From Gemmatimonadota bacterium (GTDB lineage Bacteria; Gemmatimonadota; Gemmatimonadetes; Gemmatimonadales; Gemmatimonadaceae), in assembly GCA_023249305.1 (NCBI GenBank), contig JAHFCU010000002.1, forward strand, positions 1-38,573: a DNA stretch of 38,573 bases. Reading direction: 5' to 3'. A program made the translations under genes and the position numbers. The notes beneath the pieces were generated by a model. It was not told the DNA's origin, ran no database searches, and worked only from the letters and a program-made list of their open reading frames with translations. Of the stretch, positions 1 through 38,573 are shown piece after piece (the first letter of the stretch is position 1; every line of letters begins with the position of its first letter).

Positions 1-1065
1 CTCAAGGCGATTGCGCTGGCTGCGGCGCCGAGTGTCAAGACTCACCCACTGCGCGCCGCGCGCGTCGCGATTCTGCATACGTGGGGCACCACACAGACCG
101 AAGGCTGGTGGCGCATCGCGTTCGACGCGGAGAAGATCCCGTACGACTACATCAGTGTGCAGGACGTGGCGAAGGATGCGAACCTGAACGCGAAGTACGA
201 CGTGATCCTCTTCCCACCGACGAGCGGAGCGCAGCAGATCATTGATGGCATGCCGATGTGGCGCAATCCGATGCCGTGGAAGGTGACGCCAGAGACGCCC
301 AACCTCACGACGTTCGCGCAGACCGACGATATGCGTCCGGGGTTGGGGTACGGAGGCTTGGAGAACCTGAAGGCGTTCGTGACGCACGGCGGCGTGCTCG
401 TCACTGCCGCCGGAACGTCAGACTTCGCGCTGCAGTTCGGTTTGAGCAACGGCGTCAGCGCCACTACAGCGCGCCGGGGCTCGATTGTCGGCAGCCTGCT
501 GCGCTCGAAGATCGTGGACGACGCGAGCCCGATCATGTACGGTGTGCCGGACAATCTGGCCGTGTACAGCGACGACGGGCAGAGCTTCGGCATCAGCGCT
601 ACGCGCGGCGGTTTCGGGGGTGGTCGTGGGGGCGGTGCAGGCGGTGGCACACGAGCCACCGGCCGCGGCACCTCGGACGACGGTGACGTCGTGCAGGGGT
701 TCACGGCCCTCGATCCCAAGTTTGAGGCCGCGGTGCGCCCCACGGTGCAGCCGTGGCAGTACGCGCCCATCACCGACGATCAGTTGCGTACGCCACTCAA
801 CATCATTCCACCAGACCAGCGTCCGCGCGCGGTGCTGCGTTTCGGCGACCAGAGCGGCCTGCTCGTCAGCGGCCTGCTCGATGGTGGCAGTGACATCGCC
901 CAACGCTCGCTCGTGGTGGATTCACCGCTCGGCAACGGGCACGTGGTGCTCTTTGCGAACAACCCCGTGTGGCGCGGCGAGACGATCGCGAGCTACGCGC
1001 TGGTGTTCAACATCATCCTGAACCACGACAACCTGAACGCGGGGCGCAAACTCGACGCCAAGTAG
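1..1065 (+). CDS. M14-family zinc carboxypeptidase-like protein, C-terminal part (5' end outside window)
   Basis: The reading frame is open from the first base to the TAG at 1063-1065, so only the last 354 residues are present and the catalytic half lies upstream. What is visible resembles the C-terminal region of large secreted M14-like peptidases common in Gemmatimonadota. A Rossmann/glutamine-amidotransferase-like segment (AARVAILHTWG, then YDVILFPP and GGVLVTAAGTSDFA) is followed by a glycine-rich linker near residues 200-220 and a beta-rich tail ending in a segment with GNGHVVLFANNPVWRG. No zinc ligands can be checked here. The likely location is periplasmic or extracellular. The family call rests on recalled resemblance of this C-terminal layout, so it is tentative; the frame itself is certain. 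It is followed by the SusC promoter region. Confidence 0.6.
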   Translation, partial: LKAIALAAAPSVKTHPLRAARVAILHTWGTTQTEGWWRIAFDAEKIPYDYISVQDVAKDANLNAKYDVILFPPTSGAQQIIDGMPMWRNPMPWKVTPETPNLTTFAQTDDMRPGLGYGGLENLKAFVTHGGVLVTAAGTSDFALQFGLSNGVSATTARRGSIVGSLLRSKIVDDASPIMYGVPDNLAVYSDDGQSFGISATRGGFGGGRGGGAGGGTRATGRGTSDDGDVVQGFTALDPKFEAAVRPTVQPWQYAPITDDQLRTPLNIIPPDQRPRAVLRFGDQSGLLVSGLLDGGSDIAQRSLVVDSPLGNGHVVLFANNPVWRGETIASYALVFNIILNHDNLNAGRKLDAK

Positions 1066-1103
1066 CGTCAAGCACGCGCGGTCTGAGGAGGACGCGGACT
1101 AAG

Positions 1104-1134
1104 TTGACAGCGCTTCCTTTTCTCTCCATATAGT
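1104..1134 (+). promoter_or_regulatory. Candidate sigma-70-type promoter for the susC/susD pair
   Basis: A perfect -35 hexamer TTGACA (1104-1109) is followed by TATAGT (1129-1134), which fits the TANNNT -10 pattern. The 19-nt spacer is longer than the ideal 17. It sits in the 219-nt gap between the M14-like gene and susC and would give a leader of roughly 145 nt. Confidence 0.5.
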
Positions 1135-1206
1135 CAATTCGTGGACGCAGATTCAGCGGCTGCCACACTACGGTCCCCCGGAAAGGTTTTCGCACGTCAA
1201 AGTTCC

Positions 1207-1234
1207 CGCGTCAGCGTTGGCTGCGGCTGATGCG
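1207..1234 (+). other. Stem-loop in the susC leader
   Basis: A 9-bp stem (1207-1215 with 1226-1234, one G-T pair) closes a 10-nt loop about 50 nt before the susC start. No U tract follows, so it is not an obvious terminator. It may be an mRNA structure in the long leader; no function is shown. Confidence 0.3.
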
Positions 1235-1284
1235 CTTCACGTTCGGTGCTGGACCGTTTCATCACCATTCCGGTGGAGAATGCC

Positions 1285-4200
1285 ATGAACGCGTTGATCA
1301 CCCATCGAGTGCTGCGATTCGTCACGCCTGCGCTCCTCATCCTCCTGATCTCCGCACCGGCGGCGGTGCTGCGGGCGCAGGCCACGGGTGCGGTTCAGGG
1401 TACGATCACGGCCGAGGGCACGAACGCTCCGATTGAGGGAGCGCAGGTATCAGTGGTCGGCAGTCCGCGCTACGCGCGGACGGATGCCACGGGACACTAC
1501 CGATTGGCCGGGGTGCCTGCAGGCACCTCCGTCATCCGGGCGCTGAGCATCGGCTATTCCGGACAGACGCACAGCGTGACGCTGCAGAGCGGCGCCACGG
1601 TCACCTTGGACTTCTCGCTCAAGGTGACGGCGCTCTCGCTTGACGCCGTGGTGGTCACCGGAACGGCCGCCGAAGCGCGCAAGAAGGAAGTGGGCAATGC
1701 GATGGCAACCATCGACCTAAAACTGGTGCCAGCGCCGCAGATCAAGGACGCGCAGGACATGCTGAGCGGTCGGGCCGCGGGCGTCACCGTGCTCGGCAAC
1801 TCCGGTCAGCCAGGGGCAGGCGGCACCATCCGGCTCCGCGGCAGCAACAGCATCACGCAGGGCAACAACCCGATCATCTACGTAGATGGCATTCGCATCT
1901 ACAGCCAAAATGGTCCCGTCACCGCGGGCGCCCGTCAGAGCGCGGCGGCGTTCAACGACATCAAGGCGGATGAGATCGAGCGCGTGGAGATCGTGAAGGG
2001 GGCCGCGGCGACCACGTTGTACGGCACCGAGGCATCCGGCGGTGTGATCCAGATCTTCACGAAGCGCGGATCATCAGGCGCCCCGCAATGGGCCACTTCG
2101 CTGACGAGCGGTGTGAACGTGATGGGACACGTTGGCCCGAAATCAGACCCGACAGGCCTCGGCCTGAACGACTGCTCGGGCGTCCACGCGAATGGACTGG
2201 GGCTCCTGTACACGGATCCCACGTGCCCCAAGAGTGGCACATGGTTCCGCCAGGGCCCGGTGCAGCGCCTCGACCTTGAGGTGAAGGGCGGCGGCGACAA
2301 CATGACGTACTTCATGTCCGGCAACTACGGCGACAACGAAGGTGTCATCAAGACCGGCTTCCAGAAGGACGGTGGCTTTCGCGCCAACTTCTCCTTCATG
2401 CCGGCCAAGAAGCTCATGATTGCCTTCAACTCCGCGTACAACCGGAAGTCCATTGGCTGGATCGGCGACGGGAACCTCGCCAACGGGTTCACGCTGAACG
2501 TAATGCGAGGCCCGAGCAACAACTTCAAGGGCGGCAAGGGCACGGACTGCGCCAACGTCGCGACCGGCACGACCTGCATGACGAACGCGTACATCCTCGA
2601 TCAGCAGATTTCCAACGACGCCGATCACTTCATCACGGGCACGACGGTATCTTGGAACCCGATCGAGGGCCTGAGCAACCGCTTCAGTGTCGGGTTCGAC
2701 TACAACTCGAGCGTCAACAAGCAACTCATACCGTTCGGCTTCCTCGTGCTTCCCACGGGACAGCTCAACCAGGGTGTGTGGAACCACACCAAGCTCTCGC
2801 TCGACTACGCCGGTTCGTACCAGAACACCTTCCTGAAGACGTTCGCCTCAACGCTGTCGTGGGGCGGGCAGCTGTTCGACGACAGAGACCGGTTGACGGG
2901 CATGACCGGAACCCTGCTCTCCGGCCCAGGCGAGCCCACGATCGGCTCGTTCGCCACCGTCGTCCTCGGGGCCACCAACGAGTCGCGCGTGGTGAATGCC
3001 GGACTGTTCTTGCAGGAGATGATTGGTTGGAATGACCGCGCCTTCGTCACCGGCGGCCTGCGCGTTGACGGCAACAGCGCCTTCGGCTCGGCGTTCGGAC
3101 TGCAGACCTATCCGAAGATCAGCGCCGCCTACGTCCTGTCAGAGGAAAAGTGGTGGCCGACCAACTGGGTCCAGACGCTCAAGTTGCGCGCCGCCGTTGG
3201 CGAGTCGGGAAAGGCGCCCGGCGCGTTCGACGCCGTCCGCACCTGGGATCCAGTCGCCGGCGACGAAGGAAAGCCCGGTGTGGTCGTCCAGCAGCGTGGC
3301 AACCCGGATCTCGGCCCTGAACGCACCCGCGAAGTCGAAGTCGGATTCGACATCGCTGCATTTGAGAGCCGTGTGGCGGTGGAGCTGACGGCATTCCGGG
3401 CGCGCACATATGGCGCACTCATCGGCGTCGTCTACCCGCCGTCAGAAGGGTTCTCGCGGTCGCAGCTGCAGAACGTCGGCACGCTCGAGAACAAGGGACT
3501 CGAGGTGCAGATCAACGGCGACATCCTTCGCGGTTCCGACGTGGACTGGAGCGGGCGCGTAAACCTGACCTCGCTTGCGAGCAACACGATTGACGTGGGT
3601 GGCGTTCCGATCTCCACCGGCACGGGGGGCAGCTACGTCCGCGAAGGCTATCCGGTGCCTGGCATCTTCGGTTACAAGATCATGAACCCGGACGAGATCG
3701 CCGATCCGGTCATCAAGTCCGATCAGTACCTCGGCACGCTGTATCCGACGCACATGATCAGTCTTGGCACGACGGTCACGTGGCGCCGGCGTCTCACGCT
3801 CGACGTGCTCGGCGAGTTCCAAGCCGGCGGACATCTCACGAACTGGATCGGCTATCAGGGCATCGTGCGCAACGTCTGGCAGCCCTGCTACGCCGTGCAG
3901 GCCAAGTTGATCGCCTACAACGGCGCCGACGCCAAGAAGGGGACGGCCGACGATGTGTTGAATGCGCTCGACGGCGTGAACGCAAGCGACCGCGGACGCT
4001 GCGCGATTGACGCGACCGTGCGCAACGCTGACTTCTGGGTCGCGAAGACCGATTTCTTCAAGCTTCGCTCGGTCTCGCTCTCCTACAAGATGCCGGAGCG
4101 CTACTTGTACGGTCTGGCAAAGGGGGCGACCATCACCCTGTCCGGACGCAACCTCTGGAAGAGCACCAAGTACGACGGCGCAGACCCCGAAGCCAATGAC

Positions 4201-4293
4201 GCGAGCGATGCCGGGTCGGGCCTAGGCCGGCGCGAGTACTACCAGTTGCCTCCGTTCAAGACCTTCCTGGCGAACGTTCGCCTCACCTTCTGA
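1285..4293 (+). CDS. SusC/RagA-type TonB-dependent outer-membrane transporter
   Basis: The product is a 1002-aa outer-membrane beta-barrel that, with its SusD partner, imports oligomeric nutrients using TonB energy. The ATG at 1285 is chosen because GGTGGAG lies 5-6 nt upstream and the product starts with a good signal peptide (h-region ALLILLISAPAAV, cleavage near LRAQA); an in-frame start at 1246 would add 13 residues before it. Order: signal peptide, a carboxypeptidase-regulatory-like domain (about residues 35-115, GAVQGTITAEGT...), a SusC-type plug (VVVTGTA; DMLSGRAAGVTV; NPIIYVDGIRI; TLYGTEASGGVIQIFTKRG), then a long barrel ending in FLANVRLTF, a typical C-terminal outer-membrane signal with terminal Phe. 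The substrate cannot be read from sequence. Neighbouring peptidase genes make peptides as plausible as glycans. susD follows after 20 nt. Confidence 0.95.
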   Translation: MNALITHRVLRFVTPALLILLISAPAAVLRAQATGAVQGTITAEGTNAPIEGAQVSVVGSPRYARTDATGHYRLAGVPAGTSVIRALSIGYSGQTHSVTLQSGATVTLDFSLKVTALSLDAVVVTGTAAEARKKEVGNAMATIDLKLVPAPQIKDAQDMLSGRAAGVTVLGNSGQPGAGGTIRLRGSNSITQGNNPIIYVDGIRIYSQNGPVTAGARQSAAAFNDIKADEIERVEIVKGAAATTLYGTEASGGVIQIFTKRGSSGAPQWATSLTSGVNVMGHVGPKSDPTGLGLNDCSGVHANGLGLLYTDPTCPKSGTWFRQGPVQRLDLEVKGGGDNMTYFMSGNYGDNEGVIKTGFQKDGGFRANFSFMPAKKLMIAFNSAYNRKSIGWIGDGNLANGFTLNVMRGPSNNFKGGKGTDCANVATGTTCMTNAYILDQQISNDADHFITGTTVSWNPIEGLSNRFSVGFDYNSSVNKQLIPFGFLVLPTGQLNQGVWNHTKLSLDYAGSYQNTFLKTFASTLSWGGQLFDDRDRLTGMTGTLLSGPGEPTIGSFATVVLGATNESRVVNAGLFLQEMIGWNDRAFVTGGLRVDGNSAFGSAFGLQTYPKISAAYVLSEEKWWPTNWVQTLKLRAAVGESGKAPGAFDAVRTWDPVAGDEGKPGVVVQQRGNPDLGPERTREVEVGFDIAAFESRVAVELTAFRARTYGALIGVVYPPSEGFSRSQLQNVGTLENKGLEVQINGDILRGSDVDWSGRVNLTSLASNTIDVGGVPISTGTGGSYVREGYPVPGIFGYKIMNPDEIADPVIKSDQYLGTLYPTHMISLGTTVTWRRRLTLDVLGEFQAGGHLTNWIGYQGIVRNVWQPCYAVQAKLIAYNGADAKKGTADDVLNALDGVNASDRGRCAIDATVRNADFWVAKTDFFKLRSVSLSYKMPERYLYGLAKGATITLSGRNLWKSTKYDGADPEANDASDAGSGLGRREYYQLPPFKTFLANVRLTF

Positions 4294-4313
4294 CCAACCG
4301 CGAGGATATCACG

Positions 4314-5546
4314 ATGATGACCAAGAGAGTTTTCCTGGTTGCCCTCGCCGGCACGCTTGCCACGGTCGCTTGCAACGGCTACTTGGACGTTACCAACCCG
4401 GGCCCGATTGCCGATGAGGCCCTCTACACGCCCGACGCAGTGCCTAGTCTCGTCGTCGGCATGTCCTCCGACCTGTCCAACGTCCTCGACGAAATCACGC
4501 GCATCACGTCGATCGCTGGCGATGAAAGCGGGCATGGCGGCAGCTACACCGCCGAGCAGATCTGGGTGAAGGGTGTCGTCCGGCCGGAGGACGTGAACGG
4601 CCTCTGGTCGGCTATGCACCAGGTCCGGTTCGAGTCGGAGTCCGGCGTGGATCGCATGAAGGCGATGACCAGCTTCGCCTACAACACCAGCGCGTACGCG
4701 GCACGGGCAAACATGTTTGGGGGGTTCTCCAACCGAATGCTCGGGGAGACCACGTGCGAGGCGGTCTTCAACGCCGGCCCTGCCGAGGACTACAAGACGT
4801 ACTTCACGCGCGCGGAGACGTACTTCACCGAGGCGATTCGGATCGCGCAGGCGGCCGGGACCAGCGCCACGGACATCTTGAACGCATCGTACTCAGGCCG
4901 CGCCGCGGTGCGGGTATCGCTGGGGAACTGGGCGGGGGCCGTCGCTGACGCGGCGCTCGTTCCATCGAACTTCGTGTATCTCGCGTACTTCTCCACGAAC
5001 TCGACCCGCGAGAACAACTCGCTGGTGCAGGAGACGTACGTGCGGCGCGAGTTCAGCGTCTTCGGATCGCAGTGGGCGCAGGTGTTCAAGGATCCGCGTG
5101 TGCCGTGGGACACGATCAAGACGACGTCAGGTTCAGTCCAGAAGGGGCAGGACGGCATTACGAACTTCTTCCGGCAGGCCAAGTACAAAGACCTCGGCGC
5201 CGACATTGCCATCGCCAAGGGAACGGAGATGCTGATGATCCGGGCTGAAAATGCGCTGCGCGGTTCGGACATTGCCGGGGCGTTCACCTTCATCAACCAG
5301 CAGCGGGCAGTTTCTGCCATGACAGCGCTTACGGCGCCGGCGGATCTTCCGACCGCGTGGGCAACGCTCGAGAAGGAGAAGGGCGCGGTGCTCTGGTTGG
5401 AAGGACGCCGTCTGGGAGACCTGCGGCGCTGGTACGCAGAGAGCGGACCCGCGCACAACACCTTCCTCGAAGGCCGTGACAAGTGCATTCCGATCAGCCT
5501 GAACGAATTGCAGACGAACCCGAACCTTCGCAGCCGGCTGCCGTAA
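4314..5546 (+). CDS. RagB/SusD-family outer-membrane lipoprotein
   Basis: This is the surface substrate-binding partner of the SusC transporter immediately upstream (20-nt gap). The 410-aa product begins with a lipoprotein signal (VALAGTLATVAC, lipidated Cys at residue 20; Thr at -3 is unusual for a lipobox) followed by the SusD-like N-terminus NGYLDVTNPGPI. The hallmark C-terminal segment WLEGRRLGDLRRWY is present, and the protein ends shortly after the expected DKCIPISLNE segment. Length is at the short end for the family (often 450-600 aa). GAGG at 4302-4305 precedes two adjacent ATGs (4314, 4317); either could be used. It is transcribed with susC and ended by the hairpin at 5560-5599. Confidence 0.93.
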   Translation: MMTKRVFLVALAGTLATVACNGYLDVTNPGPIADEALYTPDAVPSLVVGMSSDLSNVLDEITRITSIAGDESGHGGSYTAEQIWVKGVVRPEDVNGLWSAMHQVRFESESGVDRMKAMTSFAYNTSAYAARANMFGGFSNRMLGETTCEAVFNAGPAEDYKTYFTRAETYFTEAIRIAQAAGTSATDILNASYSGRAAVRVSLGNWAGAVADAALVPSNFVYLAYFSTNSTRENNSLVQETYVRREFSVFGSQWAQVFKDPRVPWDTIKTTSGSVQKGQDGITNFFRQAKYKDLGADIAIAKGTEMLMIRAENALRGSDIAGAFTFINQQRAVSAMTALTAPADLPTAWATLEKEKGAVLWLEGRRLGDLRRWYAESGPAHNTFLEGRDKCIPISLNELQTNPNLRSRLP

Positions 5547-5559
5547 GCGGTCGGCGCCA

Positions 5560-5599
5560 CAGCTCCCCGCGCGCAGAACCGCGAGCGCGCGGGGAGCTG
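5560..5599 (+). terminator. Rho-independent terminator-like hairpin after susD
   Basis: A perfect 15-bp GC-rich stem (5560-5574 with 5585-5599) closes a 10-nt loop 13 nt after the susD stop and is followed by GTGTTT, a weak U tract. It most likely ends the susCD transcript and insulates the next gene. Confidence 0.8.
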
Positions 5600-5643
5600 C
5601 GTGTTTGAGCACTATTTCCCCCTCAACGCACGCGTGAGGAGAC

Positions 5644-8256
5644 GTGGGAACCACGAAGCAACCGGTCATCCGCAGGATCATCCTCGCGCTGTTCTTTCTT
5701 TCGGGTGCGTGCGGGCTGATCTACGAAGTGGTTTGGATGCGGATGCTCACGCTCGTCTTCGGTGCCACAGCCCTTGCGACGAGCGCCATCCTCGCATCGT
5801 TCTTCGCTGGGCTGGCGCTGGGGAGCTGGTTCCTCGGCCGCGTAGCGGACAAGCATCGGCAGCCGCTGGTGCTGTATGCACTGCTCGAGGCGGGCGTCGG
5901 CCTGTACGCATTCGTTTTCCCTCTCCTGCTGGCCGGTGTGACGGCGATCTACGTAGCCGTCGCGCGCCATGTGGACCCGGGCTTCACCGCGCTGAGTCTG
6001 CTTCGGTTCGCTCTGGCGATGCCCGTGCTCCTTCTGCCGGCGACGCTGATGGGTGGCACGCTCCCCGTAATCGTGAAGTTCATCGCCACGGACAGGGAGC
6101 GCCTCGGGCTCAACGTAGGCTGGCTCTACGCACTCAACACATTCGGTGCGGTGGCGGGCGCAGTCGCAGCGGGGTTCTTCTTCATCCTGCTGCTCGGTGT
6201 GCGCGAGACGGCCCACCTGGCCGGCGCGATGAACTTGGCCATCGCGGGTGTGGCGTACCTGCTGAGCCGAGCAGTAGAAGGTGTGCCAGAGTCAGGAGGA
6301 AGTCCGACTGTCGGCGCGACATCGCACGCGGGAGGTGTTGAAGCGTCAGGCGACGCCGTGACGCCGGCTTTGGCGCGGCTGTCGCTCTGGGCCGTGGGGC
6401 TGTCGGGAGTCGCCGCTCTCGCCCTCGAGGTGCTCTGGACACGATCTCTCGTCTACTTCCTCGACAACTCCACGCACGCGTTTACCACAGTGCTGACCGC
6501 CTTCCTGCTGGGCATCGCCCTCGGAAGCGCCGTCGTGGCACACATCGCCGACCGGCGCCTCCGATTGGTGGGTGCGTTTGGGGTGGTCGAGGTGCTCATC
6601 GGATTCTCCGCCCTGCTCGCGATTCCCCTGCTCGCGGCGGCCACGCCCGTGCTGAGCGGACTGGATGGCCAGACGCTGGATGCGATGTTTCTGTGGAAGT
6701 GGAGCGCGCTACGGTTCGCCCGAAGCCTGACTGTGATGCTCATTCCCACGGTGCTGATGGGGATGACTGTTCCGCTGGCCGCGAAGATCTGCACGCGGCA
6801 GTTGGCCGAGCTCGGCGGATCGATGGGGCGCGTCTACTCGGCGAATACGATCGGAGGCGTCGTCGGCTCAGTTCTGGCCGGTTTCGTGGTGATTCCTCTG
6901 CTGGGCGTAAGCCGCGGCATCGTTGCGATGGCCGCGCTGAGCACGGTGATCGGCAGTGTGTTGCTGTTGGCGGAGCCAGCGTGGCGTGGCCAAAAGACGG
7001 TGCGGGGAGCGATCGGCGCGGGAGTAGCACTGCTGTTCGTCGTCACTGCATGGCTGACGGCGAACAACCTCGTGCTGGCGTCGTACCGGGAGCGGGCGGA
7101 TGGCACTGACGTCGTGTTCTACCGGGAAGGCATTGGCTCCACGGTGAAAGTCTTCCGCGATGCACAGGGAGAGAAGACGCTGAGCATTGACGGATTCCCC
7201 GTAGCGGGCACCACCATCGGGATGCGGGACGCACAAGAGACGCTGGGCAACTTCCCGCTGCTGCTGAGCAACGCCGCGTCTCCCCGCGTCAACCTCATCG
7301 GGTTCGGCGCGGGCGGCGCGTCGTGGGAGGCGTTGCAGTACGACGTTGCCAGCGTGGACTGTGTTGAACTTGTACCGGCGGTCATCGAGGCGGCGAAGTG
7401 GTTTCCCGAGGTGAACCACAACGTCCTATCGCGGCCCGCGTATCACCTGGTCGTGGACGACGGGCGGAACTACGCGCTCGTGACCGACAAGTCGTACGAC
7501 GTGATCTCCGTGGATGCCACCTCTCCCAAGATGGCCGGCAACGGAAGTCTCTACACGCTGGAGTTCTTCCAGTTGGTGAAGGCGCGCCTGTCGGAGAATG
7601 GACTCGCCGTGCAGTGGCTTCCCTTCCATCTGCTGTCGGATGCGGAGTTGAAGATGACGGCGAGGACGTTCATGCAGGTCTTTCCGCATACGACGCTCTG
7701 GCTGTCGCCGCTCAAGTACCACGGCCTGCTCGTTGGGTCGAGCCAACCGTTGCGCATCGACATGCAGGTGCTTCGGCGCAAGCTGCAGCGGCCAGACGTT
7801 CAGCGCGAGGTGTCGCGGGTCGGGGTGCTCAACCCGTTCGATTTCCTGTCGGGATTCGTCATGGGCGAGGAAGATTTGCGCCAGTATGTGGCTGGCGCTC
7901 GCGTCAACACCGATAACCATCCGTATCTCGAGTTCACGCCCGCGTGGTCATACTTCATCGCGCAGCGCTACGCGCTGCAGAACCTGACCGCCTTCCGGGC
8001 CACGCGAAAGAGCGTCCTGCCCCTGCTGGTGAACACGGGAGACACACCGACGGCAGTCGCCGCGACGGCAGACAGCGTGACCCGGCGATTCGACGCCACC
8101 CAGCACAGTTTCTGGGGCGACATCCTCTACGCTCTAGGGAAGAGCGACCGTGCGTGGAAGGAGTGGGCCGCGGCGCTGGCGATCGATCCGAGCGACAGCA
8201 GTGCGACGCGGGCCATTCGACGAGCGACCGAACCGCTGGCACCGATGAGACGCTGA
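5644..8256 (+). CDS. Fused multi-pass membrane / spermidine-synthase-like protein
   Basis: The 870-aa protein has about a dozen hydrophobic helices in residues 1-460 (first: ILALFFLSGACGLIYEVVWMR) arranged as two similar halves. Each half has a GxxLPxxxK-like segment (LMGGTLPVIVKF, LMGMTVPLAAKI) followed by GxxYxxNTxGxxxG. A soluble spermidine-synthase-type Rossmann domain (about 470-780) follows, with GFGAGGAS, the acidic CVELVP strand end, VVDDGRNY and DVISVDATSP. The family is widespread as fused MFS/spermidine synthase. In true aminopropyltransferases the last motif is usually D-S-T-D-P; here it is D-A-T-S-P, so polyamine may not be the substrate. The tail (after 810) looks like a single TPR-type helix pair. 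The GTG start has GAGGAG only 2 nt upstream, so the exact start is uncertain. Confidence 0.85.
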   Translation: MGTTKQPVIRRIILALFFLSGACGLIYEVVWMRMLTLVFGATALATSAILASFFAGLALGSWFLGRVADKHRQPLVLYALLEAGVGLYAFVFPLLLAGVTAIYVAVARHVDPGFTALSLLRFALAMPVLLLPATLMGGTLPVIVKFIATDRERLGLNVGWLYALNTFGAVAGAVAAGFFFILLLGVRETAHLAGAMNLAIAGVAYLLSRAVEGVPESGGSPTVGATSHAGGVEASGDAVTPALARLSLWAVGLSGVAALALEVLWTRSLVYFLDNSTHAFTTVLTAFLLGIALGSAVVAHIADRRLRLVGAFGVVEVLIGFSALLAIPLLAAATPVLSGLDGQTLDAMFLWKWSALRFARSLTVMLIPTVLMGMTVPLAAKICTRQLAELGGSMGRVYSANTIGGVVGSVLAGFVVIPLLGVSRGIVAMAALSTVIGSVLLLAEPAWRGQKTVRGAIGAGVALLFVVTAWLTANNLVLASYRERADGTDVVFYREGIGSTVKVFRDAQGEKTLSIDGFPVAGTTIGMRDAQETLGNFPLLLSNAASPRVNLIGFGAGGASWEALQYDVASVDCVELVPAVIEAAKWFPEVNHNVLSRPAYHLVVDDGRNYALVTDKSYDVISVDATSPKMAGNGSLYTLEFFQLVKARLSENGLAVQWLPFHLLSDAELKMTARTFMQVFPHTTLWLSPLKYHGLLVGSSQPLRIDMQVLRRKLQRPDVQREVSRVGVLNPFDFLSGFVMGEEDLRQYVAGARVNTDNHPYLEFTPAWSYFIAQRYALQNLTAFRATRKSVLPLLVNTGDTPTAVAATADSVTRRFDATQHSFWGDILYALGKSDRAWKEWAAALAIDPSDSSATRAIRRATEPLAPMRR

Positions 8257-8271
8257 GAACAGGCTGTCGAC

Positions 8272-8337
8272 GGTGGCGAGCTGGTAGCGTTTCGACACGA
8301 ACCTGCTCCGAAACGTTGCCACGCAGACGCTGCCACC
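8272..8337. repeat. Nested inverted repeats between the fusion gene and the sensor kinase
   Basis: Outer arms GGTGGC (8272-8277) and GCCACC (8332-8337) enclose a 7-bp inner stem CGTTTCG (8288-8294) / CGAAACG (8309-8315) with a 14-nt loop. No U tract follows, so a Rho-independent terminator is not well supported. A short separate dyad GTAAG-G-CTTAC lies at 8408-8418. The rest of this 248-nt gap shows only a TACGTT box at 8449-8454 that could be a -10 element. Confidence 0.35.
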
Positions 8338-8504
8338 ATCAACCTCCCGCGGTCAAGTTGCTGTCCCGAGGTCGCTTGCGGATGGCAATCATCACGGCAT
8401 CAGTTGTGTAAGGCTTACGGTCCGTTCGCGCACCGGCTGGGGCGCGCCTACGTTTGTCCACGCATCATCGGTGACCCGAGTCCGCGCGCTTTTTTCTGGA
8501 CACC

Positions 8505-10238
8505 GTGCCATTGCCGAAGTCTCTCCGCTATCGCGTCCTGCTGCTCTTCGCAGTCCTCGCTGTAGGGCCGCTGCTCGCGCTCGGCGTGCTCGACTACGTC
8601 CGTGCGCGACACGCCGTGGAACGAATTGTGCTCGAGCAGACCGACCAACGCGCCAAACGCGCCGCGCAACTCCTGCTCGACCGGTACGCGCTGGTCGAAT
8701 CGGACGCCATCTTGCTCGGCGACAACGCTGAGACGCAGCGGTTACTGGCTGCGCTGCCGTCGGGTGATGCGGCGCGCATCGCCGCGGCGCGCATTCAAGT
8801 CGACACCTTCGTGAAGACGATCTGGGCCAACGCACGGCACGCGTATCGCTCAATCGAACTGCGGGATGAGCGCGGCGCGGTGCTCCTGCGCATGGCTGCC
8901 GATTCGCCGTCGACCGGCGACGTGCGAGATGCGGGCCTGCCGCCGTTCGAGCGTCCCATTGTGCCATCTGCCGGAGGGAAGACGACGGGGACGGTGGTCC
9001 TCGAGCCGCTCGGTCCGACCATGCTGCCGTCCAGCTTGGGCGCCCTGTCGTTCGGCCGCTCCGGCTATCTCCTCATCGTCGACAGCGCCGCACGGCACGT
9101 CGTGTACGATTCACGGGAGCCCGCCGCCGGCATGTCGGCTACGAGCGTATCCGTGCTCCTCGCAGAGCGCATTACGGCCCTCGGCACGGCGCAAAGCGCC
9201 TCGCTGCAGTACATGGAGCACGATTCGGTGCGAATCGCCTCGGTGGAGCGGGTCGCTGGAGCGGGGTGGACCGTGCTGTCGGCGGCGGCATTGCCCGAGT
9301 TCACTTCCGGACTCGCCGATGCGCGCCTCCGCGATCTCGCGCTCGTGGTGGCGATTGCCATTGCGGCAGCACTTGTCTTCATCGTGCTGATGGGCCGCGT
9401 CACCCGGCCGCTCGAAGAACTGACGCGCGCTGCGGGTGCAGTGGGGCAGGGCGATCTCTCGCCGCAACTTCCCGCCGCCTCTGATGACGAGGTTGGCACG
9501 CTCTCCGGCGCGTTCGACCACATGCTCCAGCGTGTGAGGTCGATGATGCTGGAGATCGAAGTCAGCCGGCAGCTTGCCGTGTTGGGCGAGTTCTCGGCGC
9601 AGTTGTCGCACGAGATTCGCAACCCGCTGACCTCGCTCAAGCTCAACCTGCAGGGACTCGCGCGCGACGTGAGACGCCGCAGCCTGCCCGAACGTGCCAG
9701 TCTTCCGCTCGAGACCTGCCTGCGCGAGGTGAACCGCCTCGATCATGTGGTGCGTGGCGTGCTCGAACTGGCGAAACCGCGTTCGACAGAACGCCAGTCG
9801 TGCAATATTCACCCGCTCGTGAAGCGCGTGCTGGATCTGCATGCGGCGCAACTGAAGGAGAATGACATCTTCGTCATCCGTGAGTTGTTCGCCGACCGCG
9901 ATGCCGTATGCGGAGACGAGGAACAGTTGGTAAGCCTCGTCACGAACCTCGTCATCAATGCCATTGAAGCGCAGCCGAACGGCGGGCACCTCTTGGTGCG
10001 CACGCGCGTCGACGGCGCGAATCTCGAGGTTATGCTAGCCGATGATGGAGCCGGGGTCTCGGCCGAAATCGCCGGCCGGATCTTCCGGCCATTCGTGAGC
10101 GACAAGCCTTCGGGTACCGGACTCGGCCTGGCGATGGCGCTGAATGTCGCCCGCGATCATGGCGGCGCGCTCTCGCTCACTCTGGCGCCGGACGGCTACT
10201 CGGGCGCGTGCTTCCTCGTCAAACTGCCACTCTCATGA
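8505..10238 (+). CDS. Membrane sensor histidine kinase (NtrB/AtoS-like)
   Basis: The 577-aa kinase phosphorylates itself on His and passes the phosphate to the overlapping response regulator. Order: TM helix 11-28; an extracytoplasmic sensor of about 250 residues (29-278), probably a Cache-type fold; TM helix 279-296; HAMP linker (297-350, RVTRPLEELTRAAGAV); H-box FSAQLSHEIRNPLTSLKL with the phosphoacceptor His369; N-box around Asn485; G1 DDGAGV (513-518); F-box RIFRPF; G2 GTGLGLA (537-543). All catalytic motifs are intact. The N-terminal HisKA/HATPase type and an NtrC-like partner place it in the NtrB/AtoS/ZraS group. The ligand is unknown. The GTG start has no clear Shine-Dalgarno sequence. 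The last codons overlap the regulator gene by 4 nt (ATGA). Confidence 0.93.
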   Translation: MPLPKSLRYRVLLLFAVLAVGPLLALGVLDYVRARHAVERIVLEQTDQRAKRAAQLLLDRYALVESDAILLGDNAETQRLLAALPSGDAARIAAARIQVDTFVKTIWANARHAYRSIELRDERGAVLLRMAADSPSTGDVRDAGLPPFERPIVPSAGGKTTGTVVLEPLGPTMLPSSLGALSFGRSGYLLIVDSAARHVVYDSREPAAGMSATSVSVLLAERITALGTAQSASLQYMEHDSVRIASVERVAGAGWTVLSAAALPEFTSGLADARLRDLALVVAIAIAAALVFIVLMGRVTRPLEELTRAAGAVGQGDLSPQLPAASDDEVGTLSGAFDHMLQRVRSMMLEIEVSRQLAVLGEFSAQLSHEIRNPLTSLKLNLQGLARDVRRRSLPERASLPLETCLREVNRLDHVVRGVLELAKPRSTERQSCNIHPLVKRVLDLHAAQLKENDIFVIRELFADRDAVCGDEEQLVSLVTNLVINAIEAQPNGGHLLVRTRVDGANLEVMLADDGAGVSAEIAGRIFRPFVSDKPSGTGLGLAMALNVARDHGGALSLTLAPDGYSGACFLVKLPLS

Positions 10239-11644
10239 CCGGCCCGTCCATCCTCGTCGTCGACGACGACCTCTCCATTCGCGAGACATTCCTGCGACAA
10301 CTTGCCACCGAAGGGTACAACGTGGCCGCGGCTGAGAGCGCCGAACGTGCCATGACGATGATCGCGCAGCGCCAAGTCGAGCCGGGGCTCATTCTCACGG
10401 ACCTTCGCATGCCGGGATTGAGCGGCCTCGAGCTGCTCGCGTGGCTGCGGGACCTGCCGCACGATGCCGATGTCATCATGATGACGGCGCACGAAGACAT
10501 GGAGACCGCGCTCGCCGCCATCAAGGGCGGGGCGTACGAGTTCCTCGTGAAGCCTCTCGACCTCGATCAGGTGGAACTGGTGATTGCACGCTGTTTCCGG
10601 GACCGCGGGGTGCGCCGGCGGATGCGCCACTTGGTAGCCGAGGCGGCCGAGCCATATGCGCTCAAGCGACTGGTGGGACGCGATCCGAAGATGATCGAGA
10701 TTTCGAAGACGATCGGCTCGCTGACGACAAATCGCGCGCCGGTGCTCATCCGCGGCGAAACAGGGACGGGGAAGGAAGTAATTGCCCGTACGATTCACTA
10801 CAACTCGCCGGCGGCCGAGGAGCCGTTCGTCGCGATCAACTGCACGGCGATTCCCGAGCCGCTGCTCGAGAGCGAACTGTTCGGACACGTGCGCGGCGCG
10901 TTCACCGGGGCGAGCGCTGATCGCAAAGGGCGCTTTGAGTTGGCCGGAAGCGGGACTGTCTTCCTCGACGAGATTGGCGACGTGAGTCCTGTCTTCCAAG
11001 CGAAGCTCCTGCGCGTGCTGCAGGACGGCGAGTTCTACCCGGTGGGCGCGGAGCGTGCGCGTCGGACAACCGCGCGAGTGATGGCGGCGACGCATCGTCC
11101 GCTTGAGGAACTGGTGCGCGAAGGAAAGTTTCGCGAAGACCTGTACTTCCGCTTGCGGGTGGTGGAGATCGTGATTCCGCCGCTGCGGGAGCGGCGTGGC
11201 GACATTCGGGCAATTGCGACGGCGTTAGCGACGCGCATCGGCCACGAGCTGCACAAGGACGTCATTCTCGCTGAACCCGTGCTGCGGGCGCTCGAACGGT
11301 ACGACTGGCCGGGTAACGTGCGTGAACTGGAGAACACGCTCACGCGCGCGGCGGTGCTCGCGCGCACATCGGCCATCGCCATCGAGGATCTTTCGTTCGG
11401 GTCCATGGCTACGGCGCCGCGCGAAGCGCCAAGGGACCTCACGCTCGACGCGGCGATGCTGGACCATGTGGAGCGCGTGCTCGCGCAGACGGGCGGCAAC
11501 AAGCGGCAGGCGGCGCTGCTGCTCGACATCTCGCGGCAGCGGCTCGACCGGATCCTGGCGCGGGACGCGGGTGCGATTCGCAACAATGGTGGGAGTGAAT
11601 CACTGCCGGGCGACCAGCCGACATCGGCGCCGGATTCGGAGTAA
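10235..11644 (+). CDS. NtrC-family sigma-54-dependent response regulator
   Basis: This is a 469-aa bacterial enhancer-binding protein. The ATG at 10235 overlaps the kinase stop (ATGA) and begins directly at the receiver domain, so it is preferred over the in-frame start 27 nt upstream. The receiver (1-120) has acidic pocket D10-D12, phosphoacceptor Asp56 in LTDLRMPG and Lys106. The AAA+ domain has Walker A GETGTGKE (174-181), the sigma-54-contacting GAFTGA loop (221-226), Walker B FLDEIGD (243-249) and WPGNVRELEN (358-367). A Fis-type helix-turn-helix (about 420-441, GGNKRQAALLLDISRQRL) ends the fold, followed by a short polar tail. With an intact GAFTGA it should activate sigma-54 holoenzyme. 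Targets are unknown, but a -24/-12-like sequence lies just downstream. Confidence 0.96.
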   Translation: MTGPSILVVDDDLSIRETFLRQLATEGYNVAAAESAERAMTMIAQRQVEPGLILTDLRMPGLSGLELLAWLRDLPHDADVIMMTAHEDMETALAAIKGGAYEFLVKPLDLDQVELVIARCFRDRGVRRRMRHLVAEAAEPYALKRLVGRDPKMIEISKTIGSLTTNRAPVLIRGETGTGKEVIARTIHYNSPAAEEPFVAINCTAIPEPLLESELFGHVRGAFTGASADRKGRFELAGSGTVFLDEIGDVSPVFQAKLLRVLQDGEFYPVGAERARRTTARVMAATHRPLEELVREGKFREDLYFRLRVVEIVIPPLRERRGDIRAIATALATRIGHELHKDVILAEPVLRALERYDWPGNVRELENTLTRAAVLARTSAIAIEDLSFGSMATAPREAPRDLTLDAAMLDHVERVLAQTGGNKRQAALLLDISRQRLDRILARDAGAIRNNGGSESLPGDQPTSAPDSE

Positions 11645-11648
11645 GTCG

Positions 11649-11698
11649 TTGCCGTTGGGGCAATTGCCGTTTTGAAGGCCCGTGGCATTGGACTTGAT
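11649..11698 (+). promoter_or_regulatory. Candidate sigma-54 (-24/-12) promoter with upstream repeat
   Basis: TGGCATTGGACTTGAT (11683-11698) matches the sigma-54 consensus TGGCAC-N5-TTGC at the -24 TGGCA and -12 TTG with correct spacing, but the last G-C is G-A. Just upstream are two copies of TTGCCGTT (11649-11656, 11664-11671) and the palindrome GGCAATTGCC (11659-11668). They lie too close to the -24 box for a typical enhancer. The position between a sigma-54 activator and a secreted-protein gene is suggestive only. Confidence 0.35.
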
Positions 11699-11732
11699 GC
11701 GTGAGAGGCATGACTCTCACCCCGGAGCGTTC

Positions 11733-13712
11733 ATGAAACGCACTCTGATCGTCGCCTTGACTGCAGTCGCGATCTGTTCGTTGTCGGCGGCCGCGCAGCG
11801 ATCGGACCCCGCGACCTCCAGCGGCGACGCGAAACTGCTTCTAAAGCTCGACTCGGCTGACGTGAAGCAGGCCAACGTGTCTCCGGACGGAAAGTGGCTT
11901 GTCTTCTCGCGTTCGGATGGAGTAAGCGAGTCCTCGTCCATCTGGATGGCTTTGCTCGCGGATCCAAAGCCGTTCCGGATCACGTCGGGCGGCTACACCG
12001 ATCTCTGGCCGACCGTGTCGCCCACGCTCGACCGGATCTTCTTCGTTTCAAACAGACCCAACCGCGGCGCCACCTCGCCGGCGAAATGGGTGATGTCGAT
12101 CCCGATCGACAAGAAGAGCGGCCTCCCGACTGGTCCGGCGCGGCAGGTCACCACTGATACCGTGCAGGTGCTGACCCCCACCGGAATCTCGCCCGACGGC
12201 AAGTGGTTGGCGTACGAGATCGAAGGACGCCCGCATCGTATCCGTATGGTGCCGACGAACGGGGGCAAAGCCCGCACCGTCCTGCCGCTCAATTTCATCG
12301 GCCGGTTTCGCGGTGACTTGGGCTTCACCGCTGACGGGAAGAACCTCGTGTTTGCGGATAGCGGGGGTCTCATGGTGCGGGAGGTATCGATAGACGGCGG
12401 GCCCGTTCATACGCTTACGCGAAATCGTGGCGAAGGAACGTGGGTGGGACCAATGGTAGGCCATGACGATCGATGGGTTCTCCTGACGCGCGGAGCAAAC
12501 GACGGAACATGGGAGTTGCTTGGCAAGGACGGAACCAGTCTTGGTGTCGCCTCAATCGACCTTCGCCTGGCTCCATCGAAACGAGTCGACGGCCGCGGCG
12601 TCCTCGGTGTCAAGAACGACTGGTGGTGGATGCTGAGACGCCTGGCCATCGAGGGAGGCGACGCTCGCATCGTATCGGCTGCACAACCTGCCATGCCGTT
12701 CGAGGTGACAGCGTCCGGTGCGATCTTGTCGAGCCGCAACCGCAGGGTGGTGCTCTTTCCACTCCTTTACGGGAGCGCGAGTAGGGACGCACTTACCCTC
12801 GTGACCACGCCCTCCGACGGAGGGCCGGCAAAGGAAGTGTCACTCGGCACGGAGATGAACTGGATTCTCGGCCGGATTCCCGGCAGTGAATTCCTGTTCG
12901 TGACAGGCACGGCAAACTTGAAGGATTCCACGGCGTCCGCCTATCTGGTGGACTCCAGGACGGGTGCCGCACGGCTGCTCAGCACGGCCTCCGGTCCGTG
13001 GGCACCGGGTGACCCGTGGTGCTGCTATGGCCCCACCGGCACGATCCTCGGGTTCGCCGACAAACATGGCGTCACGGTGGACATCAAGATGTTCGATGAA
13101 ACGGGCGCGACACGGCTCTTCCGGACGATGCCGTTGAAGGAGTACCGGCACATGCACAACCTGAACATCCACGGCTCGCTCATGGCATGGACGGATTCAA
13201 CAGGTCCGACCGAGACCTCGGTGTACGTCGCGCGTGGAGCGAGCGGTGCTCCCGCGCACATCGGCACGGTCACCGTTGCCAATCAGAGCAAAGTGGACGT
13301 GAACATGAAATGGTCGCCGAGCGGCAGGAAGCTCGCGCTTGCATTTCCCGACGGATCGAGAAGGGACTCCGCGACGACCGTGGCCGTCTTCGACATCACG
13401 CCGGATGGGTTGGCGAACGGCTCGCCGGTGCGGCTCGATGCTGGCGTCTACTCGTCCTACGCGGACATGATGTGGTTGGCCGACGAAAGCGCAGTTGTCC
13501 TGCTCAAGATGAGTCCAGCGAAAAACTGGGCAACGAGCATCGTGCGCCGCCCGCTCGATCCAAGACAGTCGCTCGTCACGCTCGTTCCGGAGAGCCAGTC
13601 GCTGAACGACATGTTCTTGTCGGCTGATGGGCGGTTCGTGTACTTCAATGAAACTGTGCGCGGTGGCGCCTCGATCTGGTCGGCAGAGTTCAAGCTGGTG
13701 AAGAAGCCGTAG
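11733..13712 (+). CDS. Secreted TolB-like (PD40/WD40) beta-propeller protein
   Basis: The 659-aa product starts at the ATG at 11733, which has GGAG 5 nt upstream and opens a clean signal peptide (MKRTLIVALTAVAICSLSAAAQ); an in-frame start at 11682 would bury it. The mature protein carries repeated PD40-type blades, seen as VSPDGKWLVFSRSDG, ISPDGKWLAYEIEG, WSPSGRKLALAFPDG and LSADGRFVYFNE, spread over its length. There is no C-terminal alpha/beta-hydrolase domain, so it is not a complete S9 prolyl oligopeptidase. A periplasmic or surface binding scaffold is the most that can be inferred. It lies 88 nt after the sigma-54 regulator, and a hairpin at 13738 follows it. Confidence 0.8.
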   Translation: MKRTLIVALTAVAICSLSAAAQRSDPATSSGDAKLLLKLDSADVKQANVSPDGKWLVFSRSDGVSESSSIWMALLADPKPFRITSGGYTDLWPTVSPTLDRIFFVSNRPNRGATSPAKWVMSIPIDKKSGLPTGPARQVTTDTVQVLTPTGISPDGKWLAYEIEGRPHRIRMVPTNGGKARTVLPLNFIGRFRGDLGFTADGKNLVFADSGGLMVREVSIDGGPVHTLTRNRGEGTWVGPMVGHDDRWVLLTRGANDGTWELLGKDGTSLGVASIDLRLAPSKRVDGRGVLGVKNDWWWMLRRLAIEGGDARIVSAAQPAMPFEVTASGAILSSRNRRVVLFPLLYGSASRDALTLVTTPSDGGPAKEVSLGTEMNWILGRIPGSEFLFVTGTANLKDSTASAYLVDSRTGAARLLSTASGPWAPGDPWCCYGPTGTILGFADKHGVTVDIKMFDETGATRLFRTMPLKEYRHMHNLNIHGSLMAWTDSTGPTETSVYVARGASGAPAHIGTVTVANQSKVDVNMKWSPSGRKLALAFPDGSRRDSATTVAVFDITPDGLANGSPVRLDAGVYSSYADMMWLADESAVVLLKMSPAKNWATSIVRRPLDPRQSLVTLVPESQSLNDMFLSADGRFVYFNETVRGGASIWSAEFKLVKKP

Positions 13713-13737
13713 CGGCGGCATTGCCCGTACAATCGAG

Positions 13738-13775
13738 GGGACGCTCACCGATGTTCGGGGGCGTCCCTTCCTCTT
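13738..13775 (+). terminator. Probable terminator between convergent propeller gene and queG
   Basis: A 7-bp stem GGGACGC (13738-13744) / GCGTCCC (13761-13767) with a 16-nt loop is followed by the pyrimidine-rich TTCCTCTT. It lies 25 nt after the propeller-gene stop and just before the queG stop codon, as expected between converging genes. Confidence 0.55.
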
Positions 13776-14709
13776 ACCTGATGCGCGTGTTGCCCACGAC
13801 CGCCGCCGCATTCCGCTTTATACCCACCAGCTTGGCGCGTGCCAGCGGCGTGTCGCCAAACCGCGCCTTGAACGTTGCATCATCCATTGACGCGAACGCG
13901 CGCAGCTCCGGCTCGACGAGTTCTGGCCGCGGCATGAACGCGGGCTCGGTGGCCGGCCGCGAGAACTTCATATTCCACGGGCACACGTCCTGGCAGATGT
14001 CACAGCCAAACAGATGGCCGCCGACCATCGCGGCCTGCTCCGGCGTATGGGGGCCCTTCAGTTCGATCGTCAGATACGAAATGCACCGCCGCGCGTCGAG
14101 CACGCGCGGTGCCACGAATGCCTGCGTCGGGCAGGCGTCCAAACAGGCCGTGCAACTTCCGCAGTGATCGCTCGCAAACGGAGAGTCGGCCTCCAGTGCG
14201 AAGTCGAGGAAGAGCGCGCCGAGAAAGAAGAATGAGCCCAACTTCGGGTTGATGAGCAGTGTGTTCTTTCCGAACCAGCCCAGCCCGGCACGATGTGCGA
14301 GGTCCCGCTCGAGTACGGGACCGCTGTCCACGAACGAGCGGCCCTTCACCTCGCCGAGTTCGCCTTGCGCCCACGTGAGCAGCGCATCGAGCTTGTCCCA
14401 CATCACGCGGTGGTAATCACTGAAGCGCGCGTAGCGGGAGATGAGCCCCGCCGGTTGCGTGCCGCCGTAGTTCAGGGCGACGACGAGCGCGCTGACCATT
14501 CCCTCGACGGGACGCCGTGTATCACGTCGCAATTCCGCGCCGCGCTCGAGATACGCCATCTCGCCGTGATAGCCCCTGGCGAGCCACGCATCGAACTGCC
14601 CGATAGAGTCGGGCGTGCCCAGCGTGGCGATCCCCGTGAGATCGAACCCCGCCGCGTAGGCCTGTGTCTTGAGGCGATGCTCGAAGCCTGTGGGGAGTGG
14701 CCGGCTCAC
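13774..14709 (-). CDS. queG: Epoxyqueuosine reductase
   Basis: QueG performs the last step of queuosine synthesis, reducing epoxyqueuosine in the wobble position of tRNA with a cobalamin and two [4Fe-4S] clusters. The 311-aa product carries the expected double ferredoxin signature CGSCTACLDACP followed by CDICQDVCPWN, plus conserved segments ALNYGG, KGRSFVDSGPVLERDLA and GWFGKNTLLI. The GTG at 14709 is chosen because it overlaps the stop of the upstream small gene (GTGA) and opens shortly before the first conserved helix; the frame is open for 54 more codons upstream but that sequence is the shadow of the small gene. No other queuosine gene is nearby and no preQ1-type leader can fit. Confidence 0.95.
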   Translation of the reverse strand: MSRPLPTGFEHRLKTQAYAAGFDLTGIATLGTPDSIGQFDAWLARGYHGEMAYLERGAELRRDTRRPVEGMVSALVVALNYGGTQPAGLISRYARFSDYHRVMWDKLDALLTWAQGELGEVKGRSFVDSGPVLERDLAHRAGLGWFGKNTLLINPKLGSFFFLGALFLDFALEADSPFASDHCGSCTACLDACPTQAFVAPRVLDARRCISYLTIELKGPHTPEQAAMVGGHLFGCDICQDVCPWNMKFSRPATEPAFMPRPELVEPELRAFASMDDATFKARFGDTPLARAKLVGIKRNAAAVVGNTRIR

Positions 14710-14954
14710 GGATGGTGCCGCGTCCACCGCGCGTAGCGCAGCACGTCGGCGACCGGCGGGACGACATCCTCGCTGCCGTAGGCCGTGTACATCCGCCACC
14801 GCAGATACGTGCGGTCGGGCCACGGAATGAACGGGAAGCGTGCCCACCAGTTGCGACGGCGATACCGCCACCAGACCCGCGTGAGATCAGCCGCGACCGC
14901 TGGATTGACCAGCGCGCGCAGCTTGAGGGCGATGAGGAGGCGGAGCCAAAGCAC
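14706..14954 (-). CDS. Small uncharacterised protein coupled to queG
   Basis: The 82-aa product is rich in Trp, Arg and Tyr (WWRYRRRNWWARFPFIPWPD, then YLRWRMYTAYGSED) and has no signal peptide or clear membrane helix. Its TGA overlaps the queG GTG by 4 nt, so it is very probably a real translated gene in the same operon. The segment PDRTYLRWRMYTAYG resembles, from memory, short unannotated proteins in other high-GC phyla, but I cannot name a family. The GTG start abuts repeat element A, so the true start could lie elsewhere. Function unknown. Confidence 0.7.
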   Translation of the reverse strand: MLWLRLLIALKLRALVNPAVAADLTRVWWRYRRRNWWARFPFIPWPDRTYLRWRMYTAYGSEDVVPPVADVLRYARWTRHHP

Positions 14955-15087
14955 AGATGGAAGATGGGGGATGGAAGATGGGAGAGGGAAGACGGGAGAT
15001 CGGGTTACTCGCGCGGGTCTTCCTGCCTCGGCCCCATGCTCCTAACGTGTATCCATGGAATCACCTATCTCCCGCCTCCCATCTTCC
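14955..15087. repeat. GGGAGAT-heptad inverted-repeat element, copy A
   Basis: A purine-rich left arm (14955-15003) made of imperfect 7-nt units (GATGGAA, GATGGGG, GATGGGA and similar) is mirrored by a pyrimidine-rich right arm (15067-15087). GGAAGATGGGAG (14973-14984) is exactly complementary to 15076-15087, and GACGGGAGAT (14991-15000) pairs with 15067-15076 except for one base. The unpaired core is about 63-66 nt. The element fills the divergent gap between the small queG-linked gene and the acyltransferase, and its right arm overlaps the first codons of the latter. A 16-nt stretch of the right arm (15068-15083) equals the reverse complement of 33021-33036 in copy C. Confidence 0.8.
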
Positions 15088-16403
15088 AGCTGATCTTGTC
15101 CATCCCCGGCCTCATGCCCCTCATCTCGCGTCTCGCGACGCGCGCTTACTACCGCTACACGGTAGGTGGCGCGCGCGTCCCTGCCGCGGGACCGGTACTG
15201 CTAGTGGCCAACCACAACAACGGTTTGTTGGATCCGGCCTTCGTGACCGTCGCGGCGCAGCGCGAGGTGCAGTTCCTAGCGAAGTCCCCGCTCTTCACAC
15301 ATCAGATGATCGGCTGGCTCGTGAAAGCCGTGGGATCCATTCCGGTCTACCGCGCGCAGGACGATCGGCGCCTGCTCGGCCAGAACCGCGACATCTTCAA
15401 TGCGGTGCACGAAGCCCTCGGGCGCGGCGCCGCGGTCGGCATCTTCCCTGAAGGCACGAGCCACTCGGGATCGCGGCTCTCGCCCATCAAGACGGGGGCC
15501 GCACGCATCGCACTCGGCGCCGTGAAGCATATCGGCGGCGCGTTCCCCATCGTTCCCGTCGGGCTCGTCTTTCGCGACCGAAACAGCGTGCGCAGCGAAG
15601 TGCGCGTTGTCGTCGGTGATCCCTTCGACTGGAGCGACCTCGCCAGCCGCAGCGACGAGAAGTTTGCGGTGCGCGAACTCACCAAGCGCATTGACGGTGC
15701 GATGCGCACCGTCACGCTGAATCTCGACTCATGGGAAGACGCGGCGCTGGTGCACGTCGCCGAGCAGATCTGGGCCGCCGAGCAGGGCTCGCCGCGCGAC
15801 TCGGAGTCGACCGTCTCACGGCTCGCACTCACGGCCAGCGTCCTCCAGCGGTTCCGGCTGCGCGGCGACGCGGAGTGGCAGGACACGGCGCGCGAGCTGC
15901 GGGCGCACGCGCGCATGCTGCAGCGCATGGGACTGTCGCCTCAGGCGCTCAAGGAAGACGTGCGCTTGACGGCGGCCTTGCGCTGGCTGTTGATGCGGCT
16001 GCCGCTGTTGGCCGCCCTGCCCCTTGCCGCGCTTGCGCTGCTCGTCTACTGGCCGCCGCTAGCCGGGGCGCGCTGGGTCTCGAAGCACACAGGCGAAGGA
16101 CCTGACTCACAGACGACGTACCACGTGCTCGGCGTCGCGCTCTTCTGCACGATCTGGACGCTAGTGCTGGCCGGCGCGGCCGCATGGGTACTCGGCTGGG
16201 CGTGGGGACTTGGCGTGTTCCTCTTCCTGCCAGTGGCTGGCGCGGGCGCCGGCGTGGTGGCCGAGCGCCGCCGCCTCCGCTGGATGGCGGTGCGCCGGTT
16301 CTTCGTGCGGCATCTGCACCGACGGCGCCTGGGCCGCATGCGCGCGCGACAGATCGCAATCGCGGCGCACCTCAACGAGTTACTCGAGATCGGCACGCAG
16401 TAG
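15036..16403 (+). CDS. PlsC-like phospholipid/glycerolipid acyltransferase
   Basis: The product transfers an acyl chain to a glycerol-phosphate-type acceptor at the inner membrane. From the ATG at 15036 it has 455 residues. The motif VANHNNGLLDP (His60, Asp66) has five residues between His and Asp rather than the usual four, a spacing I recall from yeast-type glycerol-3-phosphate acyltransferases. The second motif FPEGTSHSGSRLSPIKTGAARIAL (glycine/glutamate block at 137-140) and SIPVYR are also present. Two hydrophobic regions near residues 310-335 and 360-405 anchor the C-terminus, which ends in a basic tail. The start is uncertain: residues 11-17 from this ATG are encoded by repeat element A, and the ATG at 15114 (MPLISRLATRAYYR) would avoid it. 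Neither has a good Shine-Dalgarno sequence. Confidence 0.88.
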   Translation: MLLTCIHGITYLPPPIFQLILSIPGLMPLISRLATRAYYRYTVGGARVPAAGPVLLVANHNNGLLDPAFVTVAAQREVQFLAKSPLFTHQMIGWLVKAVGSIPVYRAQDDRRLLGQNRDIFNAVHEALGRGAAVGIFPEGTSHSGSRLSPIKTGAARIALGAVKHIGGAFPIVPVGLVFRDRNSVRSEVRVVVGDPFDWSDLASRSDEKFAVRELTKRIDGAMRTVTLNLDSWEDAALVHVAEQIWAAEQGSPRDSESTVSRLALTASVLQRFRLRGDAEWQDTARELRAHARMLQRMGLSPQALKEDVRLTAALRWLLMRLPLLAALPLAALALLVYWPPLAGARWVSKHTGEGPDSQTTYHVLGVALFCTIWTLVLAGAAAWVLGWAWGLGVFLFLPVAGAGAGVVAERRRLRWMAVRRFFVRHLHRRRLGRMRARQIAIAAHLNELLEIGTQ

Positions 16404-16420
16404 CGCCGCGGGTCGCGGCG
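16404..16420 (+). terminator. Small GC hairpin after the acyltransferase stop
   Basis: CGCCGC (16404-16409) pairs with GCGGCG (16415-16420) around a 5-nt loop immediately after the TAG. No U tract follows, so termination here would be weak or Rho-assisted. Confidence 0.3.
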
Positions 16421-16492
16421 AATCACGACGGCAAGTAAACTGCATCACCACGCCGCGCGCATGCCGGCGCGGTTGCCCTGGTCACTCACACC

Positions 16493-17488
16493 ATGCCAAA
16501 GCCCAAGAAGAGGAAGGCGCCACGCACGGCGCGCGGAAAGCCCGCTGATCCACGGCTGCGCCGCACGGCCGAGCATGCCGCGCTCGCCGGCGTGCGTGAG
16601 CGGCTGCACGAGGGGCACCGGGCGGCGGGCCGCAAGCCGCCGGGCGGACGCCGCACGCGCGAAGCGCAGCGCCGCATTGACGACGCCATCAGAGATGCGA
16701 CGCCGCCGATGACGGAAGACCAGAAGCTCCTCAGCTTCGCGCCCAAACACAGCGACGACTTCACACGCACCGACCCGTGGCGCGTGATGCGCATCATGGG
16801 CGAGTTCATCGAGGGCTTCGACAAGCTGGCCACGGTGGAGAAGGGCGTGACGTTCTTCGGCTCGGCGCGCACCGCGCCGGACGATCCGCAGTATCTCGCG
16901 GCGGTGGAAACGGCGAAGCTCCTCGCCGAGATGGGATTCGCGATCGTCACGGGCGCGGGGCCTGGCATCATGGAGGCCGCCAACAAGGGGGCGCAGGAGG
17001 GCGGCGGCCACTCGGTGGGATGCAACATCGAACTGCCATTCGAGCAGGGGGCCAATCCATACGTTGATACGCTGATTGACTTCCGGTACTTCTTCGTCCG
17101 CAAGACGATGTTCATCAAGTACAGCATCGGCTACGTGATCTTCCCCGGCGGCTTCGGCACGATGGACGAGCTGTTCGAGGCGCTGACGTTGATCCAGACG
17201 GGCAAGATTTCGCAGTTCCCCGTGGTTCTGTTCGGGACGCACTACTGGGCGGGGCTGGTGCGCTGGATGCAAGCGCGCGTGCTGGGCGAGAAGAAGATCT
17301 CGCCGGGGGACCTCGACCTGGTCGTGATCACGGATGATCCCCGGGAAGCCGCGGACGTGATCGCGGCGGCGTGGGAAGCGCAGATGCAGGAGGCGGCCGA
17401 TGCCGTGCGTAAGTCCTGGCAGGGACAGATGAACCGGATGGAACGGGAAGCGAAGCGGCTCACCGAGGCGGCGCGACGCAAACGATAA
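16493..17488 (+). CDS. LOG-family (TIGR00730-type) nucleotide phosphoribohydrolase-like protein
   Basis: LOG-type enzymes cleave nucleoside 5'-monophosphates to base and ribose 5-phosphate. The 331-aa product shows the Rossmann-like core from about residue 118 (VTFFGSART), the phosphate-binding GAGPGIMEAANKGA (154-167), the conserved Arg-Lys pair (203-204) and the hallmark PGGFGTMDE (218-226). The first 70 residues are an extra, strongly basic segment (PKPKKRKAP..., RRTREAQRR) not part of the catalytic fold. Whether it acts on cytokinin-type or ordinary purine/pyrimidine nucleotides cannot be told. The ATG lacks a good Shine-Dalgarno sequence, so a later start is possible. Confidence 0.9.
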   Translation: MPKPKKRKAPRTARGKPADPRLRRTAEHAALAGVRERLHEGHRAAGRKPPGGRRTREAQRRIDDAIRDATPPMTEDQKLLSFAPKHSDDFTRTDPWRVMRIMGEFIEGFDKLATVEKGVTFFGSARTAPDDPQYLAAVETAKLLAEMGFAIVTGAGPGIMEAANKGAQEGGGHSVGCNIELPFEQGANPYVDTLIDFRYFFVRKTMFIKYSIGYVIFPGGFGTMDELFEALTLIQTGKISQFPVVLFGTHYWAGLVRWMQARVLGEKKISPGDLDLVVITDDPREAADVIAAAWEAQMQEAADAVRKSWQGQMNRMEREAKRLTEAARRKR

Positions 17489-17521
17489 CGATGAGCGAGC
17501 GAACGCGCGCCACGTCGCACA

Positions 17522-17548
17522 AAGGGGAGGCCATCGCAGCCTCCCCTT
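17522..17548. terminator. Bidirectional terminator-like hairpin between LOG gene and DUF4142 gene
   Basis: A perfect 10-bp stem AAGGGGAGGC (17522-17531) / GCCTCCCCTT (17539-17548) with a 7-nt loop lies between two converging stop codons (17488 and 17571). On the minus strand it is followed by TTTG, so it best fits termination of the minus-strand gene. Confidence 0.7.
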
Positions 17549-17570
17549 CGTGCTGAGTGTGACGCGTTGC

Positions 17571-18110
17571 CTACTTTCGCGGCCCGAGACGCTGCGCCAG
17601 TTCCTGCGCCATGCGGCTGTGTGTCTCGAACGCCGGTACAACCTGCCCAAAGAGCGCGCTGAGATCGGCATGCTGAGCGGCCGGCAACCACTCGGTGTTG
17701 ATGGCGTTGAGGAGCGCCTTGTGGTATTCGATTTCATGGCGCACGAACAGGACATCAAACGCAATATCGGGCCTGCCGCGGAGTTCCTTCACGATCCTCT
17801 CATGCTCAGCCTGGCCGGGCGGGTTCGACGACGGCTTCGGCCGGAGATGAATCTGCGCCGCGATATCACGCGCCATCTGGCGTGCCATCTCATGCTCGCG
17901 GACGAGCATCGCGGCGAAATCGCGCACTTCCTTGGACTGACCGTGCTCGACCGCGAGCCGGGCGCAGGCGAGGTCCACGCTGACCATCTCCTCGAAGCGT
18001 GCGAGTATGGCCTCGTCATCCGGCAGCGTGTGTGTTCGCCGTGGCGTCGCACTGCCCATGAGGCTCAGCGACAGGCCCGCGAGCGCTGCAATTTGAGGGA
18101 CCCTTCTCAT
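17571..18110 (-). CDS. DUF4142-family exported four-helix protein
   Basis: The 179-aa product has a signal peptide (VPQIAALAGLSLSLMGSA) and then an all-helical DUF4142-type domain in two helix pairs, with the characteristic His/Glu-rich segments FAAMLVREHEMARQMA and FVRHEIEYHKALL and the C-terminal ETHSRMAQELAQRL. The family is related to the ferritin-like DUF305/DUF4142 group; its biochemical role is not established. The ATG at 18110 has GGAG 7 nt upstream. It lies 78 nt downstream of the MBL-hydrolase gene and could be co-transcribed with it. Confidence 0.85.
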   Translation of the reverse strand: MRRVPQIAALAGLSLSLMGSATPRRTHTLPDDEAILARFEEMVSVDLACARLAVEHGQSKEVRDFAAMLVREHEMARQMARDIAAQIHLRPKPSSNPPGQAEHERIVKELRGRPDIAFDVLFVRHEIEYHKALLNAINTEWLPAAQHADLSALFGQVVPAFETHSRMAQELAQRLGPRK

Positions 18111-18188
18111 GCTTTCGCTCCGCGAGAGGAGGCGACGGAATGTGGCACATCGGCGGCCAGCCGCAAGGACGGGCGTAGCGAGTGGCGG

Positions 18189-18986
18189 CTACACTCGTGC
18201 CGATGAGACGCCGCGGCGCACGCCGGCGACCCAGTTCTCCATGGTGTAGTCGCCGCTCGTGTACCAGCGGCCGATCCGGTCAACGCCCAGCACGAGACGC
18301 GCAATCGTCGCGTCGTCGAGCCCGTCGACGATCAGGCGTTCCATGCGAGCCACGGTCGCCTCGATCCAATCGGCCTTGGCAGTAAGCAGTCGCAAGGGGT
18401 CTTCGAGAAGACCGCGATGCGCGTCGAAGAACCGCCGCGGCTGCAGCGCAATGATGCGGCGCAATGAACTCGCGGTGGCACGCGCGTCCTCGGTGGCGTG
18501 CGCGATGCGCACCTTCACCCCGACGAACAAGTCGCCGCCGAACACCGTGCGCGTGTCCGCATCCCAGAGCACGTGATGGTCCGCGGAGTGGCCGGGTGTT
18601 GGAATCGTCTCGAGTCCCGCGGGAAGCACGAAGGAGTTGACCGATGCGACCGCCACGGGCGTGCCCCACGAGAAGCGGCGATAGAACAGGATGGGCGCCG
18701 GGTTAGCCAGCTTGGCGCGCGTGGCCTCAGGCATCCACGTCGGGATACCGCGCCGAGCGAGCACGGCAACGCCACCGGAGTGATCCTCATGGTAGTGCGT
18801 GATTGCCGCGCCGGTGATCGGATGCGCGTCGAGCCATCGCTCCAAATCCGGCGCGGCGGCCGGGAATCCGTTATCCACGAGCACGCCGCGCACCACAAAC
18901 GCGCTGACGCGCATTCCCGAAAGCCGCGACTTCCAGGTCGTGAACCGGAGTTGGGTGACGTCGTCGAAGCGCGTGATCTGGAGCAT
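18189..18986 (-). CDS. MBL-fold metallo-hydrolase
   Basis: The 265-aa metallo-beta-lactamase-fold enzyme carries the dinuclear zinc motif THYHEDHSGG (His64, His66, Asp68, His69), a third-ligand segment TPGHSADHHVLW (His133) and the bridging Asp152 in FGGDLF. The C-terminal third is helical, with a final His in FFDAHRG, as in glyoxalase II/LACTB2-like hydrolases. The substrate is unknown; there is no signal peptide, so it is cytoplasmic. The start lacks a Shine-Dalgarno sequence, but TAGATT lies 9 nt before the ATG and could be the -10 box of a very short-leader or leaderless transcript. Confidence 0.9.
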   Translation of the reverse strand: MLQITRFDDVTQLRFTTWKSRLSGMRVSAFVVRGVLVDNGFPAAAPDLERWLDAHPITGAAITHYHEDHSGGVAVLARRGIPTWMPEATRAKLANPAPILFYRRFSWGTPVAVASVNSFVLPAGLETIPTPGHSADHHVLWDADTRTVFGGDLFVGVKVRIAHATEDARATASSLRRIIALQPRRFFDAHRGLLEDPLRLLTAKADWIEATVARMERLIVDGLDDATIARLVLGVDRIGRWYTSGDYTMENWVAGVRRGVSSARV

Positions 18987-18995
18987 CGCGGTGGT

Positions 18996-19001
18996 AATCT
19001 A
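18996..19001 (-). promoter_or_regulatory. Candidate -10 box for the MBL-hydrolase gene
   Basis: On the minus strand TAGATT ends 9 nt before the ATG, with no Shine-Dalgarno between. No convincing -35 is seen. It belongs to a recurrent TANNTT pattern before several starts in this window. Confidence 0.35.
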
Positions 19002-19017
19002 GCCCGGCCGGCCCGGA

Positions 19018-19046
19018 TTGCCCCGGACGCTACGAACGCGTAACTT
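19018..19046 (+). promoter_or_regulatory. Candidate greA promoter
   Basis: TTGCCC (19018-19023) and TAACTT (19041-19046) are separated by exactly 17 nt, in the divergent gap between the MBL-hydrolase gene and greA. The predicted transcript would start near 19053, upstream of the terminator-like hairpin at 19075. Confidence 0.5.
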
Positions 19047-19074
19047 CACCTCAGAACAACCAAGCAAGCGTCGA

Positions 19075-19116
19075 GCGCCCGGCCCGAAACGGCCGGGCGC
19101 CGTCCTTTTGTCTTTT
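19075..19116 (+). terminator. Intrinsic terminator inside the greA leader (possible attenuator)
   Basis: A perfect 10-bp GC stem GCGCCCGGCC (19075-19084) / GGCCGGGCGC (19091-19100) with loop CGAAAC is followed by the U-rich CGTCCTTTTGTCTTTT (19101-19116). It lies 18 nt before the greA ATG. The neighbouring gene upstream points the other way, so the only plus-strand transcript it could stop is the greA leader itself. Confidence 0.75.
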
Positions 19117-19134
19117 CCCGGATGTGCCCCCTGT

Positions 19135-19602
19135 ATGATTGAATCCCTCAAACACAAGCTGAGCCAGGAAGCCGAGAAGCTGCGGCACGAGCTTAACGTG
19201 ATATTGCCGGCGGAGATCCGCCGCGCCGTCGAGATGGGCGACTTGCGCGAAAACAGCGAATACAAGTCGGCGCTCGAACGCCAGCAATTCGTGCAGGCGC
19301 GCCTCGGCCAGCTCTCGTCGCGACTCGCAAAGCTGTCGTCCATTGACCCAAGCCAGATTCCCGCCAACGAGGTGGGCCTCGGCTCGAAAGTGGTCGTGGT
19401 TTGCCAGGAGACCAAGGAGACGGAGACGTACCACCTCGTGTTCGGCGATTCCGAGGACTTCGACGAGGGGCACGTGACGATGATGTCGCCCATCGGCCGC
19501 TCGTTGTTGGGCAAGAAGGTCGGCGACCTCGTGCTGCTCAAGCTGCCGGCGCGCACGCGCAAGATGAAGATTGTGGAACTGACCACGATTCACGACACCT
19601 AA
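19135..19602 (+). CDS. greA: Transcript cleavage/elongation factor GreA
   Basis: GreA enters the RNA polymerase secondary channel and stimulates cleavage of backtracked RNA. The ATG at 19135 gives 155 residues, close to the usual 158; the frame is open further upstream, but that stretch would be translated from the terminator hairpin. The N-terminal coiled coil (about 1-75) carries the tip GDLRENSEY, with both catalytic acidic residues kept, and the C-terminal FKBP-like domain has VGLGSKVVVV and SPIGRSLLGKKVGDLV. The coiled-coil tip region VILPAEIRRAVEMGD differs from the common AIAEARE-GD form, so a second, more canonical Gre factor may exist elsewhere. Expression may be attenuated in its leader. 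Confidence 0.93.
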   Translation: MIESLKHKLSQEAEKLRHELNVILPAEIRRAVEMGDLRENSEYKSALERQQFVQARLGQLSSRLAKLSSIDPSQIPANEVGLGSKVVVVCQETKETETYHLVFGDSEDFDEGHVTMMSPIGRSLLGKKVGDLVLLKLPARTRKMKIVELTTIHDT

Positions 19603-19625
19603 GCGCTGCCGCGTCCTGGTCTGAA

Positions 19626-19653
19626 GGCCCCGCATTCATATGAATGGGGGGCC
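19626..19653. terminator. Palindromic terminator between convergent greA and glpD
   Basis: Two 14-nt arms, GGCCCCGCATTCAT (19626-19639) and ATGAATGGGGGGCC (19640-19653), are complementary at 13 of 14 positions. The palindrome lies between the greA stop (19602) and the glpD stop (19661) and can fold equally on both strands. Confidence 0.65.
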
Positions 19654-19660
19654 TCGCCAT

Positions 19661-21292
19661 TTAGGGTGTGATAGTGAAGGTCTGATCCAAGACCGTGGCA
19701 TATTCGGCGAGCGCCGACGCGATGCCACGGTCGGTCCAGCCCAGTCGCGGCGCCATGAGCGCCGCAACCCGCGGCGCCACCGAGAGGCCATGGTCGCGCG
19801 TCTCGAAGGCGATGTGTAAGCGACGGATGAGCACGTCGGCGAGCGTGCAGGCAAACTCGGCGTCCACGGCGTGCGTGACCTCGGCCGCGACATAGGGGAG
19901 ACCGCAGAGGAGGCGATGCGTAAGCGCAGGATCGTCCGCGATGCGCGCCCAAACTTGATGCCACGCGCCGCCGTACGCGTGGACGAGCCACGCCGCAATG
20001 TCGTCGGTGCCGGTGGCAGCGCGCGCCGCGGCCATCTCCGCTTCGAGGTCGCGCACGTCGCCGCCCGCGAGCGGAATGCGATCGGTGCCGCCACGCGGCA
20101 GCTGGCGTCCCAGCGCGCGGAAGGCGGCGTCCACGACATCGCGAGCGATGACGCGAAAGGTCGTCAGCTTGCCCCCGGTGACGGTGATGACGCCACTGCG
20201 GCCAGTCTCGATGAGATGTTCGCGCGAAGCAGAACTCGCATCGCCGGCGTGCGCCTTGGCTGCAAGCGGCCGAATGCCCGCCCATGCCGCGATGACGTCG
20301 TCGGAAGTGAGCGCCGCCGCGGGGAACGCGCGGTTGGCTGAAGCGATGAGGTAATCCACGTCGGCGCGCGCGGCGCGCACGTGATCGGGGGCTTCGTGAG
20401 TCTCGGTTTCCGTGGTCCCGATGATGGTGCACAAGCCGGCGGGCAGGACGAACATCACCCGGCCATCGGACGCGAGCAGGGTGACCGCCCCGCGATTGCC
20501 GACACGCGATGCGGGGACCGCGATGTGCACGCCCTTGCTCCCCAAGATGGCGGGTGGCGCAGCCGGATCTTCCATGCGCCGCACCACGTCGGTCCATGGG
20601 CCCGTGGCATTCACGACACACGACGCGTTGATGTCCAGCGTGCGGCCGCCCAGCCGATCGCGTACGGTGACGCCGCACACGCGGCCATCGGCCTCGCGCA
20701 GGGCCGTGACCTCCGCATGGTTCAGCACAGTCGCACCCGACACCGCGGCATCAAGCATCGTCGCAAGTGTCAACCGTGCGTCGTCGGTGGCCGCGTCGAA
20801 GTACCGCGCGCCGCCGCGCAGTCCCTCACATGCCAGCATCGGCTCCTCGTGGGCGATGCCCTCCGCGGTAAGCCCGCGATGCGGCGCGACGTTCCGGAAG
20901 AGGGCGAGCAGGTCGTAGAGCAAGAGGCCGGCGCGCAGCTTCCACCGCGGGATGCGCGCGCCCTCGTACACCGGCCACGTGAACGCCAGCGGGCGCACCA
21001 GGTGCGGTGCGATCCGCAGCAGCACGCGCCGCTCGTGGCAGGATTCGAAGACGAGGCGCAAATGCCCGTATTCCAGGTATCGCACGCCGCCGTGCACGAG
21101 CCGGGACGAACGGCTCGATGTTCCGCTCGCGAAGTCATCGCGTTCGACAAGGGCGACATCGAGCCCGCGGCGCGCCGCGTCGCGCGCGATGCCGGCGCCC
21201 GTGATGCCCCCGCCGATGACGAGCACGTCGAATCGCCGCTGGCCGAGGCGGGCAAGCTGCGCAGTGCGCGTGAGAGATGGAGAGGGCGTCAC
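19661..21292 (-). CDS. glpD: Aerobic FAD-dependent glycerol-3-phosphate dehydrogenase
   Basis: GlpD oxidises sn-glycerol 3-phosphate to dihydroxyacetone phosphate at the inner membrane and passes electrons to quinone. From the GTG at 21292 it has 543 residues, typical for the family. The FAD dinucleotide fold FDVLVIGGGITGAGIARDA (GGGITGAG at 27-34) is followed by the signature FASGTSSRSSRLVHGGVRYLE, then NATGPWTD, KGVHIAVP, TVTGGKLTTFRVIA and the helical C-terminal domain. The frame is open 33 codons further upstream to a GTG at 21391, which would add an unlikely Arg-rich N-terminus. No Shine-Dalgarno decides the start. No glpF or glpK is next to it; it diverges from fadI. Confidence 0.93.
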   Translation of the reverse strand: MTPSPSLTRTAQLARLGQRRFDVLVIGGGITGAGIARDAARRGLDVALVERDDFASGTSSRSSRLVHGGVRYLEYGHLRLVFESCHERRVLLRIAPHLVRPLAFTWPVYEGARIPRWKLRAGLLLYDLLALFRNVAPHRGLTAEGIAHEEPMLACEGLRGGARYFDAATDDARLTLATMLDAAVSGATVLNHAEVTALREADGRVCGVTVRDRLGGRTLDINASCVVNATGPWTDVVRRMEDPAAPPAILGSKGVHIAVPASRVGNRGAVTLLASDGRVMFVLPAGLCTIIGTTETETHEAPDHVRAARADVDYLIASANRAFPAAALTSDDVIAAWAGIRPLAAKAHAGDASSASREHLIETGRSGVITVTGGKLTTFRVIARDVVDAAFRALGRQLPRGGTDRIPLAGGDVRDLEAEMAAARAATGTDDIAAWLVHAYGGAWHQVWARIADDPALTHRLLCGLPYVAAEVTHAVDAEFACTLADVLIRRLHIAFETRDHGLSVAPRVAALMAPRLGWTDRGIASALAEYATVLDQTFTITP

Positions 21293-21397
21293 GATGATCG
21301 TCGGTGATTCCGAGTCTACCCCTTCGCACCGTAGGGCGACAGAGCGACGACGGGCCGCGACGTGCGGACAGTAATAGCCGCGGGCGAGCACGGCGCC

Positions 21398-21403
21398 TAA
21401 CTT
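21398..21403 (+). promoter_or_regulatory. Candidate -10 box for the fadI-led operon
   Basis: TAACTT lies 9 nt before the fadI ATG in the 120-nt gap shared with glpD. There is no Shine-Dalgarno before the ATG and no good -35, so a near-leaderless transcript is possible. Confidence 0.35.
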
Positions 21404-21412
21404 CCATACTCT

Positions 21413-22708
21413 ATGTCCAGCTTCGGAAATGGCCGCCGCGTGGCGATCATCGAGGGAGTCCGCACTCCCTTCGCGCGTGCCGGCACGACACTCAAGCAGT
21501 TCAGCGCGATTGACCTCGGCAAGATCGCGGTCGGCGAGCTGATTCAGCGGACGAACCTTGATCCGGCGAGCGTAGACCTGCTCGTCTTTGGCTCGGTCAT
21601 TTCATCCGTGCTCGCGCCGAACATCGCGCGTGAGGTCGCCCTCATGCCGGTACTGCCAAAGGGCGTGCAAGCGTGGAGTGTTAGCCGCGCCTGCGCATCG
21701 GCGAACCAGGCGATCACGGACGCGGCCGACCAGATCGCGCTCGGCCACGCCGACGTGGCGATCGCGGGCGGCGCCGAGTCGCTCTCCGACGTGCCGATCC
21801 TGCACTCACGCGGCTTCAGCGACGCGCTCATCGCCGCGAGCAAGGCCAAGACGCTCGGTGGCCGCGTGCAGGCGCTGGCGAAGATCCGCCCGCGGGATCT
21901 CATTCCGGTCACGCCAGCCATCGCCGAGCCGACGACGGGAGAGACGATGGGCCAGTCGGCGGAGAAGATGGCGAAGCTCAACGGCGTCACGCGCGCCGAG
22001 CAGGACCAACTTGCGCTGGCGTCGCACCTGAACGCAGCGGCGGGTACCAAGGATGGCCGGCTGACTGCCGAGCTCGCACCGGTGTTCGTGCCGCCGAAGT
22101 ACGAACAGGTGATGACCGAAGACAACGGCGTTCGCAGCGACACGTCGCTCGAGCAACTCTCGGCGCTGAAGCCGGTGTTCGACAAACGGTACGGCACGGT
22201 GACTGCGGGCAACGCCTCGCCGCTTACGGATGGCGGCGGTGCCGTGCTGCTGATGAGCGAGGAGAAAGCGAAAGCCCTCGGCTACGCGCCGCTCGCGTAC
22301 ATCCGGTCGTACGCGTACGCGGCACTCGATCCTGGCGAACAGCTGCTGCAGGCGCCGGTGCTCGCTGCGCCACTCGCGCTCAAGCGTGCCGGGCTGTCGC
22401 TCAAGGACATGGACCTCGTGGAAATGCACGAGGCGTTCGCGGCGCAGGTGTTGAGCAATCTCCGCGGCTTCGAGTCGCCGCATTGGGCCGTGCGGGCGGG
22501 ACTCTCGACGCCGCTCGGCGCCGTGGATCGGGCGAAGCTCAATGTGATGGGCGGATACATCGCGATCGGCCATCCGTTCGGCGCCACCGGCGCACGGATC
22601 ACGACGACGTTGTCGCACGAACTCAAGCGACGCGGCGGACAGTTCGGGCTGATGACGGTGTGTGCGGCGGGCGGAATGGGCTTCAGCATGGTGATCGAGC
22701 GTGAGTGA
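21413..22708 (+). CDS. fadI: Acetyl-CoA C-acyltransferase (3-ketoacyl-CoA thiolase), FadI type
   Basis: FadI performs the thiolytic step of fatty-acid beta-oxidation, as the beta subunit of a complex with FadJ, encoded just downstream. The 431-aa length matches FadI (about 436) rather than FadA (about 390). The nucleophile Cys94 lies in SRACASANQA; HEAFAAQ (339-345), the catalytic His387 in GHPFGATG and Cys417 in CAAGGMG are all present. The N-terminus RRVAIIEGVRTPFARAGT is typical. fadJ starts 55 nt later. A reversible biosynthetic role is possible in principle, but pairing with fadJ favours degradation. Confidence 0.93.
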   Translation: MSSFGNGRRVAIIEGVRTPFARAGTTLKQFSAIDLGKIAVGELIQRTNLDPASVDLLVFGSVISSVLAPNIAREVALMPVLPKGVQAWSVSRACASANQAITDAADQIALGHADVAIAGGAESLSDVPILHSRGFSDALIAASKAKTLGGRVQALAKIRPRDLIPVTPAIAEPTTGETMGQSAEKMAKLNGVTRAEQDQLALASHLNAAAGTKDGRLTAELAPVFVPPKYEQVMTEDNGVRSDTSLEQLSALKPVFDKRYGTVTAGNASPLTDGGGAVLLMSEEKAKALGYAPLAYIRSYAYAALDPGEQLLQAPVLAAPLALKRAGLSLKDMDLVEMHEAFAAQVLSNLRGFESPHWAVRAGLSTPLGAVDRAKLNVMGGYIAIGHPFGATGARITTTLSHELKRRGGQFGLMTVCAAGGMGFSMVIERE

Positions 22709-22762
22709 ACGAATGGCGGACCGCAGCCGTGGCGTGGCGCGGGCCGCGAAGGGTGTGAGGCC

Positions 22763-24922
22763 ATGAGCGCACTTTCGGTGGTGATGCACGACGGTGTGGC
22801 CGTCGTCACGTTTGATCTGCCCGGCGAACCGGTCAACAAGTTCTCGAAGGCGGTGGTGGCCGACTTCGTGGACGTCTTCGACCGCGTCGAACGCGATGCG
22901 GCGGTGAAGGGCGCGGTGTTGATTAGCGGCAAGCCCGACACATTCATCGCCGGTGCGGACATTGACCAGTTCCTCGAGTTCAGGTCCGCGGCCGACGCGA
23001 CGGTAGAGAGCGCCGAGGGCCACAAGCTGATGAGTCGGCTCGAGGCCGGGCGCGTGCCGTGGGTCGCGGCAATCCATGGCGCCTGCCTCGGCGGCGGTCT
23101 CGAGGCGGCGCTCGCCTGTGCGTACCGCATTGCGGGCGATTCGCCCAAGACGGTGCTCGCGCTGCCGGAAGTGCAGCTCGGGCTGATCCCCGGCGCCGGC
23201 GGCACGCAGCGGCTCCCGCGTACGGTTGGGCTGCAGGCGGCGCTCGACATGATCCTGACCGGCAAGAACGTGCGCGCCAAGAAGGCGCTGCAAACGGGGC
23301 TGGTGGATGAGATGGTACACCCGAACATCCTGCGCGAAGTGGCGATCCGCCGTGCGCGCGAACTCGGCGCCGGCACACTGGCACGCAGGCGTGAACGCCA
23401 TGCGGGCGTCAAGGGCGCCCTGCTCGAAAACAATCCCGTAGGACGCGCGGTCGTGTTCCGTCAGGCGCGCGAGATGACGATGAAGAAATCGCGCGGCCAC
23501 TACCCGGCGCTGCTCGCAGCACTTGAGGCAGTGGCGGCCGGATATCGCGGCTCCGCGGCTGATGGATTTGCCACCGAGGCGCGGCTGTTTGGCGAAATGG
23601 CGTTCACGCCGGTGAGCCGCCAGCTGATCTTCCTGTTCTACGCGACGACGTCGCTCAAGAAGGACACGGGTGCAAACGGCAACGCGCCGCTCTTTGCCCC
23701 CCCGGTGCCAATCGACAAGATCGGCATCCTCGGCACGGGCTTCATGGGGGCGGGCATCGCCGCAGTGAGCGCGATGCAGGGCGTGTCGGTGCGCTTCAAG
23801 GACACGAAGCACGCGGCGGTGGGCAAGGGAATCGGTGCCGTGCGTGATGTGCTCAGGGAGCGGCTGAAGAAGAAGCAGATTACCAAGCAGCAATTTGCGG
23901 ACCAAGTGTCGCTGGTGAGCGGCACCGTGGAGTACACGGGATTTGGTAACATACCGCTACTAATAGAGGCGGTCTTCGAGGATCTCGCAGTCAAGCACGC
24001 GGTGGTGAAGGAAGCTGAGGCCGTGCTGCCACCGGGGGCGATCTTCGCGACAAACACAAGCACGATCCCGATTCACAGGGTGGCGGAGGCGTCGCACGAT
24101 CCATCGCGCGTGGTGGGGATGCACTTCTTCTCCCCCGTGCACAAGATGCCGCTGCTCGAGGTGATCGTAACTCCACGCACCGCGCCCGACGTGGTGGCGA
24201 CCACCGTGGCCTTCGGGCGCAAGCTCGGCAAGACGGTGATCGTGGTGAACGATGCCCCGGGATTCTATGTCAACCGCATCCTGGCGCCGTACATCAACGA
24301 AGCCGGCAAGCTGCTCGATGAAGGGGCGCGCATCGAGGCCATTGACCGCGCGATGCTCGACTACGGGTTCCCGGTGGGACCGGTGACGTTGCTCGATGAA
24401 GTGGGGCTCGACGTCGCGGGGAAGAGCGGCGCGATCATGGCGTCGGCGTTTGGCGACCGTCTGCAGCCCTCGGCGACGCTGGGCAAGGTACTCGCCGCCG
24501 GACGGCTCGGCCGGAAGGGGAAGAAGGGCTTCTACCTCTATGACGAAAGCGGGAAGAAGGGCGGCGTGGACGAGTCGGTCTATGCGGTGACGCCCGCGGG
24601 GTCGAAGCGCATCGAGGTGAGCGCCGCCGAGATCCAGGAGCGCTTGTCGCTGGCGATGGTGAACGAAGCGGTGCGCTGTGTGGAGGAGGGGATCTTGCGC
24701 GCGCCGCGCGATGGCGACATCGGCGCGGTCTTCGGCATCGGCTTCCCGCCATTTCGCGGCGGGCCGCTGCGCGTCGTGGACACAATCGGCGCCGCGGAGC
24801 TGGTACGCCGCCTCGAGGCACTCAACGCGAAGTACCCGGGGCGGTTCGTGCCGGCGAAGCTGTTGCGCGAGATGGCGAAGACCAACGCGACGTTCTATCC
24901 GAGAACGGGGAAACCGGTATGA
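22763..24922 (+). CDS. fadJ: Fatty acid oxidation complex alpha subunit, FadJ type
   Basis: The 719-aa bifunctional protein joins enoyl-CoA hydratase/isomerase and L-3-hydroxyacyl-CoA dehydrogenase, acting with FadI. The N-terminal crotonase domain (1-about 290) has IHGACLGGGLEAALA and the two catalytic glutamates Glu114 and Glu136 (ALPEVQLGLIPGAGGTQR). The dehydrogenase half starts with the NAD-binding IGILGTGFMGAGIA (G321-G329) and carries the catalytic His454 in GMHFFSPVH, NTSTIPI and the C-terminal domain ending GIGFPPFRGGPLR. All key residues are intact. Its stop overlaps the next ATG by 4 nt (ATGA), so the M14 peptidase gene is translationally coupled to it. Confidence 0.95.
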   Translation: MSALSVVMHDGVAVVTFDLPGEPVNKFSKAVVADFVDVFDRVERDAAVKGAVLISGKPDTFIAGADIDQFLEFRSAADATVESAEGHKLMSRLEAGRVPWVAAIHGACLGGGLEAALACAYRIAGDSPKTVLALPEVQLGLIPGAGGTQRLPRTVGLQAALDMILTGKNVRAKKALQTGLVDEMVHPNILREVAIRRARELGAGTLARRRERHAGVKGALLENNPVGRAVVFRQAREMTMKKSRGHYPALLAALEAVAAGYRGSAADGFATEARLFGEMAFTPVSRQLIFLFYATTSLKKDTGANGNAPLFAPPVPIDKIGILGTGFMGAGIAAVSAMQGVSVRFKDTKHAAVGKGIGAVRDVLRERLKKKQITKQQFADQVSLVSGTVEYTGFGNIPLLIEAVFEDLAVKHAVVKEAEAVLPPGAIFATNTSTIPIHRVAEASHDPSRVVGMHFFSPVHKMPLLEVIVTPRTAPDVVATTVAFGRKLGKTVIVVNDAPGFYVNRILAPYINEAGKLLDEGARIEAIDRAMLDYGFPVGPVTLLDEVGLDVAGKSGAIMASAFGDRLQPSATLGKVLAAGRLGRKGKKGFYLYDESGKKGGVDESVYAVTPAGSKRIEVSAAEIQERLSLAMVNEAVRCVEEGILRAPRDGDIGAVFGIGFPPFRGGPLRVVDTIGAAELVRRLEALNAKYPGRFVPAKLLREMAKTNATFYPRTGKPV

Positions 24923-26622
24923 ACGGCAGATCGGAGAAGGGAGGACGGAGATGGGAGATCGCCGGGGCGACGATATGGCATGCGGCACTGCTTGCCGTGC
25001 TTCTCCCATCTCCCATCTCCCATCTCCAATCACAGTCAACGCGAGCAGAACGCAGTCATTACACCGAGACTTCCACCTACGCCGATGTCGTCGCGTTCAT
25101 TGACTCACTGCAGTTGAAGGGCGCGAACGTCGTGGCCGGAAGCATCGGCAAGACCACGCAGGGACGCGACCTGCCGTATGTCATCGCCTCGCGGCCGCTC
25201 GTGCACTCACCCACCGACGCCCGACGGCTCGGACGGCCCATCGTCTACGTGCAGGGCAACATCCACGCGGGCGAAGTCGAGGGGAAGGAAGCACTGCAGG
25301 CGCTGCTGCGTGACCTGGTCCTGTCGCCGAAGAAGAACGTCCTCGACTCGATCGTGCTGATTGCGGTGCCGATCTACAACGCCGACGGCAACGAGGTGTT
25401 CAAGCCGCAGGCGCAGAATCGCGGGGCGCAGAATGGACCCGAGTTGGTCGGCCAGCGCCCGAATGCGATGATGCTCGATCTGAACCGCGACTACGTGAAG
25501 GCGGAGGCGCCCGAGACGCGCGCGTCGCTGCAGATGTTCAACGCGTGGGATCCCGACCTGTTCGTGGACCTCCACACGACCGACGGCAGCTACCACGGCT
25601 ATGCGCTCACCTACTCGCCGTCGCTGCATCCGGCGGCGGGAATCCGCGGTGGGCCGTTCGGCGGCGCGTTCGTGCGCGACTCGATGCTGCCGACATTGCG
25701 CAGGCGTGTGCGTGTGCGGCACCACTACGAGATCTTCGATTACGGCAACTTCACGGGCGACGAAGGCCCGGCGGCGCCGGGTGAGGCGAAGCAGTGGTCC
25801 ACGTACGACCACCGCGGGCGCTATGGCACGAACTACTACGCCCTGCGCGGCCGGCTCTCCGTGCTGAGCGAAGCGTACTCGCATGATCCGTTTGAGCGGC
25901 GTGTGAAGGCGACGTACGCCTTCGTGACGGAGCTGCTCTCGCTGACGGCCGAGAAGTCGCGCGCGGTGCTCGCGCTCACGCGCGCCTCGGACGCAGCGCT
26001 CGAGGCGGGCAAGATCGCGAACGTGCCGGTGCGCGCGGCGCTGACGCAGACGCCCTCGATGCAGCAGGTCATCGAGGAGACGATTGAGAAGACCGACGCG
26101 ACGCCCACCGAACCCGGAGTACGCCGCGGCTATCGGCGCACCGGGAAGTTCGTCACCACGACGATGCCCGTGCGCGACCGGTTCGACGCGACGCGCACGG
26201 CGCCAATGCCGTGGGGGTGGTTGGTGACCCCCGCCGCGGCCGACACGATTGGCCCGATGCTGCGATTGCATGGCGTGCGCGTGATGCGCACGACAGCGCC
26301 GGCAGCGATTGCCGATCTCGAATGTTATGTCGCCGATTCGGTGGTGGCGTCGTCGCGGACCTTCCAGGGGCATCGTGAGACGCGCTTCGAAGGGCGATGG
26401 GTGCCGAGCACGGCCGACATGCCTGCCGGCGCTCTCATCGTGAGCGCGCGCCAGCCGCTCGGCGTGCTCGCGCAAATGCTGCTTGATCCCACCAGTGACG
26501 ACGGCCTAGGCACCTGGAATCTGTTCGATGCCGCCATCGCCCGGCCGGCCATCCAGGGTGGCAGTGTGCCGGTCTGCCGAATCGCCAAGGCCCCGGCTGT
26601 GCCGGGACGCCTGCTTCCATAA
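24919..26622 (+). CDS. Exported M14-family zinc carboxypeptidase
   Basis: The 567-aa metallo-carboxypeptidase has zinc ligands His116 and Glu119 in NIHAGEVEG, His219 in VDLHTTDG, the substrate-binding LNRDYVK (Arg190) and the catalytic Glu318 in RLSVLSEAYSHDPF. A C-terminal beta domain of about 170 residues follows (VRRGYRRTGKFVTT..., RFEGRWVPSTADMPAG). The ATG overlaps the fadJ stop. The N-terminal 40 residues form a usable export signal (basic n-region, h-region ATIWHAALLAVLLPS, c-region PISHLQSQS) but are encoded by repeat element B, so the signal appears to be recruited from repeat DNA. A proline dehydrogenase gene follows after 6 nt, fitting peptide-to-amino-acid catabolism. Confidence 0.93.
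   Translation: MNGRSEKGGRRWEIAGATIWHAALLAVLLPSPISHLQSQSTRAERSHYTETSTYADVVAFIDSLQLKGANVVAGSIGKTTQGRDLPYVIASRPLVHSPTDARRLGRPIVYVQGNIHAGEVEGKEALQALLRDLVLSPKKNVLDSIVLIAVPIYNADGNEVFKPQAQNRGAQNGPELVGQRPNAMMLDLNRDYVKAEAPETRASLQMFNAWDPDLFVDLHTTDGSYHGYALTYSPSLHPAAGIRGGPFGGAFVRDSMLPTLRRRVRVRHHYEIFDYGNFTGDEGPAAPGEAKQWSTYDHRGRYGTNYYALRGRLSVLSEAYSHDPFERRVKATYAFVTELLSLTAEKSRAVLALTRASDAALEAGKIANVPVRAALTQTPSMQQVIEETIEKTDATPTEPGVRRGYRRTGKFVTTTMPVRDRFDATRTAPMPWGWLVTPAAADTIGPMLRLHGVRVMRTTAPAAIADLECYVADSVVASSRTFQGHRETRFEGRWVPSTADMPAGALIVSARQPLGVLAQMLLDPTSDDGLGTWNLFDAAIARPAIQGGSVPVCRIAKAPAVPGRLLP
24929..25031. repeat. GGGAGAT-heptad inverted-repeat element, copy B (inside coding sequence)
   Basis: A 32-nt left arm (24929-24960) and a 32-nt right arm (25000-25031) are complementary at 25 of 32 positions and built from imperfect GGGAGAT / ATCTCCC units; the core between them is 39 nt. 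The right arm has three almost perfect tandem CCCATCT units. The whole element lies inside the first 38 codons of the M14 peptidase, starting 7 nt after the fadJ stop. The left arm encodes SEKGGRRWEI and the right arm LPSPISHLQS. Confidence 0.8.
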
Positions 26623-26628
26623 GAGAGC

Positions 26629-27561
26629 ATGCTTCGCTCGAGCTTGATCTGGCTCTCGCGCCAGAAATCCATCTTCCGCTTCGTTCGCAACAACGGCTTC
26701 GCCAAGAAGGTCGCCTCGAGATTCGTCGCCGGCGAAACCTTGGAGGCCGCGTGCGACGCCGTGGTGGCCCTCAACGCGAAGCGCGTCCCCGCGTCGCTCG
26801 ATCAACTCGGCGAGAGCGTGACGAGCGAACCGGAGGCGCGCGAGACGGGACTGCGCTACCTGCAGCTCCTCGACGAGATCGCGCGCCGCAGGTTGAACGC
26901 CAACGTCTCGGTGAAACTGACGTCGCTTGGACAGGACGTCTCCGATACGCTCTGCGAGGAGATCACGCGGTCCATTCTCGACCGCGCCAAGAAGTACGGC
27001 AACTTCGTGCGCCTCGACATGGAGGGCAGCGACTACACGCAGCGCACGCTCGACTTCTTTTCAAGGCGACTCTACCCTGACTATCCGGAGCACGTCGGCA
27101 TCGTGCTGCAGAGCATGTTGCGCCGCACTACGCAGGACGTCGCCTGGGCCAACGAGAAGAAATGCCGCGTGCGCATCTGCAAAGGTGCGTATCTTGAACC
27201 AGCCAGCGTGGCCTTCCCCGACAAGAAGGACGTAGACCGCTGCTACGTCGACTGCGCGAAGGCACTCATCGAGCACGGCAAGTATCCGGGGCTGGCCACG
27301 CATGATCCGGCGATCATCACCGAGATCGGCGCATGGGCCAAGGCGCGCGGCATCGGCGCCGACCAGTTCGAGTTCCAGATGCTGTATGGCGTACGCCGCG
27401 ACCTTCAGGAGCAGTTGGTACGCGACGGCTGGCGACTGCGCCTGTACGTCCCCTTCGGCACGCAGTGGTATCCCTATTTGATGCGGCGCATGGCCGAGCG
27501 TCCGGCCAACCTGTGGTTCATCACGGGCAACGTGCTACGCGAGTCGTTCCGCCGACGGTGA
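26629..27561 (+). CDS. Proline dehydrogenase (monofunctional)
   Basis: The enzyme oxidises proline to pyrroline-5-carboxylate with FAD, delivering electrons to quinone. At 310 aa it is the short monofunctional form without the P5C dehydrogenase domain of large PutA. The TIM-barrel signatures are present: NVSVKLTSLGQD, FVRLDMEGSDYTQRT, RVRICKGAYLEP, ATHDPAII, FEFQMLYGVRRD and the C-terminal RLYVPFGTQWYPYLMRRMAERPAN. Its ATG is 6 nt after the M14 peptidase stop, with AGAGAG between them. It is coupled downstream by a GTGA overlap to a small unknown gene. No P5C dehydrogenase gene is in view. Confidence 0.95.
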   Translation: MLRSSLIWLSRQKSIFRFVRNNGFAKKVASRFVAGETLEAACDAVVALNAKRVPASLDQLGESVTSEPEARETGLRYLQLLDEIARRRLNANVSVKLTSLGQDVSDTLCEEITRSILDRAKKYGNFVRLDMEGSDYTQRTLDFFSRRLYPDYPEHVGIVLQSMLRRTTQDVAWANEKKCRVRICKGAYLEPASVAFPDKKDVDRCYVDCAKALIEHGKYPGLATHDPAIITEIGAWAKARGIGADQFEFQMLYGVRRDLQEQLVRDGWRLRLYVPFGTQWYPYLMRRMAERPANLWFITGNVLRESFRRR

Positions 27562-27956
27562 GCACTGGCCGGTTCCTGCCCCCCGACTACGCGCGCGGCG
27601 ACGAGACGACTGTCGGCGGCTACGCCGCGGTGCACGGCCGCGCGGCGGCGCTCGAGGGAAAGGACGGCCTGTCGTACTCGCTCGAAGTCCTCGCGGACGT
27701 GACGGGCGATCTTACGCGTCCGTATGGTGCGTATTTGGTCTTCCTGCAGTGGCGGCGTATGGGTGAGCAGGGCATTGACGGGCATCTGGAGTCCGACTTC
27801 CTCGCGTCGGCGAATTCGGCGGACGCCGTACTCGCGCAGGTTGGTGCGACGCCGCTCACCGAGTGCCAACGCCTGCTCGATGCGCTGATTGCCGCACGCG
27901 ACGGCGATCATGGCCGGCGCTGGTACGACGTGATGCGCGCCGAGGACGACGCGTGA
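27558..27956 (+). CDS. Small uncharacterised protein between proline dehydrogenase and rsgA
   Basis: The 132-aa product (MSTGRFLPPDYARGDETTVG...) begins at a GTG overlapping the proline dehydrogenase stop and ends in a GTGA overlap with rsgA. Both junctions are 4-nt overlaps, which is good evidence that it is translated. It has no signal peptide or membrane helix. The first half (GGYAAVHGRAAALEGKDGLSYSLEVLAD and YGAYLVFLQWRRMG) looks like a compact beta-rich fold and the second half is helical. I do not recognise a family. A longer in-frame reading from 27333 lies inside proline dehydrogenase and is rejected. Confidence 0.75.
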   Translation: MSTGRFLPPDYARGDETTVGGYAAVHGRAAALEGKDGLSYSLEVLADVTGDLTRPYGAYLVFLQWRRMGEQGIDGHLESDFLASANSADAVLAQVGATPLTECQRLLDALIAARDGDHGRRWYDVMRAEDDA

Positions 27957-28888
27957 GCCCCGGCATCCTGCTGCACGGCGTGGTGCTGAGTGGCACCGGC
28001 GGCATCTGGCGTGTGCGCGCGCAGGACGGCGCGGAGCATGAGGTATCGCTGCGCGGGCGCCTCAAGCAGAGCGAACGCTTCGAGAAGCTCGCGGTGGGTG
28101 ACGACGTGGATCTTGCGGAGGACACGCGGGGCGGTGCGTGGCGCATCACGAGCATCCACCCACGGCGCACACAGCTCGCGCGCCGCGCGCCGGGCGGCGC
28201 ACGCGGGGAGCGTATCGTCGTGGCGAACGTGGATCAGGTGGTGATCGTCTTCGCGATTGCAAAGCCCGAGCCACACGTGCGCATGATAGACCGATTCTTG
28301 GTCATCGCCGAAGGAAACGAGATTCCCGCGCGTCTCGTGCTGAACAAGGTGGAGCTCGCCACGGACGCGGCGGTTGTAGACGCACTGGCCGTCGACTACG
28401 AACGCGCGGGCTACCCTGTGCACCGCACCAGCGTCAAGCGGCCTACAGGGCTCGACGCCCTGCGCGCGGTGCTCGTGAACCGCACGACGGCGCTCACCGG
28501 GCCGAGCGGTGTCGGAAAGTCGTCGCTCATCAACGCGCTGTATCCGGGACTCAACCTGCGGGTCGGCGAGATCTCCGAATCGGTGAACAAGGGGCGGCAC
28601 ACGACGGTCGGCGCCGTGCTCGTCCCCCTGCCCGGCGGCGGATACGTGGTGGACACACCCGGCCTGCGCGAAGTTGGCATGTGGGGACTGCCATCGGCGG
28701 ACCTCGACCGGTGTTTCCCGGAGTTCCGGCCGGTACTGGGCGAGTGCCGCTTCCAGGACTGCCGTCATGTATCCGAACCCGATTGCGCCGTGCGTGTCGG
28801 CGTTGAACGCGCCGATATTTCTTCGGCGCGTTACGAGAGCTACGTGAAGCTCTGCGCTGAGCTCACGGAAGAGGAGAAGCGGTTCTGA
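27953..28888 (+). CDS. rsgA: Small-ribosomal-subunit biogenesis GTPase RsgA
   Basis: RsgA is a circularly permuted GTPase that assists late 30S subunit maturation. The 311-aa product has the expected order: N-terminal OB fold (1-75, with VSLRGRLKQSERF), then G4 NKVE (131-134) before G1 GPSGVGKSS (183-191), G3 DTPG (234-237), and a C-terminal zinc site C265-x4-C270-x-H272-x5-C278. G4 ends in Glu instead of the usual Asp, a substitution also seen in other RsgA proteins. The GTG at 27953 overlaps the upstream stop; the in-frame start at 27863 falls inside the previous gene. Its stop shares a base with the next ATG (TGATG). Confidence 0.95.
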   Translation: MSPGILLHGVVLSGTGGIWRVRAQDGAEHEVSLRGRLKQSERFEKLAVGDDVDLAEDTRGGAWRITSIHPRRTQLARRAPGGARGERIVVANVDQVVIVFAIAKPEPHVRMIDRFLVIAEGNEIPARLVLNKVELATDAAVVDALAVDYERAGYPVHRTSVKRPTGLDALRAVLVNRTTALTGPSGVGKSSLINALYPGLNLRVGEISESVNKGRHTTVGAVLVPLPGGGYVVDTPGLREVGMWGLPSADLDRCFPEFRPVLGECRFQDCRHVSEPDCAVRVGVERADISSARYESYVKLCAELTEEEKRF

Positions 28889-29850
28889 TGATCTTCCGCC
28901 TGCTCGTTTGCACCATCGCCGCACCGCTGCTCGCGCAATCTGCCGAACTCGACGCCGGGATCGCGCACTACAACGCCCGTCGTTGGACCGAGGCGCACGC
29001 GTTCTTCGCCAATGCCACCAAGACGCAACCGCGCAACGCCGACGCTGCGCTCTGGTACGGCAAGACGCTCATCGCCGAAGACAAGGTCAACAACGCCGAG
29101 GACTGGTTCAACAAGGCCGCGTCGCTCGATCCGAAGCGCGGTGAAATTCAGTTGTGGCTGGCGCGCGCCATCGGCATTCAGGCGCAGCGCGCGAACATCC
29201 TGCGCCAGCCGTTTCTCGCGCGTCGTCTGAAAAGCACCGTAGACCGCGCGATTGAGCTCGATCCCGACAACGTGGACGCGCGAGAGCTGCGCTGGCAGTT
29301 CTACGCGATGGCGCCCGGCGTGATGGGTGGCAGTGACTATAAGGCGCGGGCCGAGGCCGCGGAGGTCATGAAACGCAACCGGTATCGCGGGCAACTGATC
29401 GCGATCAACGCCGCCTCACGCGCGAAGGATCAGCCGACTGTCGAGCGGACACTCAAGGCAATGGTCGCCGAGTTTCCGGACTCGCTGGGCCCGATGGGGT
29501 CATACGCGGGCTCGCTTGCCGATCAGGGACGCGCAGCTGAGGCATTCGGCGTCGTCGAGGCGTACCAGAAGCGCCGGCCAAATGATCCGATGGCGCTCTA
29601 TCAGATTGGGCGCATTGCGGCGGTCTCAGGGCAGCAACTCGATCGCGGAGAGGATGCGCTACGGAAGTTCCTGATCCTCGCGCCACCACCGGCGCCAAAC
29701 GTTCCATCGTTGAGCAACGCCCACATGCGACTCGGCAATATCGCCCAGAAGCGCGGCAACACGGCGGCGGCGCGCGCCGAGTACGAGCTGGCGCTGAAGC
29801 TTGATCCCCGCAACGGACAGGCGCGCCGCTCGCTGGGGACGCTCAAGTAG
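28888..29850 (+). CDS. Exported tetratricopeptide-repeat protein
   Basis: The 320-aa product has a short signal peptide (MIFRLLVCTIAAPLLAQS) and then TPR-like helix pairs: AELDAGIAHYNARRWTEAHAFFANATKTQP, ADAALWYGKTLIAEDKVNNAEDWFNKAASLDP, and near the end NAHMRLGNIAQKRGNTAAARAEYELALKLDP. The middle part is more divergent and may be a different helical solenoid. The ATG shares one base with the rsgA stop, so it is coupled to it. TPR proteins mediate protein-protein contacts; the partner is unknown. It closes the tightly packed run begun by fadI. Confidence 0.85.
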   Translation: MIFRLLVCTIAAPLLAQSAELDAGIAHYNARRWTEAHAFFANATKTQPRNADAALWYGKTLIAEDKVNNAEDWFNKAASLDPKRGEIQLWLARAIGIQAQRANILRQPFLARRLKSTVDRAIELDPDNVDARELRWQFYAMAPGVMGGSDYKARAEAAEVMKRNRYRGQLIAINAASRAKDQPTVERTLKAMVAEFPDSLGPMGSYAGSLADQGRAAEAFGVVEAYQKRRPNDPMALYQIGRIAAVSGQQLDRGEDALRKFLILAPPPAPNVPSLSNAHMRLGNIAQKRGNTAAARAEYELALKLDPRNGQARRSLGTLK

Positions 29851-29915
29851 CATGGCTACTCTCGAGCGCGGGCCGATCGTGAGCGCTATGCGTTGCACCC
29901 ACGAGGACTGCTAAC

Positions 29916-30455
29916 ATGACGAGCCACAACGCGAACGAATCGCCGAGCACCACGGCACATCGCGAGGAAGCCGCGCGGCGCGATGGCGCGCGTTGCATCG
30001 TGCTCACCGTCAGCGACTCGCGCACTGCGGCAACCGACGAATCTGGCGCGCTGATTGAGCGGATGCTGACGGAGGCCGGGCACGTCGTTGTCACGAAGCA
30101 ACTGCTGACCAACGACGAGGTCGCACTACGCACCGCGCTCGACGCGGCGCTAGCGCGTGAGGACGTGGATGCCGTGCTCTGCACGGGTGGTACTGGGCTT
30201 GGCGCGCGTGACCGCACAGTGGATGTGGTGCGGCCGATGCTGGAGCGCGAGCTTCCGGGCTTCGGCGAGCTGTTCCGGATGCTGAGTTTCCTCGAGCAAA
30301 TCGGAGCGGCGGCGATGCTAAGCCGCGCGCTGGCCGGTGCGGCGCGGGGCAAGTTCGTGGTGGTAATGCCCGGCTCGCGCGCCGCGGTCGAGTTGGCGAT
30401 GACACGGCTCGTCATCCCCGAACTCAAGCACGCCGTGCGCGAGATCAGGCGCTAG
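29916..30455 (+). CDS. moaB: MoaB/MogA-family molybdopterin-binding protein
   Basis: MoaB/MogA proteins adenylylate molybdopterin before metal insertion in molybdenum cofactor synthesis. The 179-aa product shows the fold and signatures CIVLTVSDSRT, the MPT-binding CTGGTGLGARDRTVD, PGFGELFRMLSFLEQIGAAAMLSRALAG and VVMPGSRAAVELAM. The N-terminal 25 residues are polar and probably disordered. GAGG lies 9 nt before the ATG. It follows the TPR gene by 65 nt and converges on the M1 gene with a 14-nt gap. No other moa or moe gene is visible. Confidence 0.92.
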   Translation: MTSHNANESPSTTAHREEAARRDGARCIVLTVSDSRTAATDESGALIERMLTEAGHVVVTKQLLTNDEVALRTALDAALAREDVDAVLCTGGTGLGARDRTVDVVRPMLERELPGFGELFRMLSFLEQIGAAAMLSRALAGAARGKFVVVMPGSRAAVELAMTRLVIPELKHAVREIRR

Positions 30456-30469
30456 GGAAGACTGTCAGG

Positions 30470-32539
30470 TCACGGCAGCGGCGCCGTTGCCGCTTTCTTC
30501 CACGTGTTGTTCGACCGGTTGACGTCGGCGTACGCCTCGTCCGGGTCCACCACGATTTGCGCGATGTCCTTGTTCGAGGCCAGCCCGTAGGTGAACTGCC
30601 GCTCGTTCTGCCGCCAGATATCGGCCGGCAGCTTCACCCGCTGCGTGGTCCCGTCGGTGAAGGAGATGTCCATCTCCACCGGCATCACGATGCCGCCCTT
30701 CTGCTCGACGGTGATGCGGAAGTAGTTCTTGCCCTTGTCCTCGTTGCCGAGCACGTCCTTGGCATCCTGACGCTCCACGCCCGTGACGGTCTGGTCGTTG
30801 GCGTACGCAGTGTAGAACCAGCCACGCCAGAACCAGCTGAGCGACTCGCCGAGTCCGTCTTCCATGGAACGGAAGAAGTCGGCGGGCTGTGGATGCCTGA
30901 ACATCCACCGCTGGCTATAGCCGCGGAACGCCTGGTCAAAGGCCTCCTGCCCGGCGATGTGTTCGCGCAACATGACAAGGCCGCTGGCCGGCTTGGTGTA
31001 TCCGTTCGGCCCGAACGAGTTGCGCACGTTGAGATCCGAGTGAGCCATGATCGGCACCGAAGGACTCACACGCATGTAGTTCGCGATGCTCTTCGCCGAG
31101 CCCGGCAGGCGCATCGCTGGCCAGTCCTTGTCGAAGTCGATGGAGCCGTAGTGTTCGAGAAAGGAGTTGAGCCCTTCGTCCATCCACGTCCACATGCGCT
31201 CGTCTGACGCGACGATCATCGGAAACCAGTTGTGGCCGACTTCGTGGATCGTCACCGCCGCCAGTGAGTATTCAAGCGACTTGTCGTACGTGCCGTCGGG
31301 GCGCGGGCGCGCGCCGCAGAACGCAATCATCGGGTATTCCATGCCGCCGACTGTGCCATGGACGTTGGACGCCTGCGGATACGGGTACTCGAACGCCATG
31401 CGTCCGTACGTCACCATCGTCTGCGCAATGGCCTTGGTGCTGATCTTGTTCCAGAGCGGCATCGCCTCGCGCGGGTACACGGAGTGCAGTTCGATGAGCC
31501 GACCGCCCGGTTTGTAGCGAAAGCCCATCGCGTCCCACGCGAAGCCGCGCGAGGATGCCCATGAGAAGTCGCGGACGTTCTGCGCGGTGAAGTGCCACGT
31601 CAGGCTGCCGGTTCCCGCGGGGCGAATCGCCGGCGTGGCGATCTCCTCGGGCTTCACGATGTACACCGGCGTGTCCGACGCGAAGGCCTTCGTCAGGCGC
31701 TCGCGCTGTGCCGCCGTGAGCACCTCAGCGGGGTTCTGCAGCACGCCCGTCGCACGCACGATGTGGTCGTGCGGCACCGTGATGCTGACGTCGAAGTTGC
31801 CGAACTCGAGGTAGAACTCGCCGCGACCGAGAAACTGGTTGTTCTGCCAGCCGTTCACGTCGTCATAGACCGCGGCGCGCGGATACCACTGCGCGTTCTC
31901 GTACTCCCACCCGTCCTTCAGTTTCTCCTTCTGTCCGCGGCCGTTGCGTCCGCCCTCTGGTACCTCGTGCGACCAATCGATGGCGACCTTCACGGCCTGG
32001 CCACTGCCGAGTGGCGCGTCGAGGTTCACACGCATCTGCGTGCCGTTCAACCGGTACTGCGCATCACGACGCCTGCCGGCGGCGTCAACGAACTGCACGC
32101 GCGAAAGCGTGTAGCCGCCCTCGAACTCGCTCATCAGGTAACGGCGGAAGCGCGGATCCATGCCCTTCGGGATCGCGCCGGACATCGCCGCGGCGCGCGA
32201 GTCGGCCTTCTCGATGTTCTGGTCGAGTTGGAACCAGAGGTACGTCAGCTGGTCAGGCGAGTTGTTGTGATAGGTCACCACCTCACTGCCGGCCAGCCGG
32301 TGCGTCGTGGTGTCGAGCGCGACCTTGATCGCGTAATCCACCTGCTGCTGCCAGTACTTCGCACCCGGCGCGCCTGATGCGCGGCGCAGGTCGTTGGCCA
32401 CCGGCCAGTCCTCGAGCGCACGGAAGTTGGACTGGTTCACCTTCTTGGTGGTATCGGCGTTGAGCCAGACCTGCGCGGACGCCTCGCCAGCCACGGAAAG
32501 CGTCGCCGAAATAGCGAAGACAACGGATGTGATGCGCAT
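30470..32539 (-). CDS. Exported M1-family zinc aminopeptidase
   Basis: The gluzincin has HEVGH-x18-E (zinc ligands His432, His436, Glu455 and catalytic Glu433, numbered from the chosen start) and the substrate-binding exopeptidase motif GGMEYP. From the ATG at 32539 it has 689 residues and a good signal peptide (MRITSVVFAISATLSVAGEASAQ). An in-frame ATG at 32590 would add 17 residues, overlap the OsmC gene by 11 nt and leave the signal internal; I prefer the shorter form. The N-terminal beta domain (DYAIKVALDTTTHRLAGSEVVTYHNN) is typical, and the C-terminus is a beta domain. It probably trims peptides in the periplasm or outside the cell. Confidence 0.93.
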   Translation of the reverse strand: MRITSVVFAISATLSVAGEASAQVWLNADTTKKVNQSNFRALEDWPVANDLRRASGAPGAKYWQQQVDYAIKVALDTTTHRLAGSEVVTYHNNSPDQLTYLWFQLDQNIEKADSRAAAMSGAIPKGMDPRFRRYLMSEFEGGYTLSRVQFVDAAGRRRDAQYRLNGTQMRVNLDAPLGSGQAVKVAIDWSHEVPEGGRNGRGQKEKLKDGWEYENAQWYPRAAVYDDVNGWQNNQFLGRGEFYLEFGNFDVSITVPHDHIVRATGVLQNPAEVLTAAQRERLTKAFASDTPVYIVKPEEIATPAIRPAGTGSLTWHFTAQNVRDFSWASSRGFAWDAMGFRYKPGGRLIELHSVYPREAMPLWNKISTKAIAQTMVTYGRMAFEYPYPQASNVHGTVGGMEYPMIAFCGARPRPDGTYDKSLEYSLAAVTIHEVGHNWFPMIVASDERMWTWMDEGLNSFLEHYGSIDFDKDWPAMRLPGSAKSIANYMRVSPSVPIMAHSDLNVRNSFGPNGYTKPASGLVMLREHIAGQEAFDQAFRGYSQRWMFRHPQPADFFRSMEDGLGESLSWFWRGWFYTAYANDQTVTGVERQDAKDVLGNEDKGKNYFRITVEQKGGIVMPVEMDISFTDGTTQRVKLPADIWRQNERQFTYGLASNKDIAQIVVDPDEAYADVNRSNNTWKKAATAPLP

Positions 32540-32579
32540 TCCCAGCAACCTTATGTGAGAAGAGGGGAAGGAGGTTTCT

Positions 32580-32999
32580 TCACGCGTCATTGAGCACGAC
32601 CGACCAGGTGACTGGTATGGCCGGATCGATCGAATCGCGCACGCTGCAGTACTTCGTCACCGCCAGCTCCACCGCGCGCTCGGCGTGTTCGCGCTCGATG
32701 CCCGCGCCGTCAATGCGGTAGACGAGGTGCGCCTTCGTTACGCGGCGCGGGATCTCCTCACGCCGCTCGCCCTGCACTTCGATGCTGAGTGCCTGCACCG
32801 GGGTGCGCCGTTTGGCGAGGATGTCCACGACATCCACGCCCGTGCAGCAGCCAAGGCCGATGAGGAGCATGTCCACCGGGCCGGGGCCGGTCTTCGCGGA
32901 AGCGTCAACGCGAATCTGTGGGCCGCCAGGGCGTCCGGCGTCGAAACGGTGCTCACCGGCCCAAGTGATCGCGACGCGGTTGTCGGGGCGAATGGACAT
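32580..32999 (-). CDS. OsmC-family protein
   Basis: The 139-aa product matches the OsmC/Ohr superfamily (YhfA-like branch). It carries the first redox Cys in GLGCCTGVDVVDIL (Cys51/Cys52) and the second, Cys118, in TKYCSVRDSI. These enzymes are thiol-dependent hydroperoxide reductases, although the YhfA branch has no confirmed substrate. Two adjacent cysteines at the first site are slightly unusual. There is no signal peptide. It lies between csaA (upstream, separated by repeat element C) and the M1 aminopeptidase gene, all on the minus strand. Confidence 0.9.
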   Translation of the reverse strand: MSIRPDNRVAITWAGEHRFDAGRPGGPQIRVDASAKTGPGPVDMLLIGLGCCTGVDVVDILAKRRTPVQALSIEVQGERREEIPRRVTKAHLVYRIDGAGIEREHAERAVELAVTKYCSVRDSIDPAIPVTWSVVLNDA

Positions 33000-33006
33000 T
33001 AGGGCG

Positions 33007-33120
33007 GCTGGGAGATGGGAGATGGGAGGCGGGAGAGCGGACTCCTGTCGCTGGAAATCTCAGCGGCGCACCGCCGTTCGTCTACCTTCTCCCATCTCCC
33101 TTCTCCCATCTCCCATCAGC
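33007..33120. repeat. GGGAGAT-heptad inverted-repeat element, copy C
   Basis: A 29-nt left arm (33010-33038) and a 29-nt right arm (33086-33114) are complementary at 24 of 29 positions; GCT (33007-33009) and AGC (33118-33120) extend the pairing after a 3-nt offset. The core is 47 nt. The left arm has four GGG tracts spaced exactly 7 nt apart (33010, 33017, 33024, 33031), and the right arm has four CCC tracts also 7 nt apart (33091, 33098, 33105, 33112). Each arm is therefore a textbook G-quadruplex motif, one on each strand. The element fills nearly the whole csaA-osmC gap. Confidence 0.85.
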
Positions 33121-33122
33121 TC

Positions 33123-33455
33123 CTATCCTATCCGCACTCCATTGGCCACCGGGTGGTCCACGGCAAGCAGAACGACCTCGTGCGCCTCCGGCATCGCGCC
33201 GAGCACGAGCACCTCGCTCGTGAAACCGGCGACGTTGCGCGTCCCGATGTTGGTCACGGCCACCACTTGGCGGCCGACGAGGGATTCGGGCGTGTAGTGC
33301 ATCGTGAGTTGGGCGCTCGAACGCTTGATCCCAAGCTCGGGCCCGAAATCAATCTCAAGCCGGATGGACGGCTTCACGGCGCGCGCGAACGGCTCCGCCG
33401 AAAGCACAGTTCCCACACGGATGTCAATGTCGAAGAAGTCCTGGGGAGTCGGCAT
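33123..33455 (-). CDS. csaA: CsaA, tRNA-binding-domain chaperone-like protein
   Basis: The 110-aa single-domain protein has the EMAP/ARC1-type OB fold: FFDIDIRVGTVLSAEPFA, LEIDFGPELGIKRSSAQLT, the VGRQVVAVTNI strand and the C-terminal EVLVLGA, LLAVDHPVANGVRIG. The length and sequence match CsaA, reported to bind tRNA-like ligands and to act as an export-related chaperone in Bacillus; its role here is inferred. The start has no Shine-Dalgarno, but TAGTTT ends 6 nt before the ATG. Confidence 0.92.
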   Translation of the reverse strand: MPTPQDFFDIDIRVGTVLSAEPFARAVKPSIRLEIDFGPELGIKRSSAQLTMHYTPESLVGRQVVAVTNIGTRNVAGFTSEVLVLGAMPEAHEVVLLAVDHPVANGVRIG

Positions 33456-33461
33456 TTGCCG

Positions 33462-33560
33462 AAACTAGCGAGCCCCGGCAAGCGGCGCATCTGCGCCGCG
33501 AGCGGCGCCGCCACGTCCACGCCGCACCGCTCGCGCGAGGCGCGCGCGCCTCGCTAGCTT
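33462..33560. promoter_or_regulatory. Mirrored -10-like boxes of the divergent csaA and ferredoxin genes
   Basis: CTCGCTAG is present once on each strand, as a near-perfect inverted repeat about 80 nt apart. On the minus strand TAGTTT (33467-33462) ends 6 nt before the csaA ATG; on the plus strand TAGCTT (33555-33560) ends 5 nt before the ferredoxin ATG. Neither gene has a Shine-Dalgarno, so both transcripts may be leaderless. The GC-rich 80-nt interior has no clear -35. Confidence 0.4.
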
Positions 33561-33565
33561 GGGGC

Positions 33566-33886
33566 ATGGGACAATACGAGCACCACGTCTTCGTCTGCAC
33601 GTCGGGCAAGACCTGCCCCACGCAAGACTCGAAGGATGTCTTCGCGGCTATCCGCGCGGCCGTGGTGGACGCCGGCATCAAGGGTCGCGTGCGCGTCAAC
33701 CACGCGGGCTGCCTCGGCCAGTGCGGCCACGGCCCGATGGTGGTCGTGTATCCCGACGACGTCTGGTACCACGGCGTGAGGCCCACCGACGCGGGACAGA
33801 TCGTCAGCGAGCACTTGATCGCGGGACGTCCCGTCGAGACGCTCCGCTACGTCGCCCCGCCGGGCGACAACAAGCTCCCCGAGTAG
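33566..33886 (+). CDS. (2Fe-2S) thioredoxin-like ferredoxin
   Basis: The 106-aa cytoplasmic protein matches the Shethna/thioredoxin-like [2Fe-2S] ferredoxin family. The start HHVFVCTSGKTCPTQ supplies Cys11 and Cys17 (a five-residue gap, shorter than in the NuoE-type fold), and NHAGCLGQCGHGPMVVVYPDDVWYHGV supplies Cys49 and Cys53. The WYHGV and the following acidic helix (DAGQIVSEHLIAGRPV) are typical. The electron partner is unknown. It diverges from csaA and converges on the M16 protease gene. Confidence 0.92.
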   Translation: MGQYEHHVFVCTSGKTCPTQDSKDVFAAIRAAVVDAGIKGRVRVNHAGCLGQCGHGPMVVVYPDDVWYHGVRPTDAGQIVSEHLIAGRPVETLRYVAPPGDNKLPE

Positions 33887-33929
33887 CGGCGGTGTTGGAC
33901 GCGCGTCAAGCGTGCCCAGCGTGCGTTGC

Positions 33930-36749
33930 TTAGGGTGTCGGCTTCCGCGCTTCCTCGGGGAGCAGCGTGAACCGGGCGTACTGCGAGAGGTTGAGGTAGC
34001 GCCCGGCCGCGTCGCGCAGTTGCGAAGCCGTCAGCTTCTTCACGAGCGAAGGGTATTCGATCGTCGCGTGCTGGTCGCGCGCGTCCTCATCGTGGTCACT
34101 CATCCAGCCGAGCCACGTCGAGTTTTCGCGCAGTCCTGTTTCGTGCGAACGGAGAAACGTCTCATGAATCTTTTCCATCTCTTCCGCAGTGGGACCGGTG
34201 CGCTTCACGGAGTCAATGACGGCAAACGCGGCGGCCGCGAGCTCTTCGACACGCTCCGGTGCGGATTCGAAGCTGAAGGTGATGCTGTAACGCTTGTACG
34301 GAATCCAGCTACCCGACGCGCTCACCCCCACATCGTAGGTACCGCTCTTGTCTTCGCGCAGCGCGTCGCGGAAGCGCAGCTCAAGCAATTGGCGCAGCGC
34401 GTCAAGTTCCAGGCGGTTCTCCCATGAATACGCGAAGTCGCCATGGAAGGTGAGACGCGACTCGGCCTTGGGATCTGTCCCTTTCCGCACGATGCGGCTG
34501 ACCACGCCCTTTGGTGGGCGGATGCCGCGGTCCACGAAGGTCTCGGTCTTCCCCTTGGCCGGCAGTGAGCCGATGTACCGCTCAACCAGCGGACGGATGC
34601 CCGGCAGGGTGAAGTTGCCGACGAGATAAAACGTCCATCCCGTGAAGTTGGCGAAGCGCGCGCGGTAGAGCGCGAACGCGCGCGTCGCGTCGAGCGAATC
34701 GAGTTGCTCGGGCTGGAACAGCCGTACGCGCGGGTGGTAGTTGGCCATCACCACGGTGACGGTGTCGTCGAATGCCTGCGCCGGCGTGTTACGGCTGTTT
34801 TGCAACGCGGCTTTCATCATCCCGCGGTTCGCGGCAAAAAGCGCCGTGTCGAGCCGCGGCGCCGTGGCACTGAGCCAGAGCAGCTCGAACATCGTCTGCA
34901 GGTCGCGCGGCGAAGCCGACCCGTACGCGGACTCCCCATTCTCGTTCACGGAGACCGCGGCGCTGGCAACCTTGCCGGTCAGCATGCGCCGCAACTGGTT
35001 GTCGCTGAACTCGCCGACCCCGCCGAGGACGAAATCCGAGAGGGTGGCGATATTATGATCCGCGTTGCCCAGCAAGGAGTACCCGCCCGGCCTCCGGCCG
35101 AGCAGGAGCACTTGGTCGTTCTTGAAGTCGGTGGGCTTGAGCAGGACGCGGATTCCGTTGCCAAGCGTCCACTCGGTGATGCCGAGGTCGGTGATGGTGG
35201 TGGTCTTCGCGACCTTGCCGGGTCGAGGCGGATGCGCGACTAACGGTCGGTCGGCCGTCGAGTCCACGTAGGCGACCATTGATTGCGCCGACACGCGAGT
35301 GAACACGGCGACCAGCGCGGAATCCGTCGGGAGGGCCACGTCCGCTCGCGCGGGCGCGGCGATCAGGATGGTGCGGTTTCCCTCGGGCATCCAGCTTTTC
35401 GCGGCGCCGTTCACCTCGTCGAGCGTGACGCCGGGGAGAAAGGCTGTGGCGAGGCTCAGTACCTGCTCGGGATTCGCGATGTTCGACTGCCGTAGCATGT
35501 GCGACACGAGCTGGTTGGCGTGCACCTTGGAGTCCGTCTTGGACGCCTCGGACACGCTGCGTTCGAACGAACGGACCAGGCTGGCCTTCTGACGTTCGAA
35601 CTCCGTGGCGGTAAACCCATACCGTCTGGCGCGCTCCAACTCGGCGAGCGTCGCGGTGAGCGCGTCGGTAAACCGGCCGTCCTTGACCATCGCCGCGACG
35701 GTGAACGCATCACGCGTCGGAAGGAGCGAACCGTTCGCCGCGTACGCGAAGGCGAAGGACGTGCTCTCGTGCTGCGCCAGTTCACCCAGCCGCTGCGAGA
35801 GCAGGCCGGTGTACATGCCCGCGATGAGCGATGTGCGCCAGGCGCCCACCGTGCCGCGCGGCCGCGGCGGCAATAACCACTGCACTTGCACGACGCTCTG
35901 TGGGAGTTCGGGGTCGGCTGCGGTCGAGACGCGCGTGTCGGCATGGTCGGGCGCGTCGTAGGTGAGGCGGGGACGCTCCGGCGCCGGATTCACGAGCGCC
36001 CCGAAGCGCTCCTTGATGGCGCGCTCCATGGCCGCTGCGTCGAAGTCGCCGACGGCGACGACCGCCATCAAATCGGGGCGGTACCAGTCGGCATAGAAGC
36101 GGCGCGTGGCAGCCAGTGTCGCGGTGTCGAGGCTCTCCTTAGTGCCGACGGGAAAGTGGTCGGCATAGCGCGACCCCTTGAACTCGACGCCGAACTGCCG
36201 CTCGCTGATCCTCTGACTGGCGCCGCGCCCCGTGCGCCACTCCTCGATGACCACCCCGCGCTCACGCGCAAACTCGATGCTGTCGAACGTGACCGCCGAC
36301 GCCCAGTCCTGCAGGACGTCGAGCGCGGTGTTCAGCAAGGCGGCCGTGTCGGTGGGAATCTGCAGCATGTACACGGTTTCTTCGAAACTCGTTGACGCGT
36401 TGAGATCGGCGCCAAAGCGCATTCCGCTGCGCTCGAGAAACGACACAATGGCCTGCTTGGGGAATCGCTTCGTCCCGTTGAAGGCCATGTGCTCGACATA
36501 GTGCGCGAGTCCACGCTGATCCTCGTCCTCGAGAATGGAACCGGCCCGCACGACGAGACGCAGCTCGGCGCGTTGCGCGGGCTTCTCGTTGCGCCGCACG
36601 AAATAGCGCAGGCCGTTGGGCAGCGTTCCCTGCACGACGGCCGGGTCAACCGGGAGGAGGTCGGTGAGCTTCGGAACGGCTTGCTGGGCATCGGCTGTAC
36701 CGACACACAACAAGACGAATAGCGCGATGGAACCGTGGCGGATTCGCAT
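33930..36749 (-). CDS. Exported M16-family zinc metallopeptidase
   Basis: The 939-aa inverzincin has the reversed zinc motif HYVEH (His83, Glu86, His87) in RGLAHYVEHMAFNGTKRFP and a third ligand, probably Glu163, in ERGVVIEEWR. The ATG at 36749 starts a signal peptide (IALFVLLCVGTADAQQ); the frame stays open 81 codons further upstream, but that part is Arg-rich and non-coding in character. The N-terminal catalytic half is followed by a second M16 domain (from about residue 540, ITEWTLGNGIRVLLKPTDF) without a zinc motif, then the terminal substrate-chamber domains. It is pitrilysin/PqqL-like and probably clears peptides in the periplasm. Confidence 0.93.
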   Translation of the reverse strand: MRIRHGSIALFVLLCVGTADAQQAVPKLTDLLPVDPAVVQGTLPNGLRYFVRRNEKPAQRAELRLVVRAGSILEDEDQRGLAHYVEHMAFNGTKRFPKQAIVSFLERSGMRFGADLNASTSFEETVYMLQIPTDTAALLNTALDVLQDWASAVTFDSIEFARERGVVIEEWRTGRGASQRISERQFGVEFKGSRYADHFPVGTKESLDTATLAATRRFYADWYRPDLMAVVAVGDFDAAAMERAIKERFGALVNPAPERPRLTYDAPDHADTRVSTAADPELPQSVVQVQWLLPPRPRGTVGAWRTSLIAGMYTGLLSQRLGELAQHESTSFAFAYAANGSLLPTRDAFTVAAMVKDGRFTDALTATLAELERARRYGFTATEFERQKASLVRSFERSVSEASKTDSKVHANQLVSHMLRQSNIANPEQVLSLATAFLPGVTLDEVNGAAKSWMPEGNRTILIAAPARADVALPTDSALVAVFTRVSAQSMVAYVDSTADRPLVAHPPRPGKVAKTTTITDLGITEWTLGNGIRVLLKPTDFKNDQVLLLGRRPGGYSLLGNADHNIATLSDFVLGGVGEFSDNQLRRMLTGKVASAAVSVNENGESAYGSASPRDLQTMFELLWLSATAPRLDTALFAANRGMMKAALQNSRNTPAQAFDDTVTVVMANYHPRVRLFQPEQLDSLDATRAFALYRARFANFTGWTFYLVGNFTLPGIRPLVERYIGSLPAKGKTETFVDRGIRPPKGVVSRIVRKGTDPKAESRLTFHGDFAYSWENRLELDALRQLLELRFRDALREDKSGTYDVGVSASGSWIPYKRYSITFSFESAPERVEELAAAAFAVIDSVKRTGPTAEEMEKIHETFLRSHETGLRENSTWLGWMSDHDEDARDQHATIEYPSLVKKLTASQLRDAAGRYLNLSQYARFTLLPEEARKPTP

Positions 36750-36879
36750 CTGAGGACGATGGCCGAGGTCGGCGCGCCGGGCAAGCCGCGATGGCCGGCC
36801 GGTGGCCGCGGCCAATTGCACCAACTGACGCCAATAGCGGGCACGTGATGGCTTGCGGCCGGCACCGGGGCGCGGCAGA

Positions 36880-36905
36880 TATAAGCAACCCATCCCGACG
36901 AGGGA
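36880..36905 (+). promoter_or_regulatory. Possible -10 box and Shine-Dalgarno of the small gene at 36911
   Basis: TATAAG (36880-36885) fits a -10 element; the nearest -35 candidate TTGCGG (36853) is 21 nt away, which is too far. GAGGGA (36900-36905) is a good Shine-Dalgarno 5 nt before the GTG. The rest of the 161-nt gap from the M16 gene shows nothing clear. Confidence 0.35.
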
Positions 36906-36910
36906 TTGCA

Positions 36911-37180
36911 GTGTCCGACGTTCTCTACGAACGCACGATGCCCGAGGGGGCCACCGTGCGCATCCGCCGGCTGACGCCAACAGACGCCGCACCAGTGCGC
37001 GCCGTCATCGAGGTGGATCGCCGGAACTCGGGGCCGCGGTCGATTGATGCCCGCAGGATGCCGCCACCACTCATGGCCGTCGAAGGCGAGACGGAGCAGA
37101 GCGTCGTCGCCGCGCTGCTGCCGTTCGTCGAGGAAGATGCTGCCGTCGCGCGGCTCATCGCGCAGCGTTCGGCGCCCTAG
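36911..37180 (+). CDS. Small uncharacterised protein
   Basis: The 89-aa product (MSDVLYERTMPEGATVRIRRLTPTDA...) starts at a GTG with a good Shine-Dalgarno. Its N-terminus, ATVRIRRLTPTDAAPVRAV, loosely resembles the first strand and helix of GNAT acetyltransferases, but the acetyl-CoA-binding part is absent; it may simply be an unrelated helical protein. The C-terminal half is a predicted helix (EQSVVAALLPFVEEDAAVARLIAQR). There is no signal peptide. Function unknown. Confidence 0.55.
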   Translation: MSDVLYERTMPEGATVRIRRLTPTDAAPVRAVIEVDRRNSGPRSIDARRMPPPLMAVEGETEQSVVAALLPFVEEDAAVARLIAQRSAP

Positions 37181-37226
37181 CCGACGCCCGAGGCGCGCCG
37201 GTCCCGCCCCATTCCCTCGCTGGCGT

Positions 37227-37248
37227 TGTCGTGCGATTATGCACGACA
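37227..37248. promoter_or_regulatory. Perfect 8-bp dyad before a small gene (possible operator or mRNA hairpin)
   Basis: TGTCGTGC (37227-37234) and GCACGACA (37241-37248) are perfectly complementary around a 6-nt spacer GATTAT. The dyad ends 3 nt before the ATG at 37252, where it would cover the ribosome-binding region. A regulator binding site or a translation-blocking hairpin are both possible. Confidence 0.45.
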
Positions 37249-37251
37249 TCC

Positions 37252-37569
37252 ATGGCTAGTCCCTTCGACGCGCGCAGCCAACTGCTTGGCGTGGCCAAGC
37301 GACTCCTCCTCGAGGGGCCGGCGTTGCCCACGCGCGTCGTGTCCACTGATCCGCCGCGGCTCACGCCTGCGGCCCTGGAGAACCTTCGCATGTCCCGCTC
37401 TCGCGAACGGATCCTCGCCAACCTCGATGACATGTATCGCGAGGCGTTCGAGCGCGCCAAGGCGACCGAGGACGAGTCGCAAATGAAGGCGCTCGACTTC
37501 TCGTACCGCCGTGAGCAGCTCTATTTCGAGATCCTGCTCGACGTGCGTGACGCCATCGAGCGGAGCTGA
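37252..37569 (+). CDS. Small uncharacterised helical protein
   Basis: The 105-aa product (MASPFDARSQLLGVAKRLLLEG...) is highly charged and mostly helical: a short N-terminal helix, a Pro-rich linker (GPALPTRVVSTDPPRLTP), then a long helix pair (RERILANLDDMYREAFERAKATEDESQMKALDFSYRREQLYFEILLDVRDAIER). There is no signal peptide, membrane segment or Cys. A start at GTG 37231 would lie within the dyad and is less likely. I do not recognise a family. Confidence 0.65.
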   Translation: MASPFDARSQLLGVAKRLLLEGPALPTRVVSTDPPRLTPAALENLRMSRSRERILANLDDMYREAFERAKATEDESQMKALDFSYRREQLYFEILLDVRDAIERS

Positions 37570-37625
37570 CGCACCGCCTCCCATGCGTGGTCCGTGCCGC
37601 GTCATCGGTGACGCGCTGTTCCTGA

Positions 37626-37647
37626 CGGGCGGCCGCTTGGCCGCCCG
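37626..37647 (+). terminator. GC-rich hairpin between the small gene and the amidohydrolase
   Basis: CGGGCGGCC (37626-37634) and GGCCGCCCG (37639-37647) form a perfect 9-bp stem with loop GCTT. No U tract follows, so termination is only a possibility. Confidence 0.4.
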
Positions 37648-37668
37648 CGCCCTAGCGCTGAGGCTTCA

Positions 37669-38573
37669 ATGCACCCGCTCGCCCAGACTGCTGTGATAAG
37701 TCTTGCCATCGTCAACGCCCGCGTCTGGACCGGCGACGCGCGCCACCCGTGGGCCGATGCCGTCGCGGTCGACGGCGCACACATCGCCGCCGTGGGCTCG
37801 AGCGCCGAGATCCGCAAGCTCTCCGGCGCCAAGGCGCGCCTGATTGACGCGCATGGTGCCATGGTAATCCCCGGCTTCACCGATGCGCACGTGCACTTCA
37901 TTGACGGGGGCTTCGCGCTGCAGTCGGTGAAGCTGCGCGACGCCAAGACGAAAGCTGAGTTCATTCAGCGAATTGGGGCGTACGCGAGAACGCTGCCGGC
38001 CGGCACGTGGATTCTGAACGGCGACTGGGATCACGAGAACTGGGGCGGAGAACTCCCGACCCGTCAGTGGATTGATTCCGTGACGCCGAACAATCCCGTC
38101 TGGATCAATCGCCTCGACGGCCACATGCATCTCGCCAACTCGGCGGCGCTCAAGGCGGCCAAGGTCACGAAGGACGTCAAGGATGTTGTGGGCGGCACGA
38201 TCGTGCGCGACGCGGTCGGCGAGCCGACGGGGATCTTCAAGGACAACGCGACGAGCGTCGTCTGGCGTGCCGTGCCGGAGCCAAGCGCGGCGCTCACCGA
38301 TCATGCGCTGCGCGCGGCGATGGCATACGTGAACGAGCAGGGCGTCACCGCTGTGCACAACATGGGGTCCTGGGGTGATCTCGCGGCGTTTAAACGCGCG
38401 CACGCTGCCGGCGCGCTGACCACGCGCATCTATGCCGTCGTGCCGCTTTCGAGCTGGAAGCGCCTCGCCGACACCGTGAAGGCGCGCGGCAATGGCGACG
38501 ACTGGGTGCGCATCGGCGGGCTCAAGGGTTTTGTGGACGGCTCCATCGGTTCGCACACGGCGGCGATGCTCGA
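37669..38573 (+). CDS. Amidohydrolase family 3 protein (YtcJ-like), N-terminal part
   Basis: The frame is open from the ATG at 37669 to the end of the window (301 codons), so the C-terminus is missing. GAGG lies 5 nt before this ATG; an in-frame GTG at 37693 is the alternative. The product has the N-terminal beta sandwich (LAIVNARVWTGDARHPWADAVAV), then the metal-binding GFTDAHVHFIDGG (His74, His76), the family-3 signature WILNGDWDHENWGGELPTRQWID, RLDGHMHLANSAAL and KGFVDGSIGSHTAAML. These enzymes hydrolyse amide or imide bonds of unknown natural substrates. There is no signal peptide in the visible start, although many homologues are exported. Confidence 0.92.
   Translation, partial: MHPLAQTAVISLAIVNARVWTGDARHPWADAVAVDGAHIAAVGSSAEIRKLSGAKARLIDAHGAMVIPGFTDAHVHFIDGGFALQSVKLRDAKTKAEFIQRIGAYARTLPAGTWILNGDWDHENWGGELPTRQWIDSVTPNNPVWINRLDGHMHLANSAALKAAKVTKDVKDVVGGTIVRDAVGEPTGIFKDNATSVVWRAVPEPSAALTDHALRAAMAYVNEQGVTAVHNMGSWGDLAAFKRAHAAGALTTRIYAVVPLSSWKRLADTVKARGNGDDWVRIGGLKGFVDGSIGSHTAAML

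What the first reader, a model, noticed from the sequence alone, without database searches (positions are those of the whole stretch)
14955..33120. A dispersed family of heptad-based inverted-repeat elements (three copies in 38 kb)
Copies at 14955-15087, 24929-25031 and 33007-33120 share one design: a purine-rich arm of imperfect GGGAGAT units, an unconserved core of about 39-66 nt, and a pyrimidine-rich arm of ATCTCCC units. Arm complementarity is 25/32 in copy B and 24/29 in copy C. Copies A and C share an identical 16-nt stretch in opposite orientation. All three occupy gaps or gene 5' ends, none interrupts the middle of a gene, and no transposase is nearby. The cores differ, so selection or mobility seems to act on the arms. 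I do not recognise a named repeat family of this form; it could be a MITE/REP-like element or an RNA/DNA structure.
Basis: partly seen in the sequence, partly recalled or inferred. Interest (0 to 1): 0.72.

Follow-up and report, generated by a model that had tools for sequence, protein, structure and literature searches.

The report
Paired seven-letter repeats bracketing genes
Between many genes of these bacteria sit mirrored stacks of a seven-letter DNA word; related species keep stacks in the same places but have rewritten the word, and the two facing stacks tend to change together, which points to a copying process between them.

Summary
The three elements are real and far above chance. They belong to a genome-wide family of tandem heptads, consensus GGNRGAY, in a Gemmatimonadota genus. 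Arrays are mostly intergenic; most (88 of 121) are in inverted pairs, nearly always G-rich arm first, starting about 1 nt after stop codons and ending close to start codons. Comparison with ten same-genus genomes shows: (1) elements recur at orthologous gaps; (2) heptad flavour differs between species and follows the genome more than the locus; (3) the two arms of a locus agree beyond their genome's flavour (position 3: 37 of 46 pairs against 30.6 expected). REP/RAYT and MITE readings fail; a three-tetrad quadruplex is not conserved. Closest known: the intergenic GGGAATC heptads of Xanthomonas and Nostoc (Rehm 2015), with the same gene-edge placement and inverted pairs. Best explanation: slippage-grown arrays whose facing arms are homogenised by template switching, plus an unidentified genome-wide force that sets dialects and keeps GG-RGA. 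No function is shown. New variant of a known, unexplained kind.

The parts
14959..15000 (+). copy A, G-rich arm: about 6 heptads (GGAAGAT/GGGGGAT/GGGAGAG/GGGAGAT)
15001..15059 (.). copy A core; shares TTCCTGCC...TAACGT-like sequence with several orthologous cores
15060..15087 (-). copy A, C-rich arm on + (G-rich on -), about 4 heptads, upstream of the acyltransferase
14706..14954 (-). small ORF upstream of the QueG-type gene (13774-14709); divergent left neighbour of copy A
   Evidence: own gene calls; QueG Pfam hits
15114..16403 (+). acyltransferase (PF01553), divergent right neighbour of copy A
24925..24959 (+). copy B, G-rich arm, 2 nt after the TGA stop (24922) of the 3-hydroxyacyl-CoA dehydrogenase
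24960..25000 (.). copy B core; in the M14 frame it encodes a hydrophobic stretch like that of a signal peptide (by reading)
25001..25031 (-). copy B, C-rich arm on +, about 4 heptads
24919..26622 (+). M14 peptidase ORF whose 5' end runs through copy B if it starts at the ATGA overlap
33003..33037 (+). copy C, G-rich arm on +, just upstream of the OsmC start (32999, - strand)
33038..33079 (.). copy C core; GAGATTT on the - strand recurs in several orthologues
33080..33121 (-). copy C, G-rich arm on -, directly after the stop of the tRNA-binding-domain gene (33123-33455, -)

Best explanation
Each element is a pair of tandem heptad arrays (GGNRGAY), one at each edge of an intergenic gap, with the G-rich strand pointing into the gap from both sides. 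SHOWN: high copy number; anchoring at stop and start codons; almost exclusively convergent pairs; recurrence at orthologous gaps; species-typical flavour at positions 3 and 7; agreement of the two arms, and of unit order in the arms, beyond their genome's flavour; cores alike in forward orientation. INFERRED: arrays grow and homogenise by replication slippage at gene edges; two facing arrays form a hairpin in single-stranded DNA; template switching copies one arm onto the other, so a flavour change in one arm appears in both. A further process makes flavour alike across unlinked loci of a genome and keeps GG-RGA; I cannot identify it (short ectopic exchange, or selection by a reader protein). 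The element is not a transposon. Likely side effects: a DNA/RNA hairpin, and SD-less start regions where a C-rich arm abuts a start codon.
For: Abundance: 121 arrays against 2 shuffled. Order of neighbouring arrays within 250 bp: 58 G-first, 0 reversed, 4 same-strand; in the wider, partly pattern-chosen set 82 pairs and 2 reversed. Arm agreement in stretches not chosen by pattern, against within-genome permutation: dominant letter at position 3 37 of 46 against 30.6 (21 of 10,000 reach it), position 7 39 of 46 against 31.1 (12 of 10,000); by profile overlap 91 and 9 of 10,000. Full set, position 3: 67 of 82 against 48.2, maximum 62 in 10,000. Unit order beats shuffled order in 55 pairs (0 of 500). 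Flavour follows the genome (0 of 5,000) more than the locus (1 of 5,000). Anchoring: median 1 nt after stops, n 54; heptad register locked to stops, 62 of 104 in two of seven classes. Divergent locus A keeps both arms in 9 of the 10 genomes in which the gene was found, this one included, which argues for a DNA-level process. In 116 loci of other records 24 pairs, all G-first. Template switching is reported to homogenise short inverted-repeat arms (PMC8604942 abstract and passages; PMC8794818 abstract).
Against: Template switching can also invert spacers (PMC8604942 passages); reversed cores are barely above chance (12 of 151, about 7 expected). Arm identity does not fall with core length. Position 4 shows no arm agreement. 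33 of 121 arrays have no partner. Slippage and template switching alone explain neither the conserved GG-RGA nor the genome-wide dialects. In four genomes (G000, G002, G004, G005) the top position-3 letter makes only 43-68% of matches. The 'locus' labels are impure: at least two of the 12 clusters merge neighbouring gaps.
Confidence: 0.5

Rival explanations
1. Selected hairpin or cruciform: pairing of the arms is itself the function (mRNA 3'-end protection, insulation of neighbouring genes, or a supercoil sink around a promoter core), and arm agreement is compensatory evolution.
For: Strong folds for B and C, arm agreement, recurrence at orthologous gaps, conserved cores inside the bracket.
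Against: Sense-RNA mismatches show no excess of wobble pairs: 57 G-U against 67 A-C; 12 loci with more wobble, 23 with more A-C (partly pattern-chosen loci). Copy A folds weakly (z -1.4 as DNA, -2.4 as RNA). 33 of 121 arrays lack a partner. The locus-A gene pair is divergent, so ordinary transcripts from the core would carry only one arm. Pairing does not explain GG-RGA or dialects.
Confidence: 0.2
2. Recognition word with species dialects: a protein reads GGNRGAY, and changes in its specificity, or biased uptake or recombination of kin DNA, rewrite the word across the genome, as with DNA uptake sequence dialects.
For: Genome effect on flavour reached in 0 of 5,000 permutations; at least 6 changes of the majority position-3 letter on an 11-genome tree with only 3 of 8 inner branches well supported; GG-RGA kept while positions 3 and 7 vary (all positions but 3 are favoured by the detector). 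DUS dialects are conserved within species and are often found as inverted pairs (PMC3630211 passages).
Against: No reader identified or searched for; only 35 of 249 arrays lie inside called genes, while intragenic DUS are common; the word is tandem; several genomes carry mixed flavours; a reader does not require the two arms of a locus to agree.
Confidence: 0.2
3. Intergenic G-quadruplex elements, as proposed for the Xanthomonas and Nostoc heptads.
For: Same placement and inverted pairs as in Rehm 2015; two-tetrad motif in 220 of 230 arrays of at least 4 units.
Against: Three-tetrad motif in 37 of 230 arrays: 34 of 67 G-flavour, 1 of 5 A-flavour, 0 of 74 C-flavour, 2 of 84 T-flavour. Would-be loop letters G5 and A6 are as conserved as G1 and G2 (with the detector's bias).
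Confidence: 0.06
4. Non-autonomous mobile element (MITE or REP moved by a transposase).
For: Dispersed intergenic palindromes; gap C has arms in 7 of 10 genus genomes and none in G003, G005 and G007.
Against: No shared core between loci; Y1 transposase family PF01797 found in 2 of 11 genus genomes only; orthologous positions kept while the sequence is rewritten; arms occur singly.
Confidence: 0.04

Closest known systems
GGGAATC / GGGGA(C/T)T G-rich intergenic heptad repeats of Xanthomonas and Nostoc (Rehm et al. 2015, PMC4692102; abstract and sections 10, 13, 14, 16 read)
   Same: Tandem heptads, few units each, intergenic, at stop codons on the sense strand or before starts on the antisense strand, convergent inverted pairs, positions kept between related species, function unknown.
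   Different: Unit GGNRGAY; third G not conserved, so no common three-tetrad quadruplex; species dialects and arm agreement measured here, not described in the sections read; another phylum.
TAACTGA heptad repeats of marine Beggiatoaceae (MacGregor 2015, PMC4679880; abstract, section list and passages)
   Same: Tandem heptads close to start codons; canonical ribosome-binding sites rare there; scattered over distant phyla.
   Different: Direct repeats, with one inverted set of 170; one fixed word; not G-rich.
DNA uptake sequence dialects of Neisseriaceae (Frye et al. 2013, PMC3630211; passages)
   Same: Species-specific variants of one repeated word; inverted pairs in intergenic regions.
   Different: Single words of about 10 nt, often intragenic, bound by the ComP pilin; here tandem, largely intergenic, no reader known.
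REP/BIME palindromes with RAYT transposases (recalled; PMC3733652 seen in the search listing only)
   Same: Many short intergenic palindromes.
   Different: Here tandem heptads, and no Y1 transposase found in most genus genomes.
Inverted-repeat homogenisation by template switching (PMC8604942 abstract and passages; PMC8794818 abstract)
   Same: The arms of an inverted repeat become alike through copying.
   Different: Described there for short inverted repeats in yeast genes and for RNA genes; here the arms are tandem arrays and a genome-wide dialect is added.

Membership tests
G-rich intergenic heptad repeats (Rehm 2015 class) | Tandem 7-bp units, mostly about four per array | tested here: met
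   Units per arm: 3 (22), 4 (27), 5 (27) of 110 arms; range 2-16
G-rich intergenic heptad repeats (Rehm 2015 class) | Mostly intergenic, close to gene edges, G strand sense after stops | tested here: met
   35 of 249 arrays inside called genes; median 1 nt from stop, 15 nt from start, 54 each (own gene calls)
G-rich intergenic heptad repeats (Rehm 2015 class) | Convergent inverted pairs | tested here: met
   58 G-first, 0 reversed; 82 and 2 in the wider set
G-rich intergenic heptad repeats (Rehm 2015 class) | Consensus GGGAATC or GGGGAYT | tested here: not met
   Consensus GGNRGAY from 553 units
G-rich intergenic heptad repeats (Rehm 2015 class) | GGG tracts able to form a three-tetrad quadruplex | tested here: not met
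   37 of 230 arrays of at least 4 units
G-rich intergenic heptad repeats (Rehm 2015 class) | Quadruplex formation in vitro (CD) | not testable with these tools
   needs oligonucleotides
REP/BIME-RAYT | Y1 (RAYT) transposase in the genome | tested here: not met
   PF01797 not found in 9 of 11 genus genomes, including the 99% complete G001; found in G006 and G010
MITE | Copies share internal sequence or transposon termini | tested here: not met
   Loci share heptads only, by reading of 44 pairs
MITE | Target-site duplication at filled versus empty sites | not tested
   versions of locus C with and without arms seen, too diverged to judge by eye
DNA uptake sequence | Species dialects of one word | tested here: met
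   dominance weak in G000, G002, G004, G005
DNA uptake sequence | Frequent intragenic copies | tested here: not met
   35 of 249 arrays; isolated single heptads not examined
DNA uptake sequence | ComP-like receptor and biased uptake | not tested
   no search made; needs experiment
Intrinsic terminator / Rfam family | Hairpin followed by T tract, or an Rfam match | tested here: not met
   0 Rfam matches in the window; none of 10 terminator-like sites in 14700-33500 lies at A, B or C, and 9.9 are expected by chance

The most novel reading that the evidence does not exclude
GGNRGAY is the recognition unit of an unknown trans-acting system. A reader or a templated copying process rewrites many unlinked intergenic arrays to a species-typical dialect while keeping their positions, and a second, local process keeps the two arms of each bracket alike. 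The same design, in other phyla and with other heptads, would make the scattered heptad repeats of Xanthomonas, cyanobacteria and others one class.
Probability: 0.2. Interest if true: 0.85.

Novelty: new variant of a known kind. Interest (0 to 1): 0.55.

Why it matters
Intergenic heptad repeats have been reported in bacteria for years without a mechanism; a G-quadruplex has been proposed. A genus with ten comparable genomes, conserved positions and changing flavours is a natural experiment. It weakens the three-tetrad quadruplex idea as a common function, separates a local (arm-to-arm) from a global (dialect) homogenising force, and gives testable predictions for both. It also warns that arm covariation, normally taken as proof of a functional stem, may arise here by copying.

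Tried and rejected
MITE/REP: rejected. Rfam RNA or intrinsic terminator: no match. RNA hairpin selection: 57 wobble against 67 mirror mismatches in the sense strand, so no support. Three-tetrad quadruplex as common feature: rejected. Spacer inversion as a mark of template switching: 12 of 151 against about 7 by chance, not supported. Decay of arm identity with core length: none. Independent polarity of single arrays: 49 against 22 over all stretches, but 13 against 10 in stretches not chosen by pattern, so not claimed. The lack of Shine-Dalgarno-like motifs where a C-rich arm ends within 15 nt of a start (0 of 54 against 437 of 1,380 other genes) is nearly forced by the arm's own sequence and rests on starts called by my own simple gene finder.

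My first dialect label for G000 (GGGAGAT) was a selection artefact: I had fetched its loci with that pattern. Whole-genome counts for G000 give G 10, T 28, C 4. The first parsimony count (7) used that label; the corrected count is 6. I therefore repeated the main tests on stretches not chosen by pattern (46 of the 82 pairs). Even these are not random: they include the regions orthologous to the window and further tiles of the same contigs, and the two G006 contigs were known to carry hits; this biases density, and flavour at most slightly. The first 756 kb gave 44 pairs and doubling the sequence to 1.52 Mb only 58 (slightly different filters), so density is uneven. Whole-genome counts include overlapping matches, so long arrays count several times. 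The reversed-pattern control is close to the GGTAGAN flavour and is not a clean control.

A comparison of arm agreement in Xanthomonas itself was planned and could not be run. No paper on heptad repeats in Gemmatimonadota was found with the searches; that covers only the held open-access library.
Full report
What was checked. The three copies were read directly. Arms of imperfect GGGAGAT units and complementary ATCTCCC units are present at A (14959-15087), B (24925-25031) and C (33003-33121). Matches to the 14-mer exceed dinucleotide shuffles, 26 against 3.08. The repeat finder gives arms of 29-43 nt at 74-85% complementarity. A and C share 17 identical bases in opposite orientation. B and C fold far better than shuffles as DNA (z -4.0 and -5.6), A weakly (z -1.4). 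Rfam has no match in the window.

Setting. The window is part of a 2.5 Mb, 78.6% complete draft genome. One same-genus genome, G009, carries arrays at the same coordinates as JACREJ010000093, a contig of a Gemmatimonadetes groundwater MAG; another, G002, has a contig of the same length as one of WY3.bin98. So the genus lies in Gemmatimonadota. Neighbours of A are a small ORF next to a QueG-type gene on one side and an acyltransferase on the other, divergent. B follows a 3-hydroxyacyl-CoA dehydrogenase and overlaps the 5' end of an M14 peptidase ORF. C lies between a tRNA-binding-domain gene and an OsmC gene.

A family, not three copies. With a detector for GGNRGAY arrays, 39 stretches plus the window (756 kb) gave 116 arrays against a mean of 6.8 in shuffles. 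In 1.156 Mb not chosen by pattern there were 121 against 2 (a stricter threshold, one shuffle). Exact four-unit matches, overlaps counted, numbered 78 (G001), 192 (G008), 213 (G010) and 292 (G003). In a draw of 150 Gemmatimonadota genomes, 16 had at least one; all 5 drawn from this genus had them (38 to 123 matches), and two genomes of genus code g34 had 23 and 39.

Anatomy. From 553 units the consensus is G G N R G A Y: positions 1, 2, 5 and 6 at 95-99%; position 3 C, G or T at about a third each, A 5%; position 4 A 65%, G 28%; position 7 T 48%, C 40%. The detector favours every position but 3, so only position 3 is free of its bias. Of 62 neighbouring pairs of arrays within 250 bp, 58 were G-rich first then C-rich, 4 had the same direction and none was reversed; the wider, partly pattern-chosen set had 82 pairs and 2 reversed. 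In the stretches not chosen by pattern 88 of 121 arrays had a partner and 33 had none; a search for a decayed partner of those 33 found no excess downstream over upstream (13 against 10). G arms begin a median 1 nt after stop codons, C arms end a median 15 nt before starts (54 each, own gene calls). The register is locked: 62 of 104 stop-side arrays fall in two of seven phases, those in which TGA or TAG fits the heptad; 39 of 78 start-side arrays fall in two. The outer terminus tends to read TGAY whether the edge is a stop, a start or neither (T 36-54%, G 50-70%, A 54-66%).

Orthologous loci. The proteins next to A, B and C were found in 9, 10 and 10 of 10 same-genus genomes. Paired arms recur at A in 8 of 9, at B in 8 of 10 (G004 shows a G arm only, G003 remnants) and at C in 7 of 10, but in other flavours: at A, for example, GGCRGAC, GGTGGAC, GGTAGAT, GGCAGAT. 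At C, G003, G005 and G007 have no arms and show AGGAG or AGGAA before the next start; that next gene is not OsmC but another (amidohydrolase-like by reading, not scanned), which in G001 and G010 does have arms before it. Twelve clusters of orthologous gaps with pairs were found by flank comparison; at least two merge neighbouring gaps. Cores of orthologues are alike in forward orientation, 48 of 151 comparisons above all shuffles. Thus the core keeps its orientation and motifs, while the arms are rewritten; in plain percent identity arms of different flavour still align better than cores (for example 0.45 and 0.35 against 0.31 at A), because they share GG-RGA.

Two levels of homogenisation. 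Genome level: three-unit exact counts by position-3 letter (G/T/C) are G001 11/1/91, G003 1/364/0, G006 14/30/106, G007 0/0/48, G008 7/6/222, G009 86/27/11, G010 14/254/12, and with weaker dominance G000 10/28/4, G002 49/29/1, G004 7/13/10, G005 0/34/16. On orthologous clusters in stretches not chosen by pattern (42 pairs), similarity is 0.716 for same genome and different locus, 0.490 for same locus and different genome, 0.438 for neither; the genome effect is never reached in 5,000 permutations, the locus effect once (on the mixed set 0 of 2,000 and p 0.0125). The majority letter changes at least 6 times on an 11-genome tree with 3 of 8 inner branches well supported. Locus level: beyond the genome's flavour the two arms agree, 37 of 46 at position 3 (30.6 expected, 21 of 10,000 permutations reach it) and 39 of 46 at position 7 (31.1, 12 of 10,000); the profile-overlap version gives 91 and 9 of 10,000. 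The larger set, part of it pattern-chosen, gives 67 of 82 against 48.2 at position 3; position 4 does not agree. Unit order also matches. In 116 loci of other records (seven loci of G009 and G002 dropped), 24 opposite-strand pairs are all G-first, with 16 and 23 of 24 agreeing at positions 3 and 7 against 6.2 and 12.3; this permutation does not control for genome flavour. By record title 14 of the 24 are from other phyla, of which I count 8 and 14 agreeing; the other 10 are Gemmatimonadota, some perhaps of this genus.

Mechanism. Agreement of arms calls for pairing selection or copying. Sense-RNA mismatches show no wobble preference, the divergent locus A keeps both arms, and single arrays exist. 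I therefore favour copying by template switching, which is documented for short inverted repeats (PMC8604942 abstract and passages; PMC8794818 abstract). The expected by-product, inverted spacers, is not evident, though inversion of a promoter would be selected against (inference). Slippage can homogenise within an arm. Neither explains the dialects nor the kept GG-RGA; that is the open part, and the reason for the novel case.

Comparison. Rehm et al. 2015 (abstract, sections 10, 13, 14, 16) describe GGGAATC and GGGGA(C/T)T heptads with the same placement, 70 and 75 convergent pairs in two Xanthomonas genomes, 83% of repeats kept in the same gene context, and quadruplexes in vitro, with function unknown. 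Here the third G is free and only 37 of 230 arrays could form a three-tetrad quadruplex, so that cannot be the shared function, although two-tetrad forms remain possible. MacGregor 2015 (abstract and passages) reports TAACTGA heptads before starts. Frye 2013 (passages) gives the model of dialects. The Y1/RAYT family was not found in 9 of 11 genus genomes.

Verdict. Observation confirmed; interpretation partly supported; a new variant of a known but unexplained kind, with arm agreement and species dialects as the new findings.

Noticed in passing
window 24919-25031: If the M14 peptidase starts at the ATGA overlap, copy B encodes its signal-peptide-like N-terminus: basic part from the G arm, hydrophobic part from the core, tail from the C arm. 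In G007 the same frame appears to meet a stop early, so the start may lie further in.
   Followed up: partly
L209, L211, L212, L216, L217 versus L208, L210, L213-L215 (locus C): The gene after the tRNA-binding-domain gene differs between species (OsmC or an amidohydrolase-like gene); three of the five genomes with the latter lack the heptad arms and show an SD-like motif instead.
   Followed up: partly
G004:C4:13280-13349: One array changes flavour along its length, between GGGAGAY and GGTAGAT units, a possible boundary of an ongoing homogenisation.
   Followed up: no
L238 4-87 (G009): A long arm of mostly GGGTGAT units (T at position 4) faces a GGGAGAT arm: a pair whose arms disagree at position 4.
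   Followed up: no
G003 whole genome: G003 has the most uniform flavour (364 of 365 three-unit matches T at position 3), yet no array in the 32 kb of it sampled; this may be chance.
   Followed up: no
L131, L123 (Wenzhouxiangella), L151 (Verrucomicrobiales), L092, L108 (Saprospiraceae), L156 (Chamaesiphon): G-first GGNRGAY pairs occur in records of unrelated phyla, one or two per fetched locus.
   Followed up: partly
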